Part shown: positions 1 to 64,000 of the stretch, piece after piece | How positions within the stretch are numbered: the first letter of the stretch is position 1 | How the letters are laid out: the number at the start of each line of letters is the position of its first letter | NCBI RefSeq assembly: GCF_004323595.1 | Contig: NZ_AP019373.1 | Coordinates: 1,426,001 to 1,490,000 of the forward strand | Direction: 5' to 3' | DNA: 64,000 nucleotides | Source: Sulfuricystis thermophila | GTDB taxonomy: Bacteria; Pseudomonadota; Gammaproteobacteria; Burkholderiales; Rhodocyclaceae | Made by a program: the position numbers and the translations under genes | The notes under the pieces: generated by a model | The model's input: only the letters and a program-made list of their open reading frames with translations | Database searches by the model: none | Told to the model about the DNA's origin: nothing

Positions 1-2
1 CT

Positions 3-419
3 GAAAGCGCTCAGGGTGCCGTCCCGCCAGCGCCGACTTTTCGAGATGAGGCGGCGCCCGGCGGGACGTCCTCATTGCCGTCAGCGCCGACTTTGCCAGC
101 TGCCACACCGGCCGAGTCCGTTGGCGCCGAAGCGGTGGCCGTGGTAACGGAGCCTTCGCTTTCGGCAGCAGAACCCCTGCCACCAGCCGAAACGTCGCCA
201 GCCCCGCGTGAACCCGCCAGCATCCCGGCCGCAGCCCCGATCGTCGTCGACTTCACCGCGGAACTGGCGAAGGCCGGCCTGCAGCTGGTCGAAACGACGA
301 AACGCCCCGCCGCCCCGCCCATCGAGCCGCCCGTGCAACCCCTGGGCCGCAAGCCCAAACCGGCGTCGGTGATCAGCGACGAACCTCTGGTGATGGTCGA
401 AACCCGGAAGCCGCAATGA
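3..419 (+). CDS. rne: Ribonuclease E, C-terminal tail (partial)
   Basis: The frame is open from the window edge (first full codon at 3) to the TGA at 417-419, so about 138 residues are visible and the catalytic half lies to the left. What is seen is a Pro/Ala/Glu-rich tail ending in a 'PLVMVETRK'-type motif, like the unstructured C-terminus of betaproteobacterial RNase E, the endonuclease that scaffolds the RNA degradosome. Two SR25 repeat copies (16-41 and 75-94) are translated in frame here as 'GAVPPAPTF' and 'LPSAPTL'. The identification rests on the tail only, so another Pro/Ala-rich protein cannot be excluded. Confidence 0.6.
   Translation, partial: ESAQGAVPPAPTFRDEAAPGGTSSLPSAPTLPAATPAESVGAEAVAVVTEPSLSAAEPLPPAETSPAPREPASIPAAAPIVVDFTAELAKAGLQLVETTKRPAAPPIEPPVQPLGRKPKPASVISDEPLVMVETRKPQ
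16..41 (-). repeat. SR25 copy 1 (in rne)
   Basis: Exact match to the family consensus (complement of AAAA-GTCGGCGCTGGCGGGACGGC-AC). In frame in rne as 'GAVPPAPTF'. Confidence 0.9.
75..94 (-). repeat. SR25 copy 2, deleted (in rne)
   Basis: Like copy 1 but lacking five bases (CCGCC); 34 bp from copy 1. In frame as 'LPSAPTL'. Confidence 0.65.
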
Positions 420-422
420 TGT

Positions 423-450
423 GAAAACGCCCGCGCCAGCGGGTGTTTTC
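423..450. terminator. Hairpin after rne stop
   Basis: A 12-bp stem with one mismatch (GAAAACGCCCGC against GCGGGTGTTTTC) and a four-base loop sits four bases after the rne stop codon. The A- and T-containing stem base makes it a plausible bidirectional terminator between the convergent rne and phosphatase genes. PAL140 copy E1 follows directly. Confidence 0.55.
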
Positions 451-596
451 AGAGCTTGTGAAAAAATTCGTCGCGAGCGCAGTCAGGTTGGGGGAGGCCG
501 GAGCGCAGCCACCGGAGTGTATTTGGCAATACATGAGGATGGCGAGCACCGCCCGACCCCAAGATGGCAAGCGCAGCAGAATTTTTCACAAGCTCT
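451..596 (+). repeat. PAL140 palindromic element, copy E1
   Basis: A 146-bp element whose ends are inverted repeats (AGAGCTTGTGAAAAA left, TTTTTCACAAGCTCT right). Inner arms TTGGGG (488-493) and CCCCAA (557-562) can pair, and an apical hairpin TGTAT/ATACA (518-522 with 529-533) lies at the centre. Part of the family core is recognisable (GGAGCGCAGC and GGCGAGCACCGC). Its right end abuts the stop codon of the phosphatase gene, so that stop reads TGA-GAGCTTGTG on the minus strand. No protein is evident. Confidence 0.8.
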
Positions 597-1069
597 CACT
601 TTTGTGGGGCGAGCCGGCTCAACAACCCCTCGGCCGCCGCCTCGACCAAATCGAGGACGATTTCGAAGCCTTCCGGTCCGCCGTAGTAGGGGTCGGGCAC
701 TTCATCGAAACCCCTCTGCGGCGCAAATTCGAGGAACAGACCGAGCTTGCCGTGATGCTCGTCCGGGCAGGCCTGACGCAATAGCGCCAGATTGTCGCAA
801 TCCATCGCCAGGATGCGGTCGAAACGCACGAAGTCGAATTCATTGACCTGACGGGCGCGCAAGCTCGATAGATCGTAGCCGCGCTTTTTCGCCGCTTCCT
901 GCGCGCGTCGATCGGGCGGATTGCCGACGTGATAGCCATGCGTCCCCGCCGAATCGAACTCGAAAAAGTCATGTAATCCGCGCCGCCTGGCCAACTCGCG
1001 CGCCACACCTTCGGCGGTGGGCGAGCGGCAGATGTTGCCCATGCAGACGAACAGGATGCGTTCTCTCAT
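596..1069 (-). CDS. Low-molecular-weight protein tyrosine phosphatase
   Basis: A 157-residue protein with the family's N-terminal P-loop CX5R(S) as 'CMGNICRS' at residues 9-16 and the general-acid loop 'VPDPYYGG' near residue 125, so both catalytic elements are present. Length is normal for the family. It removes phosphate from protein tyrosines or small phosphomonoesters in the cytoplasm. Genes of this type can sit in polysaccharide clusters (Wzb-like), but none is visible here. It starts at an ATG seven bases from the ybaB stop, so it may be the last gene of dnaX-ybaB. PAL140 E1 touches its stop codon. Confidence 0.93.
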   Translation of the reverse strand: MRERILFVCMGNICRSPTAEGVARELARRRGLHDFFEFDSAGTHGYHVGNPPDRRAQEAAKKRGYDLSSLRARQVNEFDFVRFDRILAMDCDNLALLRQACPDEHHGKLGLFLEFAPQRGFDEVPDPYYGGPEGFEIVLDLVEAAAEGLLSRLAPQK

Positions 1070-1076
1070 GGGCGAG

Positions 1077-1403
1077 TCAGAACGGCAGCTTCATCCCCGG
1101 CGGCAGCGGCAGGCCCGCGGTGAGTGCCCCCATGCGTTCCTGAACCGTCGCTTCGACGCGGCGGTTGGCGTCGTTGACCGCCGCGGCGATCAGGTCTTCG
1201 AGCATTTCCTTGTCGTCCATCACCGACGGATCGATGGTGACGCGTTTGACGTCATGTTTGCAGGTCATGACGATCTTCACGGCGCCGGCGCCCGACTGGC
1301 CCTCGACTTCGAGATTGGCCAGCTCTTCCTGCGCCTTCTGCATGTTTTCCTGCATCTTCTGCGCCTGTTTCATCAGGTTGGCGATACCGCCTTTATTCAG
1401 CAT
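1077..1403 (-). CDS. ybaB: YbaB/EbfC nucleoid-associated protein
   Basis: A 108-residue protein beginning '[18 protein letters not shown]', the standard YbaB start, with a long N-terminal coiled helix and a Pro/Gly-rich end. YbaB dimers bind DNA and are linked to nucleoid organisation and recombination. I chose the ATG at 1403 because AAGGA lies about eight bases upstream; an in-frame start at 1430 adds a poorly conserved extension. It follows dnaX, the classic dnaX-ybaB(-recR) order, but recR is not next: the phosphatase gene takes its place. Confidence 0.95.
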
Positions 1404-1668
1404 GTTGCGTTCCTTTAACGTGAAATACAAAGCAAAAAGTGCGCCGCCCTTCGTTTCCTTGATGGCAGCCTACCTTCGCGGCGCAAGCCGCGCTGATCGT
1501 CTCCCCTCCCGCGAGGGGCGGAGGCGGGGTTTCGCGAAGCACTGCTTCGCGCCGCCGGAGCCGGCCGGCTGTGCAAAGCCGGCCGTGGGACAGGCTGGGG
1601 GAGGGCGGGCGTTTATTCTTGCGCATGGGTATTCCATCCTCCGCGGGCACCGATTGCCGGCATGCGCG
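1404..1668. other. Non-coding gap dnaX-ybaB with GC-rich inverted structures
   Basis: This 265-bp gap contains several nested inverted repeats between about 1500 and 1612: CCCCTC/GAGGGG, a CGCGAAGC-A-CTGCTTCGCG palindrome near 1530, and GCCGGCCGGC/GCCGGCCG near 1560-1590, ending in a G-rich stretch. It looks like an intergenic structural repeat that could lie in the dnaX-ybaB transcript. No second copy was found in this window and no ORF is convincing. Confidence 0.45.
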
Positions 1669-3246
1669 TTAGAGGGGTTTGATGGTGGATTCGTCGATGC
1701 TGGCATCGAACAGGTCGCAGACCTCGCGCACGAAGGGATCGCCCTCGATCGCGGCAATCGCCTGTTCCTGCCGCTCTCTTTTCCGCTGGTCTGCGCGCGC
1801 CTTCGGCGTAACGCCGTTCGGCAGGCCGAGCTGGATCTCGAGGGTGACGGGCTGAGCGAAATGTTTCGCCAGTTCGGCACGCAACTTGTCCTGATGCATT
1901 TGCAGGAAACGGTGCGCCGGGTCGAGGCGCAGCACGATCTTCTGGCCGTTACGTTCGACCAGCTCGCAATGCTGGGCGAGCTGGCGCGCCATGCCGGTGA
2001 GCGTATTGCCCTCGACCAGCTCATGCCAGTCGTCAGGAGCAGGCTCCTCCGTTACCGCCGGCGCGGGAGCCGCCGGCACTGCGGATGCCGCTGACGGCGC
2101 GATACCGGCAGCTGGCTTGCGCGCAGGCGCCAGGGCGGCAGCACGCGCGGGCTTCTCCTCGCCGCCACCCGGCCGGAAGGCATGGAGTCGCAGCAAGGTC
2201 ATGCCGAAGCCGGCCGCCTCGTCGGGCGCCAGCGCCAGCTCATCGCGCCCGTGGGTGACGATCTGGTAACAGAGCTGAAGGAATTCGGCATCGAGACGTT
2301 CGGCATACGGCGCAAGCCGCGCACGCTCGGCTTCGTCGAGGATCGCCTCGGGCGCGAACTGGACGAGGGCGATGCGGTGGAACAAGGTCGCCAGCTCTTG
2401 CAGCGCCGCTTCGAAACTCAGGCTGCGTTCTTCCATCGTCCTGGCCACGGCGAGCATCGCCTGGATGTCACCGGCGGCAAGCCCGTCGAGCAGTGCAAAG
2501 AGATGATCGTCGCCGACGGTGCCGAGCATCGATCGCACGCCCTCTTCCTCGACGCGTCCCGCGCCGTGGGCGATCGCCTGATCGAGCAGTGACAACGCAT
2601 CGCGCATCGAGCCGGCCGCCGCCTTGGCGAGATGGCGCAGCGCGGCGGGTTCGAACGGCACGCCCTCGGCTTCGAGCACGCGCGCCAAATGGTCGACGAT
2701 GGCCGCCTGCGGCATCTGCTTCAGGTTGAACTGCAGGCAGCGGGAAAGCACCGTGACGGGGATCTTCTGCGGATCGGTGGTGGCGAGGATGAACTTGACG
2801 TGCTCCGGCGGCTCTTCGAGCGTCTTCAGCATCGCGTTGAAGGCATGCCCGGAGAGCTGGTGCACTTCGTCGATCATATAGACCTTGTAGCGGCCGGCAT
2901 TCGGCGCATAGGCAGCCTTCTCCAGCAGCGCCGCCATGTCCTCGACGCCGCGATTCGAGGCGGCGTCCATTTCGACGTAATCGATGAAGCGGCCGGCGTC
3001 GATCTCGCGGCATGGCGTGCATACGCCGCAGGGCGTGGCGGTGACGCCCTGCTCGCAATTCAGGGCCTTCGCCATGATGCGCGCGATCGTCGTCTTGCCG
3101 ACGCCGCGCGTGCCGGTGAACAGATAAGCGTGATGGAGCCGCTGCTGTTCGAGCGCGTGCTTGAGCGCCCGCACGACATGCTCCTGTCCGACGAGCGTGT
3201 CGAAGGACTTCGGGCGCCACTTGCGGGCAAGAACTTGATAGCTCAT
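1669..3246 (-). CDS. dnaX: DNA polymerase III subunit gamma/tau
   Basis: The clamp-loader ATPase subunit, 525 residues. It starts 'MSYQVLARKWRPKSFDTLVG', with Walker A 'GTRGVGKTT' near residue 45, a four-Cys zinc module (CEQ...CGVCTPC) near 68-82, Walker B 'VYMIDEVHQL' near 122, and the SRC sensor motif. An Ala/Pro-rich linker near 360-400 leads to the tau-specific C-terminal domain that contacts the polymerase and DnaB. I saw no A-rich slippery heptamer like that used for gamma in E. coli, so only tau may be made. The ATG start is well supported. Confidence 0.97.
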   Translation of the reverse strand: MSYQVLARKWRPKSFDTLVGQEHVVRALKHALEQQRLHHAYLFTGTRGVGKTTIARIMAKALNCEQGVTATPCGVCTPCREIDAGRFIDYVEMDAASNRGVEDMAALLEKAAYAPNAGRYKVYMIDEVHQLSGHAFNAMLKTLEEPPEHVKFILATTDPQKIPVTVLSRCLQFNLKQMPQAAIVDHLARVLEAEGVPFEPAALRHLAKAAAGSMRDALSLLDQAIAHGAGRVEEEGVRSMLGTVGDDHLFALLDGLAAGDIQAMLAVARTMEERSLSFEAALQELATLFHRIALVQFAPEAILDEAERARLAPYAERLDAEFLQLCYQIVTHGRDELALAPDEAAGFGMTLLRLHAFRPGGGEEKPARAAALAPARKPAAGIAPSAASAVPAAPAPAVTEEPAPDDWHELVEGNTLTGMARQLAQHCELVERNGQKIVLRLDPAHRFLQMHQDKLRAELAKHFAQPVTLEIQLGLPNGVTPKARADQRKRERQEQAIAAIEGDPFVREVCDLFDASIDESTIKPL

Positions 3247-3266
3247 GCCCGCGATTTTACCTGCGG

Positions 3267-3764
3267 TCAGCCCTGCGGGGGCATCATGCGGCCGTGACGC
3301 CCGCCCATCGGCCCCTTGCCGATACGCGCGGCCTCGCGGTCGGCGATGGCCTTCTGTTCGGGCGTCAATGCCGCATAAAGGCGGTTGAAACTCTCATGCA
3401 CGGCCTTCATTGCGGCCAGACGCTCTTCCATCAAGGCCTCGCGCTTCGCCATGCGTTCCGGCGCGGTGAGCTTGGTATCGGCGGCCAGCGCGCGCATTTC
3501 CATCAGGCCCTTGCCCGCCTCGGCCTGCACTTTCTCGGCAAAGGCGTTCCACAACGCTTCCTGCTCGGGGGTGATCTTGAGCTGGTATTTCTGGTAGTCG
3601 AGACGTTCCTTGACGCGCGCGGCGGGATCGAAGCGCATCGCCGCCGGGCGACCCATCTTGCCCATCGGCCCCATGCCGTCATTGGTCGTCATGCCGGGCT
3701 GGGCAAAGGCGGCCGTGCCGAGGCCGGCGGCGAGAACGAGACCGAGGAAATGTGTGCGTTTCAT
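3267..3764 (-). CDS. Spy/CpxP-like periplasmic protein
   Basis: A 165-residue protein with a clean signal peptide ('MKRTHFLGLVLAAGLGTAAFA', predicted cleavage after AFA), a Met/Gly-rich segment, a helical region and two LTPEQ-type motifs ('KITPEQEALW' and 'ALTPEQKAIA') typical of the Spy/CpxP LTXXQ family. Family members are periplasmic chaperones or envelope- and metal-stress sensors. A strong Shine-Dalgarno AGGAGA lies five bases before the ATG. The Met- and His-rich ends could bind metal; that is inference. Confidence 0.8.
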   Translation of the reverse strand: MKRTHFLGLVLAAGLGTAAFAQPGMTTNDGMGPMGKMGRPAAMRFDPAARVKERLDYQKYQLKITPEQEALWNAFAEKVQAEAGKGLMEMRALAADTKLTAPERMAKREALMEERLAAMKAVHESFNRLYAALTPEQKAIADREAARIGKGPMGGRHGRMMPPQG

Positions 3765-3849
3765 ATGACTCTCCTAGTGAATGAAGTTGGCAGGAGAGAT
3801 TGAGCGCCCCAAAGGTAAGCAGATTATGAGCGCTTTGTAACGAAACGTG

Positions 3850-3908
3850 AGAGCATGTGAAAAATTCTGCTGCACAGCCCGCTCGCGACGAATTTTTTCA
3901 CAAGCTCT
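3850..3908 (-). repeat. PAL140 mini-copy E2 (arms only)
   Basis: A 59-bp palindrome made of the PAL140 terminal arms (AGAGCATGTGAAAAATTC left; GAATTTTTTCACAAGCTCT right) around a short GC-rich loop, without the ~90-bp core. It lies 10 bp beyond the 3' end of the SRP RNA gene, in the direction of that gene's transcription, so it may act as its terminator. Confidence 0.75.
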
Positions 3909-3918
3909 GAGGAAAGGT

Positions 3919-4014
<96 letters not shown>

Positions 4015-4024
4015 ACGACGCAGT

Positions 4025-4891
4025 TTAGCAGCTTTCGCGTTCCAGCCAATCACGCACGATGGCCACCTGCGCATCGTCGAGGAACATCGGCGCATGGCCG
4101 ACCGCCGGGATCTCGACGCTCTCCGCCCGCGGGCCACGGCTGCGCATCGCCGCGACGGTCTCGGGCGAGAGCAGATCGGACTCGGCACCGCGGATCACCA
4201 GCGTCGGGCAGCGGATCGCGTCATAAACCGGCCACAGGTCGATGTCCTGGCCGTCGCGGGCGGCTTCCGCGTAGGGAACGGCGATGCCGGGATCGTAACG
4301 CAGCTGGAAGCGGCCGTTCGGCCCGGCCTTGATGACGTGCTGCGTCAGGTGCTGCCACTGCGCATCGGTGAGCTTGCCAAACGGCGCGGCGATGACACGA
4401 ATGTAGGCCTCGGCTTCCTGCGGCGTGGCGAAGTCGGGCGGCGAAGCGAGGTACTCGCCGATGCGCTGCAAGGCCGCGGCATTGATCAGCGGTCCGACGT
4501 CGTTGAGGATCAGGCGGGCGATCGGCGTTCCGGCTTGCGCCGCCAGCGCCATGCCGATGATGCCACCCATCGAGGTGCCGAGCCAATCGACGCGCTCGAC
4601 ATCGAGCCGGGCGATCAGTGCCACCATGTCCTGGGCATATTGGGGAATCGTGTAGTGATGCGGATCGCGCAGCCAGTCGCTCATCCCGCGCCCGACCACG
4701 TCCGGGCAGACGACGCGAAAGCGGTCGGCGAGGCGCTCGGCGAGATAGTCGAAATCGCGCCCGCAGCGTGTCAGGCCATGCACGCAGACCAGCACGTGAG
4801 AATTGGCGGGATCGCCCCATTCGACATAGGCCATCTTGTGGAACCCGGCCGGGCTCAAGCATTGGACGAATTTTTGACGCATCGTGGTCAT
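4025..4891 (-). CDS. Alpha/beta-fold hydrolase
   Basis: A 288-residue alpha/beta hydrolase: oxyanion region 'CVHGLTRCGRDF', nucleophile elbow 'GTSMGG' (Ser near residue 111), acid in 'RGAESDLL' and catalytic His in 'AVGHAPMF'. The substrate cannot be told; the family covers esterases, lipases and C-C hydrolases. The ATG at 4891 overlaps the comEC stop as ATGA, suggesting translational coupling. A much longer upstream frame exists but is antisense noise over comEC. Confidence 0.85.
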   Translation of the reverse strand: MTTMRQKFVQCLSPAGFHKMAYVEWGDPANSHVLVCVHGLTRCGRDFDYLAERLADRFRVVCPDVVGRGMSDWLRDPHHYTIPQYAQDMVALIARLDVERVDWLGTSMGGIIGMALAAQAGTPIARLILNDVGPLINAAALQRIGEYLASPPDFATPQEAEAYIRVIAAPFGKLTDAQWQHLTQHVIKAGPNGRFQLRYDPGIAVPYAEAARDGQDIDLWPVYDAIRCPTLVIRGAESDLLSPETVAAMRSRGPRAESVEIPAVGHAPMFLDDAQVAIVRDWLERESC

Positions 4892-7179
4892 TCCGTCGCA
4901 GCGAAAACCGTATTGTGCCAGTAGCGCCGCCGCGCTTCGCGTTCGCGCGTGAGTGCCGTGCCGCCAGCGCCGACTTTCAGCGTCACCGCGCCATCGCGGT
5001 CGGTGCGCAGGATGTTGGCGTTTGCATAGCGCGCCAGCACGGAGGGGTGCGGATGGCCGAAGCGGTTGCGGTAGCCGACTGGGAAGATCACCGTCTGCGG
5101 CGCCACCGTCGCGACGAAGGCAGCCGACGAGGTCTTCTTGCCGCCGTGATGCGGGGCGACGAGGACAGCCGCGTGCGCCACATCGCGATGGCGGGTGAGG
5201 AACTCGGCCTCCGCCTGGCCTTCGAGATCGCCGGGAATCAACGCGCTGCCGTGCGGCGATTCGATCTTCAGCACACAGGAGAGCGCATTGCTCGGCAGCT
5301 TGCGCGCATAGTCCGCAGCCTGCGGGTGCAGCACGCGCAAGCGCACCCCATCCCATTCCCAACCTTGACCATCGACACAGCGTCGTTCGACGGCGGTCAC
5401 CGGCAGCGCCGCGAGCAGCGAATCGGCACCGCCAGCATGATCCCGGTCGACATGGCTGATGATCAGCCGGTCGAGCTTGGCCACGCCGATGGCCCGCAGA
5501 TAGGGCGCGACGATACGGCTGCCGGCATCGCTTTGGGCATTGAAGGCCGGGCCGGCATCGAACAAGAGATCGTGCGTCGCGGTCTGCACATGCACCGCCT
5601 GCCCCTGGCCGACATCGAGCACCGTCAGTCGATATTCGCCCGGCGCCGGCCGTTCCGGGCGCACGACGAACAACGGCAGGAACAGCACGGCGCCTGCCCA
5701 GCGCGCCGGAAAGCCGCGCGGCAGCAGCAGCCAGACGACGCCCATGACGGCGAGAGGCACCGCCCAGGCCGGCGGCGCATGCTGTTGCCAGAGCGCGCCC
5801 GGCAATCCGGCAAGCCACTCGAGGAAATCCATCAGCGGCACGAGCAGCGCATGGGCCAGTTGCTGCGCCCAGGCGAAGCCGGGCAGGCTGCCGAGCAAGG
5901 CGAGCGGTGTGATGGCCAGACTGACGAGCGGGATCGCCAGCGCATTGGCGAATGGGGAGACGAGCGAAAACTGCCCAAAGAGCGCCAGGAGCAGCGGGAT
6001 CATCCCGAGCGTGATCGCCCATTGTGCGCGCAGCCATTCGACGAGCCAATGCCGCTCACCAAGCCGGCCGGCGGCGATGAAGAAGAGGATCGCCACCGCG
6101 CCGAACGAGAGCCAAAAGCCGGCAGAGAGCACCGCCCACGGATCGAGGAGCAACACCAGCAACAGGGCAGCGCCGAGCACCGTCGGCGCGGCGAGGTTGC
6201 GCCCGGAGAGCAGCGCGGCGACGACGACGCCGAGCATGTAGAGCGTGCGTTGCGCCGGCACGGCGAAACCGGCCAGCAAGGCGTAGGCAAACGCGCCGAG
6301 GAAGGCCGCCAGCGCCGCGGCCTGCTGCGCCGGAATGAGGAGCGGCAGGCGCGGATGACGCCGCCACAACGCCATGACCAGCCCGCCGATGAGCGCGCCG
6401 ATCATCGTCACATGCAGGCCGGAGATCGACATCAGGTGCGTGATGCCGGTCGCCGCGAACAGCCGCCACAGTTCGGGGGTAATCGATTGCTGGTCGCCGA
6501 TCGCCAGCGCCGCCAGCACGCCCGCGTAAGATGCGTCCGGCAAGACGCGCTGGATGCGCACGCGCACGGCTTCGCGCAGCCGCTCGATGGTCAAGCCGGC
6601 CGGCGCAAGCCGCTGGTTGGCATCCGATTTGCGCACATAACCGGTGGCGCGAATGCCGCGCTCGAGGAGCCAGGCCTCGTAATCGAAGCCATGGGGATTC
6701 AAATTGCCGTGCGGTCGTTTCAGTCGCACCACGAGCCGCCAGCGCTCGCCGGCATGCGGCAGCGGCAGAGCGCCGGGCAGAGTCGCTTCCTCGTCGCCCT
6801 CCTCGCTTTCCGTGTCGACGTGGCGATACCAGGAAAGCAGAATCTTCGCGGGCACCGGCGCACTGGCCGTCTGCGGTTCGAAGACGAAACGCAGACCACG
6901 CTCGAAGCCTTGCGGCATCGTGGCGATCACGCCGGTCATTTCGATGTCGCGGCCCAGCCATTCCACCGGCAGTTCATCATGCATGCGCCTGTGGGCAAAT
7001 GCGCCTGCCCATGTGATGCCGAGCAGTAGAGCGCCGAATACCGCCAATCCACGCCACCGCGACATCAGCAGCGCTCCGCCGCCCAGCCCCAGCGCGGCGA
7101 GCAAACTCGGCGCTGGCAGGACGGCACACTGCTGCAGCAGCCACACGCCCAGCGCGAAAGCCAGCACCCGCCAAGGCAT
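4888..7179 (-). CDS. comEC: ComEC/Rec2 DNA internalisation channel
   Basis: A 763-residue inner-membrane protein with N-terminal membrane segments, an OB-like DUF4131 region, the central Competence domain with many membrane helices ('HLMSISGLHVTMIGALIG' near residue 265) and a C-terminal metallo-beta-lactamase-like domain ('SHVDRDHAGG', 'APHHGGK'). ComEC carries single-stranded DNA into the cytoplasm during natural transformation. Two SR25 copies lie in frame in it: near the N-terminus ('AVLPAPSLLAAL') and near the C-terminus ('KVGAGGTAL'). The ATG at 7179 is chosen because the first membrane helix follows at once; it is divergent from the DUF2062 gene. Confidence 0.93.
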   Translation of the reverse strand: MPWRVLAFALGVWLLQQCAVLPAPSLLAALGLGGGALLMSRWRGLAVFGALLLGITWAGAFAHRRMHDELPVEWLGRDIEMTGVIATMPQGFERGLRFVFEPQTASAPVPAKILLSWYRHVDTESEEGDEEATLPGALPLPHAGERWRLVVRLKRPHGNLNPHGFDYEAWLLERGIRATGYVRKSDANQRLAPAGLTIERLREAVRVRIQRVLPDASYAGVLAALAIGDQQSITPELWRLFAATGITHLMSISGLHVTMIGALIGGLVMALWRRHPRLPLLIPAQQAAALAAFLGAFAYALLAGFAVPAQRTLYMLGVVVAALLSGRNLAAPTVLGAALLLVLLLDPWAVLSAGFWLSFGAVAILFFIAAGRLGERHWLVEWLRAQWAITLGMIPLLLALFGQFSLVSPFANALAIPLVSLAITPLALLGSLPGFAWAQQLAHALLVPLMDFLEWLAGLPGALWQQHAPPAWAVPLAVMGVVWLLLPRGFPARWAGAVLFLPLFVVRPERPAPGEYRLTVLDVGQGQAVHVQTATHDLLFDAGPAFNAQSDAGSRIVAPYLRAIGVAKLDRLIISHVDRDHAGGADSLLAALPVTAVERRCVDGQGWEWDGVRLRVLHPQAADYARKLPSNALSCVLKIESPHGSALIPGDLEGQAEAEFLTRHRDVAHAAVLVAPHHGGKKTSSAAFVATVAPQTVIFPVGYRNRFGHPHPSVLARYANANILRTDRDGAVTLKVGAGGTALTREREARRRYWHNTVFAATE
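4953..4977 (-). repeat. SR25 copy 3 (comEC 3' end)
   Basis: One substitution (GTGCCGTGCCGCC). Read in comEC as 'KVGAGGTAL'. Confidence 0.88.
7103..7127 (+). repeat. SR25 copy 4 (comEC 5' end)
   Basis: Two substitutions (AAACTCGG, GCAGGACGG). Read in comEC as 'AVLPAPSLL'. Confidence 0.85.
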
Positions 7180-7191
7180 TACAATGGCTCC

Positions 7192-7764
7192 ATGAAGCAT
7201 TGGCTGCGCAAGCACATGCCGGACCATGCGGCGGTGAAGGAAAACCGCTGGCTGTATCCGTTCCGCAATACGCTGCTGCACCCGCGGTTGTGGCACTTAA
7301 ACCGCCATTCCGCCGCCGGCGCGGTCGCCGTGGGCCTCTTCTGCGGCCTGATTCCCGGGCCGTTCCAGATGCTCGGTGCGGCGATCTGCGCCGTGATCTT
7401 CCGCATCAACCTGCCGCTGGCGCTCCTCACCACGCTCTACACCAATCCGTTTACGATCGCGCCGCTCTACATCGTCGCCTTTGCGCTCGGCGAGGGCATG
7501 TTCGCGCTGCTGGGCCACCCGAGGCGCGCCTTCATCGCCCCGCCGGACTTCGGCGATCCGGGCAGCGAGACGCTGATCACCTGGGTCGGCGCGCTGATCG
7601 ACTGGATGCTCCAGCTCGGCGCACCACTCGCCTGGGGGCTGGTGCTGCTCGCCACCCTGCTCGCCATCATCGGCTACTTCGCCGTGCGCATCGCCTGGCG
7701 CATCTGGCTAGTGCGCGCCTGGCGCCGGCGCAGCCAGCGGCGTCAAGCGACCGTCGCAGAGTAA
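7192..7764 (+). CDS. DUF2062 membrane protein
   Basis: A 190-residue protein with three to four hydrophobic helices and the DUF2062 signature (start '[20 protein letters not shown]', then '[14 protein letters not shown]' and '[10 protein letters not shown]'). The family is conserved in Proteobacteria, sits in the inner membrane and has no firm function. Its 3' end overlaps the 3' end of lolD on the other strand by 57 bp, so the two genes are convergent and share coding sequence. Confidence 0.85.
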
Positions 7765-8412
7765 CAACTGGCGTTGGCAGCGTGACGCCAGCGTCATGTC
7801 GTGCGTGACGATGACGAGGCTGGTGCCGAAGCTGGCGTTGAGCCGCAACATCAGCGCGAACACCTCGTCGGCGGTATGGCGGTCGAGATTACCGGTCGGC
7901 TCGTCGGCCAGCACGCAGGCCGGCTGTGTGACCAAGGCGCGCGCCAGCGCCGCGCGCTGACGCTCGCCGCCGGAAAGTTCCCCCGGCCGATGCTTGAAGC
8001 GCGCGCCCAAGCCCACCTCGGCGAGGATCGCCGCCGCCTGTCTTTCGGCTTCGGCTTTCGCGATGCGGCGGATCAATAGCGGCATCGCGACGTTTTCCAG
8101 CGCGGTGAATTCCGGCAGCAGATGGTGGAACTGATAGACGAAACCGAGCGCCTCGTTTCGCAACCGTCCGCGCTCGTTCTCCGCCACCTGCGCCAGATCG
8201 CGGCCCTGGAGCCTCACCGTGCCCGCCGTCGGCGTATCGAGCCCGCCCAAGAGATGCAGCAAGGTGCTCTTGCCAGAGCCGGAAGCGCCGACGATCGCCA
8301 CCGTCTCGCCCCGTTCGACACTGAGGTCGACGCCCATCAGCACACGCACCGCTTCCGCCCCCTGGCGGAAGGTCTTGGCCAGCGCCGTGCAGGCGAGCAC
8401 CGGGTCATTCAT
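7708..8412 (-). CDS. lolD: Lipoprotein-releasing ABC transporter ATPase LolD
   Basis: A 234-residue ABC ATPase with Walker A 'GASGSGKST' (near 40), a Q-loop within '[18 protein letters not shown]' characteristic of LolD, signature 'LSGGERQR', Walker B '[11 protein letters not shown]' and the H-loop 'THD'. It drives release of outer-membrane lipoproteins from the inner membrane to LolA. The ATG at 8412 overlaps the end of lolC (ATGAATGA); the longer frame start is inside lolC and is not favoured. Confidence 0.95.
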
Positions 8413-9667
8413 ATCGTAGTGCCTCCGCCGGATTCGTGCGTGAGGCGCGCCAGCTCGGATAGAGCGTCGCCAGCACGGTGAGGGCGAACGAGGTGGCGCC
8501 GATGATCCAGACATCCGACCAGTGCAGGTCGGAAGGCAGATCGGAAATGTAATACACGTCCTTGGCGAGGAACTGGATGCCGAACACGCGCTCGATGAAC
8601 GGCACCACGGTCTCGACGTTCAAGGCCAGCGCCACACCGCCGGCCACACCGAGCAGCAGGCCGATCGCGCCGATCAGCGTACCCTGGATGACGAAGATCG
8701 CCATCACGCTGCCGGGGCTGGCGCCCAGCGTGCGCAGGATGGCGATGTCGGCGCGCTTGTCCTGCACCGTCATCACCAGCGTCGAGACGATGTTGAAGGC
8801 CGCCACGGCGACGATCAACAGCAGGATCAGGAACATCATGTTCTTCTCGATCTGCACGGCACGGAAGAAATTGGCGTGGCTCTTCGTCCAGTCGGTGAGC
8901 CGCAAGCCGGGCGGCAGGCTGCCGGCGAGCTCGCGCACCACCTGCGGCGCGGCGAACAGGTCATCGAGCTTCAAACGCACGCCGGAGACCGCCTCACCCA
9001 TCTGATAGAGCTTCTGCGCATCCTCGAGACGCACCAGCCCAAGGCCGCTGTCATACTCGAACATGCCGACCTCGAAGATGCCGACGACGGTGAATTGCTT
9101 CATGCGCGGCAGCACTGCGGCAGGCGTCACCATGCCCTGCGGCGCGATCAGCGTCACCTTGTCGCCGGGATAGGCGCGCAGCGCATAGGCGAGCTCGCTG
9201 CCGAGGATGATGCCGAATTCGCCCGGTTGCAGATCCTCCAGCCGGCCGGCCTTCATGTGGCGGGCGAAATCGGCCACCTTCTCCTCCTCGCCCGGCAGGA
9301 TGCCGCGTACCACCACCCCTTTCACCTGCCCGGCGAGCGAGAGCATCGCCTGCTGCTGCACATAGGGTGCGCCGGCCAGGACACGCGGATGCCCGGCAAC
9401 GCGCTCGACGATGCCCGGCCAGCCAATGAGTTCCCCCTCGTCGCCCATCACCTGCACGTGTGAGGCGACGCCGAGGATGCGCGTCCTGAGCTCCTTCTGG
9501 AAGCCGTTCATCACCGACAGCACGACGATCAACGCCGCCACGCCGAGGCCGAGGCCGAGCATGGAAATCAGCGAGATGAAGGAGATGAAGCGGTTGCCGC
9601 CGCCCGGCTTCTTCGCCGCCGTATAGCGCAGGCCGATCAGAGCTTCATAAGGGGTTTCGAAAGCCAT
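8405..9667 (-). CDS. lolC: Lipoprotein-releasing ABC transporter permease LolC/E
   Basis: A 420-residue permease with an N-terminal membrane helix ('[20 protein letters not shown]'), a large periplasmic domain and three C-terminal helices (MacB/FtsX fold). It starts '[20 protein letters not shown]', the usual beginning of this family. A single permease gene lies next to lolD, so it may act as a homodimeric LolF-type permease or pair with a second gene outside the window. First gene of the lolC-lolD pair; divergent from the RpfE-like gene. Confidence 0.93.
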
Positions 9668-9691
9668 TGGGGCGGCATGTTAACATGCCTC

Positions 9692-10666
9692 ATGCACCTG
9701 ACTTTGCTGGTCCCCGGCCTCTTGCTGCCGGTCGAAATCCTCGAAAGCACGACCTTCGATCTCGCCGCGCCGAGGCTGTCGCACCTGCTCGGCCGCGGCC
9801 GGCGGCGCACGCTGCCGGACGATGCACTCGCCCATCTGTTCGGCCTCGAAAGCATCCCGGCCGCCGCATTGCGCAAAATCGGCGCTGGCAAAGCGGCACC
9901 CGGCGAATGGCTGTGTCTCGATCCGGTGCATTGGCAGGTCGGCGCCCGGGGAGTGACGCTCGACGATCCGGTCCGGCTCGCCCTCGTTACGGCAGAAAGC
10001 AACGCCCTGCTCACCGCCATCGGGCCACTGTTCGCCGACTGGGGGGAGCTTTCCGCCTCCGCCCCGGGGCAGTGGGAATTGCGCCTCACCCGGCCGCTCC
10101 GGCTGGAAAGCCAGGATTTGCCGTCAGCCATCCAGCAGCCGATCGACCCGCGCCTGCCGGGAGGCGCCGATGGCCCGGCCTGGCGCCGACTGTTGCTCGA
10201 AGCACAGACGGTGCTGCACGCACACCCGGTCAATCGCGCCCGCGAGGCCGCCGGCCGTCCGACCGCCAACAGCCTGTGGCCGTGGGGCTTCGGCGCTTTG
10301 CCGAAAAGAATCCTGCCCGCGTTCGATACCGTCCTGTGCGACGATCCGGTCGTCGCCGGACTGTGCCGGCTGGCGGGCTTGGACTGCCAGCCCGCGCCTC
10401 CCTGCTTTCAGCCTGCCCACGGCCGCGTATGCGCGATCCACCCCGGCCTCGCCGCGGCGGCCCGCACCCTCGATGCGCTCGCCTGGCGCGAGTCCTTGCT
10501 GGATCTCGAGCGCGACTGGCTCGCCCCCGCTCTGACCGCCTGCCGGACGGTGAGCCTGATCGGCACGCGGCTGGGCAGGCAGCCCGAAACCGTCGCCTTT
10601 GAATGGAAACGCGGCGACCGGCTGCGTTTCTGGCGCCGACCGCAGCCGCTCACTGCGCTGAAATGA
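9692..10666 (+). CDS. RpfE-like conserved protein upstream of recJ
   Basis: A 324-residue protein beginning 'MHLTLLVPGLLLP', resembling the conserved protein that lies beside recJ in many Beta- and Gammaproteobacteria (RpfE in the Xanthomonas rpf region, sometimes called phosphoglycerate-mutase-like). No catalytic motif is firmly visible and the biochemical role is unknown. An in-frame ATG at 9677 would add five residues. A divergent SR25 copy is translated in it near residue 67 as 'KIGAGKAA'. Its stop overlaps the recJ start (ATGA). Confidence 0.65.
   Translation: MHLTLLVPGLLLPVEILESTTFDLAAPRLSHLLGRGRRRTLPDDALAHLFGLESIPAAALRKIGAGKAAPGEWLCLDPVHWQVGARGVTLDDPVRLALVTAESNALLTAIGPLFADWGELSASAPGQWELRLTRPLRLESQDLPSAIQQPIDPRLPGGADGPAWRRLLLEAQTVLHAHPVNRAREAAGRPTANSLWPWGFGALPKRILPAFDTVLCDDPVVAGLCRLAGLDCQPAPPCFQPAHGRVCAIHPGLAAAARTLDALAWRESLLDLERDWLAPALTACRTVSLIGTRLGRQPETVAFEWKRGDRLRFWRRPQPLTALK
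9875..9899 (+). repeat. SR25 copy 5, diverged (in rpfE-like gene)
   Basis: AAAATCGGCGCTGGC intact, then AAAGCGGCAC. Read as 'KIGAGKAA'. Confidence 0.65.
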
Positions 10667-12354
10667 CGCGCATCGCGATCCGTCCCGTCCCGCAGCGCGC
10701 GCGGCTGATGCTGGAGCAATCCGGTGTGCATCCGCTGCTGGCACGGCTGTATGCGGCACGCGGCATCGCATCGGCCGACGAGCTCGACACGCAGCTCAAA
10801 TCGCTGCTGCCGCCCGCCGGCATGAAGGGCATCGACACGGCCGCCGCGCTGCTCGCCGATGCCATCACCAAGGGCAGAAGGATCCTCATCGTCGCCGACT
10901 ACGACTGCGACGGCGCCACCGCCTGTGCAGTGGGCGTGCGCGCCTTGCGCGCGATGGGCGGCGCGGTCGATTACCTGGTACCGAACCGCTTCGAGACCGG
11001 CTACGGCCTCTCCCCCGAAGTCGCGCGGCTGGCCGCGACACGGCATCCCGATGTGCTCGTCACGGTCGACAATGGCATCGCCAGTGTCGCCGGCGTGGCC
11101 GAGGCAAAGCGCCTGGGTATGACGGTGATCGTCACCGACCACCATTTGCCCGGCAACGAGCTCCCCGCCGCCGATGCGCTCGTCGATCCGAACCAGCCAG
11201 GCTGTCCCTTCCCGAGCAAGGCGATGGCCGGCGTCGGCGTGATGTTCTACGTGATGCTGGCGCTGCGCGCCGAACTACGCCGGCGTGGCCATTTCGCCGT
11301 GCGCTCGGAACCGAATCTCGCCAGTCTGCTCGATCTCGTCGCGCTCGGCACGGTGGCCGACGTGGTGCCGCTCGACCGCAACAACCGCATCCTCGTCGCT
11401 CAAGGCCTCGCGCGCATCCGCCAGCGCCGCATGACACCGGGCATCGCCGCACTGCTTTCGGTCGCTGGGCGCGACCCGCTGCGCGCCGGCAGCTTCGATC
11501 TCGGTTTTGCCATCGGGCCACGCCTGAATGCCGCGGGACGGCTCGCCGACATGAGCCTCGGCATCGAATGCCTCATCACCGATGATCCGGGCCGGGCGCT
11601 CAACATCGCTCAGGCGCTCGATGCCATCAACCACGAGCGCCGGGCGATCGAAGCCGACATGCACGATGCCGCCGCGCTAAAGCTCGAAGACCTCGACGTC
11701 GCCCAGCGCGCCAGCATCACCCTGTTCGATCCGAGCTGGCACCAGGGCGTGATCGGCATCCTCGCCGGGCGTGTCAAGGAAAGACTGCATCGTCCGACCT
11801 TCGTCTTCGCGCGCGGGGAGGACGGCGAGCTGAAAGGCTCCGGGCGCTCGATCGCCGGCTTGCATCTGCGCGACGCGCTCGACCTCGTCGCCAAGCAGCG
11901 ACCCGGCCTGCTGCTGCGCTTCGGTGGCCATGCGGCCGCCGCCGGGCTGACGCTCAAGGAGAACGATCTGGCCGAATTCGAGATGCTGTTCGAACGGGTG
12001 GCGCGCGCCTGGCTTCCGCCAGCGGCGCTGACGCGCACGCTGGAGACCGATGGCCCGCTCGAAGCCGCCTATTTCGGGCTGACCTCGGCACGCCTGCTAC
12101 AGGAGGCCGTCTGGGGGCAGGGCTTTCCGGCGCCGCTCTTTGCCGATGAATTCGACGTCGTCCAGCAACGCCTGCTCAAGGACAAACATCTGAAGCTGAC
12201 GCTGCAACAGGGCCGCGCGCGCTTCGATGCGATCCGCTTCAACCATGCCGCAGGCGCGCCCGACCGCATCCGCGCCGCTTTCCGCCTCGACATCAACGAA
12301 TGGCAGGGCGAAGCGAACGTGCAGCTGGTGCTCGAACATTTCGAAGCCGCATAA
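10663..12354 (+). CDS. recJ: Single-stranded-DNA exonuclease RecJ
   Basis: A 563-residue DHH/DHHA1 phosphoesterase: motif I 'IVADYDCDGATA' near 80, motif III 'DHH' in 'VTDHHLPGNELPAADALVDP', DHHA1 'GFGGH'-type motif seen as 'LRFGGHAAAAGL', and a C-terminal OB-like domain. RecJ degrades 5'-ended single strands in recombination, mismatch and base-excision repair. The ATG at 10663 overlaps the preceding stop (ATGA); the frame extends further upstream only as a shadow. Confidence 0.96.
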   Translation: MTRIAIRPVPQRARLMLEQSGVHPLLARLYAARGIASADELDTQLKSLLPPAGMKGIDTAAALLADAITKGRRILIVADYDCDGATACAVGVRALRAMGGAVDYLVPNRFETGYGLSPEVARLAATRHPDVLVTVDNGIASVAGVAEAKRLGMTVIVTDHHLPGNELPAADALVDPNQPGCPFPSKAMAGVGVMFYVMLALRAELRRRGHFAVRSEPNLASLLDLVALGTVADVVPLDRNNRILVAQGLARIRQRRMTPGIAALLSVAGRDPLRAGSFDLGFAIGPRLNAAGRLADMSLGIECLITDDPGRALNIAQALDAINHERRAIEADMHDAAALKLEDLDVAQRASITLFDPSWHQGVIGILAGRVKERLHRPTFVFARGEDGELKGSGRSIAGLHLRDALDLVAKQRPGLLLRFGGHAAAAGLTLKENDLAEFEMLFERVARAWLPPAALTRTLETDGPLEAAYFGLTSARLLQEAVWGQGFPAPLFADEFDVVQQRLLKDKHLKLTLQQGRARFDAIRFNHAAGAPDRIRAAFRLDINEWQGEANVQLVLEHFEAA

Positions 12355-12392
12355 CGGGTAATATCGAGCGCCCACCCCAAACGGAGATCACC

Positions 12393-12674
12393 ATGGACAA
12401 CGAAGGACTCACGAAGGAACAACGCATCCTGCGCGTGCTGCGCAAGGTACTCGGCAACATCGTCAAGGACACCGCACCGCGTCCCGGCCGGCCCAACCCA
12501 TTGCAGGAAAGCACGATCGAGGACATTCGCGGCCTGTTCGCACTGATCGCGGAACGTGAGCGGGAACTGGCGAACGAAGCCGGCATGACCGCGAAGGAGC
12601 GGCCTTATTTCAGCGACGAGCCGCAGAACACGCACACACTCAAGCTGCATCGGCCGGCTAAGAAACTCAACTGA
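12393..12674 (+). CDS. Small conserved hypothetical protein
   Basis: A 93-residue, charged, probably helical protein ('LTKEQRILRVLRKVLGNIVKDTAPRPG') with no membrane segment. Similar short proteins occur in betaproteobacteria and are sometimes labelled as segregation/condensation proteins, but nothing here shows that function. ACGGAGATC lies nine bases before the ATG. SR25 copy 6 begins on the base after its stop codon. Confidence 0.7.
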   Translation: MDNEGLTKEQRILRVLRKVLGNIVKDTAPRPGRPNPLQESTIEDIRGLFALIAERERELANEAGMTAKERPYFSDEPQNTHTLKLHRPAKKLN

Positions 12675-12699
12675 AACTCGGCGCTGGCGGGACGGCACT
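12675..12699 (+). repeat. SR25 copy 6
   Basis: One substitution (AAACTCGG). Starts on the base after the stop codon of the 93-residue gene. Confidence 0.88.
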
Positions 12700-12712
12700 T
12701 CGACCGTCCCTC

Positions 12713-13060
12713 TCAAGGTGCAGTGCGCGCTTTGTCGATCAGTTCGGCGAGTTGCTGCCTTTCGGCGGCATCGAGCCGGTCGATGTTCTTTTTCCAGGGG
12801 TAGGTCGAATAATTCGCCCGCACATACTCCCAACCGAGTGGCCCATAGGCATCGACACTGGCCTTGAGTTTCGGGACGGCCTCGACCACCCGTCTGAATT
12901 GTGCCCAGCTCAAATGCTGGAGACGCCGCTCCAGAGTGCTGCTGTCACTGATGCCGTCACTCTCGGCCTGCAGCGGCACCTGCCGTCCCTCCGCGGGGAA
13001 AGCCGCAACCGCCCAGCTCGCGCCGAGCAGGAACACCACGGCGAAACGGGTCAGTGACAT
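12713..13060 (-). CDS. Hypothetical exported protein
   Basis: A 115-residue protein with an N-terminal signal-like segment ('MSLTRFAVVFLLGASWAVA') followed by a charged helical domain ('WAQFRRVVEAVPKLKASVDAYGP'). I do not recognise the family. The ATG at 13060 puts the signal peptide at the N-terminus. It lies just outside the island, its start about 20 bp from the tRNA-Asn terminator remnant. Confidence 0.65.
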   Translation of the reverse strand: MSLTRFAVVFLLGASWAVAAFPAEGRQVPLQAESDGISDSSTLERRLQHLSWAQFRRVVEAVPKLKASVDAYGPLGWEYVRANYSTYPWKKNIDRLDAAERQQLAELIDKARTAP

Positions 13061-13080
13061 GGCGGTATCCGGAAACGACA

Positions 13081-13105
13081 AGGCCCAACACACCGTGCTG
13101 GGCCT
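13081..13105 (-). terminator. Displaced tRNA-Asn terminator
   Basis: A hairpin with a 10-bp stem and one mismatch (AGGCCCAACA against TGCTGGGCCT) lies 10 bp outside attL. Before the island inserted, this would have stood just downstream of the tRNA-Asn 3' end on the minus strand, so it is probably the tRNA's original terminator. Confidence 0.5.
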
Positions 13106-13114
13106 CAGGCATTC

Positions 13115-13159
13115 TGGCTCCCCGACCTGGGCTCGAACCAGGGACCTACGGATTAACAG
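13115..13159 (-). repeat. attL: 45-bp copy of tRNA-Asn 3' end
   Basis: Identical to the last 45 bases (CCA end through part of the anticodon arm) of the tRNA-Asn gene at 26282-26326. It is only a fragment: the 5' half of a tRNA is missing, so it is an attachment-site remnant and not a gene. Confidence 0.92.
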
Positions 13160-13298
13160 ACCCCAAGTCAGGAGCGAGGGCGCATTCCAGCGAATTCTGG
13201 AAACTTTTCAACCAATTGATTTTAAATACTTTCAAACTGTTCCATCACCGCGCTTAGTTCTACGATGTTCTTGCCTTTTGTGTAATTTTCCATGCCCG

Positions 13299-13318
13299 AT
13301 TACACAGGAATTACACAA
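13299..13318 (+). repeat. Inner direct repeat near attL (putative integrase arm site)
   Basis: The 20-mer ATTACACAGGAATTACACAA, containing TTACACA twice, occurs identically at 26214-26233 next to attR. A related TGTGTAATT lies at 13280-13288 in the opposite sense. Position and repetition fit arm-type binding sites of a tyrosine integrase; binding is inferred. Confidence 0.6.
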
Positions 13319-13390
13319 GGATTCTGGCCCAAGGCCAGTATTGACAAAGGCTGGCGGGCAAGACGCGGCGGACAATCTTCTGCCAGTCTT

Positions 13391-13415
13391 GAAGAGTCGG
13401 CGCTGGCGGGACGGC
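13391..13415 (+). repeat. SR25 copy 7
   Basis: Carries the exact 20-base SR25 core, without the trailing CAC. Non-coding, 13 bp before the abi stop codon inside the island. Confidence 0.85.
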
Positions 13416-13428
13416 GGTAGCGGTGCAG

Positions 13429-14331
13429 CTACGCTCGCCAGAGCGGGCGATTGCGCCAGTCGACAGGAAATCCAAGACGATCTGCCCGCACCTTGGGGTG
13501 CTCGGTCAGCAGATCGGCCAAGCGCTGGCCCCAATGGGTATCCGGCGAAACCACCTTCAACAGCACCTCGGCCATCACCGCCTGCGCGTAGAAGCGCATC
13601 GTGTCTTGCAACTCGGCCGCGTATTGCTTGGCCTGGATCGGCTTGATGGTGTAGGTGCGATTCCACAAACGCTGGTGGTGGGCCGCCAGATTGCGCAGGT
13701 AGGACAGCGCGTGGAGCCACGAGGCGAGCACGGCACCATCCAGGCCGAAAGCCTTGGCGACGGGCTTCTGGTTCTGGCGGGTCAGGCTCTTGAAGGCTTG
13801 CGACACCGTACCGAAAGACAAGACCTCGAACACCATCCACGACGGTGGCAGTTCCGGGTCGCCATATTTGTCGTAGTAGTGCTTGATGAAGGTCTGGCGC
13901 ATCGCGGCGCGCGACTTGTCGTGGCCGATGTCATCCTTGATGCGCTCGATGAATTTGTCGTGCCGGTAGCTGGGCACGAAATGAGCGGCATCCATGAACC
14001 AGTGTGGGCCGTGCAGTACGCTCATCGTCTGCGAAAACTGAGCGCGGAAAGCAACCTCGATGCGCTCTACCGCATCCATCACCGCCAGCCGCAGCTTGCG
14101 GTCGAAAACGTAGAGGTCGAGGATGTCCTCGAAACTGACCCCATCGAGGAAGCGATGCGAGCCGTCGGCGTTGTAATTCACCTGAAACGGCAGCGCGTAA
14201 CCGGCCAGGCGGTAGTAGCCGACAAAGCGCAGGTAATGCCTGGCGCGGTCCTCGTCGACGATCACCTGCCCGCGACGCTTCAGCAGCGCAATCTGATCGT
14301 CAATCGAGGTGGCAGGCTTGGCGAACTTCAT
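13429..14331 (-). CDS. Abi_2/AbiF-type abortive infection protein
   Basis: A 300-residue Abi_2 (AbiD/AbiF) family protein: N-terminal 'MKFAKPATSIDDQIALLKRRG', then 'HYLRFVGYYRLAGYALPFQ', 'FDRKLRLAVMDAVERIEVAFR' and a C-terminal HEPN-like segment with RX4-6H ('RNLAAHHQRLWNR'). The family causes growth arrest or death on phage infection, probably through HEPN RNase activity. I chose the ATG at 14331 because family homology starts there; the longer frame would run through the leader RNA. A promoter and strong hairpin lie directly upstream, as in AbiF systems with an associated small RNA. Confidence 0.88.
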   Translation of the reverse strand: MKFAKPATSIDDQIALLKRRGQVIVDEDRARHYLRFVGYYRLAGYALPFQVNYNADGSHRFLDGVSFEDILDLYVFDRKLRLAVMDAVERIEVAFRAQFSQTMSVLHGPHWFMDAAHFVPSYRHDKFIERIKDDIGHDKSRAAMRQTFIKHYYDKYGDPELPPSWMVFEVLSFGTVSQAFKSLTRQNQKPVAKAFGLDGAVLASWLHALSYLRNLAAHHQRLWNRTYTIKPIQAKQYAAELQDTMRFYAQAVMAEVLLKVVSPDTHWGQRLADLLTEHPKVRADRLGFPVDWRNRPLWRA

Positions 14332-14338
14332 GGGCAAT

Positions 14339-14390
14339 AAAAAACCCGCCGGGGTGCGCTTGCAAGCAGAGGCGTGGCGGGTGTTATTAG
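14339..14390 (-). ncRNA. Putative abiF-type leader/small RNA
   Basis: On the minus strand, a ~50-nt stretch between a good promoter and the abi start folds as an outer stem CCCGCC/GGCGGG (14376-14381 with 14345-14350) enclosing the palindrome GCTTGCAAGC, and ends in a six-T run seven bases before the abi ATG. Stem plus T-run makes an intrinsic terminator, so a short RNA should be made. Position and size fit the abiF RNA motif reported upstream of Abi_2 genes; I could not check the covariance model. Confidence 0.6.
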
Positions 14391-14394
14391 ATGC

Positions 14395-14424
14395 AGTATA
14401 TGAGGCAGCCCCGGCGATGGTCAA
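14395..14424 (-). promoter_or_regulatory. Promoter for abi leader RNA
   Basis: Minus-strand sigma-70-type boxes TTGACC (14419-14424) and TATACT (14395-14400), 18 bases apart. Transcription would start about seven bases downstream, at the 5' edge of the leader RNA. Confidence 0.65.
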
Positions 14425-14480
14425 GGCCAGAATGTTACGGGCAAATCTGGAGCAGTGCCGGAAAACCCTTGTGAATCTGC

Positions 14481-14505
14481 AAAAGTCGGCGCTGGCGAGA
14501 CGGCA
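14481..14505 (+). repeat. SR25 copy 8
   Basis: One substitution in the core (GCGAGACGG). Non-coding, between the abi promoter and the 3' end of the next gene. Confidence 0.85.
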
Positions 14506-14537
14506 GGCGATTTTGCGAAACAGATTGAGCCCCGCTG

Positions 14538-15374
14538 CTACCGGCCTGATCGCAGTTCCTTGAGTTTCACCAGCATCGCCAGCGTGCGCTCGAACTTCCG
14601 GTCCAGATGGGTTTCGTAGCGGGCGATCTTTTCCAGCCGATGCACTTGCAAACCCTCGCCGATGGCCTGCGCCTTGATCGCCTCGTGATGCTGGGCTTGG
14701 CGTTGCATCGCAATGCAAAGCGGCATCAGGTGTTCGCGGATGAACTCGGCCAAGCCTTCCGCCGTGGCGGGATATTCCTCATCGTCGACATACTCCTGCC
14801 ACCAGTCGCGCGAATCCGGCAGCAGCGCGCGCAGCGCCTTGTCATAGGCATCGTCACCGCCACGTCGCAGGATGGCGGCGGCCCTCTCGGTAGCCGCCAG
14901 ATCGTGCTGAGCCTCGCGCTGCCTCTCGGTGACGTCGGCCGGGCTCATGCCCACCAGATCGCGCAAGTCGGTGCCCTGCTTTGGCAAGCCGCGTTCGAAT
15001 GGCACAGCGGCCATGACCGGGCTGGGCGAATGCCAGTCCTCATCGTGACGATCATTCACCACGGACAGCAGACCGCGATTGATCGTAGCGCCCTCGGCGA
15101 CCATGACCCGCCGCTTGCGCCACATGATGGCAGCCAGGTCTTCAACCAGATGCATTTCGGTCGCGCCAGCCGGCTGGTGCTCATCCACCAGCGCGGCCAG
15201 CAGATCGGCAAACTCGGCGGCGTCCTCGTGCGGCAGCACGGTGCAGCGCGAAAGGATGCCGTGCTTCACCGCATTGAAGCGCACGGCCTGATAGTTCGCC
15301 GACGGCGCGTGAATTGGCTCGGGTCGAATATGCCTGACGGATGGAGCGATTGGAACAGACTGGGTGGCGGTCAT
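14538..15374 (-). CDS. Hypothetical protein of mobile-element type
   Basis: A 278-residue, charged and largely helical protein. It contains 'NAVKHGILSRCTVLPHEDAAEF' in two halves (near 34-55) and 'TEMHLVEDLAAIMWRKRR' near 72, a pattern I associate with unnamed proteins on mobile DNA of Alpha- and Betaproteobacteria. The C-terminus 'RYETHLDRKFERTL' is also typical of that group. No catalytic motif is visible and the function is unknown. Codon usage resembles the surrounding genes. Confidence 0.7.
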   Translation of the reverse strand: MTATQSVPIAPSVRHIRPEPIHAPSANYQAVRFNAVKHGILSRCTVLPHEDAAEFADLLAALVDEHQPAGATEMHLVEDLAAIMWRKRRVMVAEGATINRGLLSVVNDRHDEDWHSPSPVMAAVPFERGLPKQGTDLRDLVGMSPADVTERQREAQHDLAATERAAAILRRGGDDAYDKALRALLPDSRDWWQEYVDDEEYPATAEGLAEFIREHLMPLCIAMQRQAQHHEAIKAQAIGEGLQVHRLEKIARYETHLDRKFERTLAMLVKLKELRSGR

Positions 15375-15456
15375 GTGGCGACTCCCAATGATGATGGTGA
15401 TGCCAGCGATTTTCCCAGACTATCGACCATCTTTCATTGCTTAGTCAAAGCTATCG

Positions 15457-15481
15457 AAAAGTCGGCGCTGGCAAGACGGTA
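15457..15481 (+). repeat. SR25 copy 9
   Basis: Core with GCAAGACGGT in place of GCGGGACGGC. Non-coding, upstream of the hypothetical gene that starts at 15374. Confidence 0.8.
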
Positions 15482-15637
15482 CCCACCTACTGACTGCCCG
15501 GCGCAGCCGGACAGCGAGCGTGCCAGCAGGCGCGCAAGCGCGGCCCGGATGTTGAGCGTAAGCCACCCATCGCGCAGCGCTGACTGAAACCACGCGCAGC
15601 GCCGAATAACGGTGTTGGGACGGCCGGGGGCGCAAGA

Positions 15638-15738
15638 CATAACAGACCATTACCCGAACCCGCAGGGCGCGTCAGCGGTCGGCCACCAAGCGAAGTCCGG
15701 CGTAGCGACTGGCCGACTTTGGGTAATGCGCTGTTATG
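15638..15738. repeat. 101-bp palindrome, weakly attC-like
   Basis: Arms CATAACAG-AC-CATTACCC (15638-15655) and GGGTAATG-CG-CTGTTATG (15721-15738) pair perfectly except for a two-base bubble; an inner stem TCGGCCA/TGGCCGA also forms. The two-box architecture and length recall an integron attC site. The terminal cores (ACATAAC/GTTATGT) deviate from RYYYAAC/GTTRRRY at one base, and no integron integrase is present. Confidence 0.6.
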
Positions 15739-15880
15739 TTCAATCGCTTGCGATTTACCCCAGGCCGGCCTGGCTGCAATCGAGCACCGCGAGCAAGCCG
15801 GGGTTGAGGTAGCCGACGGAGCCGCGAGCGAAGCTGGCGGCGAAGGCGGCGGGCAGTATGCGACTACGCTAGCGGAGGGC

Positions 15881-15904
15881 AAAAGTCGGCGCTGCCGGGA
15901 CGGC
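15881..15904 (+). repeat. SR25 copy 10
   Basis: One substitution in the core (GCTGCCGGG). Non-coding, inside the 0.9-kb gene-free stretch. Confidence 0.8.
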
Positions 15905-16252
15905 GATAGCGAGAGAGACAAAGCCGTGGCGCGCAGCGCGACGGCGTGGTGGAGTACGCGACACGGTAGCCACCTGCAAGCCGCAAGCCGGCGAGCAGCT
16001 TTACCGCTGGCCGGCGCAGTGGCGTAGCGGCGGCGGTGCAGGAGGGAATAGCGGTCGAGGTGCGCACAAAGCCAGGGCGCGGCCTTATGCGCGCTGGCGT
16101 GGATCAGTCCGTGACGCGGTAGCCCGGCAGGCGGCTTGCGGCGCCCGGTGACTCCTCCACGCGCCAGGAGCAAGCCGCATGACGGGCGTTCGGAGGGTGA
16201 TGCGGAATTCGCGCGCTACGTCGGTTCGGGAACTGACACACTGGACGCAGTG

Positions 16253-16277
16253 AAAAGTCGGCGCTGGCGCGACGGCA
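16253..16277 (+). repeat. SR25 copy 11
   Basis: One substitution in the core (GCGCGACGG). It ends 8 bp before the stop codon of the SecB-like gene. Confidence 0.85.
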
Positions 16278-16285
16278 AGCTGCCG

Positions 16286-16711
16286 TCAAAGTCCAAGCGG
16301 CAGGCCCTGAACCTGAAAGCCCATCGACATCAACTCGCGGCGAAAGTGGCTGGCGGCCAGCGGAAATGCCTGCGCTGCCAGCACATACTGATGTTGTTCC
16401 TGCTCGAAGCGTGGCAACAGTTCTGTCTCGGTCGTGCCCGGCGGGTAAGTGAAGCGCGCCTCATATTGCGCCGATAAATCGGCCAGCGACTGGTCCGGGG
16501 TCTCCTTGACGACGGCTTTACCATCCATGCGGATCGACACAATGGCCTCGAAGTTTCCCTCGGGTGTCGAAGGAACGCCCAAGCCGATTTCTATGGTTGG
16601 CGTCATCGAAAACATCACTTCCATGCGTTCGGTGCGCGGAAGCGCGTTGCGAGAATTGAACTCGATGACGCGAAACGTCATCAGGCGCGGGCGCAAGCTG
16701 GGATTGTCCAT
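16286..16711 (-). CDS. SecB-like chaperone of a toxin-antitoxin-chaperone set
   Basis: A 141-residue protein with a SecB-type layout: alternating beta strands ('VMFSMTPTIEIGLGV', 'FEAIVSIRMDGKAVV'), an acidic aromatic segment ('AQYEARFTYP') and a C-terminal helix pair with 'QAFPLAASHFRRELMSMG' ending 'LPLGL', matching SecB's 'YPY-R---L--+G-P-L-L-P' end. In TAC systems such a chaperone protects the antitoxin from proteolysis. The ATG at 16711 follows the antitoxin stop by one base; upstream in-frame starts overlap mqsA. Assignment is by pattern and context. Confidence 0.7.
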   Translation of the reverse strand: MDNPSLRPRLMTFRVIEFNSRNALPRTERMEVMFSMTPTIEIGLGVPSTPEGNFEAIVSIRMDGKAVVKETPDQSLADLSAQYEARFTYPPGTTETELLPRFEQEQHQYVLAAQAFPLAASHFRRELMSMGFQVQGLPLGL

Positions 16712-16712
16712 G

Positions 16713-17288
16713 TCAATGCAGTGTGCCGCGCAGCTCACCGTGCGGGGCGGAGTAAAGGATCATGCGGCGGACGGTATGAGGTGCGTCTTCTTGCGATTGC
16801 ATCTGCTTGACCACGAACTCGATGATGGCCGGGCGCAACTTAGCACGCATCGTGCGCGGCGGAATCTCCGCCGTCATACCCTTCAAGGCAACAAGCTCCG
16901 CGAACGCCTCCTCGCTTCGCTGCACCAGTCGTAACAGATTGTCCATCGACACTGAATGCACAACGTCATCCGTCTCGTATTTGCTGAAAGCCTTGGGGCC
17001 GCCACCGAACAGACGTGCCGCCTGATCCTGGGTGATGCCATACTGCTCGCGCAACGCGCGAATCTCGGCACCGGTCAGCAGGCCATCGACCGACTTGCGA
17101 AAAGCCACCACGGCGCGCTTGTTGGCGCGGCTATCAGCGTCATCCGTGAGTTCAGAACCGCAGGCATCGCACTCGGCAAAGCGCAGCGTTACCCTGCCTT
17201 GATGGCCGGCGTACTCGGTGACCGTATCCTCTACCCGCGAGGTCAAATGGCCCTCGCCGCACAGCGGACACAGCGTTTTGTCGCTCAT
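16713..17288 (-). CDS. mqsA: MqsA/HigA-type antitoxin
   Basis: A 191-residue antitoxin with an N-terminal zinc module of two CXXC pairs (C7/C10 and C40/C43) and an Xre-type helix-turn-helix ('LREQYGITQDQAARLFGGGPKAFSKYE', in two halves near 76-103), the MqsA layout. The ~55 residues after the HTH, ending 'HGELRGTLH', are longer than E. coli MqsA and would fit the chaperone-addiction tail of TAC antitoxins. It should neutralise the toxin and repress its own operon. Middle gene of a three-gene minus-strand operon. Start at ATG 17288; the extension to 17321 overlaps the toxin gene. Confidence 0.85.
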   Translation of the reverse strand: MSDKTLCPLCGEGHLTSRVEDTVTEYAGHQGRVTLRFAECDACGSELTDDADSRANKRAVVAFRKSVDGLLTGAEIRALREQYGITQDQAARLFGGGPKAFSKYETDDVVHSVSMDNLLRLVQRSEEAFAELVALKGMTAEIPPRTMRAKLRPAIIEFVVKQMQSQEDAPHTVRRMILYSAPHGELRGTLH

Positions 17289-17302
17289 GATCTTCCCCGT
17301 CT

Positions 17303-17713
17303 CTAGCTCGATGTATGACAAGACACGATCAGAATCAGCTTGCCCGACTTACCCAATGCAAATTTCAAAAAGTACTCGATGCGAAAAGACTTACCGGCGG
17401 CTTCGATGAATTCAAGGCGCTTGAGCGTGTAGGCATCGCACGCCGCCCAGCTATTGCCGTTATCGCACCATTCCGAATCCCGGTAATCTTGTTTCGTCAG
17501 TTCCCGAATCAAGCCGCCCACATCATCCGTATCAAACCCCAATTTGGCCACATCCTGCATGCAGCGGCGCGTCCAGAGATTCAAGCTGCCCGCTTGAAGC
17601 GTCAGCGCCTGCACGTCGGCAAGTGGATACAGCGGCCCGCCAGCGATTTTTCGGCTCTCGCCGTCCTTCGGTAAAACCCCATTGAAGGCCGACAAGTTTT
17701 TGAATGGTACCAC
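17303..17713 (-). CDS. mqsR: MqsR-type mRNA interferase toxin
   Basis: A 136-residue protein with the MqsR pattern: 'PLADVQALTLQAGSLNLWTRR', then 'DVAKLGFDTDDVGGLIRELT', 'DYRDSEWCDNGNSWAACDAY' and a final beta strand 'LILIVSCHTSS'. MqsR cleaves mRNA, mainly at GCU, and is held by MqsA. Sequence divergence from E. coli MqsR is large, with an extra N-terminal stretch. It appears to start at GTG 17713, and toxin precedes antitoxin as in mqsRA. The first-gene position implies a promoter in 17714-17871. Confidence 0.7.
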   Translation of the reverse strand: MVPFKNLSAFNGVLPKDGESRKIAGGPLYPLADVQALTLQAGSLNLWTRRCMQDVAKLGFDTDDVGGLIRELTKQDYRDSEWCDNGNSWAACDAYTLKRLEFIEAAGKSFRIEYFLKFALGKSGKLILIVSCHTSS

Positions 17714-17871
17714 GATGGTAAGTTCCGTGTTCTTCCGTTAACGGCCAAGGAGGGCCAATAATGAGTGTGAAAACCTGTGGTTTCTGTGCGGCGGGCCGGC
17801 CAGTCGAATGCTATTAGCGAGCATTTTAAGCGGCACACAAGGGCGAGCCACCCCAAAGTTGGTGCTGATCA
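17714..17871. other. Intergenic gap between TA and RM modules
   Basis: 158 bp with lower GC content, probably holding the mqsRA promoter and operator and the end of the restriction-modification transcript. I saw no clear -35/-10 pair or palindrome. Confidence 0.4.
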
Positions 17872-19299
17872 CTACGCCCCGGCAATCTCATCGCGCAGCA
17901 TCTTTAGCGCGCCCTGTTCCAACGTCCACGCCTCGTCGCGCAGGCGGTTGGCGTCAAGCACCAAGGCGGCAATGGCTTTGCGCTCGGGGTCGGGTAGGAG
18001 TGGCACGGAGACTTCTCCAGCCATGAAGCGGTCGAATTCGAGAATCACCGAGCCGTAGCTGTATCGAGTAATCAACGCTTGGCCGTAATCGCTTGCCAGC
18101 CACGCATAGAGATAGCCGGCTTTCTCGTCGTCTGCCGGGATGATGCGCAGCGCGTGCTGATTGGCCGCCCAGCCGTTCATGTAGGCGGGGATGATCTGAA
18201 CACGGCCAATCGTGCCGGAACAGGTAATCGCAATCGTATTCGTGGCGAGCGCAATCTCTTCCATATCGTCCGTGTGCGCGCCACGTGCCAGCCCTTTCAA
18301 CTCGATGGGATCGACCTGGAAAAGCTGCTTACTGGAAAGCAGCGGGATACCGCCCTTGGGCACATAGACGCGCTTGCGGAATTTGGTGACGGCGTTGATC
18401 GCCTGGGTCAGCCGCGCATCGGAGAGCGGCAGTACCGGCAAGCCGCTGGCGCGAAGCTGTTGCTCAACCCAACGCGCCGTCGGGTTATGAAACGAGGCAT
18501 CGAGCCGGCCGGCCCAATCGGCGGCGCGGATGGTGCCGACCACCGGGCCATGATTCAGCGCCGGCAAGGGCGGCAGTTTCAGCGCGGCGCGCAGTCGCGC
18601 GTCGGCGGCATCCAGTTGGTCGTTGGCCGCGTCGCGTTTCAAGGCGGCATCGACAAAGGCGCGGCCGATGGCGATGCGGCGAATGGCGGGGAGATCGGGG
18701 ATCAGGACGCGCTCAAGGTGGTGGGGCTCGATGTGCTGGACCACCGAACCGTAAGTCAGGCCGACCAGTTGCGCGCGGCCCCATTGTGTCCGCAAGAACG
18801 CCGCGACATAACCCGCCGTGTCACGATCCGGCGCGGTGATGCGAATGGCGTCCTCTGACAATACCCAGCCCGCCATGCGCGGGGACGCCAGGCTGACATT
18901 GCCAATGGTGCCGGAACGAGAAACCAGCACCGTCCAGGGCTGGATGAGTAGCTGTTCGAGTTTTGGCGTGTGCTTGCGGCTCAGATAGTTGCCGCGTTCT
19001 GGTCGCAGTCCGATGATGTCGGAACTGGAAAGGAAGGGAACGCCATTCGTTTCGCCAACATAGACGCGCGGAAACCTGGCCCCGTTGTGTGCGTCTTGGC
19101 ATACCCCGCCTTCCCCCAACACCGCCTTGAGCGGATGCGGGCACGCCTGCAACTCCGCGATGGCTTGTCGCGCTTCGAGCGCGTAGGCGGAGGCTTCGAG
19201 ACGCAGTCCCGCGCCCATGACTTCGGTCAGGCGCACGCCGACGCTGCGGCTGGCCAGATGCGCCTTGCCCTGCGAGTGAGCGCGGGCGGTCTTCACCAT
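17872..19299 (-). CDS. Restriction-modification specificity subunit (HsdS-like)
   Basis: A 475-residue S subunit with two target-recognition domains in tandem. The TRD-like motif 'NGVPFLSSSDIIG...LVSRSGTIGNVSLAS' (near 85-140) is echoed in the second half by 'GGIPLLSSKQLFQ...ITCSGTIGRVQIIP', each followed by a conserved helix. It chooses the bipartite DNA target. The ATG at 19299 overlaps the upstream stop (ATGGTGA), so the two genes are coupled. It is larger than the BcgI B subunit and close to type I HsdS length. Confidence 0.88.
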   Translation of the reverse strand: MVKTARAHSQGKAHLASRSVGVRLTEVMGAGLRLEASAYALEARQAIAELQACPHPLKAVLGEGGVCQDAHNGARFPRVYVGETNGVPFLSSSDIIGLRPERGNYLSRKHTPKLEQLLIQPWTVLVSRSGTIGNVSLASPRMAGWVLSEDAIRITAPDRDTAGYVAAFLRTQWGRAQLVGLTYGSVVQHIEPHHLERVLIPDLPAIRRIAIGRAFVDAALKRDAANDQLDAADARLRAALKLPPLPALNHGPVVGTIRAADWAGRLDASFHNPTARWVEQQLRASGLPVLPLSDARLTQAINAVTKFRKRVYVPKGGIPLLSSKQLFQVDPIELKGLARGAHTDDMEEIALATNTIAITCSGTIGRVQIIPAYMNGWAANQHALRIIPADDEKAGYLYAWLASDYGQALITRYSYGSVILEFDRFMAGEVSVPLLPDPERKAIAALVLDANRLRDEAWTLEQGALKMLRDEIAGA

Positions 19300-21302
19300 C
19301 CGAGCACCGCCGACTTTTTCCAGTCGAGAAATTCGCGCGCAACGACGGGGGTATCGTCATCGACCTGTTTGGTCGGCCGCAGCACGCGGCGGCTGGCGTC
19401 GCCTTGGGCGCCAACCTCATACAACTCGGTTTCCTCGCCCTCGGGCGGAAACAGGATTTCCTCGCCGTCGTCGTTGCGTTTGTAGAGCACGTTGCCGCGC
19501 TTGTCGTGGCCGATGGCGAGCGTCTGCGCCATAAAGATTTCGTAGTCGTCGAGTTGCCCCTGCTTTTCTTCCTTGCGCATTTCGTCGGCGGTTTTCTTCT
19601 GCAACAACAGCACCGAGGTTTGCGTGCCGTTGTTGGGCTGGAAGGTGTCCGGATGCAGGTCGATGCTGGCGACGATGCGGCAATGGATCATGATCCACCA
19701 GCGCACATATTCCAGGTCGGGATTGCCGAGAATGCCATCGGGCAAAACGATGGCCATGCGGCCGCCGGGTTTGAGCAACTGCCAGCAGCGTTCGATGAAA
19801 AGGATTTCCGGCGGGCGCGTGCCGTAAAGCTCGTCGGTCATCCGCCAGCGGCCGTCGTCGCCTTTCTTCCAGACATGGGCTAGATCAAATTGCGCCAGGG
19901 TTTCACGGTCGGAGACGGGCAGCTTGCCGCCGAAGGGCGGGTTGGTGGCAATGACGTCCCAGTGACCGATGCAGTCCGGCCCGCGCAGTTCGGCGGGGTC
20001 GATCTCCAGCGCCTTGGCGAGCTTGTCGCGGAATTCAGGCTCCCATTGATGCGGATGGGAGAGGCTGTCGTTTTGCAGGATGTTGCCGGAGCCGTCGTTG
20101 TTCATCACCATGTTCATCTTGGTGGCCTTGACCAGCTCGCGGTTGATGTCGAAGCCGAAGAAACAGCGTTCGGCGGTCTCGCGAATCTTCTCGTTCAGCA
20201 CTTGCCGGTAGCCATCGCCGGACGGCATGTCGCGCAGCGAGCCTTTGAGTCGATCAATGACTTCGTTCATGGCGATGACCAAGAAGCCGCCCGTGCCGCA
20301 ACTCGGGTCCAAAATCTTCTCGCCCGGCTTCACGTCGAGCATCTGGATGGCCATGCGCTGAACGTTGCGCGGGGTGAAGAATTCGCCGCGGTCGCCGCGA
20401 AGGTTGCTGCCAACCAGTTCCTCGTAGGCTTTGCCCTTCACGTCGATGTGCGTGTCGAGGAAGCTGTAGCGTTGCAGTTCGCCGACGATGTAGGCGAGCG
20501 AGCGCGGCTTGAGAGTAATGACGTCGTTGGCGTCAAAGATCGCCGGATAGCGCTTCTTCACTTCGTTGAAAATCTTGCCGATGCGGTTCTGCACCGTCAG
20601 CCGGCCATCGTTGCTCGCCTTCTCCTTGGCCGTGGCGTAGAACTCCAGCGGCTTGGGGATGTTGCGCTCGTCGTGAATCTTGCAGAAGATGACCTTCAGC
20701 AGCTCGAAAAAGGCTTTGTCCTTCGGCAGGCCGTCGGTGATGTAGATATGGTCGTGACAGGTACGGAAGGAAAACAACAGGTTGTCGTCGGTCGAGCGCA
20801 TTAGGCGCTCGCGCGTCGGCCGGTCGGTGTCGTCGATATTGCCGTCGTGCGCGGGGATGTCGTTGGGTTCCTCCCACTGCACGCGCCCCTCGGCTTCGAT
20901 GCGGCGAAAGACCGACTTGTGCCGTCCGTTGGTCCACATGCCCCACTGCGCATTAGGGCAGGACGACAGGTAGGACTTGAGCTGATCCTCGCCGTCCTTT
21001 TTGTCGGAAGGCTTCACTTTCTCATGCTTGCATTCGATGATGATGTCGATGTGTTCCTGCTTGTGCAGAGCGCCATCGGGGAAGATGGCGATGTCGACGC
21101 GCTTGGTAGATGAGCCCACCTTGATCGGGAATTCGACGGCGATGCGTTCCGGCTTGTAGCCCAGTTCCTTGACCAAACGACGCTCGATGTTCTGTCGGAC
21201 ATATTCCTCGGGCGTGTCATTGCGGATCGTGCCGTCAATGAAGTCGCAGATTTTTCCGTCGGGCAGCGTGGTAATCAGCGGGGCGGTCATCTTTTCTGCC
21301 AT
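19293..21302 (-). CDS. Fused restriction nuclease-N6-adenine methyltransferase
   Basis: A 669-residue protein. An N-terminal HSDR_N-type PD-(D/E)XK domain shows 'KRVDIAIF' and 'IDIIIECKHE' (D70, E90, K92). A HsdM-type methyltransferase follows, with motif I 'DPSCGTGGFL' (332-341) and catalytic 'NPPF' (454-457). Cutting and methylating functions therefore appear to sit in one chain, with a separate S subunit and no HsdR motor gene in the island; this recalls BcgI-like type IIB systems. I prefer ATG 21302; the longer frame begins at TTG 21326. Confidence 0.88.
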   Translation of the reverse strand: MAEKMTAPLITTLPDGKICDFIDGTIRNDTPEEYVRQNIERRLVKELGYKPERIAVEFPIKVGSSTKRVDIAIFPDGALHKQEHIDIIIECKHEKVKPSDKKDGEDQLKSYLSSCPNAQWGMWTNGRHKSVFRRIEAEGRVQWEEPNDIPAHDGNIDDTDRPTRERLMRSTDDNLLFSFRTCHDHIYITDGLPKDKAFFELLKVIFCKIHDERNIPKPLEFYATAKEKASNDGRLTVQNRIGKIFNEVKKRYPAIFDANDVITLKPRSLAYIVGELQRYSFLDTHIDVKGKAYEELVGSNLRGDRGEFFTPRNVQRMAIQMLDVKPGEKILDPSCGTGGFLVIAMNEVIDRLKGSLRDMPSGDGYRQVLNEKIRETAERCFFGFDINRELVKATKMNMVMNNDGSGNILQNDSLSHPHQWEPEFRDKLAKALEIDPAELRGPDCIGHWDVIATNPPFGGKLPVSDRETLAQFDLAHVWKKGDDGRWRMTDELYGTRPPEILFIERCWQLLKPGGRMAIVLPDGILGNPDLEYVRWWIMIHCRIVASIDLHPDTFQPNNGTQTSVLLLQKKTADEMRKEEKQGQLDDYEIFMAQTLAIGHDKRGNVLYKRNDDGEEILFPPEGEETELYEVGAQGDASRRVLRPTKQVDDDTPVVAREFLDWKKSAVLGW

Positions 21303-21455
21303 GAACTTCACTCGAATGGAATGCAAAAGCCGGAGACATGCGCCGCCGGCTGAATTAGAAGAATGCTACCTGATCGCGTCAAGGGATAGGCTGGAAAGTG
21401 ACGGGCAAATCCGGGATATTCTCCGGCTAGTCTGGCTCATAGGGCGCGCCATCGC

Positions 21456-21480
21456 AAAGTCGGCGCTGGCAGGACAGCAC
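21456..21480 (+). repeat. SR25 copy 12
   Basis: Two substitutions (GCAGGACAGCAC). Non-coding, 4 bp before the stop codon of the DUF3987 gene. Confidence 0.8.
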
Positions 21481-21483
21481 ACA

Positions 21484-23682
21484 TCAGGCTTTCACCTTCG
21501 GATTCACCCGATACCGCACATGCCCGCGCATCTGCCAGCCTGCCGCCTGGGCATCGCGCAACAGCCAGCCGGCCTCGGTCAGTTCGCCCAGGGCTTGGGC
21601 GACGATCTCGGGGTCGTCGAGCAGGCTCCATTGCTTGCGGTAGATGTCGCGGGCAGTGAAGGTTTCCAGCCCGTCGAGCGCGCCGGCCTGGATGCGCCGG
21701 GCCAGTTCGCCCGCAGCCTGACTTTGCAGCGTCTGACCAAGGGCGAAGACACGGCGGGCGTGGGCGGCGAGGTAGCTGCACCAGCCTTGCGCGCGGCGGG
21801 CGGCAGCCTCCGACACCGGACCGGGCGCTAGGCCCTGCCGGATGGCGTCGGCGCGGTCGATCAGGTGAAACAGCAGCGCCAGCGCGGCAAAGGTCTTGGG
21901 TTGCTTGGAGAGGTATTCGACGATCAACGGCGGCGCCTCCGGCGCTTCGATCTGGTTCAGGTGCAGGTCGTCATACCAGGCGTTGAAAACTTCCTGCGCG
22001 GCATCGGCAAAGCGCAGGTGGGGAATCTTGCCGTAGCGGTCGGTTTCGCCCATCAACGCGAAGTCGGCGCGCGCCAGGGTATCGAAGACGGCGAAGGCGG
22101 TATCGCGCGCGGCGGCGTCCGGGTATTCATCGACCATGCCGGTATAGGCTGCGGTGTCGGGATAGACCAGCAGTTGGAAGCGTTGCAAGAGGCCGTCGTT
22201 TTCCTGCCGGGCCTGATAGAGATAGCCGCGCACCTTATCGGGCTGGGTGCCGCCGAGAATGGAGACGCACATGTTGTCGCAGATGACATGCCCGCGCCCG
22301 ATGCGGTCCAGCGGAAAACTGCCGTGGCCGTTCCAGGCTTCGAGATAAAAGGCGCGATCTTGCTCGTGGCCTTGTTTCTCCCAGCCCTTGAGCAGGCCGA
22401 CGAGTTCATCACGGAAGACGAGGATGCCGCGCGGGTTGGCGGAGAGCAAATCGTGCAGGGCTTCGATGGTGACGTCGTTGGTGCGAAAGCGCGCTTGCAG
22501 TGTGCCGGTGGGCGGGGCGGTGAGCGCGGCGAGCTCGGCCTTGATGATCGCGGCGGGACGCACCTGCAAAATTCGGCGCTGGCGGGACGGCACTTCCTTC
22601 TTGCCCTTGGCTTCAACATAGGCATCGGCTTCGGTTTCCAACCGCGCTTCTTCGCGCTCGGCCTTGATGGCGGCTTCGAGCTCCTTTTTCAGGAGCTTCT
22701 GCTTGATCTTGGTTTCGGGGTCGGCCGCAACGGCCTTGGCCTGCTGGGTGCCTTCCTTGGCGGCGACTTCCAGACGGCCGAGCGCCTTGAGCATCTCGGC
22801 GAGAGACGGGGTTTTCTTTTTCGAGGGCGGGCCGATGACGCCGCCCCACAGGTTGGGAATCACCAGCCAGTCATCCTTGCGCTTGGGGCGGATGCCAACG
22901 GCGGCACCGACCACGGCGGCCAGCGCCACCAGCGCGCCGACGGCGCAGTAATCGACCGGGCATTGCATGCGATAGGCCACGTCGGCGACCCAGCCGCGCA
23001 GCGGCGCGGGGATCAGGTCGGTGTCGAGCGCCGGCACGGCGGGTAGCTGCTGGCCGATGGCTTCGGGCTGCGGCAGGGCGTCGTATTCGGCCTGGCGCGC
23101 GGCGGCGATGAACGGCGCAGGGTCGAGCCAGTCGCCGGGCAGGCGCTCGAAGTGGCCTCCGCCTGGAGGCGCAAGAAATGGCTGCGAGAGTTTTTCGGCG
23201 CAGGCATCCAGCCCCGGCAGGTCGAGTGTCATCGCAAACTGCCGATAGGTGCCTATCCAGTCGCGCGCCGGCACGGGTGCGGCCAAGGGCAAAATCACGC
23301 GCAGCCGCGGCGCCGTTGGGGTGCTGCGCTTGGTGGTGTAGATCGCGGCTTCCCAGCCGGCCAGCGCGGCGCGGATGCGGTCGAGGTCGGCTTCTTTGTC
23401 GATGTCGAGCACCAGCGCGGTCATGGCGATCACATTGGCGTCGTGGCGCGTGCTACCCGGCTTGAACTCAGCAAAGATCAGCGCGGGAGCGGCTTCCGGG
23501 TTGGCGACGCGCGGTGCGGCCTGCATCTGCGCGAAACGCTCCACCAGTGCGTCCCAGCGGGTCTCGGCCGACTCGATCTGGTTCGACCTGACGCCGCCTT
23601 TGTGCAGGGCGTAGCGCAACAGTCTGTCCAGTGTGTCAGTCACCATTCCCGGGTTCGGCGCGATTTTCTCCAGGGCGTTCAT
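21484..23682 (-). CDS. DUF3987 replication-type protein
   Basis: A 732-residue protein. The N-terminal ~200 residues resemble the archaeo-eukaryotic primase-like region of mobile-element replicases ('TALVLDIDKEADLDRI', 'IYTTKRSTPTAPRLRVILPL'). The rest is DUF3987, a RecA/helicase-like domain ('NLWGGVIGPPSKKKTPSLAEML' in two halves, 'FRDELVGLLKGWEKQG', 'CVSILGGTQPDKVRGYL'). It probably primes or unwinds element DNA. The ATG at 23682 overlaps the CHC2 stop (ATGA). SR25 copy 13 is translated in frame in a charged linker as 'VPSRQRRIL'. Confidence 0.82.
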   Translation of the reverse strand: MNALEKIAPNPGMVTDTLDRLLRYALHKGGVRSNQIESAETRWDALVERFAQMQAAPRVANPEAAPALIFAEFKPGSTRHDANVIAMTALVLDIDKEADLDRIRAALAGWEAAIYTTKRSTPTAPRLRVILPLAAPVPARDWIGTYRQFAMTLDLPGLDACAEKLSQPFLAPPGGGHFERLPGDWLDPAPFIAAARQAEYDALPQPEAIGQQLPAVPALDTDLIPAPLRGWVADVAYRMQCPVDYCAVGALVALAAVVGAAVGIRPKRKDDWLVIPNLWGGVIGPPSKKKTPSLAEMLKALGRLEVAAKEGTQQAKAVAADPETKIKQKLLKKELEAAIKAEREEARLETEADAYVEAKGKKEVPSRQRRILQVRPAAIIKAELAALTAPPTGTLQARFRTNDVTIEALHDLLSANPRGILVFRDELVGLLKGWEKQGHEQDRAFYLEAWNGHGSFPLDRIGRGHVICDNMCVSILGGTQPDKVRGYLYQARQENDGLLQRFQLLVYPDTAAYTGMVDEYPDAAARDTAFAVFDTLARADFALMGETDRYGKIPHLRFADAAQEVFNAWYDDLHLNQIEAPEAPPLIVEYLSKQPKTFAALALLFHLIDRADAIRQGLAPGPVSEAAARRAQGWCSYLAAHARRVFALGQTLQSQAAGELARRIQAGALDGLETFTARDIYRKQWSLLDDPEIVAQALGELTEAGWLLRDAQAAGWQMRGHVRYRVNPKVKA
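22568..22593 (+). repeat. SR25 copy 13 (in DUF3987 gene)
   Basis: One substitution (ATTCGGC). It lies in a coding region, antisense to the consensus, and reads 'VPSRQRRIL', a different frame from most genic copies. Confidence 0.85.
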
Positions 23683-24020
23683 GGCGTGGTCCTCCATGCG
23701 CCCAGTTCCTTGGCGGCGGCAACGAAGCCGAGGCCGTAGCGCGCCATGTGAAAGTCCAGCACGCCGCGCCCGTGTGCGCCGCATTCGGGAACGTGGCAGC
23801 GGAAAGCGCCGGTTTCGAGATTTACCGTCAGGCTGGGGTGGGTGTCGTCGTGGAAGGGGCAGCGCGCCGAGGCATGGCGGCCACTATTACCCGTTGGGCG
23901 CAGGCGCTCCAGCTCGGCGGCGTAGTAGGTGAGCGGATCGGGCAGGCGGGCGCGGTCGAAGCGGTCGAGACCGTGCCGGCCCGGTACCAAGGTGCGCATC
24001 GCGAAATGCTCAAGCCGCAC
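23679..24020 (-). CDS. CHC2 zinc-finger (primase-type) protein
   Basis: A 113-residue protein that is essentially a CHC2 zinc ribbon: 'CPFHDDTHPSLTVN' followed by 'FRCHVPECGAHG'. This is the DNA-binding module of DnaG-type primases. Split from, and directly coupled to, the DUF3987 gene, the two probably form a primase-helicase pair for replication of the island. The GTG at 24020 overlaps the AlpA-like gene; ATG 23999 is an alternative. Neither has a clear ribosome-binding site. Confidence 0.82.
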   Translation of the reverse strand: MRLEHFAMRTLVPGRHGLDRFDRARLPDPLTYYAAELERLRPTGNSGRHASARCPFHDDTHPSLTVNLETGAFRCHVPECGAHGRGVLDFHMARYGLGFVAAAKELGAWRTTP

Positions 24021-24255
24021 GTTGTTTGGCCTGGGCGGTGCTGGTCAGGCGGCCTTGGGAAGTCATCCACTCGTCAACGTCGGCCCGGAAATAGAAGATG
24101 CGGCCACGCTTGACGAATTTCGGGCCGGTGCCATTGCAGCGCATCATCGCCAGGGTTTTTTCCGATAGCCCGGTGTAGATCGAGGTATTCCGGGTGTCCA
24201 TGCGGCCGTCCGGATAGGTGACAACGTCGAGAGTTTTGAGTTGAGCCTGCGTCAT
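24010..24255 (-). CDS. AlpA-like DNA-binding regulator/excisionase
   Basis: An 81-residue protein with a MerR/AlpA-like winged helix-turn-helix: 'IYTGLSEKTLAMMRCNGTGPKF' (two halves) and 'KRGRIFYFRADVDEWM'. Such proteins activate integrase genes or act as excisionases on satellites and islands. The ATG at 24255 has GGAGG five bases upstream. It starts the AlpA-CHC2-DUF3987 operon and is divergent from the RHH-integrase operon across overlapping promoters. Confidence 0.82.
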   Translation of the reverse strand: MTQAQLKTLDVVTYPDGRMDTRNTSIYTGLSEKTLAMMRCNGTGPKFVKRGRIFYFRADVDEWMTSQGRLTSTAQAKQRAA

Positions 24256-24293
24256 GAATGCCTCCATATGTATTGAAAGACAATACAAGATTA

Positions 24294-24339
24294 CTAACAG
24301 ACACTATAGATTGTCAAAGAACTAATGTGGTGCTAGAAT
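24294..24339. promoter_or_regulatory. Overlapping divergent promoters
   Basis: Rightward: TTGTCA (24311-24316), 17-base spacer, TAGAAT (24334-24339), leading to the RHH and integrase genes. Leftward: TTGACA on the minus strand (24312-24317), 18-base spacer, TAATCT (24288-24293), leading to the AlpA-like gene. The -35 boxes share the same bases (TTGTCAA/TTGACAA), and GACAAT...ATTGTC half-sites flank the area, so one regulator could switch both operons. Confidence 0.6.
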
Positions 24340-24380
24340 TCCTTAGAAGGAAATTGAACTTCCGAAAGAAAGGACTTTGC

Positions 24381-24986
24381 ATGGCAACCGAACATCCGGA
24401 AAGCAAACGTAAAGGCGGCGGTGGAAAGCTCTCACGTTCCGAGACCGTGACTGTGCGACTCGATCCGAAACTGCGCTATCTGGCGGAACTGGCTGCCCGC
24501 AAGCAGCGGCGCACGGTTTCGAGTTTCATCGAGTGGGCGGTCGAGCAAAGCTTCCGTGACGTAACCATCTATCACGGCAGCGGCTACAACGGCGACGACA
24601 ACATCACCATCGAGCAGGATGCCGCCGAACTATGGGATGTCGATGACGCGGAGCGATTCGTTCGCCTGGCTATCAAATATCCCGATCTGCTTACCCACGA
24701 CGAGCAGATTTTGTGGAAGGTCTTGCTCGATTCCGAATTGCTCGAACCGGCCAGATTCCGCACGGCCAGCGGCAAGATCGGCTGGCGATGGGATGTCCTC
24801 GAAGACTACATTTTTCCCGCGCTGCGCCAAGAGTGGGGCAGTCTCAATCAGTTCGTCGCGGATGGCAAAGCGCAAGAATGGGCGATGCTCACGCGCAAGG
24901 CCATCAAGGAAGGGCGTGTGTACCCGCGCACGCCGCCGTCTTTGAAAGTCACGCAAGCCGACGACACCGAGGATATTCCCTTCTGA
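24381..24986 (+). CDS. Ribbon-helix-helix-type hypothetical protein
   Basis: A 201-residue protein with a Lys/Gly-rich N-terminus, then a ribbon-helix-helix-like stretch ('SETVTVRLDPKLRYLAELAA' and 'RRTVSSFIEWAVEQSF', residues ~20-58) and a C-terminal region I do not recognise. An RHH domain suggests DNA binding and control of the adjacent integrase or of the divergent promoter. The ATG at 24381 is preceded by AAGAAAGGA. It is followed after 12 bp by the integrase gene. Confidence 0.7.
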   Translation: MATEHPESKRKGGGGKLSRSETVTVRLDPKLRYLAELAARKQRRTVSSFIEWAVEQSFRDVTIYHGSGYNGDDNITIEQDAAELWDVDDAERFVRLAIKYPDLLTHDEQILWKVLLDSELLEPARFRTASGKIGWRWDVLEDYIFPALRQEWGSLNQFVADGKAQEWAMLTRKAIKEGRVYPRTPPSLKVTQADDTEDIPF

Positions 24987-24998
24987 CCGGAGCCCGTC

Positions 24999-26198
24999 AT
25001 GGCCAAGACCTATACCAAACTCACCCGCCCAGCCATGCGCAAATTGGCCACCGGCGGAAAAATCAACGAGCACGGCATCACCTTCGAGCGGCTGGCCAAC
25101 GGCGACGGCGTGTTCATCGTCAATGTCATGGTCGATGGCCAGCGCATCCACCGCGTTATCGGTCGCGAATCAGAAGGCACCACGCGCACGCAGGCCGAGG
25201 AATTCATCGAGAAGGCGCGGCAGGATGCCAAGGCTGGTCGGCTCAATCTGCCCAAGGGCCGCAAGCTGGCGCTCTCGTTCCGCGAAGCCGCCGAGAAGTA
25301 CATCGCCAAGCTGGAGCAGGAAGGTGGCAAGGACATCGAGACGAAACGCTACCGGCTTGAGCAACATCTTGTGCCGTTCTTCGGCGACACACCGCTATCG
25401 AAAATCTCCAGCTTCGATGTCGAGCGCTACAAGAAACAACGCGGCACCGAGCCGACGATGCGCCCTAACGGTCCTGGCGGAAAACCTGTTTTCGGCGGCC
25501 CCACCAAGCCGGCGACGATCAACCGCGAACTGGCGGTACTGTCGCATCTGCTCAACAAGGCCATCGAATGGGGCTGGCTCGATCATCGCCCGGCCACCAT
25601 CAAGCGCCTGAAAGAGCATGCCGGCCGCATCACCTATCTGACCGTCGAGCAGATCGACCGGCTGCTGAAAGCCGCCGAGGGCGACCAGAACCGGCAGATT
25701 TACCCCTTCATCCGCATCGGTCTGGAAACGTCGATGCGTAAGTCGGAAATCCTCAGCATCCGGCGCGAACATATCGACACGCAACGCCTGGTCATCTACA
25801 TCCCGAAAGCCAAGGCTGGTGCGCGCGAGCAGCCGATCACCAAGAGCCTAGCCGATTACCTCGAAAACTACGTCGCAAGCCTGCAACCCGGCGTCGCCTG
25901 GCTATTTCCGTCAATGGGCGCCAAGGAAGGCCGCACCGTCAATCTGGACAAGCCGTTTCGCCGCTGTGTGCTTGCGGCCGGTCTCGATGTAAAACAGGTG
26001 GTGCGCCACACCCTGCGCCATACTGCCATCACGCATCTGGTGCAGGCCGGCGTCGATCTGCCGACGGTCAAGCGCATCAGCGGCCACAAGAATCTGAGCA
26101 TGGTCGAGCGCTACAGCCACCAAAACGGCGCGCACATCCAGGCTGCCATGGACAAGCTCGAAGAGCGCTACGGGGTGAAGGAGCCGAAAGCGTCATGA
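24999..26198 (+). CDS. int: Tyrosine recombinase (island integrase)
   Basis: A 399-residue phage-type integrase: N-terminal arm-binding region, SAM-like core-binding domain (~95-205) and a catalytic domain with R247 ('TSMRKSE'), H337/R340 ('HTLRH'), H363 ('SGHKN') and Y372 ('VERYSH'), so the catalytic set is complete. It should integrate and, with a directionality factor, excise the island at the tRNA-Asn 3' end. It reads towards attR and stops 16 bp before the inner 20-bp repeat. Confidence 0.95.
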   Translation: MAKTYTKLTRPAMRKLATGGKINEHGITFERLANGDGVFIVNVMVDGQRIHRVIGRESEGTTRTQAEEFIEKARQDAKAGRLNLPKGRKLALSFREAAEKYIAKLEQEGGKDIETKRYRLEQHLVPFFGDTPLSKISSFDVERYKKQRGTEPTMRPNGPGGKPVFGGPTKPATINRELAVLSHLLNKAIEWGWLDHRPATIKRLKEHAGRITYLTVEQIDRLLKAAEGDQNRQIYPFIRIGLETSMRKSEILSIRREHIDTQRLVIYIPKAKAGAREQPITKSLADYLENYVASLQPGVAWLFPSMGAKEGRTVNLDKPFRRCVLAAGLDVKQVVRHTLRHTAITHLVQAGVDLPTVKRISGHKNLSMVERYSHQNGAHIQAAMDKLEERYGVKEPKAS

Positions 26199-26213
26199 CG
26201 GGTTCCCGGCGCA

Positions 26214-26233
26214 ATTACACAGGAATTACACAA
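26214..26233 (+). repeat. Inner direct repeat near attR
   Basis: The same 20-mer as at 13299-13318 (ATTACACAGGAATTACACAA), in the same orientation. Putative integrase arm-type site. Confidence 0.6.
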
Positions 26234-26239
26234 AAGCAA

Positions 26240-26273
26240 AAGGCCCTGCACGACGCGAATCACGCAGGGCCTT
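26240..26273 (-). terminator. Island-borne terminator for tRNA-Asn
   Basis: A perfect 10-bp stem (AAGGCCCTGC/GCAGGGCCTT) with a 14-base loop; on the minus strand it is followed by TTTTGCTTTT. It replaces the tRNA terminator displaced to 13081 by integration and may also stop integrase transcripts. Confidence 0.7.
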
Positions 26274-26281
26274 GATTTATT

Positions 26282-26326
26282 TGGCTCCCCGACCTGGGCT
26301 CGAACCAGGGACCTACGGATTAACAG
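26282..26326 (-). repeat. attR within tRNA-Asn
   Basis: 45 bases identical to 13115-13159. They span from the anticodon stem to the CCA end of the intact tRNA, the usual crossover zone for tRNA-targeting integrases. Confidence 0.92.
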
Positions 26327-26357
26327 TCCGGCGCTCTACCGACTGAGCTATCGGGGA
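26282..26357 (-). tRNA. tRNA-Asn(GTT)
   Basis: On the minus strand this reads TCCCCGATAGCTCAGTCGGT at the 5' end, an anticodon arm with loop CTGTTAA (anticodon GTT), T-arm GGTTCGAGCC and acceptor CGGGGAGCCA with encoded CCA: a complete 76-nt cloverleaf. Its last 45 bases are attR of the island (26282-26326), so the 3' half was probably restored by the incoming element. Confidence 0.97.
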
Positions 26358-26371
26358 ATTGCGAGCCGCGA

Positions 26372-26400
26372 ATGATAGGGACTTCCACAATTCGCGTCAA
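26372..26400 (-). promoter_or_regulatory. tRNA-Asn promoter
   Basis: Minus-strand TTGACG (26395-26400), 17-base spacer, TATCAT (26372-26377), about 15 bases before the tRNA 5' end. Confidence 0.65.
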
Positions 26401-26489
26401 CGGCAATTGAGAGAATTTGCACGAAAACTTGCGAGCAGGAACGGTTTCGTTGTTAAACTTCGTTTTTTTGCCGACCGGAACAATCCAAG

Positions 26490-26915
26490 ATGGCCGAAGA
26501 AACTCTGCACAAGCAATTCCCCCCCTATGTTCCCAAAAAGGGCGAGGAATACATGAATCCGAAACAGCTCGCCCACTTCAAGAAGATCCTCGAATCCCTG
26601 AAGGCCGAGCTGCTGGATGACATCGAAAAGACCGTGCATACGATGCAGGACGAGGCGACGGTGTTTGCCGACCCGAACGATCGCGCCAGTCAGGAATCGG
26701 ATATCGCGCTCGAGCTCAGGAACCGCGATCGCGAGCGCAAGCTGATCAAGAAGATCGACGAATCGCTCGCGCGCATCGAAAGTGGCGAATATGGCTACTG
26801 CGAAGCCTGCGGCGTGGAAATCGGCCTCAAGCGTCTCGAAGCGCGCCCCACCGCCACCCTGTGCATCGACTGCAAGGAAATCGAGGAAAGGCGTGAGAAA
26901 CAGATGGCGAAATGA
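26490..26915 (+). CDS. dksA: RNA polymerase-binding transcription factor DksA
   Basis: A 141-residue DksA with a coiled-coil region carrying the DxxDxA tip ('ADPNDRASQESD' near 67-78) and the four-Cys zinc finger 'CEACG...CIDCK'. It binds the RNA polymerase secondary channel and works with ppGpp to tune rRNA, tRNA and amino-acid promoters. The N-terminus runs ~20 residues past the E. coli type core start; an internal ATG (26553) is less likely. A bidirectional terminator lies between it and pnp. Confidence 0.97.
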   Translation: MAEETLHKQFPPYVPKKGEEYMNPKQLAHFKKILESLKAELLDDIEKTVHTMQDEATVFADPNDRASQESDIALELRNRDRERKLIKKIDESLARIESGEYGYCEACGVEIGLKRLEARPTATLCIDCKEIEERREKQMAK

Positions 26916-26969
26916 TTCGTCTTCTGATGAGCGACCAAAGCCAATAGCAGATTGGCCTGATCGAAAATG

Positions 26970-26995
26970 AAAAAGGACGCCGCAGCGTCCTTTTT
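26970..26995. terminator. Bidirectional terminator dksA/pnp
   Basis: AAAAAGGACGC-CGCA-GCGTCCTTTTT: an 11-bp perfect stem with A- and T-tracts on either side, between the convergent dksA and pnp genes. Confidence 0.9.
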
Positions 26996-27013
26996 CTTTG
27001 CGCAGCGAGCGCC

Positions 27014-29128
<2,115 letters not shown>

Positions 29129-29140
29129 TGGGAATGTCCT

Positions 29141-29410
29141 TTACTTGCGCAGGCCGAGACGTTCGATCAGCGCACGATAGCTGTCGGCATTCTTGCGCTT
29201 CAGGTAGTCGAGCAGTTTGCGGCGCTGGCTCACCATCTTGAGCAGGCCGCGGCGGGAATGGTGATCCTTGACGTGGGTTTTGAAATGGGCGGTCAGGTCG
29301 TTGATGCGCGCAGTGAGCAATGCGATCTGCACTTCGGGAGAACCGGTGTCACCCTGGGCACGCTGGAATTCGCTGACGATCTTTGCCTTGTCGGCAGTGG
29401 AAATGGCCAT
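29141..29410 (-). CDS. rpsO: 30S ribosomal protein S15
   Basis: An 89-residue S15, start '[18 protein letters not shown]', with the conserved '[13 protein letters not shown]' and '[20 protein letters not shown]'. It binds the central domain of 16S rRNA early in 30S assembly. A minus-strand TATAAT at 29498-29503 in the truB-rpsO gap suggests its own promoter, so rpsO-pnp may be partly independent of the upstream genes. Confidence 0.98.
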
Positions 29411-29508
29411 GTTTTATCTCTCAAACACTGGGTTGAAAAAAACGGCTGCGGCCCCGGTTTGATAGAGCGCAACAACCGCACACGAACAGATTCGGGATTA
29501 TATACGAA

Positions 29509-30411
29509 TCAGCCGCTTGCGATCAGGCGTTGCGGCCTGAGCCAACCATCTTCCAGCAGCACACCGGTACCGATGAATCCTTGTGGCGCGACGAGGCGAT
29601 ACTGTTGCCCAACTTCCCCCAGCCAGCGCACCGCTTGGCCGTGCAGCAGGCGCGATGCCTCGGTGGCCGTCAATGTGGCGGCGGGCAGATCGGTGAGCAA
29701 GGCATCGACCGGCAACAACAGGCGATCGCGTCCGTCGGCCGGCAAACGTTCGATGGCATCGAGGGGTACCGCCGCGGCGATGTCGAGCGCTCCGACGCGC
29801 GTGCGCCGCAACGCAGCCAGATGCGCGCCGCAGCCGAGCGCGCTGCCGATGTCGGCGGCGAGGGTACGAACATAGGTGCCCTTGCTGCAGGCCACCTCGA
29901 TCTCGAAACGATCGCTCTGCCAATCGATCAGATGCAGGGCATGGATGGCCACGCGGCGAGCGGCGCGCTCGACTTCGACACCTTGGCGGGCGAGTTCGTA
30001 AAGCGGCCTGCCGTCACGCTTCAAGGCCGAATACATCGGCGGCACCTGCTCGATCTCGCCCGTGAAACGCGTCAGCACGGCGAGCACCTCTGCCTCGTCG
30101 ACCATCACCGGTCGTCGGGCGAGCACTTCGCCCTCGGCATCGGCCGTGCTGGTGACGATGCCCAATCGCACCGTCGCCCGGTAGGTTTTGTCGGCATCGA
30201 GCAAGCTGCCGGCGAACTTGGTGGCTTCGCCGAAACAGAGCGGCAAGAGACCCGTCGCCAGCGGATCGAGGGTACCGGTATGACCGGCTTTTTCCGCGTT
30301 GAACAGACGCCGCGCCGCTTGCAGCGCCGCGTTCGAACTCATCCCCGCCGGCTTGTCGAGCAGCAATACGCCATCGACATGCCGGCGCGGGGCACGCCGC
30401 GGCTTACTCAC
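29509..30411 (-). CDS. truB: tRNA pseudouridine(55) synthase
   Basis: A 300-residue TruB: 'GVLLLDKPAGMSSNAALQ', catalytic Asp in 'HTGTLDPLATGLLP', 'KTYRATVRLG' and a short C-terminal PUA-like region. It forms pseudouridine 55 in the T-loop of tRNAs. The start is GTG 30411, overlapping the rbfA stop by eight bases. Confidence 0.97.
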   Translation of the reverse strand: MSKPRRAPRRHVDGVLLLDKPAGMSSNAALQAARRLFNAEKAGHTGTLDPLATGLLPLCFGEATKFAGSLLDADKTYRATVRLGIVTSTADAEGEVLARRPVMVDEAEVLAVLTRFTGEIEQVPPMYSALKRDGRPLYELARQGVEVERAARRVAIHALHLIDWQSDRFEIEVACSKGTYVRTLAADIGSALGCGAHLAALRRTRVGALDIAAAVPLDAIERLPADGRDRLLLPVDALLTDLPAATLTATEASRLLHGQAVRWLGEVGQQYRLVAPQGFIGTGVLLEDGWLRPQRLIASG

Positions 30412-30805
30412 CCTTGGGCTCGTCCGTACGTTCCGCCTCGATCACTTCGTCGATGAGGTGCGCAAGGCGCGTGCCGCGCTCGACTGAGGCATCGAAGACG
30501 AAGTTGAGCTCGGGAATGTGGTGGATATGCAGGCGCCGGCCGAGCTCGCGGCGCAAAAAGCCCGCCGCATTGGCGAGTCCCCGCGCGATCTCGCTGGCAT
30601 GCTCGCTGCCGGCCAGCGAGGTGTAGAACACCTTGGCATGCGCATAATCTGGCGTGACCTCGACGGCAGTGAGCGTGATGAGCGGCAACCATTGCGCGAC
30701 GCGTGGGTCCTTGACCTGACGCAGCAGTTCGACGAGATCGCGATGGATCTGCTCCGCCACGCGCTCGCCGCGCGAAAAACCATGAGAAGAGTGCCGTCCC
30801 GCCAT
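30404..30805 (-). CDS. rbfA: 30S ribosome-binding factor A
   Basis: A 133-residue RbfA with a KH-like fold ('RGERVAEQIHRDLVELL', 'DPRVAQWLPLITLTAVEVTP', then the 'HIPELNFVFDASVERG' motif). It helps 16S 5'-end maturation and cold adaptation. The only ATG giving a full N-terminus, at 30805, lies inside SR25 copy 14: the core CTG has become ATG, so the protein starts 'MAGRH' with residues encoded by the repeat. No Shine-Dalgarno is visible, and the infB stop is nine bases upstream. Confidence 0.93.
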   Translation of the reverse strand: MAGRHSSHGFSRGERVAEQIHRDLVELLRQVKDPRVAQWLPLITLTAVEVTPDYAHAKVFYTSLAGSEHASEIARGLANAAGFLRRELGRRLHIHHIPELNFVFDASVERGTRLAHLIDEVIEAERTDEPKGE

Positions 30806-30816
30806 CGCCGACTTTT
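30791..30816 (-). repeat. SR25 copy 14 bridging infB stop and rbfA start
   Basis: In the direction of the operon the repeat begins inside the infB stop (TAA-AAGTCGGCG) and continues as ATG-GCGGGACGGCAC, the first rbfA codons. The only change from consensus is CTG to ATG, which creates the start codon. Confidence 0.9.
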
Positions 30817-33385
30817 ACAGGCTACGTGCGACTTCCTGCACTTCGAAGATTTCGAGCTGGTCGCCTTCCTTGATGTCGTTGAAGTTCTTCAGGCTCAAAC
30901 CGCACTCGAAACCTTCTTTGACCTCGCGCACGTCGTCCTTGAAGCGCTTCAGCGAATCGAGCTCGCCGGTATGGATGACGACGTTGTCGCGCAACACGCG
31001 TACCATCGCGCCACGCCGCACCACGCCGGAGAGCACCATGCAGCCGGCCACGGTGCCGACCTTCGAGATGCGGAACACCTGGCGAATCTCGACCAGACCG
31101 ATCACGTTCTCGCGCTTTTCGGGCGCCAGCATGCCGGAAAGCGCGGCCTTCACGTCATCGACGGCATCGTAGATGATGTTGTAGTAACGGATGTCGATGC
31201 CGAAGTTTTCCGCCGCCTTGCGCGCGCCGGCATCGGCACGCGTGTTGAAGCCGATGATCACGGCCTTCGAGGCTTGGGCGAGGTTCACATCGGATTCGCT
31301 GATGCCACCGACGCCGGCATGAATGACATTCACCTTGACCTCGTCGGTCGACAGCTTGGTCAGCGCATGGGTGAGCGCTTCCTGCGAACCCTGCACGTCA
31401 GCCTTGATGATCAACGGCAGTACCTTGGCTTCGCCCTCGCCCATCTGTTCAAACAGGTTTTCGAGCTTGGCGGCCTGCTGTTTGGCCAGCCGCACGTCGC
31501 GGAACTTGCCCTGACGGAACAGTGCGATTTCGCGTGCCTTCTTCTCGTCGAGGAGCACCACCGCCTCGTCACCGGCAGAGGGCACGTCGGAGAGACCCTG
31601 GATCTCGACCGGGATCGACGGACCGGCCTCTTCGACCGAGTGGCCGTTTTCGTCGAGCATCGCCCGCACGCGACCCCAGACCTGGCCGACCAGCAGCACG
31701 TCGCCGCGCCGCAAGGTGCCGGACTGCACCAGCACCGTCGCCACCGGTCCCTTGCCCTTGTCGAGACGCGCCTCGATGACGAGGCCCTTGGCCGGCACGT
31801 CGCGCGGCGCCTTCAACTCGAGGACCTCTGCCTGCAGCAGGACATTTTCCAAGAGATCATCGATACCCTGGCCAGTCTTCGCGGAAACCGGCACGAAGGG
31901 CGAATCACCGCCGTATTCCTCGGGCACGACGCCCTCGGCGACCAGCTCCTGCTTGACGCGCTCGGGATTGGCATCGGGTTTGTCGATCTTGTTGATCGCC
32001 ACGACCAGCGGCACGCCGGCCGCCCGGGCATGATGGATCGCTTCCTTGGTCTGCGGCATGACGCCATCGTCCGCCGCGACCACCAGGATGACGATGTCGG
32101 TGGCCTTGGCACCGCGTGCGCGCATCGCCGTGAAGGCAGCGTGACCCGGCGTGTCGAGGAAGGTCACCATGCCGCGCGGCGTCTCGACGTGGTAGGCGCC
32201 GATGTGCTGGGTGATGCCGCCCGCCTCGCCGGCCGCCACCTTGGTGCGGCGGATATAGTCGAGCAGCGAAGTCTTGCCGTGGTCGACGTGCCCCATCACC
32301 GTCACCACCGGTGCGCGCGGCAAAGCGGGCGCATCCTTGTGTCGGGCCTGAGCTTCGTCGAGGAAGGCATCGGGATCGTCGAGTTTCGCGGCAACGGCCT
32401 TGTGCCCCATTTCTTCGACGACGATCATCGCCGTTTCCTGGTCGAGGTGCTGGTTGATGGTGACCATCATGCCCATCTTCATCAGCACCTTGATGACCTC
32501 GGTGGCCTTGACGGCCATCTTGTGCGCCAGATCGGCCACCGAAATCGTTTCCGGCACATGAATCTCGCGCACCACCTGTTCGACCGGCTGCGGTGCAGCC
32601 CGTTCCTCTTCGTGATGGCGATTGTGGCGGCCCTTTGGCCCGCCACGCCAGCCTGCCGTGCCGCCACCGCTATCGCCACGCATCTTGATGCCGCGCCGGC
32701 CGCGCTCTTCTTCGCCCTTCGCGATCGTTTTGGCCTCGCCCTTCTTCTCGGCCTTCTTCTCGCCTTTCCGTTCCTCGCCGGCTTTGGCGGCAGGCTTGTG
32801 CAGGGTGCCGGAAACACCGGCTGCACCAGCCTCCTGCGTCGGTTCGGCGCTCTTCGCCTCGGCCTGGGCCTGCAGCTGTGCGAGACGCGCCTCGGCTTCC
32901 GCGCGCGCACGGGCTTCCCGTTCCTGTTTTTCCTTGAGCTCCGCGGCCTGGATCGCCGCCAGTTCGGCCTGACGTTTCGCCTCGGCCTCGCGCAGCGCCG
33001 CCTGCTCCGCATCGATCACCGGTGCGGGTGCGACCACGGGCTTGGCGGCCACTTCGGGTGCCGGTGCTTCCGTGGGCATCTCGATGTCGCGCTTGACGAA
33101 AGTACGCTTCTTGCGCACTTCGACCTGGACGGTGCGCGCCTTGCCGGTCGCATCGGTGGCCTTGATCTCGGTGGTCTGCTTGCGCGTCAGCGTGATCTTC
33201 GCCTTCGGCGCGGTCTCGCCATGCGCACGGCGCAGGAATTCGAGCAGCCGAGCCTTGTCCTGTTCGGTCAGGGTATCGGTGCTCGATTGCTTGACGACGC
33301 CCGCCTTGGCCAGCTGCTCGATCAGGGCCATCGGCGGAATCTTCAGTTCGGCGGCGAACTGGGCAACACTCATCTGGGCTGACAT
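30815..33385 (-). CDS. infB: Translation initiation factor IF-2
   Basis: An 856-residue IF-2: N-terminal IF2_N domains ('[20 protein letters not shown]'), a long Lys/Glu/Ala-rich linker, G-domain with G1 'GHVDHGKT', G3 'DTPGHAAF' and G4 'NKID', then the C-terminal domains that bind fMet-tRNA. It recruits initiator tRNA to the 30S subunit. ATG 33385; an internal start at Met5 is possible, and shorter internal isoforms as in E. coli cannot be judged. Its stop TAA is part of SR25 copy 14. Confidence 0.98.
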
Positions 33386-33394
33386 GGGCCCTCC

Positions 33395-34879
33395 TTACTT
33401 CGTTTCATCGGCGAACCAGTGCGCGCGCGCGACGGTGATCAGGGATTTGGCACGCGCTTCGTCGATGCCAGTCATTTCCATCAATTCATCGACCGCCAGG
33501 TCGGCGAGTTCATCACGGCTATGGACCCCTTGCCGCGCCAGCTTGGCGGCCAGTGGCTTGTCCATGCCTTCGAGATTGAGCAGGTCCTCGGACACCTTCT
33601 CCAGTTCCTCCTCGTTGGCGATCGCCTCGGTGAGCAGCACGTTGCGGGCGCGTTCGCGCAACTCATTGACCGTCGCCTCATCGAAGGCCTCGATTTCGAG
33701 CATTTCCGCGAGCGGCACATAGGCCACTTCCTCGAGAGTGGAGAAACCTTCCTGCACCAGGATGTCGGCCACGTCTTGATCGACGTCGAGCTTGTCCATG
33801 AACAGCTGGCGGATGCTGGCGGTTTCCTGCTCCTGTTTTTCCTGCGACTCTTCGACGGTCATCAGATTGATCGTCCAGCCGGTCAGTTCGGAAGCCAGCC
33901 GCACGTTCTGTCCGCCACGACCGATGGCGATCGCCAGGTTGTCCTCGTCGACCACCACGTCCATGCTGTGCTTTTCTTCGTCGACGACGATCGAGCGGAC
34001 TTCCGCTGGCGCCAACGCACCGATCACGAACTGGGCGGGATCGGGTGACCAGAGCACGATATCGACACGCTCACCGGCGAGCTCGTTGGTCACCGCGGTG
34101 ACGCGCGAACCGCGCATGCCGACGCAGGTGCCGATCGGATCGATGCGCGGATCGTTCGATTTCACGGCGATCTTGGCGCGTACGCCGGGATCGCGTGCGG
34201 CAGATTTGATCTCGATCAGTCCATCCTCGATTTCGGGCACTTCGAGCTCGAAGAGCTTCATGATGAACTGCGGCGCGGTGCGCGAGAGAATCAGTTGGGG
34301 CCCGCGCGCATTGCGGTCGATCTTCATCAGCCAGGCGCGCACCCGATCGCCAGGACGCAGGTTCTCCTTCGGAATCATCTGATCGCGCGGCAGCAGCGCC
34401 TCGATCCGGCCGGCCTCGATGATCGCGTTGCCACGCTCCATGCGCTTGACGGTGCCGGTGACGATGTGTTCCTTGCGTTCGAGGAAATCGTTGAGGATCT
34501 GCTCGCGTTCGGCATCGCGGATCTTCTGCAGGATCACCTGCTTGGCGGTCTGGGCGCCGATGCGACCGAAATCGACGGCTTCGAGCTGTTCCTCGATGTA
34601 ATCGCCGATCTGCACGTCCGGATCGTCCTGGCGCGCTTCGGAGAGACCGATCTGTTGGGCAGGGATCTCCACTTCGTCGTCGTCCAGCACCAGCCAGCGC
34701 CGATAGGCGGTGTAATCACCGGTGGCGCGGTCGATCTCGACGCGCACGTCGGCTTCGTCGTGGATGCGTTTCTTCGTCGCCGAGGCGAGCGCCTGTTCGA
34801 GCGCGGAAAACACCAGCTCCTTGTCGACGTTCTTTTCGCGCGCCAGCGCATCGACCAGCAACAGCAGCTCACGACTCAT
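33395..34879 (-). CDS. nusA: Transcription termination/antitermination protein NusA
   Basis: A 494-residue NusA: N-terminal RNA polymerase-binding domain ('[20 protein letters not shown]'), S1, two KH domains ('[18 protein letters not shown]', '[18 protein letters not shown]') and two C-terminal acidic repeats. It controls pausing, termination and antitermination. It lies between rimP and infB in the conserved operon. Confidence 0.98.
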
Positions 34880-34903
34880 TTCGATCTCCTGTAAAACGAA
34901 TTC

Positions 34904-35383
34904 TCAAAACTTCGGCACCAGACGGGCTTTTTCGATGTTGTCGAAAGCGAACTCGCGCTCGCCGCCCTCGACGGCAAGACGCAGACCATGTTCGCCAACC
35001 CCGAGGATCGTGCCGGAAAAATTGCGTTGCAACGGCCCCGCGGCTCCCGCCGCGCCAGCGGCTGCGACGCGCAGCTTGACCTGGACTTCCTGACCAACGA
35101 AACGCGCGAAATCCGCCGGTTTCTTCAGCAGCCGGTCGAGTCCCGGCGAGGACACCTCGAGCCGGTCGTAATCGACATTTTCGACTTCGAACAGCCGGGT
35201 CAGATGATTGCTCACCAAGGCGCAGTCATCGACCGTCACGCCGCTCATCGGGCTGCCGGGACTACCTGCCGGACGATCGATGAAGACACGCAACAGGCGC
35301 GCGCGCGGGCTCGTCTCGAAATCCACGAGCTCGTACCCCAGTCCCACCACCGCCTGTTCGACCAAACCTGCCAAATCCGCCAT
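34904..35383 (-). CDS. rimP: Ribosome maturation factor RimP
   Basis: A 159-residue RimP, start 'MADLAGLVEQAVVGLGYELVDFE', with the conserved 'VSSPGLDRLLKKPADFARFVGQ' in two parts. It assists 30S assembly. The ATG at 35383 is chosen; the frame runs on upstream through the leader hairpin and is not used. First gene of the rimP-nusA-infB-rbfA-truB-rpsO-pnp run. Confidence 0.96.
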   Translation of the reverse strand: MADLAGLVEQAVVGLGYELVDFETSPRARLLRVFIDRPAGSPGSPMSGVTVDDCALVSNHLTRLFEVENVDYDRLEVSSPGLDRLLKKPADFARFVGQEVQVKLRVAAAGAAGAAGPLQRNFSGTILGVGEHGLRLAVEGGEREFAFDNIEKARLVPKF

Positions 35384-35402
35384 GCTTTCCCACGCCACAA
35401 AT

Positions 35403-35428
35403 AAAAAATGGGCGGACCGCCCATTTTT
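35403..35428. terminator. Hairpin in the rimP leader
   Basis: AAAAATGGGCGG-ACCGCCCATTTTT-type stem (8 bp GC-rich plus A/T tracts) lies between the likely rimP promoter and the rimP ATG. It has terminator form on both strands, so it may act as an attenuator for the operon as well as ending other transcripts. Confidence 0.65.
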
Positions 35429-35482
35429 CTTCTCGGCACCCCGACTTCGCGACCACAACCAAGGGTGCCACTAAAGGCCCCA

Positions 35483-35511
35483 ATTATACAAGTGGCTGCA
35501 CGGCAAAGCAA
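35483..35511 (-). promoter_or_regulatory. Promoter of the rimP-nusA-infB operon
   Basis: Minus-strand TTGCTT (35506-35511), 17-base spacer and a consensus TATAAT (35483-35488), ~100 bases before the rimP ATG and upstream of the leader hairpin. The -35 box touches the end of rluB. Confidence 0.65.
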
Positions 35512-35512
35512 T

Positions 35513-36412
35513 TCATGCGACGGGTTTGACTTTCAGAACGTCGAGCAAAGCCTTCACCTCGTCCGGCTCCAATTCGCGGCACTGACCGCGCTTCAGGTTG
35601 GCCGGCAGGACGATCGGCCCGTAACGCACCCGCATCAGCCGGCTCACCGTCACCCCGACGGCGGCAAACATGCGCCGCACTTCGCGGTTGCGCCCTTCTT
35701 CGAGCGTCACCCGGTACCAACGGTTGGCCCCCTCGCCACCAGCGGGTTGCAGGCGAATGAAACGCGCCATGCCGTCTTCGAGCTCGATGCCCTCGGTGAG
35801 TTTCTTCAGCGCAGCCTCGTCCAGATCGCCCAGGACACGCACCGCATACTCGCGTTCCAGACGGTAACGCGGGTGCATCAGGCGGTTGGCGAGCGCCCCG
35901 TCGGTGGTGAACAGCAGCAGACCGCAGGAATTGAAGTCGAGCCGGCCGATGGCGATCCAGCGGCCGCCGCGCAGACGCGGCAGGGCATTGAAAACCGACG
36001 GCCGCCCCTGCGGATCGTCGCGCGAGACGATCTCGCCTTCAGGCTTGTGGTAGAGCAGCACACGAGGCAGGCGTGCGGCGAAACGGAGATTGACCAGCCG
36101 GCCGCCGACCTTGACCTTGTCGCCGGGCGCGACACGCTGACCGAGGTGCGCCGGCTCGCCATTGACCTGGACGCGTCCGGCGGCGATCCATGCCTCGATC
36201 TCGCGGCGCGAGGCGAGACCGGCATCGGCGAGCGCCTTTTGCAGCTTGACGCTCGTCGCCGCAGCTTCAGGCTTCGCCGGCCGCGACGACTTGGCCGCTG
36301 GTGTCGTTTTCGTCGGCGGCCGGAAAGGCGTCGCCTTGCGTCGGGGGCGAGGCGTCGTGGAGCGCGGTGTCGTGGGTTTCCGGGCTTTCCCGGGTTTCGT
36401 GGGTGTTGGCAT
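35513..36412 (-). CDS. rluB: 23S rRNA pseudouridine(2605) synthase RluB-type
   Basis: A 299-residue RsuA/RluB-family enzyme: basic Pro/Thr-rich N-terminus (~55 residues), S4 domain ('[20 protein letters not shown]'), then the catalytic domain with '[19 protein letters not shown]' (catalytic Asp) and '[14 protein letters not shown]'. It modifies 23S rRNA. No start codon exists between 36412 and the S4 domain, so the N-terminus must overlap scpB by 146 bp in another frame. Confidence 0.93.
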
Positions 36413-36944
36413 CGATCATCCGTTCGATCTCGGCGAGCGGGGGCAGTTCCGCAAGACTGCGCAGGCCGAGATCATCGAGAAATTTGCGGGTGGTGGCATA
36501 TAGGGCCGGGCGGCCGGGCGCATCGCGGTGGCCGACGACATCGACCCAGCCGCGCCCTTCCAGGGTCTTGATCACGTTCGGCGAGACGGCGACGCCGCGG
36601 ATCTCCTCGATGTCGCCGCGCGTCACCGGCTGGCGATAGGCGATGATCGCCAGCGTTTCCATCACGGCGCGCGAGTAGCGGGGCGGCCGCTCGTTCTTGA
36701 GGCGATCGAGGAACACCTGGTATTCCGGTCGCGTCTGGAAACGCCAGCCGGAGGCCAGTTGCACCAGTTCGACGCCCCGGTCATGCCAGTCGCGCTTCAG
36801 ATCATCGAGCAGCGCACGCCAGGTATCGTCGTCGAAGTCTTCGTCGAAAAGCTTTTTCAGCTCGGCCAGCGGCAGCGGTTCGGGAGCTGCAAGCAGCGCC
36901 GTCTCGAGCACCTTCTTGTAGTCTTCAGGCTTATAGAGCTGCAT
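36267..36944 (-). CDS. scpB: Segregation and condensation protein B
   Basis: A 225-residue ScpB with two winged-helix domains: '[20 protein letters not shown]' and '[20 protein letters not shown]', then '[20 protein letters not shown]'. The last ~48 residues are low-complexity (Asp/Glu/His/Thr-rich) and share DNA with the start of rluB. ScpB works with ScpA and Smc as the kleisin-associated condensin complex. It overlaps scpA by 14 bases. Confidence 0.95.
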
Positions 36945-37764
36945 CGTTTTTCATTTTCACATAAATCGGGGCGAGTGCCTCGCTCTGGGTGATCTCGATC
37001 AGACTCTCGCGTGCCAGCTCGAGGATCGCCAGAAAGCTGACGATCATGCCGGCGACACCCGCCTGTGCGGCCGTCGCAGCGAACAGCTCCTCGAACATCA
37101 CGTACCCTCGCCCCTGCAGGTGACGCAGCACGACACTCATCGTCTCGCGCACCGAGAGTTCCTCGCGTTGCACGCGGTGATGCTGCTTGACGCGGGCACG
37201 CTGCATCAGCGAAAGCCATACCGCGAGCAGGTCATGCAGGTTCACTTCCGGCGCGCGCGCGGCGACTTTTTCCGCTACCCAGACACTCGCCCACTCGTAG
37301 TCTCGACTCACCTGGGGCAGCGCATCGAGGCGCGCGGCGGCGAGTTTGATGCGCTCGTATTCCATCAGCCGGCGCACCAGTTCGGCACGCGGATCCTCGG
37401 GCTCACCGCTCTCGGTCTTCGCCGGGCGCGGCAGCAGCATGCGCGACTTGATCTCGAGCAACATCGCCGCCATCAGCAGGTAATCGGCTGCCAGTTCGAG
37501 GTTGCTGCGCCGCATCGCCTCGACGTATTCGAGATATTGCGCGGTGAGCGGCGCCATCGGGATGTCGAGGATGTTGACGTTGGCCTTGCGGATCAGATAG
37601 AGCAACAGGTCGAGCGGCCCTTCGAAGGCGTCGAGGAACACCTCCAGGGCGTCCGGCGGGATGTAGAGGTCGCGCGGCAGCTCCGGCAAGGGTTCGCCGT
37701 AGAGCTTCGGCACATGCGCTTCCGACTGTGCCGACTCGGCGCCAAGTTTCTGCGTTTCCGTCAT
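36931..37764 (-). CDS. scpA: Segregation and condensation protein A
   Basis: A 277-residue kleisin: '[24 protein letters not shown]' (two parts) in the N-terminal Smc-binding helix region and a C-terminal winged helix ('[20 protein letters not shown]'). It bridges the Smc heads and carries ScpB. It starts at ATG 37764, overlapping the thioesterase stop (ATGA). The smc gene is in the same window 8 kb away, so all three condensin genes are close. Confidence 0.96.
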
Positions 37765-38243
37765 GACACCGTATAGGCCGCGGTGCCCACCGCGATCAGA
37801 TCGCTGCGGTCGTTGAACAGTTCCATGCGCGCCACCGCGACCTTGTTGCCGGTTCTGAGCGGATAGCCGCGGGCGAGAAAGCGCAGGCCGTCACCGGGAC
37901 GCAGATAATCGACGCGCAGATCGATGGTGCCGATACGCGCAAAGCGCTCGAGCACCTCCTCGACCGGCTTGCCCTTGAGCTTCTGCTGCACGCCGAGGAA
38001 CGCGACCAGTCCGCCGGTGACGTCGAGCACCGCGGAGATCACGCCGCCGTGCAGGATGTTGCGCACGTAGTTGCCGACCAGCTCCGGCCGCATCGCGAAG
38101 GAGAGCTCCGGACGGTCGTGGTGCAACGACAGCACGTCGATGCCGAGGACGCGATTGAACGGCATGCGCTCGACGAAGCTCTCGCGGATGATCGCCAACA
38201 ACCGCGCCTCTTCGGCCCCGGCAATGTCCGTGTCGCGCTTCAC
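37761..38243 (-). CDS. Hotdog-fold acyl-CoA thioesterase (YigI/PaaI-like)
   Basis: A 160-residue hotdog protein with the PaaI/YigI signature 'NILHGGVISAVLDVTGGLVAF' in two parts and 'IDLRVDYLRPG'. Family members hydrolyse acyl-CoA thioesters; the closest resemblance is to YigI-type medium- and long-chain enzymes. It overlaps trpS (ATGA) and scpA (ATGA), so the trpS-thioesterase-scpA-scpB-rluB genes look translationally coupled. Confidence 0.85.
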   Translation of the reverse strand: MKRDTDIAGAEEARLLAIIRESFVERMPFNRVLGIDVLSLHHDRPELSFAMRPELVGNYVRNILHGGVISAVLDVTGGLVAFLGVQQKLKGKPVEEVLERFARIGTIDLRVDYLRPGDGLRFLARGYPLRTGNKVAVARMELFNDRSDLIAVGTAAYTVS

Positions 38244-39442
38244 GAGTAGTCCAGTCCCATCGCCTCACGCACGTCGCGCATCGTCTCCTGCGCGAGCTTG
38301 CGCGCCTTCTCGCAACCATCGGCGATGATGTTCCTCACCAGCTGCGGGTCTTCCTCGTAACGCCGCGCGCGTTCGCGCATCGGTTCCTGCTCCTTCAGCA
38401 CAGCTTCGATCACCGGTTGCTTGCATTCGAGGCAACCGATGCCGGCCGAGGTGCAACCCTGGCGCACCCAGGTTTTCACCTCATCGTTCGAATAGATTTG
38501 GTGGAACTGCCAGACCGGGCATTTTTCCGGGTCACCGGGATCGCTGCGTCGCACGCGCGCCGGATCGGTCTGCATGGTGCGGATCTTCTTGCGGATCGAC
38601 TCCTCGTCCTCTCTGAGGGCGATGGTGTTGCCATAGGACTTCGACATCTTCTGGCCGTCGAGACCGGGCATGCGCGATGCCTGAGTGAGCAGCGCCGTAG
38701 GCTCGACGAGGATCATCTTGCCGCTGCCTTCGAGATAGCCGAACAGCCGTTCGCGGTCGCCATGTGACAGGCTCTGCGCTTCCTCGAGGATCGCATGGGC
38801 CTGTTCGAGCGCGCTCTCGTCGCCTTTCTCCTGAAAACGCAGGCGCAGCTCTTCATAGAGCCGGGCGCGCTTGCCGCCGAGCTTCTTCACCGCCTCTTTC
38901 GCCTTTTCCTCGAAGCCGGGCTCGCGGCCGTAGAGATGATTGAAGCGGCGCGCGATCTCGCGCGCGAATTCCAGGTGCGGCACCTGATCCTCGCCGACCG
39001 GCACCTTGTCGGCGCGATAGATCAATATGTCGGCGGCTTGCAGGAGCGGATAGCCGAGGAAGCCATAGGTCGTCAGATCCTTGTGGGTGAGCTTCTCCTG
39101 CTGATCTTTGTAGGTTGGCACACGCTCGAGCCAGGAGAGCGGCGTCATCATGGAGAGGAGCAGATGCAATTCGGCATGTTCCGGCACGCGCGACTGGATG
39201 AAGATCGTCGCCTGTGCCGGATCGACGCCCGCCGCCAGCCAGTCGATCACCATGTCCCAGGCGTTCTGGGCGATGCCGCCCGGCTCGTCATAGGCGGTCG
39301 TCAACGCATGCCAGTCGGCGACGAAGAACAGGCAGGGATACTCGTGCTGGAGCTTGATCCAGTTGGCCAGCACGCCGTGATAGTGCCCCAGATGTAGGCG
39401 GCCGGTGGGACGCATCCCGGAAAGGACTCTTTCGACGAACAT
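38240..39442 (-). CDS. trpS: Tryptophan-tRNA ligase
   Basis: A 400-residue class I synthetase: 'SGMRPTGRLHLGHYHGVLANW' (HIGH-type motif HLGH, two parts), 'VGEDQVPHLEFAREIA' and the KMSKS loop 'GLDGQKMSKSYGNTI'. It is longer than the ~335-residue E. coli enzyme because of an insertion after the HIGH half, as in the longer bacterial TrpRS group. It charges tRNA-Trp. The M50 peptidase gene ends three bases upstream. Confidence 0.97.
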   Translation of the reverse strand: MFVERVLSGMRPTGRLHLGHYHGVLANWIKLQHEYPCLFFVADWHALTTAYDEPGGIAQNAWDMVIDWLAAGVDPAQATIFIQSRVPEHAELHLLLSMMTPLSWLERVPTYKDQQEKLTHKDLTTYGFLGYPLLQAADILIYRADKVPVGEDQVPHLEFAREIARRFNHLYGREPGFEEKAKEAVKKLGGKRARLYEELRLRFQEKGDESALEQAHAILEEAQSLSHGDRERLFGYLEGSGKMILVEPTALLTQASRMPGLDGQKMSKSYGNTIALREDEESIRKKIRTMQTDPARVRRSDPGDPEKCPVWQFHQIYSNDEVKTWVRQGCTSAGIGCLECKQPVIEAVLKEQEPMRERARRYEEDPQLVRNIIADGCEKARKLAQETMRDVREAMGLDYS

Positions 39443-39445
39443 GAT

Positions 39446-40093
39446 TTACAGGGCAAACAGGTTTTTGATGAAAAAGAGGAAGATGCGCATCAGTGGCGTC
39501 AGGATCAGGTCGAGCCCGCCGAGGAACAACAGCGCGAGCAGGATCGCGAAACCGAAGCGTTCGAGCTGCGCGAAGCGCCACGCCAGCCGGTGCGGCAACA
39601 GGCTCACCGCGATGCGCCCGCCGTCGAGCGGCGGGATCGGCAACAGGTTCAGCAGCATCAGCACCGCGTTGACGTTGATGCCGGCGCGCGCCATCTCGGC
39701 GAGCGGCAGGCTGTAGGCATTCTCGGGCATCACCACCGCGAGCTTCAGCACCAGCGCCCAAGCCAGCGCCATCGCCAGATTCGCACCGGGGCCGGCGGCA
39801 GCCACCCAGAGCATGTCCTGCTTCGGATGCCGCAGGCGGCCGAAATCCACCGGCACCGGTTTCGCCCAGCCAAAGAGAAACTGTCCCTTGCTGAAGAACA
39901 GCAGCAGCGCGGGCACCAGCAAGGTGCCGACCGGATCGACATGTTTGACCGGATTGAGGGTGATGCGACCGAGCAGCCAGGCGGTAGGATCGCCGAAATG
40001 CCGCGCCACGTAACCGTGGGCGGCCTCGTGCAGCGTGATGGCGAAAATCACCGGGATGGCGTGGATCGCCAGCGACTGGATCAGGTTTTCCAT
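39446..40093 (-). CDS. Site-2-protease-like M50 membrane peptidase
   Basis: A 215-residue multi-pass protein with the zinc motif HEXXH as 'ITLHEAAHGYVA' (near 20-31) and the third ligand in 'LLNLLPIPPLDGGRI'. The compact form lacks a PDZ domain, unlike RseP. It may cleave membrane-bound substrates, but its target is unknown. Conserved next to trpS and Sua5/YciO genes in betaproteobacteria. PAL140 E3 separates it from the upstream Sua5-like gene. Confidence 0.92.
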   Translation of the reverse strand: MENLIQSLAIHAIPVIFAITLHEAAHGYVARHFGDPTAWLLGRITLNPVKHVDPVGTLLVPALLLFFSKGQFLFGWAKPVPVDFGRLRHPKQDMLWVAAAGPGANLAMALAWALVLKLAVVMPENAYSLPLAEMARAGINVNAVLMLLNLLPIPPLDGGRIAVSLLPHRLAWRFAQLERFGFAILLALLFLGGLDLILTPLMRIFLFFIKNLFAL

Positions 40094-40112
40094 GGGTGGG
40101 ATTGTAAGCGAG

Positions 40113-40256
40113 GGAAACCCCTGCGAAACGCCGCGAGCGGGATGATAGCTCGGCGCACGGAGCGCAGCGACCGAGACATATCAACGAGATAGGCGAGGGA
40201 GTGAGCACCGCGCAACGCAGCAGACCGCCCGCGCAGCCAGTTTCGCAGGGGTTTCC
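40113..40256 (+). repeat. PAL140 palindromic element, copy E3
   Basis: A 144-bp element with perfect 17-bp terminal arms (GGAAACCCCTGCGAAAC left, its complement right). These are unrelated in sequence to the arms of E1, E2, E4 and E6. The core GGAGCGCAGCGACCGAGACA and GGCGAGGGAGTGAGCACCGC matches E4 and E5, and the apical stem is TATC/GATA. It fills the gap between the Sua5-like and M50 genes. Confidence 0.85.
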
Positions 40257-40261
40257 GAGGC

Positions 40262-40897
40262 TCAGTCAGGGGTAGTAAGACCGAAAGGCTCCAGCGGCCC
40301 CTTGCCTGCCCGAAGCAAAGTGATCTGGCCGCCGACGAGCTCGATCACCGTCGTCATGCCGCTGCCGCAGGGCCCGGCGTCGATGATCACATCGACGACT
40401 GGATCGAGCCGTGCGCGGATCTCCTCCGGATCGGCGAGTGGCTCATTCTCGCCGGGAAGGATCAGCGTCGAACAGAGGATCGGTTCGTCCAGGGCGGCGA
40501 GCAGCGCGCGCGTCACCGGGTGGTCGGGCACGCGCAGACCGATGGTCTTCTTCTTTGGATGCAGCACGCGGCGCGGCAACTCCTTCGTGCCTTCGAGGAT
40601 GAAGGTGTAGGGCCCGGGAGTGGCGGCCTTGAGCAGCCGATATTGGGCGTTATCGACGCGCGCATAGGTGGCGATTTCAGACAGATCGCGGCACATCAGC
40701 GTGAAATGATGCCGCTCATCGACGCCTCTGATGCGCCGGATGCGTTCGAGCAGCGCGGCATCGCCGAGGTGCCCGCCCAGCGCATAGGCCGAATCGGTGG
40801 GGAAGACCGCCAGCCCGCCTTTGCGAACGAGCTCCGCGGCACGGTCGATCAGGCGCGGCTGCGGGTTCTTCGGATGAACCGCGAAACACTCCGCCAA
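40262..40897 (-). CDS. Sua5/YciO/YrdC-family protein
   Basis: A 211-residue YrdC-fold protein ('LAVFPTDSAYALGGHLG', 'HHFTLMCRDLSEIA', 'GPYTFILEGTKELPRR', 'TIGLRVPDHPVTRALL'). YrdC/TsaC makes threonylcarbamoyl-AMP for tRNA t6A; this variant looks more like YciO, whose role is less certain. The only plausible start is TTG 40897, two bases beyond the PHP gene stop. Confidence 0.88.
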   Translation of the reverse strand: MAECFAVHPKNPQPRLIDRAAELVRKGGLAVFPTDSAYALGGHLGDAALLERIRRIRGVDERHHFTLMCRDLSEIATYARVDNAQYRLLKAATPGPYTFILEGTKELPRRVLHPKKKTIGLRVPDHPVTRALLAALDEPILCSTLILPGENEPLADPEEIRARLDPVVDVIIDAGPCGSGMTTVIELVGGQITLLRAGKGPLEPFGLTTPD

Positions 40898-40898
40898 C

Positions 40899-41744
40899 TC
40901 ATTTCTCCCAGGCGGTCCACACCGGTGTCAGTCCTTCCGGCAACGGCGGCAGGCGACCGAGATCGGCATAGCTCTCGCCCGGGCCGTGGAAATCCGAGGC
41001 ACGCGAGGCGAGGAAACCGAATTCGCGGGCAATGGCGGCGAATTCGCGCAGCTCGGCATCGCAGGCGCTGCCGGAGACCACTTCGATGCCTTGCCCGCCG
41101 CAGTCCTTGAAGGCGCGATACAACTCGCGGCGCTCGCCGGCGGAGAGGCGATAGCGGCCCGGATGGGCGATCACCGCGATGCCGCCGGCGCCGCGGATCC
41201 AGCCGACGGCCTCGTGAAGCTCCGCCCAGGCATGGCTGACATAGCCGGGCTTGCCCTTGGCGAGCCAGTGCTCGAAAACGGTCTTCACGTCAGGCGCGAA
41301 GCCGCGTTCGACGATGTAGCGGGCAAAATGCGAACGTGAGATCAGCGCCGGATTGCCGACATATTTGAGCGCACCCTCATAGGCGCCGTCGATGCCGGCC
41401 TTGGCGAGTTCCTGCGCCATCAGGACGGCACGGGCATCCCGCCCGCTGCGCACCCTTGCGAGCCCCGCGCGCAGGGTCTCGTCGCGCGGATCGAAGTTCA
41501 GCCCGACGATATGCACGGTCTGGTCGTCGCCCCACGAGACGGAAATCTCGACACCGGTGACGAAGCGCAAACCGAGCGTCGCAGCCGCCGTCATCGCCTC
41601 GTCGAGTCCGCCGATTTCGTCGTGATCGGTGAGCGCCAGCAGATCGACGCCATTGGCATGGGCGCGCTCGACCACCGCGGCCGGCGCGAGCAGCCCGTCG
41701 GAGACGGTCGAATGGCAATGCAGGTCGGGATTCGCCGGCATCAT
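40899..41744 (-). CDS. PHP-domain phosphoesterase (YciV/RNase AM type)
   Basis: A 281-residue PHP protein: '[13 protein letters not shown]' (metal ligands HxH), '[11 protein letters not shown]', 'VTGVEISV', 'IAHPGRY' and C-terminal '[10 protein letters not shown]'. The YciV family includes 3',5'-nucleotide phosphatases and the 5'-3' RNase AM that trims 5' ends of rRNA. Adjacent to the YciO-like gene, as yciV-yciO are in E. coli. Start at ATG 41744, overlapping the galU stop. Confidence 0.9.
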
Positions 41745-42616
41745 CGCAACAGATCCGACGATTTCAGCCAGGCAGCGAAATCGGCGCCGACTTCGGGATG
41801 GCGCAGCGCATATTCGACGGTGGCGCGCAGGTAGCCGAGCTTCGAGCCGCAGTCATAGCGCACGCCATGATAGCGATAGGCGAGCACCTGCTGTTCATTG
41901 AGCAGTGCCGCGATCGCATCGGTGAGCTGGATCTCGCCGCCGGCGCCGGCCTGGGCCCTTTCCAGATGATCGAAGATGCGCGCGGTCAGCACATAGCGGC
42001 CGACCACTGCCAGCGTCGAGGGGGCGGCCTCGGGCTTCGGCTTCTCGACGATGGCCGTCACCCGCTCGACACGCTCGGCCAAAGGCTGCGCGGCGACGAT
42101 GCCATAGCTGGCGGTGTCCTCGCGCGGCACGTCCTGCACGCCGAGGATCGAGCAGCGGTAGTAATCGTAGGCTTCGACCATCTGCTTCATCACCGGCACG
42201 TCATTGTCGAGCAGGTCGTCGGCCAAGAGCACTGCGAAGGGTTCGTCGCCGATCACCGGCTTCGCGCAGAGCACCGCATGTCCCAGGCCGAGCGCCTCGG
42301 CCTGGCGGATGTAGATGCAGTTGATGTGCTTGGGCAGCAGGTGCTGGACGAAGTCGAGCAGCTCTTTCTTGCCGCGCCTCTCCAGCTCGCTTTCCAGCTC
42401 GTAGGCCTTGTCGAAGTGATCCTCGATCGCGCGTTTCGAGCGGCCGGTGACGAAGATCATGTCGGTGATGCCGGCGGCGACGGCTTCTTCGACCGCATAC
42501 TGGATCAGCGGCTTGTCGACGATCGGCAGCATTTCCTTCGGGCTCGCCTTGGTGGCGGGCAGGAAGCGCGTGCCCATGCCGGCGACTGGAAAAACCGCCT
42601 TGCTGACCTTTTGCAT
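41741..42616 (-). CDS. galU: UTP-glucose-1-phosphate uridylyltransferase
   Basis: A 291-residue GalU with the nucleotide-binding '[20 protein letters not shown]', '[15 protein letters not shown]' and '[13 protein letters not shown]'. It makes UDP-glucose for surface polysaccharides and trehalose. The ATG at 42616 has AGGAGG five bases upstream; the GTG at 42619 is not favoured. Confidence 0.97.
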
Positions 42617-42707
42617 CACATCCTCCTTGCCAGGCGGTTTTCGGTGCAGGCGAATGCCCGCGCAGCGGGCGTTATGCCGGAGCCAAATACGGTTTTCTTG
42701 ACAGATC

Positions 42708-45894
<3,187 letters not shown>

Positions 45895-45898
<4 letters not shown>

Positions 45899-48800
45899 GC
45901 CGCCGCCTCCTTGTCCGCCATGCGCAGGGCTTCTTCGATGTCGACCTCGACGACGCGCGAGACGCCCTGTTCCTGCATGGTCACGCCGATCAGTTGCTGC
46001 GCCATCTCCATCGTGATCTTGCTGTGCGTGATGAAGACGAACTGCGTCTGGCGCGACATGCGCTTGACCATTTCACAGTAACGCACCGTGTTCGAGTCGT
46101 CGAGCGGCGCGTCGACCTCGTCGAGCATGCAAAACGGCGCCGGATTGAGCTGGAACAAGGCGAACACCAGGGCGATCGCGGTGAGCGCCTTCTCGCCGCC
46201 GGAGAGCAGATGGATCGTCGAATTGCGCTTGCCCGGCGGCTGCGCCATGATCTGGATGCCGGCATCGAGGATCTCCTCGCCGGTGAGGATCAGCTTCGCC
46301 TCGCCGCCGCCGAACAGTTCCGGGAACAGGGCGCCGAAATTGGCATTCACCTTGTCGTAGGTTTCCTGCAATTGCTCGCGCGTCTCGCGGTCGATGCGGC
46401 GGATCGCGTCCTCCAACGTGCCGATCGCCGTGGCGAGATCGGCCGACTGCTCGTCGAGGAAGCCCTTGCGCTCCTGCGCGTTCGCCAGCTCTTCGAGCGC
46501 GGCCAGATTGACCGGCCCCAACGCCTCGATCTCGTTGGCCAGCCGCGTGATTTCCGCCTGCAAGACGCTGTCGCGCAGGTTGGTAGTCAATTCGGCGGCC
46601 AGCGCCGCCTCGTCTTCGGGGCTCGCGACATGGGCTTCCTTGAGCCGCTCCTGGAACTGTTCGACATTGAGCTCGGCCGCCTGCAGCTTGAGCTTCAGTT
46701 CGTTGATCCGGTCACGCGCCGGTTGCAGCCCCTGCTCGATCTTCAAACGCTCCTCGTCGAGGCTGCGCAGCGCCGCGGCGGCCACTTCGAGTTCGTTGCG
46801 CCGCTCCGCCAGCGTGGCCTCCTGGGCTCCCTTGGTCGCCAGGGCGGTCTGCAATTGCTGCTGGAAGACTTCGTCGCTGATCGCGGCCAGCTCCTGCGTC
46901 GCCTGCGCGCGCTCCTGGGCCACCTGGGCCAGCTGGCGGCGCGCGGTTTCGGCGGCGCGCGCGTTGTCTTCGAGCTTGCCGCGGCATTCCTTCTCGGAGA
47001 AGCCTGCTTCCTGCGCCTCGCGGGCGAGTTGGTGTTCGAGCGCGCGCGCCTCGCGCAGCGCCGTGTCGCGCTGGCGTTGCAGTTCCAGCGCGGCTTCCAT
47101 GCGCGCGCGCGCTGCCGCCAATGCTTCGCGGGCACGCGCGGCCTCGTCTTCGGCAGTGACGAGTGATGCCTTTTCCTCTTCCTCGACGCGAATGATCTCG
47201 TCGAGATCGCGCGTCAATTGCGCCGCCCGTTCGTCGAAACGCGCCTGCGCCTGGTTGAGCTTCAAGGCCTCGACCTGCGCCGCATGGCGGCGGCTCTGCG
47301 CCTCCTGCACCGCGCGCCGCGCCTCGGCGAGCTGCTGTTGGCCGGCAGCGACCGCCTGTTCGGCGGCAAGCTGCGCTTCACGCGCTACACTTTCTGCCTC
47401 TTCGAGCGCCTCGATCTGCGCAGCCAACGTTTCGATCTCGCGCTGGCGCTCGATGACGCCGTGGGTCTTGACGTCCGGCACGTAGAGGGTGAGACCGGCC
47501 GGTGTGGCCAGATGGCCAGCGCGACCAATACGCCAACCCGCGCCTTCGAGCAGGGCGGCATCGTCCGCGACGGTGCGCACGTCGCCGAGCCATTCGTCGA
47601 GCACTGCGGCCCAGCGCGTATCGCGGCAGCGCACCTTGGCGCGCAGGCTGTCGGCCGGCGGAGTGGCTTCCGGCGTCGCCTCCGGCAACGCCAGCGCGAC
47701 GGTGGCCGGCGGTGGCGTGGTCAGGGCTTTTTGCAGCGCCTCACGGCTGGCTGGCACGGCCATCAGCCGTTCGCGCAGCACGGCCTCGACGGCGGTCTCC
47801 CAGCCCGGCTCGACTTCCAAGGCATGCCAGAGCGGCTCGGCAGCCGAAAGCCCCAAGTCGGCGAGCCAGCCGGCGAGATCGCCGCCCTGACCGACGCGGG
47901 ACTGCAATTGCGCCAGCGCATCGTGGCGCGCGCGCGCGGAGGTAGTGGCACGGTGGGCGGCGGCCAGCGCCTCGCGCTTCTCGCGCAGCGCCGCTTCGAG
48001 GAGCGGCTGACGCTCCTGCAGTTCCGCAAGCCGCGCCTGAGCCGTTTCCAGCCCGGCCTCGGCCGCGGCTTCGGCTTCCTGTGCGCGAGCGAGCTCACCG
48101 GCATCGGGCGCGACCAGAGCGGCTCGCTCGGCATCGATGCGGCTTTTACGCTGGGCGAGATTGTCGAGCGCGCGCAGCGCATGGCTGCGATCGGCCTCGG
48201 CAAGCCGCAGCGCCTGTTCGGCGGCATTCAACGCCTTGCGGGCTTCGCTGACCTGGGCTTCGGCCTCCCTGACGGCCTCTTCGGCTTCGGGCAGGCGTGC
48301 GGCCGCTTCCTCGTGGCGGGCCGCCGCGGTGACGGCGCGCTCGCGCGAGTTTTCCAGCAGCGCATTCCAGCGCAGCTCTTCCTCCTCGACGCGGCGCATC
48401 TCGGCAGACCAGTGCGCCTCCTGCACATCGAGCTGGCCCAGGCGGGCCTCCAGCCGCGCACGGGCATCGCGCAGGTGGGCGATCTCGGTTTCCAACCGCT
48501 TGACCTCGGCATTGGCCGCGTACATCTCGGCCTGGGCGGCATGCAGCGCATCGGAGGCGGCGAAATGCGCTTCGCGCGCCTGCTCGACGCGCACTTCGAT
48601 CTCCCGCAGGCGCGCCGTCTCGGCCTCGACCGCGTTGATCTGCTCGGCGACCTGGCGTGCGAGCCGCTCGGCCTCGGCCTGCGCGTCGTTGCGTTTTTTC
48701 AGCCAGAGCAAGCTCTGGCGACGGTTCAGGCGCGCCTGCAGATCGCGGTAACGCCGCGCCACTTCGGCCTGCGCCTCGAGACGTTCCACCTGGCCGGCGA

Positions 48801-49401
48801 GCTCGTTGCGGATGTCATCGACGCGGGCGAGATTTTCACGCGCGTCTTCGAGACGGCCCTCGGTCTCCTTGCGCCGTTCCTTGTATTTCGTCACGCCGGC
48901 CGCTTCTTCGAGGAACCAGCGCAGCTCCTCGGGTTTGGACTCGATGATGCGCGAGATCATCCCCTGGCCAATGATCGCGTAGGCGCGCGGCCCCAGCCCG
49001 GTGCCGAGGAACAGGTCGATCACGTCGCGGCGGCGCACGTGCAGGTTGTTGATGTAATAGTTCGAATTGCCGTCGCGGTCGAGGGTACGCTTGACGGTGA
49101 TTTCGGCATATTGCCCCCACTGCCCGCCGACCCGTCCTTGCGAATTGTCGAAGAACAGTTCGACGCTGGCCCGGCCGACTTCCTTGCGCGTGCCGGAGCC
49201 TTTGAAGATCACGTCCTGGATCGATTCGCCGCGCAGTTCGGAGGCCTTCGATTCGCCCAGCACCCAGCGCACCGCGTCGATGATGTTCGACTTGCCGCAG
49301 CCGTTGGGCCCGACCACGCCTGCGAGCTGGTTCGGAAACACGACGGTGGTCGGCTCGACGAAAGACTTGAAGCCGGCGATCTTGAGCTTGGTGAGGCGCA
49401 C
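45895..49401 (-). CDS. smc: Chromosome segregation ATPase Smc
   Basis: A 1168-residue SMC: N-terminal Walker A 'GVVGPNGCGKSN' (~29-40), Q-loop, long coiled coils (~170-500 and ~650-1000), a hinge near 510-620, C-terminal signature 'LLSGGEKALTAIALVFALF' and Walker B 'FCMLDEVDAPLDD'. It forms the condensin with ScpAB. The family start 'MRLTKLKIAGFKSF' fits GTG 49401; the longer frame is spurious. A minus-strand TATAAT at 49441-49446 is a likely -10 box, though its -35 is weak. Confidence 0.97.
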
Positions 49402-49495
49402 GTCAGGGGGGGAAAATGCTGTCCGGGGAATGAACGGCGCATTATAGACGGTGCGACCCAGTACAATTCGCGGCCCAGCCGTCACGGAACCGACC

Positions 49496-50458
49496 ATGCA
49501 AAACCCGTCCTCCGCCTTGCCTAATGCAATCGACACCGCCGCCGTCGAAGCCCTCTTCGAGCTGCCCTTCGCCGATCTGCTCTACCGCGCGCAAACCGTC
49601 CATCGCCAGCATTTCGACCCGAACAAGATCCAGCGCTCGACGCTGCTGTCGATCAAGACCGGCGGCTGCTCGGAAGATTGCGGCTATTGCTCGCAATCGG
49701 CGCGGCGCGACAAAGCCACCGGCATCGAGCGCGGCAAGCTGCTCGATCTCGAAGAGGTCAAGCTCGCCGCCAAGGCCGCGAAGGACAAGGGCGCGACGCG
49801 TTTTTGCATGGGCGCCGCCTGGCGCGGGCCGAAGGATGGCGACCTCGACCGCGTCATCGAGATGGTGAAAGCCGTCAAAGATCTCGGCATGGAGGCCTGC
49901 CTGACGCTGGGGCTCCTGGGGCCGGGTCAGGCCGAAAAGCTCGCCGCGGCGGGACTGGACTACTACAACCACAACCTCGATACCGGCGCGGAGTTCTACG
50001 ACCAGATCATCACCACGCACAGCCAACAGGCGCGCATGGAAACCCTGATGAGCGTGCGCCAGGCCGGCATGAAGATCTGCTGCGGCGGCATCATCGGCAT
50101 GGGCGAGAGCCGCCGCGTGCGCGCCTCCCTGATCGCCCAGTTGGCGAACCTGAACCCGCCGCCGGAATCGGTGCCGATCAACCACCTGGTGGCGATTCCC
50201 GGCACGCCGCTGGAAAACGCGCCGCCGCTCGATCCGTTCGAGTTCGTGCGCACCATCGCCTGCGCGCGCATCACGATGCCGACCTCCTATGTCCGGCTCT
50301 CCGCCGGCCGCCAGCAGATGTCGGACGAGTTGCAGGCGCTGTGCTTCCTCGCCGGCGCGAACTCGATCTTCTATGGCGACAAGCTCCTCACCTCCGGCAA
50401 CCCGGAGGTGGCTCACGACGAAGCGCTGTTTGCGCGGCTGGGACTCACAGGATGCTAG
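49496..50458 (+). CDS. bioB: Biotin synthase
   Basis: A 320-residue radical-SAM enzyme: the 4Fe-4S motif '[11 protein letters not shown]' (CX3CX2C) and conserved 'YYNHNLDT' and '[10 protein letters not shown]'. It inserts sulfur into dethiobiotin. The ATG at 49496 follows CACGGAACC, and an upstream GTG-type extension is unlikely. It is divergent from smc and convergent with bioD (14-bp overlap). Confidence 0.97.
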
Positions 50459-51074
50459 CGAGCCGCGCCAGCCCCGCCGCATCGTCCCGCCGCAGCACGA
50501 CGATCGGCAGCCCGCCGGCATGGGGAGTGAGCGAAGCGAGCGTGTCCTCGATGCTCACCGAGCTGCCGAAGGACTCATTGAGGATCAGATGGGCGGGACG
50601 GATATTGAGCTCGCGCAATGCCGCAAGCGCGGTCAGGGTGTGGGAGAGCGCGCCCAGATAAGTGCCGCAGACGAGCAGAAGCGGCACATCGAGCGCCGCG
50701 ATCCAGTCGCGCACCGTATGCCGGGAAGTGAGCGGCACCATCACGCCGCCGATGCCTTCGATCAGCAGCAAGCCTTCTGTCCGTGCCATCTCGTCACGAG
50801 ACCAGGCGACGAGCGCATCGAAGTCGATGCTTTTGCCCTCCTTCGCCGCCGCGAGATCGGGGGACAACGGCGCCCGGTAGCTCCATGCCGTCCTGCCAGC
50901 GCCGAGTTTCGCCACATCGGAATCCTCATGTCGCGCCGGATCGTAGCCGGACATCACCGGCTTGATCGCCCGCACCGGCCTGCCCTGGTCACGGCATGCC
51001 TTGAAAAGCCCCGCGGTGAGCCAGGTTTTGCCGAGCTCGGTGCCAGTGGCGCTTATAAAATAGGTTTTGTTCAT
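50445..51074 (-). CDS. bioD: Dethiobiotin synthetase
   Basis: A 209-residue BioD: P-loop '[20 protein letters not shown]', '[10 protein letters not shown]', '[14 protein letters not shown]' and '[14 protein letters not shown]'. It closes the ureido ring of dethiobiotin using ATP and CO2. SR25 copy 16 is read in frame as 'KLGAGRTAW' in the loop before '[11 protein letters not shown]'; total length is normal, so the copy may have replaced residues instead of adding them. ATG 51074 is preferred over a long upstream frame that crosses PAL140 E4. Confidence 0.95.
50885..50909 (-). repeat. SR25 copy 16 (in bioD)
   Basis: Several substitutions (ATGCCGTCCTG..., GAGTTT). Same strand as bioD, read as 'KLGAGRTA'. 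Confidence 0.75.
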
Positions 51075-51088
51075 TGCACCATTTTCCC

Positions 51089-52510
51089 ATGAGAGCTTGT
51101 AGAAAAAATCGTCGCGAGCGGGCCGATGGCAAGGCGCCCGGAGCGCAGCGACCGAGACATACCATACAGGTAGGCGAGGGAGCGAGCACCGCGCAACACA
51201 GCCAGCGGGCCGCGCAGCAGAGTTTTTCACAAGCTCTGCCATGCATCGATTTTCTGTGGCTCCCTTACACCCAAATGGCCACCGCACCCGCGCCGTTGCC
51301 GGTCGTGGCTGCCGAAGGGGTGCGCATTCGGCTGGCCGATGGCCGGGAACTGATCGATGGCATTTCTTCCTGGTGGACGATGTGCCATGGTTACCGCCAT
51401 CCGCACATCGTCGCCGCCGTGAAAAACCAGCTCGACATCCTGCCGCATGTGATGTTCGCCGGCCTCGTCCATGAGCCGGCGATCCATCTCGCGCGGCGGC
51501 TCGCCGCATGGCTGCCGGGCGAACTCGACCGCGTATTTTTCTCCGAATCCGGCTCGGTCGCCGTCGAGGTGGCGCTCAAGATCGCCGTGCAGTATTGGCG
51601 CAACCGCGGCGAGGATCGCCACCGGTTCCTTGCCTTCAAGGAGGGCTACCACGGCGACACGCTGGGTGCGCTCTCGGTCACCGATCCCGGCTGCGGCTTT
51701 CATGCCGCGATGGCCGCCTACCGCGTGCCGCACCTCTTCGCCTCGCTGCCGCGCGATGCAGCGACGCACGCCGCGCTCGACGCAATGCTCGCTCAGCATG
51801 GCAAGAGTATCGCCGCCGTCATCGTCGAGCCGCGCGTGCAAGGCGCCGGCGGCATGCGCTTCCACGATGCCGAGACACTGCGCCTAATCCGCGCCGCCTG
51901 CGATGCGCACGGCATCCTGCTGATCCATGATGAGATCATGACCGGCTTCGGCCGCACCGGCACGATGTTCGCGACCCCCGACGATGCGCTGCCAGACATC
52001 CTGTGCCTGTCGAAAGCGCTCACCGGCGGCACGCTGCCGCTCGCCGCCACCGTTGCCACCGATCGTGTCTTCGCCGCGTTTTGCTCCGCACGCACCGAGG
52101 ATGCCCTGATGCACGGCCCGACCTTCATGGCCAATCCCCTGGCCTGCGCGGCGGCGAATGCTTCGCTCGATCTGTTCGAGACCGAGCCGAGACTGCAGCA
52201 GGTCGCCGCGATCGAGGCGCAGATGAAGCGCGAGCTCGAACCCTGCCGCACGCTGCCCGGTGTCGCCGATGTGCGCGTCATGGGCGCGATCGGTGTCGTC
52301 GAGCTCGATCGCCCGGTCGCTGCGAGCCTGCGCCCCGCCTTCATCGAGCGGGGAGTCTGGGTGCGGCCCTTCGGCGACATCGTCTATCTCGCGCCGCCCT
52401 TCGTCATCGACACGGCCGATCTTTCGACCTTGACGACGGCGGTCTTTGATGTCGTCAGCGACTGGTCGAAACAGGCCGGCTCCGCTTCATGCCCACTCTC
52501 GACGCCCTGA
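51089..52510 (+). CDS. bioA: Adenosylmethionine-8-amino-7-oxononanoate aminotransferase with repeat-encoded N-terminus
   Basis: A BioA aminotransferase: 'WLPYTQM' (substrate Tyr), 'DGISSWWTMCHGYRHP', 'SGSVAVEVALKIA', the PLP lysine in 'LCLSKALTGGTLPL' and 'MHGPTFMANPLACAAANASL'. It forms 7,8-diaminononanoate. The conserved domain begins at ~51245, but the next in-frame ATG (51274) would delete the PYT motif. The only upstream ATG (51089) precedes PAL140 E4, whose translation gives a ~51-residue extension including 'KAPGAQRPRHTIQVGE'. A non-AUG start near 51236 is the alternative. No Shine-Dalgarno is seen. Confidence 0.92.
   Translation: MRACRKNRRERADGKAPGAQRPRHTIQVGEGASTAQHSQRAAQQSFSQALPCIDFLWLPYTQMATAPAPLPVVAAEGVRIRLADGRELIDGISSWWTMCHGYRHPHIVAAVKNQLDILPHVMFAGLVHEPAIHLARRLAAWLPGELDRVFFSESGSVAVEVALKIAVQYWRNRGEDRHRFLAFKEGYHGDTLGALSVTDPGCGFHAAMAAYRVPHLFASLPRDAATHAALDAMLAQHGKSIAAVIVEPRVQGAGGMRFHDAETLRLIRAACDAHGILLIHDEIMTGFGRTGTMFATPDDALPDILCLSKALTGGTLPLAATVATDRVFAAFCSARTEDALMHGPTFMANPLACAAANASLDLFETEPRLQQVAAIEAQMKRELEPCRTLPGVADVRVMGAIGVVELDRPVAASLRPAFIERGVWVRPFGDIVYLAPPFVIDTADLSTLTTAVFDVVSDWSKQAGSASCPLSTP
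51092..51237 (+). repeat. PAL140 palindromic element, copy E4
   Basis: 146 bp with AGAGCTTGT.../...ACAAGCTCT arms. Core GGAGCGCAGCGACCGAGACA and GGCGAGGGAGCGAGCACCGC, apical stem TACC/GGTA. It occupies the whole bioD-bioA divergent gap, begins right after an ATG, and is open in the bioA frame throughout. Confidence 0.88.
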
Positions 52511-53595
52511 TCGCGCCCCGGCTCGCGAAGCTCGATGCGGCGAATCTGCGGCGCAGGCTCGTCGCGATCGATCCGTCGCTCGTCGATGTCGCCTCGAACG
52601 ATTATCTGGGGCTCTCCCGCCATCCACTCGTCATCGAGCGCGCCTGTGAATGGGCCGCCCGGCATGGCGCCGGCAGCCGCGCATCGCGGCTCGTCACCGG
52701 CACCAGTGATGAACTGCTCGCGCTGGAAGCACGGCTCGCCCGCTTCAAGGGCACGGAAGCCGCGCTGATCTTCGCCAGCGGCTTTCAGCTCAACAGCTCG
52801 GTGTTGCCGGCCTTGCTGGAACTGGGAGACGCGCCGCCCGTCTTCACCGATCGCTTGAACCACGCCAGCCTCCATGCCGGATTGCGCGGCGTGAAACAGA
52901 TCCGTTTCCGCCACAACGATCTCGCGCACCTCGAAAGCCTTTTGTTGCAGCACCCGGGCAAGACGCGCTGGATCGTCACCGAGTCGGTGTTCAGCATGGA
53001 TGGCGACACGGCCGACGTCGCCGCGCTCGCCAGGCTTGCGGAAAAGCATGGCGCCTTTCTCTATCTCGACGAAGCCCATGCCACCGGCGTGCTGGGGCCG
53101 CAGGGCAGCGGGCTTTCGCAAGGCCGCGCCACCGTGACGATGGGCACGCTCGGCAAGGCGCTCGGGGGGGCTGGAGCCTATGTCGCCGGCTCACAGGCAT
53201 TGATCGACTGGCTTGTCAACCGCTGCGCCGGCTTCATCTACAGCACCGCGCCGGCGCCGGCGGCCCTGGGCGCGCTCGATGCGGCGCTCGACCTCGTGCC
53301 CACGATGGATGCCGAGCGCGCGCGACTGATGCAGATGGCCGATACGCTGCGCCAGACCCTGCGATCACGCGGGTTCGACACCCTCGCCTCAGAAACGCAG
53401 ATCATCCCCGCGGTGCTGAATGATGCACAACGTGCGCTCGAAGCCGCGGCAAAGTTGCGCGCGGCAGGCATCCTCGCTGTCGCGATCCGTCCACCGACGG
53501 TGCCCGCCGACACCGCGCGGCTGCGGTTCTCGCTCTCGGCGGCGCTCGATGAGGGGAAATTCGCGCGCCTGCTCGCGGCGGTGGAGCGCCTGTGA
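52489..53595 (+). CDS. bioF: 8-amino-7-oxononanoate synthase
   Basis: A 368-residue alpha-oxoamine synthase: 'NDYLGLSRHPLVI', 'GSRASRLVTGTSDE', 'FTDRLNHASLHAG', 'LDEAHATGVLGPQGSG' and the PLP lysine in 'TMGTLGKALGGAGAY'. It condenses pimeloyl-ACP/CoA with alanine. It overlaps the end of bioA by 22 bp and the bioH start (GTGA). Confidence 0.96.
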   Translation: MPTLDALIAPRLAKLDAANLRRRLVAIDPSLVDVASNDYLGLSRHPLVIERACEWAARHGAGSRASRLVTGTSDELLALEARLARFKGTEAALIFASGFQLNSSVLPALLELGDAPPVFTDRLNHASLHAGLRGVKQIRFRHNDLAHLESLLLQHPGKTRWIVTESVFSMDGDTADVAALARLAEKHGAFLYLDEAHATGVLGPQGSGLSQGRATVTMGTLGKALGGAGAYVAGSQALIDWLVNRCAGFIYSTAPAPAALGALDAALDLVPTMDAERARLMQMADTLRQTLRSRGFDTLASETQIIPAVLNDAQRALEAAAKLRAAGILAVAIRPPTVPADTARLRFSLSAALDEGKFARLLAAVERL

Positions 53596-54365
53596 ATACC
53601 GTCGTGCTCGTCCATGGCTGGGGCTACGATGCGCACCTGTGGGATGCGGTACGCCCCTTGCTCGACCCGGCGCTTCCCGTCGTCACCCTCGATTTCGGCT
53701 ACTTCGGTGCCGTCTTGCCAGCGCCGACTTTCCCTGAGGAAACGCTGAAGAAGGCCGCGAGCGGGATGCAGCGCAAGGCGCCCGGAGCGCAGCGACCGAG
53801 ACATACCATACAGGTAGGCGAGGAAGCGAGCACCGCGCAACGCGGCGATGCGCCCGCGCAGCAACTTATTCAGCGTTTCCCTAGCCCTGTCCTCGCCGTC
53901 GGCCACTCACTCGGCACCCTCTGGTGGCTTGCGCAGTCGGCCATCCCCTGGCGGCGCCTGCTGTCGATCAACGGCTTTCCGCGCTTTGTCGCAACGGGAA
54001 ACTATGCCCCCGCCGTCGCGCCGCGCGTGCTCTCCCGCATGAAACGGCAATTCCAGCGTGAACCCATGGCGGTGCTGGCCGAATTCCACGCCCGCTGCGG
54101 TGGCCATGCACCGAGCGGCTCGCCCAATCTCGAGCGTCTCGCGGCCGGGCTCGATGCCTTGGGCGAGTGGGACGGCCGCGCGCAGCTCGCCGCGCGCCGC
54201 AGCGATGTCGTCGCGCTGGCCGGCACGCGCGATCCGATCGTCCCGGCGGAGATGAGCACGATGGCCTTCGGGACGGTCGAGTTCATCGAAACCACGGGGC
54301 ACCTGCTGCCCGTGACCCATCCGGAAATCTGTGCACGCTGGATCGAAAGGCTCGCCCGTGCGTAA
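53592..54365 (+). CDS. bioH: Pimeloyl-[ACP] methyl ester esterase BioH with repeat insertions
   Basis: A 257-residue alpha/beta hydrolase: 'LVHGWGYDAHLW', nucleophile Ser106 in 'AVGHSLGTLWW', Asp214 in 'GTRDPIVP' and His237 in 'TTGHLLPV'. It frees pimeloyl-ACP from its methyl ester after BioC. Between the HGWG strand and the nucleophile, residues ~39-47 come from SR25 copy 17 and ~49-96 from PAL140 E5, which reads 'KAPGAQRPRHTIQVGE' like the BioA extension. Ser106 is thus ~24 positions later than in E. coli BioH. The frame stays open and all catalytic residues are kept. GTG start. Confidence 0.9.
   Translation: MNTVVLVHGWGYDAHLWDAVRPLLDPALPVVTLDFGYFGAVLPAPTFPEETLKKAASGMQRKAPGAQRPRHTIQVGEEASTAQRGDAPAQQLIQRFPSPVLAVGHSLGTLWWLAQSAIPWRRLLSINGFPRFVATGNYAPAVAPRVLSRMKRQFQREPMAVLAEFHARCGGHAPSGSPNLERLAAGLDALGEWDGRAQLAARRSDVVALAGTRDPIVPAEMSTMAFGTVEFIETTGHLLPVTHPEICARWIERLARA
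53707..53731 (-). repeat. SR25 copy 17 (in bioH)
   Basis: Two substitutions (GTCTTGCCAG). Read in bioH as 'GAVLPAPTF'; it lies 5 bp before PAL140 E5. Confidence 0.85.
53737..53880 (+). repeat. PAL140 palindromic element, copy E5 (inside bioH)
   Basis: 144 bp with 16-bp arms (GGAAACGCTGAAGAAG left; CTTATTCAGCGTTTCC right; 15 of 16 pair), different from all other copies. Core and apical stem (TACC/GGTA) are almost identical to E4. It is fully translated in the bioH frame. Confidence 0.88.
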
Positions 54366-55107
54366 GGAAATCGCTGCGCGTTTCGCCGCCGCCGCCACGA
54401 CCTACGACGCCCACTCGGCGGCGCAGCGCCACGCCGCCCAGCGGCTCGCCGAGCGGCTGGCTGCCTTGCATCTGCCGCCGCGGCCGCGTGTGCTCGAGAT
54501 CGGCTGCGGCACCGGGCATCTGACCGTCTTGCTCGCCCTCCATCTGCCGGGCGCAACGATCCTTGCCAGCGACATCGCCCCGGCGATGGTCGCCGCCTGC
54601 CGTGAGCGCCTCGGCACCAACACTCGCATCGACTTCGCCGTGATGGACGGTGCCCAACCCGCGGTCGCCGGCCCCTTCGATCTGGTCTGCGGCAACCTCG
54701 TCGCCCAGTGGTTCGACGATCCACGGGCGGCATTCGCCGCGCTCTCCGCCTTGCTCGCGCCGGGTGGCGTGCTGCTCTTGAGCCTGCCGGGGTCAGAGAC
54801 CTTCCGCGAATGGCGCTTGGCCCATGCGGCACATGGCCTGCGGCCCGGCGCACGCCCGCTGCCCACGAGTCAGGCCTGTCTGGCCGCATTGCCGCCGGGC
54901 GACAATCGCATCGAAACCGAACACTGGGTCGATCGTCCGCCCCAAGGCATCGACTTTTTGCGCGCGCTGCGCGCGATCGGTGCCGATACGCCCGCCGCTG
55001 GCCACAAACCGCTTGGCGCCGGCCAGCTGCGCCGTGTGCTCGCCACCCTCGGGCCGACGCCCGCCCTCACCTACGAGTTCCTCTACCTCAGCCACCGCCA
55101 GCCATGA
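54358..55107 (+). CDS. bioC: Malonyl-ACP O-methyltransferase
   Basis: A 249-residue SAM methyltransferase: 'RKEIAARFAAAATTYDAHS' (typical BioC start), motif I 'VLEIGCGTGHLT' and 'ASDIAPAMV'. It methylates malonyl-ACP so that fatty-acid synthesis can elongate it to pimeloyl. The GTG at 54358 overlaps the bioH stop by eight bases. BioC and BioH together in one operon imply the E. coli-type pimeloyl route. Confidence 0.93.
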   Translation: MRKEIAARFAAAATTYDAHSAAQRHAAQRLAERLAALHLPPRPRVLEIGCGTGHLTVLLALHLPGATILASDIAPAMVAACRERLGTNTRIDFAVMDGAQPAVAGPFDLVCGNLVAQWFDDPRAAFAALSALLAPGGVLLLSLPGSETFREWRLAHAAHGLRPGARPLPTSQACLAALPPGDNRIETEHWVDRPPQGIDFLRALRAIGADTPAAGHKPLGAGQLRRVLATLGPTPALTYEFLYLSHRQP

Positions 55108-55784
55108 CACGAAGCCAGGCCTTCCTCCTCGGTGTGCGCGCGCTGCTGCCGATGCATCTGGGTGTCGCGCCCTTCGGCGTGATCTACGGCGTCGTCGCGC
55201 TCTCCGCCGGCATCCCACCGCTCGCCGCGCTGCTGATGTCCTCGATCGTCTTCGCCGGCTCGGCACAATTCCTGCTCGCGCAGCTGGTCGGCGCCGGCGC
55301 GCCGGCGCTGTTGTCGGTCGGCGCCGTGGGGCTGATCAATTTGCGCCATGCGCTCTACAGCGCCTCGGTGGCCCCGCTCCTTGCCCATCTGCCGCGCCGC
55401 TGGAAACTCCTGCTCGCCTATCTGCTCACCGACGAGGCCTATGCCGCGGCGATTCCGCATCTGCTGGAAAACCCGAAGTCGCCGGTCGCGCACTGGATTC
55501 TCTTCGGCGCGGGTTTCGCGCTCTGGGCCGGCTGGCAACTGGCAACCCTCGCCGGCGTGCTGGCAGGCAGCCTGCTGCCGAGCGATTTGGGTCTGGACTT
55601 CGCCTTGCCGCTCACCTTCATCGCCATCGTCGTACCGTTGATCGGCAGCCGCGCGCGTCTCTTCGCCGCGCTCGTCGCCGCTGCGGCGGCCGTCATGCTG
55701 GCCGGCCTGCCCTACAAAACCGGCCTGTTCGCCGCCGCGCTGGCGGGCCTGGCCGCGGGAGCCCTCAGCGGAGAGAAGCGATGA
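55104..55784 (+). CDS. azlC: AzlC-family amino-acid exporter subunit
   Basis: A 226-residue membrane protein with the AzlC motifs 'HLGVAPFGVIYGVVALSAG', 'FAGSAQFLLAQLVG' and 'LINLRHALYSASVAPLL'. With AzlD it exports branched-chain amino acids. It overlaps bioC (ATGA), so it is co-transcribed with the biotin genes, which is not obviously functional. Confidence 0.92.
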   Translation: MTRSQAFLLGVRALLPMHLGVAPFGVIYGVVALSAGIPPLAALLMSSIVFAGSAQFLLAQLVGAGAPALLSVGAVGLINLRHALYSASVAPLLAHLPRRWKLLLAYLLTDEAYAAAIPHLLENPKSPVAHWILFGAGFALWAGWQLATLAGVLAGSLLPSDLGLDFALPLTFIAIVVPLIGSRARLFAALVAAAAAVMLAGLPYKTGLFAAALAGLAAGALSGEKR

Positions 55785-56092
55785 GCTGGTGGCCGCTGTG
55801 GCTCGCCTGCGGACTCGTCACTTTCGCGATCCGCTATTCCTTCATCGCGCTCGAAGGCCACTACAAGCCGCCGGCCTGGTTCATCCGCGCGTTGCCCTTC
55901 GTGCCGATCGCCGCCCTCACCGCGATCACCGCGCCGGAACTCCTGCTGGTGGCTGGCCGACTACAGGTCACCGACAATCCGCGCCTGCTGGCGGGCATCG
56001 TCGCCATCGCCGTCGCCGCGCGCTGGAAAAACACGCTCGCCACCATCGCCAGCGGTTTCGCTGCGCTTTGGCTGCTACGTGCGTTTTCGTAA
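55781..56092 (+). CDS. azlD: AzlD-family transporter subunit
   Basis: A 103-residue three-helix membrane protein ('WLACGLVTFAIRYSFIALEG', 'ALPFVPIAALTAITAPELL', '[20 protein letters not shown]'), the usual partner of AzlC. It overlaps azlC (ATGA) and ends the biotin-azl run. Confidence 0.92.
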   Translation: MSWWPLWLACGLVTFAIRYSFIALEGHYKPPAWFIRALPFVPIAALTAITAPELLLVAGRLQVTDNPRLLAGIVAIAVAARWKNTLATIASGFAALWLLRAFS

Positions 56093-56274
56093 AAATATCG
56101 AACCAAAAACTGTCGATTATTTTTACACTTAGCCTAAGTCATCAAAAGTTATACAATTACAACATATTGATTTATATGCAATAAGTCATGGAAACAAAAG
56201 CTGGTGCGAATTTCGCTTTGCTAAATTGTTGATGTTCAGATTTAGCAATTGTGTTGACATGAAAGGAGTTACTC
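56093..56274. other. AT-rich intergenic region before PEP-CTERM gene
   Basis: 182 bp that are clearly richer in A and T than the surroundings. It must hold the promoter of the PEP-CTERM gene; I could not settle on one -35/-10 pair. AAAGGAGTT gives a strong Shine-Dalgarno at its right edge. Confidence 0.5.
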
Positions 56275-56952
56275 ATGAAGTCAAAACCGCTTTCCCGCAC
56301 ACTTCTGACTTCTGCCGCTCTGCTGACACTGGGAGCAGCACCTGTACATGCTGCCACTATCAATTGGACCGACTGGACGAGTGTAAGCGCGGCCGCATCA
56401 CAGGTGTTCGGCATTCTTACCGTTGGTTCAAGCACTGTCAATGTAACTTACAGTGGCGCGTACAATACTGTCCAAACCAGCGGAGGGACAAATTACTGGA
56501 ATCCTGATGCACCCTACCTCAGTACAACTGTCGAAAATGCCCCTCCGGCCTCCGACATCATCACACTCGGTCAAGGCGGCTCCAAAACCATCACATTCTC
56601 TCAAGCAGTGGTCGATCCGCTCATTGCTTTGGTGAGCTGGAACGGCAATACCGTCGATTTTGGCGTCCCGATCGAGATTCTGAGCTACGGTACTGGATAT
56701 TGGGGATACGGTACCCCAATCCTGAACAATTCGGGAACCGGGTTTTATGGAAATGGTGAGGTCCATGGTGTAATTAAGCTACCGGGCACTTTCACATCAA
56801 TTACTTTTAACGACACTTCCGAATGGTGGCACGGTTTCACTGTCGGCGTGATCGGTCTAGGCTCTTCAAACGGTGTACCCGAACCCGCGTCGCTCGCCTT
56901 GCTGGGTATGGGTCTCGCCGGTCTCGCCGGGCTGCGGCGCCGCAAAGCTTAA
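56275..56952 (+). CDS. PEP-CTERM sorted exported protein
   Basis: A 225-residue protein with an N-terminal signal peptide ('LLTSAALLTLGAAPVHA', cleavage after VHA), a Ser/Thr/Gly/Asn-rich beta-type middle and the C-terminal sorting tag 'VPEPASLALLGMGLAGLAGL' plus RRRKA. Such proteins are processed by EpsH/XrtA exosortases in exopolysaccharide-producing bacteria. The exact role is unknown. GC content and codon use are lower than in neighbours, as is common for this class. A terminator follows. Confidence 0.92.
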   Translation: MKSKPLSRTLLTSAALLTLGAAPVHAATINWTDWTSVSAAASQVFGILTVGSSTVNVTYSGAYNTVQTSGGTNYWNPDAPYLSTTVENAPPASDIITLGQGGSKTITFSQAVVDPLIALVSWNGNTVDFGVPIEILSYGTGYWGYGTPILNNSGTGFYGNGEVHGVIKLPGTFTSITFNDTSEWWHGFTVGVIGLGSSNGVPEPASLALLGMGLAGLAGLRRRKA

Positions 56953-56985
56953 CTTAAGCCTTACAAAATCAATGTTGCTCTCTCA

Positions 56986-57008
56986 CGGCGGCCAATGGCC
57001 GCCGTTTT
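56986..57008 (+). terminator. Terminator of PEP-CTERM gene
   Basis: CGGCGGCC-AAT-GGCCGCCG followed by TTTT: a perfect 8-bp GC stem, 34 bp after the stop codon. Confidence 0.85.
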
Positions 57009-57155
57009 CATTTGCAAGAATGCGCTTCCCTTCCCTGAACATCGACAAGCCAGCGCAGTAGCATCACACGATGCGGATGTCGAGGCCATAATGAATCCCG
57101 GATAGCTCCTCCACCTATAATCACTCACTACTGTCCGACGATCCCAAGCCTTGCC

Positions 57156-57575
57156 ATGCCCTCCCAGCCCACGAAAACCCTCGAAACCTTCCCCAATCCG
57201 GCGCCGCAGCGGGATTACCAGATCCACATGGAAATTCCGGAATTCACCTGCCTGTGCCCGAAGACCGGCCAGCCGGATTTCGCCGTGCTCACGCTCGATT
57301 ACGTGCCGGACAAGCTGTGCGTGGAGCTCAAAAGCCTCAAGCTCTACATCTGGAGCTTCCGCGACGAAGGTCATTTTCACGAGGACGTGACGAACCGCAT
57401 CCTCGACGATCTCGTGCGCGCCGTGAAGCCCCGCTTCATGCGGCTCACCGCGCGCTTCTTTGTCCGCGGCGGCATCTTCACCAACGTCGTCGCCGAGCAT
57501 CGCAAGAAGGGCTGGAAACCTCAGCCACGCGTCGAGCTCGCAGAATTCGAGGCCCAGTCGAACACACGCGGCTGA
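57156..57575 (+). CDS. queF: NADPH-dependent 7-cyano-7-deazaguanine reductase
   Basis: A 139-residue, single-domain (YkvM-type) QueF: catalytic Cys in '[14 protein letters not shown]', substrate motif '[21 protein letters not shown]' in two parts. It reduces preQ0 to preQ1 in queuosine synthesis. Stop and the start of the next gene are two bases apart. Confidence 0.96.
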
Positions 57576-57577
57576 TC

Positions 57578-58303
57578 ATGACGCCCCGCCCTTTCGGCTT
57601 TGCGGACATCGGCCGGGCGCTCGCCGAGGGCTGGAGCATGACGAAAGCCACGCGGGCGGCCAGCCTCGCCTATGCAGGAATCTTCACGCTGCTCGGCGCG
57701 ATCATCCTCGGCGGGCTGCTCCTTGAGGGTTTCACGCCCTTCGTCGTCGCCGCGGCGGGTGCCTTCATGCTGGTCGGCCCGGCGATCCTCGCCGGTTTCT
57801 TCGGCATCGCACGCGCTTGCGAAGCCGGCGCGAAAGTCGGCGCTGGCGAGACGGCACGGGGCTTTGCCGCGGCCGCACCGGCGCTCTGGGCGCTCGCGCT
57901 CGTCTGCGCGCTGCTGTTCATGATCTTCGTCACCGACGCGGCGATCCTCTACAGTTACATGGTCGGCGGCACGCCGGTGTGGCTCGCCGATCTGATCCCG
58001 ACCTCGGCAGGTGTGGCGAACTTCCTCTTCTGGGGCGCGGTGTCGGGATTCGTGATCGCTTTTCTGCTCTACTGCGTCTCGGCCTTTTCGGCGCCGCTGT
58101 TGATCGAGCGCCGCGCCGGTCTCGTCGATGCCGTCGTCGCCAGCGTGCACGCGGTGTTCGGCAATTTTCTGCCGGCGATGGCCTGGGCCGCGCTGCTTTC
58201 CGTCCTGGTCATCGGCAGCATCCTGATCCTGCCGCTGTTGCCGCTCACCCTGCCGTGGCTGGCCTATGCCAGCCGCGCGCTGTATCGTCACGTCATGCCA
58301 TGA
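57578..58303 (+). CDS. DUF2189-type integral membrane protein
   Basis: A 241-residue protein with about six hydrophobic segments in two three-helix halves, matching the DUF2189 pattern ('AGIFTLLGAIILGGLLLEG', 'FMLVGPAILAGFFGIARACE'). The function is not known. SR25 copy 18 is translated as 'KVGAGETARG' in the cytoplasmic loop after the third helix, where charged linkers are tolerated. It overlaps dapC (ATGA). Confidence 0.75.
   Translation: MTPRPFGFADIGRALAEGWSMTKATRAASLAYAGIFTLLGAIILGGLLLEGFTPFVVAAAGAFMLVGPAILAGFFGIARACEAGAKVGAGETARGFAAAAPALWALALVCALLFMIFVTDAAILYSYMVGGTPVWLADLIPTSAGVANFLFWGAVSGFVIAFLLYCVSAFSAPLLIERRAGLVDAVVASVHAVFGNFLPAMAWAALLSVLVIGSILILPLLPLTLPWLAYASRALYRHVMP
57833..57857 (+). 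repeat. SR25 copy 18 (in DUF2189 gene)
   Basis: One substitution (GCGAGACGG). Same strand as the gene, read as 'KVGAGETA'. Confidence 0.85.
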
Positions 58304-59505
58304 ACCCGAATCTCGACAAGCTCCAGCCCTATCCGTTCGAAAAGCTGCGCGCACTGTTTGCCGGCTGCACCCCGCCCGCCCACCTGAACGAAATCAAGCT
58401 GCACATCGGCGAGCCGCAACACCCGACGCCGCAACTCGTCAAAGACGCGCTCACGGCCAGTCTCGCCGGACTCGCCAGTTACCCGGCCACCAACGGTTCC
58501 GACGCGCTGCGCCAGGCGATCGCCGCCTGGATCGGCCGCCGCTATGGCATTCCAGCTCCCGATGCAGCAAGCCAGGTGCTGCCGGTCAATGGCTCGCGCG
58601 AGGCCTTGTTCGCCTTCGCCCAGACCGTCGTCGCGCCGCGCCGCCACGAACAACCGGTGGTGATCTCGCCCAACCCCTTCTACCAGATCTACGAGGGCGC
58701 GGCGCTGCTCGCCGGCGCACGACCGTTCTATCTCAACACGCTGCCGGAAAACGGTTTCCGCATGGATTTCTCGCGCGTCCCGGAAGAGGTCTGGCAGCAG
58801 ACCCAGCTCATCTACGTCTGCTCGCCCGGCAACCCGACCGGTAAGGTGATGCCGCTCGAAGACTGGCAGATGCTGTTCGAGCTGTCCGACCGCCATGGTT
58901 TCGTCATCGCCGCCGACGAATGCTATTCGGAGATCTACTTCGACGAGACCCAGCCGCCGCTCGGCGGGCTGGAAGCGGCGCGGCAGCTCGGCCGCGACGA
59001 CTACAAGAATCTCGTCATGTTTTCGAGCCTGTCGAAACGCTCGAACGTGCCGGGGCTGCGTTCGGGCTTCGTCGCCGGCGATGCGACGATCCTCAAGCAG
59101 TTCTGGCTCTACCGCACCTATCATGGTTGTGCGATGAGCCCACCCGTGCAGGCCGCCAGCATCGCCGCCTGGAACGACGAGGCGCACGTGCGCGACAACC
59201 GCCGTCGCTACGTCGAGAAATTCGCCCAGGCAACCCCGATCATTGCGCGGCATCTGAAAACCGCGCTGCCGGACGCCGGCTTTTATCTCTGGGCCAACGT
59301 TTCTTCCACTGGGCTTTCCGACAGCGAATTCGCCCGGCGGCTCCATGCTCAATATAATGTGAGCGTCCTGCCCGGCAGCTTTCTCGCTCGTGACGCCGGC
59401 GGCTGCAACCCCGGCCGTAACTTCGTGCGCATTGCGCTGGTCGCCGACCTCGATGAATGTCTCGCCGCGGCGGAACGCATCGCCGCCTTCTGCACCTCAC
59501 TCTGA
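58300..59505 (+). CDS. dapC: Succinyldiaminopimelate transaminase
   Basis: A 401-residue class I/II aminotransferase: 'KLHIGEPQHPTPQLV', 'YVCSPGNPTGKVMPL', 'DECYSEIYFDE' and the PLP lysine in 'FSSLSKRSNVPGLRSGF'. It acts in the succinylase branch of lysine/meso-diaminopimelate synthesis; its neighbours dapD and dapE catalyse the steps on either side. ATG 58300 overlaps the preceding stop. Confidence 0.95.
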   Translation: MNPNLDKLQPYPFEKLRALFAGCTPPAHLNEIKLHIGEPQHPTPQLVKDALTASLAGLASYPATNGSDALRQAIAAWIGRRYGIPAPDAASQVLPVNGSREALFAFAQTVVAPRRHEQPVVISPNPFYQIYEGAALLAGARPFYLNTLPENGFRMDFSRVPEEVWQQTQLIYVCSPGNPTGKVMPLEDWQMLFELSDRHGFVIAADECYSEIYFDETQPPLGGLEAARQLGRDDYKNLVMFSSLSKRSNVPGLRSGFVAGDATILKQFWLYRTYHGCAMSPPVQAASIAAWNDEAHVRDNRRRYVEKFAQATPIIARHLKTALPDAGFYLWANVSSTGLSDSEFARRLHAQYNVSVLPGSFLARDAGGCNPGRNFVRIALVADLDECLAAAERIAAFCTSL

Positions 59506-59520
59506 ACACAAGGAACCACC

Positions 59521-60339
59521 ATGTCCGAACTGCAAAGCCTGATCGAACAATACTGGGAAGACCGCGCCCATCTCAAGCCAGGCGCTGCCCCCGCGCGTCT
59601 TGGCGAAGCCGTCAAGACCGTGCTCGACGAACTCGACCGTGGCACCTTACGTGTCGCCGAGAAGATCGACGGCCAGTGGGTCACCCACCAGTGGGTCAAG
59701 AAGGCGGTGCTGCTGTCATTCCGCCTCGAAGACAACGTCGTCATGGAAAGCGGCTGCCTGCGCTACTTCGACAAGGTGCCGACCAAGTTCGCGCGTTACG
59801 ACACGCACCTGTTCCAGAAGGGCGGCTTCCGCGTCGTACCGGGCGCCGTGGTGCGCCGCGGTTCCTACATCGCGCCGTCCGTCGTGCTGATGCCGAGCTT
59901 CGTCAATATCGGTGCCTATGTCGGCGAGGGCACGATGGTCGATACCTGGGCCACCGTCGGTTCCTGCGCCCAGATCGGCAAGAACGTGCATCTGTCCGGC
60001 GGCGTCGGCATCGGCGGCGTGCTGGAACCCTTGCAGGCCAATCCGACCATCATTGGCGACAACTGCTTCATCGGCGCGCGCTCGGAGATCGTCGAGGGCG
60101 TCATCGTCGAGGACAACTGCGTGATCTCGATGGGCGTGTTCATCGGCCAGAGCACCAAGATCTATGATCGCGCCACCGGCGAGATCCTCTACGGCCGCGT
60201 GCCGGCCGGCTCCGTCGTCGTCAGCGGCAACCTGCCCTCGAAGGATGGCAGCTACAGCCTCTACTGCGCGGTGATCGTCAAGAAGGTCGACGCGCAGACC
60301 CGTTCCAAGACCAGCATCAACGAACTGCTGCGCGACTGA
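59521..60339 (+). CDS. dapD: Tetrahydrodipicolinate N-succinyltransferase
   Basis: A 272-residue left-handed beta-helix acyltransferase ('[20 protein letters not shown]', '[20 protein letters not shown]', '[20 protein letters not shown]'). It succinylates tetrahydrodipicolinate. AAGGAACC precedes the ATG. The stop codon TGA is fused to the end of PAL140 E6 (TGAGAGCTTGTG). Confidence 0.97.
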
Positions 60340-60484
60340 GAGCTTGTGAAAAATTCTGCTGCGCTTGCCAATACTTTGTTGCTCGTTCGCTCAAGTCTGC
60401 GCCTATCTCAAATGATATGTCTTGACTTTCGCTCACTCGCGTCGCGTCTTGGCTGCGCTCGCGACGAATTTTTTCCCAGCCTCT
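60339..60484 (-). repeat. PAL140 palindromic element, copy E6
   Basis: 146 bp in inverse orientation. Right arm is the AGAGCTTGTGAAAAATTCTG type; the other arm has decayed (CCCAGCCTCT). On the minus strand the apical stem is TATC/GATA with a different loop from E3, and sub-terminal arms GCCAA/TTGGC pair. The core is the most diverged of the family. It separates dapD from pilU. Confidence 0.75.
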
Positions 60485-60498
60485 GAGGAGTTTTCCCC

Positions 60499-62807
<2,309 letters not shown>

Positions 62808-62809
62808 CC

Positions 62810-62834
62810 GTGCCGTCCCGCCAGCGCCGACTTT
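62810..62834 (-). repeat. SR25 copy 19 at the dapE-prmB junction
   Basis: Exact consensus; it fills the 28-bp gap almost completely, from two bases after the dapE stop to one base before the prmB ATG. It therefore replaces the place where a Shine-Dalgarno would be. Confidence 0.9.
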
Positions 62835-62835
62835 C

Positions 62836-63726
62836 ATGCCCGAACTCCTCGACGACCTGATCACACTGCGCGACTGGCTGCGCTGGGGTGTGAGCCGCTT
62901 CAACGAGGCGAAGCTCTTTTTCGGCCACGGCTGCGACAACGCGCACGACGAGGCCGCCTGGCTGATCCTCCATGCGCTGCACCTGCCGCCCGATCGCCTC
63001 GATCCCTACCTCGACGCGCGGCTCACCCGCCCTGAGCGCCTCGCGGTGCTCGAACTCTTGCAGCAGCGCATCGCGCGCCGCCTGCCGGCCGCCTATCTGA
63101 CGCACGAGGCCTGGCAGGCGGGCTTGCGCTTCTATGTCGACGAGCGCGTGCTGATCCCACGCTCCTACTTCGCCGAGCTGCTGGTCGAAGGCTTCGCCCC
63201 CTGGGTCGAAGATCCGGCAGCGATCGCATCGGCGCTCGATCTGTGCACCGGCTCGGGGTGTCTCGCCATCCTGATGGCGCATGCCTTCCCGAACGCCCAC
63301 ATCGACGCCACCGACCTCTCGGCCGATGCGCTGGAGGTCGCGCGCCGCAACGTCGCCGACTACCATCTCGAAGATCGCATCCGCCTCGTCCAGGGCGACC
63401 TGTTCGCGGGACTCCGCAAGCGCAAATACGATCTGATCATCAGTAACCCGCCCTATGTCACGGCACAGGCGATGCGCGATCTGCCGCCCGAATATCGCCA
63501 CGAGCCGGAAATCGCGCTCGCCGCCGGCGAGGACGGGCTCGACATCGTGCGCCGCATCCTCGCCGAGGCGAAAAAGCATCTGACGCCGCAGGGACTGCTG
63601 GCCGTCGAGGTCGGCCACAACAAGGAGATCGTCGAGGCCGCCTTCCCGAATCTGCCTCTCGTCTGGCTCGACACCGAAAGCGGCGAAGGAAAGATCTTCC
63701 TCCTGCGCCGCGAGGATCTCACCTGA
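62836..63726 (+). CDS. prmB: 50S ribosomal protein L3 N5-glutamine methyltransferase
   Basis: A 296-residue PrmB: SAM motif 'DLCTGSGCLAILMAHAFP' and the catalytic 'NPPYV' ('DLIISNPPYVTAQAM'), with the long N-terminal helical domain of the PrmB group ('FNEAKLFFGHGCDNAHDEAAW' in two parts). It methylates a Gln in L3. No Shine-Dalgarno, because SR25 copy 19 abuts the ATG. Confidence 0.95.
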   Translation: MPELLDDLITLRDWLRWGVSRFNEAKLFFGHGCDNAHDEAAWLILHALHLPPDRLDPYLDARLTRPERLAVLELLQQRIARRLPAAYLTHEAWQAGLRFYVDERVLIPRSYFAELLVEGFAPWVEDPAAIASALDLCTGSGCLAILMAHAFPNAHIDATDLSADALEVARRNVADYHLEDRIRLVQGDLFAGLRKRKYDLIISNPPYVTAQAMRDLPPEYRHEPEIALAAGEDGLDIVRRILAEAKKHLTPQGLLAVEVGHNKEIVEAAFPNLPLVWLDTESGEGKIFLLRREDLT

Positions 63727-63754
63727 GCTCTGCTTTCGAACCCCAGCGCAAAAA

Positions 63755-63785
63755 CATCAACGCCCGCTCAAAGCGGGCGCTGATG
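63755..63785 (-). terminator. Terminator of the right-edge PEP-CTERM gene
   Basis: CATCAACGCCCGCT/AGCGGGCGCTGATG: a 14-bp stem with one mismatch and a short loop; on the minus strand it is followed by TTTTT. Confidence 0.85.
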
Positions 63786-63810
63786 CGGTCACGAGACTAT
63801 CAGGCAAGCA

Positions 63811-64000
63811 TCAAGCGGCCTTGCGGCGCCTCACGGCGAGACCGGCGAGCCCCAATCCCATCAGGGCCAGCGTAGCCGGCTCGGGGACATTGCCACCGCC
63901 ACCCGTGCCGTTGTCGCCGCCGCCGCCCTGCACGGTGCCAAAGCCATCGAGATAGACATAACCGGCATGTGCACCATACGGACAGTCCGCCGCCAGCAGG
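63811..64000 (-). CDS. PEP-CTERM sorted protein, C-terminal part (partial)
   Basis: The minus-strand frame is open from the window edge to the TGA at 63811-63813. It encodes a Gly-rich stretch and the sorting signal 'NVPEPATLALMGLGLAGLAV' followed by RRRKAA. The N-terminus lies beyond the window. This is a second exosortase substrate besides the gene at 56275. Confidence 0.88.
   Translation of the reverse strand, partial: LLAADCPYGAHAGYVYLDGFGTVQGGGGDNGTGGGGNVPEPATLALMGLGLAGLAVRRRKAA

Follow-up and report, generated by a model that had tools for sequence, protein, structure and literature searches.

The window, the whole 64,000-nucleotide stretch of Sulfuricystis thermophila DNA analyzed here, contains five full copies and one mini-copy of a palindromic repeat, PAL140, at the places given in the original prediction, with ends within one base. 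The terminal arms and apical stems quoted there are present in the sequence. The core block GGAGCGCAGCGACCGAGACA, described as remaining between copies, is found unchanged in three full copies (those at 40114, 51093, and 53738); of the other two, the copy at 452 has an altered version and the copy at 60340 lacks it. The first element (positions 452 to 595, plus strand) has GAG..CTC arms, a TGTAT/ATACA apex, and a TTGGGG/CCCCAA sub-terminal helix; it lies between two TCA triplets (449 to 451 and 596 to 598), matches a covariance model of the family with 94.7 bits, and folds with a z score of -8.0 (folded as 452 to 596). The mini-copy (3851 to 3907, minus strand; 45.7 bits) has kept its terminal arms and lost most of the core. 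The element at 40114 to 40255 (plus strand, 140.8 bits) has GAAACCCCTGCGAAAC arms and is bordered by a 5-bp duplication, CGAGG (40109 to 40113 and 40256 to 40260), of the length scored below for its end class. GAG..CTC arms are found again at 51093 to 51236 (plus strand, 171.3 bits), with a TACC/GGTA apex and the flanking triplets TGA (51090 to 51092) and TGC (51237 to 51239). The element at 53738 to 53880 (plus strand, 130.9 bits) has GGAAACGCTGAA arms, with CTGA (53734 to 53737) and CTAG (53881 to 53884) at its ends, and is an in-frame insertion within an alpha/beta-hydrolase open reading frame (53592 to 54365), as seen from the frame itself and its Pfam match. The last copy (60340 to 60483, minus strand, 81.3 bits) has a diverged core and a GCCAA/TTGGC sub-terminal helix and is flanked by TGA on both sides (60337 to 60339 and 60484 to 60486).

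We then looked for further copies in the 2.74-Mb genome, as the original prediction had proposed. The 20-mer GGAGCGCAGCGACCGAGACA has 32 matches with at most 2 mismatches, versus none for a reversed-pattern control, and a covariance model built from 30 PAL140 copies gave 65 matches with E values no higher than 0.01, of which 56 measure at least 130 nt. PAL140 is mostly 138 to 149 bp long, the range covered by the 66 elements that we aligned. With RNA parameters, the ten strands tested folded with z scores of -8.0 to -2.7, and with DNA parameters, five of six strands gave z scores of -6.4 to -4.3; the 60340 element reached -3.3 with RNA parameters and was not significant with DNA parameters (-1.1). 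Several features are those of a MITE: the elements have no coding capacity, are under about 300 bp, and carry terminal inverted repeats, which make up the outermost 15 to 18 bp on each side. There was no sign of selection for open frames through the element (122 open frames versus 115 expected).

The terminal arms of PAL140 are transposon terminal inverted repeats. Among copies with GAG..CTC ends, whose flanks carry TNA triplets, we found an exact 3-bp target-site duplication in 31 of 44 (200 shuffles gave a mean of 14.4 and a maximum of 23), and in the GAAACC class an exact 5-bp duplication in 7 of 12 (shuffles: mean of 0.65, maximum of 3). Copies with GGAAAC and CAGG ends showed, by eye, 4-bp YTAR-like duplications in several cases, and exact 4-bp duplications were few as scored (2/14 for GGAAAC and 3/8 for CAGG). 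Five more GGAA-type copies have exact 4-bp duplications, which are not independent evidence since the script that placed the ends rewarded duplications. The 32 elements with other end types gave little signal. Target-site duplication, a further feature of MITEs, is hence seen in two end classes and is weak or unscored in the remaining ones.

Insertion polymorphism of PAL140 was seen in congeners. In one congener (G002), the 51093 and 53738 elements are both missing, with near-exact joins in a surrounding sequence that is continuous at 81 to 86% identity. Evaluation of the 51093 site in 10 congeners gave joins of -3 bases in six, -2 in one, and +19 in one, the other two being uninterpretable in one case and without a flank match in the other. 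For the 53738 site, also in 10 congeners, the join was -3 or -4 in eight, +5 in one, and -13 in one. Joins of -3 or -4 bases are what a 3- or 4-bp duplication predicts. In two of these congeners (L187 and L191), the left flank of the 53738 site is reversed, apparently through inversion of a short repeat located there.

Transposases that could act on such ends were sought in 31 IS loci. Seven of them (L097, L210, L212, L213, L214, L217, and L231) carry, at both IS ends, a 14-mer that differs from a PAL140 end by no more than about one mismatch, and these ends surround a DDE transposase. The transposases of L097, L210, and L213 belong to the IS5 family (319, 340, and 346 bits, for a cutoff of 140), and those of L212, L214, L217, and L231 were matched to PF01609 only. 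Among the end classes, GGAAAC, CAGG, GAAGG, and GAACCC-like ends are shared with an autonomous element that could move PAL140, as in MITEs. An exact 11-mer detected no IS bounded by GAG..CTC in the S. thermophila genome, and two genomes rich in copies (G004 and G007) had no PF01609 match at 1e-10. The core was absent from the 70-base ends of all seven IS, and the core model R2 had no match inside the IS elements, its two matches among the 31 loci (a strong one at L215 and a weak one at L218) falling outside the IS. Because the arms are transposon ends, bordered by target-site duplications and matched by IS ends, the covariation of the outer arms mostly reflects a change of transposase. We also found that 3 of the 16 apex haplotypes in 35 copies from the S. 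thermophila genome are shared between end classes, as expected if copies swap cores or change ends.

We then asked what remains of the fold once the ends are set aside. We took 66 elements, drawn from 49 genomes or records, trimmed 15 nt from each refined end, and aligned the sequences with MAFFT without structure. This alignment (A3) holds 66 of 73 covariance-model matches, with 5 under 135 nt and 2 opposite-strand duplicates left out; 7 of 29 loci, at first skipped as too short for the script, were added later, in A2 and A3. The default consensus fold of A3 had only 14 pairs, and a ribosum-scored fold gave the structure that was used. In total, 85.6% of 2,094 cells were paired and 29 of the 33 pairs varied on both sides. 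The covariation score of the inner hairpin was 0.377, compared with 0.136 for shuffled alignments (0 of 500 reached the observed value) and a maximum of 0.089 for slid partners, a structure drawn from the same alignment tending to inflate values relative to the slid controls. Compensatory change, originally claimed at three helices, holds for two inner helices with the terminal arms removed, whereas the third case, the terminal arms, consists of transposon ends. The idea of a selected single-strand fold has support in the inner hairpin, but the terminal arms, the most striking part of the original argument, alone provide no evidence of folding given their target-site duplications, empty sites, and IS matches, and the mobile nature of the element had been missed.

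Internal loops of the hairpin are purine rich (81% purine in loop columns versus 52% in paired columns), with GA/GA, GC/AA, and GA/GCA loops at fixed places across genera; on the GA strand, 76 of 148 two-by-two loops are GA/GA. Loop columns were no more conserved than paired columns (0.74 versus 0.75). By eye, there are two apical subtypes, one of which has Watson-Crick pairs in place of a GA/GA loop.

To which strand the fold belongs was evaluated from mismatches and folding energies. Folding favored the GA strand for 44 of 66 elements with RNA parameters and for 55 of 66 with DNA parameters. In the terminal arms of 86 of 98 elements, G.T mismatches outnumbered A.C ones (44 versus 16; P = 2e-4), each being counted once per end cluster, position, and type. 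Among inner pairs with two flanking Watson-Crick pairs, the counts were 25 versus 6 in A3 and 25 versus 7 in A4, an alignment fitted to a model, but only 10 versus 6 and 9 versus 6 when distinct pairs and types were counted under the same filter. Unfiltered inner counts did not differ significantly (95 versus 80 in A3 and 69 versus 52 in A4), and arm-to-arm alignments with all mismatches showed the reverse (88 G.T versus 235 A.C, with 18 elements richer in G.T and 64 richer in A.C). We attribute the lack or reversal of the unfiltered inner excess to A.C positions fixed in conserved loops. The arm excess suggests that the GA-rich strand is the one that folds, and it could also come from strand-asymmetric C-to-T mutation. 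Orientation relative to genes, called by a simple heuristic, was unbiased in 87 loci, 21 of them unclear (19 versus 16 between codirectional genes and 5 versus 5 in open reading frames), and in 56 copies there was no significant replication-strand bias for three assumed terminus positions (Fisher P of 0.11 to 0.29). Since orientation shows no significant link to genes or replichore, we propose that the fold has its role in the life cycle of the element itself. It may act in single-stranded DNA, for example by joining the two ends in replication-linked mobilization, an idea that we put forward tentatively; a role of the fold in RNA seems somewhat less likely.

We searched relatives, as originally suggested, and found matches in 21 of 61 genomes and 15 of 43 genera. 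Broader sets gave matches in 45 of 369 genomes of the class and 50 of 398 of the phylum; the three sets overlap, include S. thermophila itself, and were run under stricter filters, at the cost of weak matches. Thirteen loci were recovered with a pattern for one apical subtype, and their named records include Rhodocyclaceae, Thiobacillaceae, Nitrosomonas, Burkholderiales, and Geobacteraceae, among them a Trichlorobacter thiogenes isolate (phylum Thermodesulfobacteriota). Copies in Escherichia coli and Salmonella are more distant, with blastn E values of 3e-8 and 2e-12 across about two-thirds of the element; with R2, four copies in a single E. coli chromosome had E values of 8e-6 to 0.008, and the value in Salmonella was 3e-6. 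The E. coli sites include pyrH-frr, ffh-rpsP, qseE-qseG, and rlmKL-ycbX, and one E. coli copy was matched in 5,375 of 5,426 E. coli genomes, at a median of 5 places. The ffh-rpsP copy is polymorphic, with at least 80% of the query covered in 2,209 of the 5,375 genomes and 112 bp absent from the two shorter strains aligned. Salmonella has a copy in the space between tgt and queA; the corresponding gap in K-12 measures just 55 bp. No match came from phages or from one search of plasmids.

The original prediction knew of no named family that fits, and for Rfam 15 the sequences that we scanned bear this out: at gathering scores, no element was matched in the window or in six loci, whose sole match falls outside the element. 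The parts of the literature available to us contained no description of the PAL140 family, and the accessible portions of PMC4666352 and PMC3733652 did not help to place it. A homologous hairpin repeat is present in E. coli; it may be the RSA repeat of the older literature, of about 152 bp. Other MITEs of bacteria (NEMIS/Correia, ERIC/RU-1, and QMITE2 of Coxiella) resemble PAL140 in their small size, terminal inverted repeats, target duplications, and stem-loop folding, as far as the available sections of PMC10969869 and PMC2229807 describe them; the same sections also describe QMITE2 as an IS1111 target. Unlike these MITEs, PAL140 has one core common to many end classes, across genera and in another phylum, with an inner covariation that was tested. 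With IS5-family IS it has in common the terminal repeats seen in 7 of 31 IS loci, three typed transposases being IS5, and some of these seven loci have 4-bp flanks of CTAG/CTAA/TTAA type; unlike them, it has no transposase gene, and its core was not found inside those IS. Rickettsia palindromic elements are likewise about 150 bp long. Mentioned in the accessible part of PMC10969869, they are reminiscent of the PAL140 copy located in frame within a gene, but open frames through PAL140 are not above chance (122 versus 115 expected). For E. coli, a survey of 40 genomes names, in the portion available, BoxC, ERIC, PU-BIME, and Eco-1 and not RSA (PMC2267715). The enterobacterial RU-3 was rejected as a candidate, its sequence, as printed in the accessible part of PMC2759123, being unlike PAL140 by eye.

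Taken as a whole, PAL140 is probably a MITE superfamily with a selected fold on one strand. The copies would be nonautonomous elements that borrow IS5-type transposases. They carry differing ends, several matching IS ends in their own genome or in relatives, and the end classes differ in the length of the target duplication, as was shown for two of them. A conserved hairpin lies between the ends, with helices that change by compensatory mutation across genera, as the inner alignment showed, and core and apex may have spread among end classes by gene conversion-like exchange between copies, to which the shared apex haplotypes point. It is less likely that the same MITE has a fold selected as RNA, with a read-through hairpin from the GA strand protecting or insulating host mRNA or binding a protein. 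The strong fold under RNA parameters, a G.T tolerance compatible with G.U pairs, and the location of 35 of 87 scored loci between codirectional genes agree with such a role, but orientation is not biased toward the coding strand (19 versus 16, and 5 versus 5 inside open reading frames), and a sigma-70-type scan of one element (40100 to 40270) yielded no promoter-like or terminator-like site.

Three explanations do without a selected fold or without IS5-type ends. Template switching in replication, a process known in general, copies one arm of a quasi-palindrome onto the other and would yield complementary arms without selection. We consider it improbable as the source of the covariation, as it should erase mismatches, yet the GA/GA, GC/AA, and GA/GCA loops persist at fixed places across genera, and the excess of G.T over A.C in the arms is unexpected. 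The ends and target duplications are also those of ordinary IS5-derived MITEs, in which the hairpin would be an accident of long inverted repeats; however, the IS elements whose ends match lack the core, and covariation of the inner helices is far above that of slid controls, so that we disfavor this reading and give it little weight. Even further from the evidence is an origin as REP-type palindromes moved by a RAYT (HUH) transposase: PAL140 is palindromic, has many copies, and lies mostly outside open reading frames, but Y1_Tnp (PF01797) had no match in the genome, neither duplicated targets nor IS5-like ends agree with such an origin, which we regard as very improbable in this genome.

The favored reading, a MITE superfamily with a selected fold, assigns PAL140 to an element type that is already known; what would be new is the presence of exchangeable ends around a selected, probably strand-specific fold. 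MITEs are usually regarded as decayed insertion sequences and are defined by their ends. In PAL140, the ends vary and the inner fold persists over a wide taxonomic range, which would make the folded core a unit of selection and a test case for how nonautonomous elements change transposase, and would place the E. coli repeat matched in 5,375 of 5,426 genomes in a wider family. It is conceivable, as a more speculative proposal, that PAL140 is a structure-first mobile element, a lineage defined by a strand-specific fold kept from Geobacteraceae to E. coli, in which terminal repeats could be swapped for different transposases and the fold would help mobilization and keep the ends matched.

The full PAL140 copy at window positions 53738-53880 (plus strand) lies within an alpha/beta-hydrolase ORF (53592-54365), where the 143-bp element and a 4-bp duplication together form a 49-codon in-frame insertion placed directly ahead of the GHSLG motif. 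Immediately to the left of this element, we found a short motif (53702-53732) with matches of 25 to 50 bases in at least 8 congeners, i.e., genomes of the same genus, and this recurrence suggests a small genus-level repeat distinct from PAL140. The PAL140 mini-copy (3851-3907, minus strand), most of whose core is deleted, is separated by 8 bp from the downstream side of the gene for SRP RNA (RF00169; 3916-4014, minus strand), and could function as part of the 3' end of that gene.

Insertions were also seen inside PAL140 copies. At locus L129 (positions 1955900-1958100 of the Sulfuricystis thermophila genome), the apical part of a copy with ends at 1956260 and 1957709 holds a gene for an RNA-guided transposase, assigned to the IS110 family by its match to NF033542 (248 bits). 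A hairpin module of ∼64 to 85 bp (beginning with AAAACGAAGTTTCGGCG) is present as an extra insert in the copies at L011, L013, L018, L037, L130, and L133, and its internal insertion site looks to be the same across copies of differing end classes. Two shorter relatives (L086 and L087, 121 to 122 nt) retain the sub-terminal boxes and a long hairpin.

Many copies of the GAG class, which have GAG..CTC arms and 3-bp TNA target duplications, adjoin predicted ORF ends (several loci of the gene-orientation survey), as would be expected of a TNA target whose duplication yields TGA or TAA.
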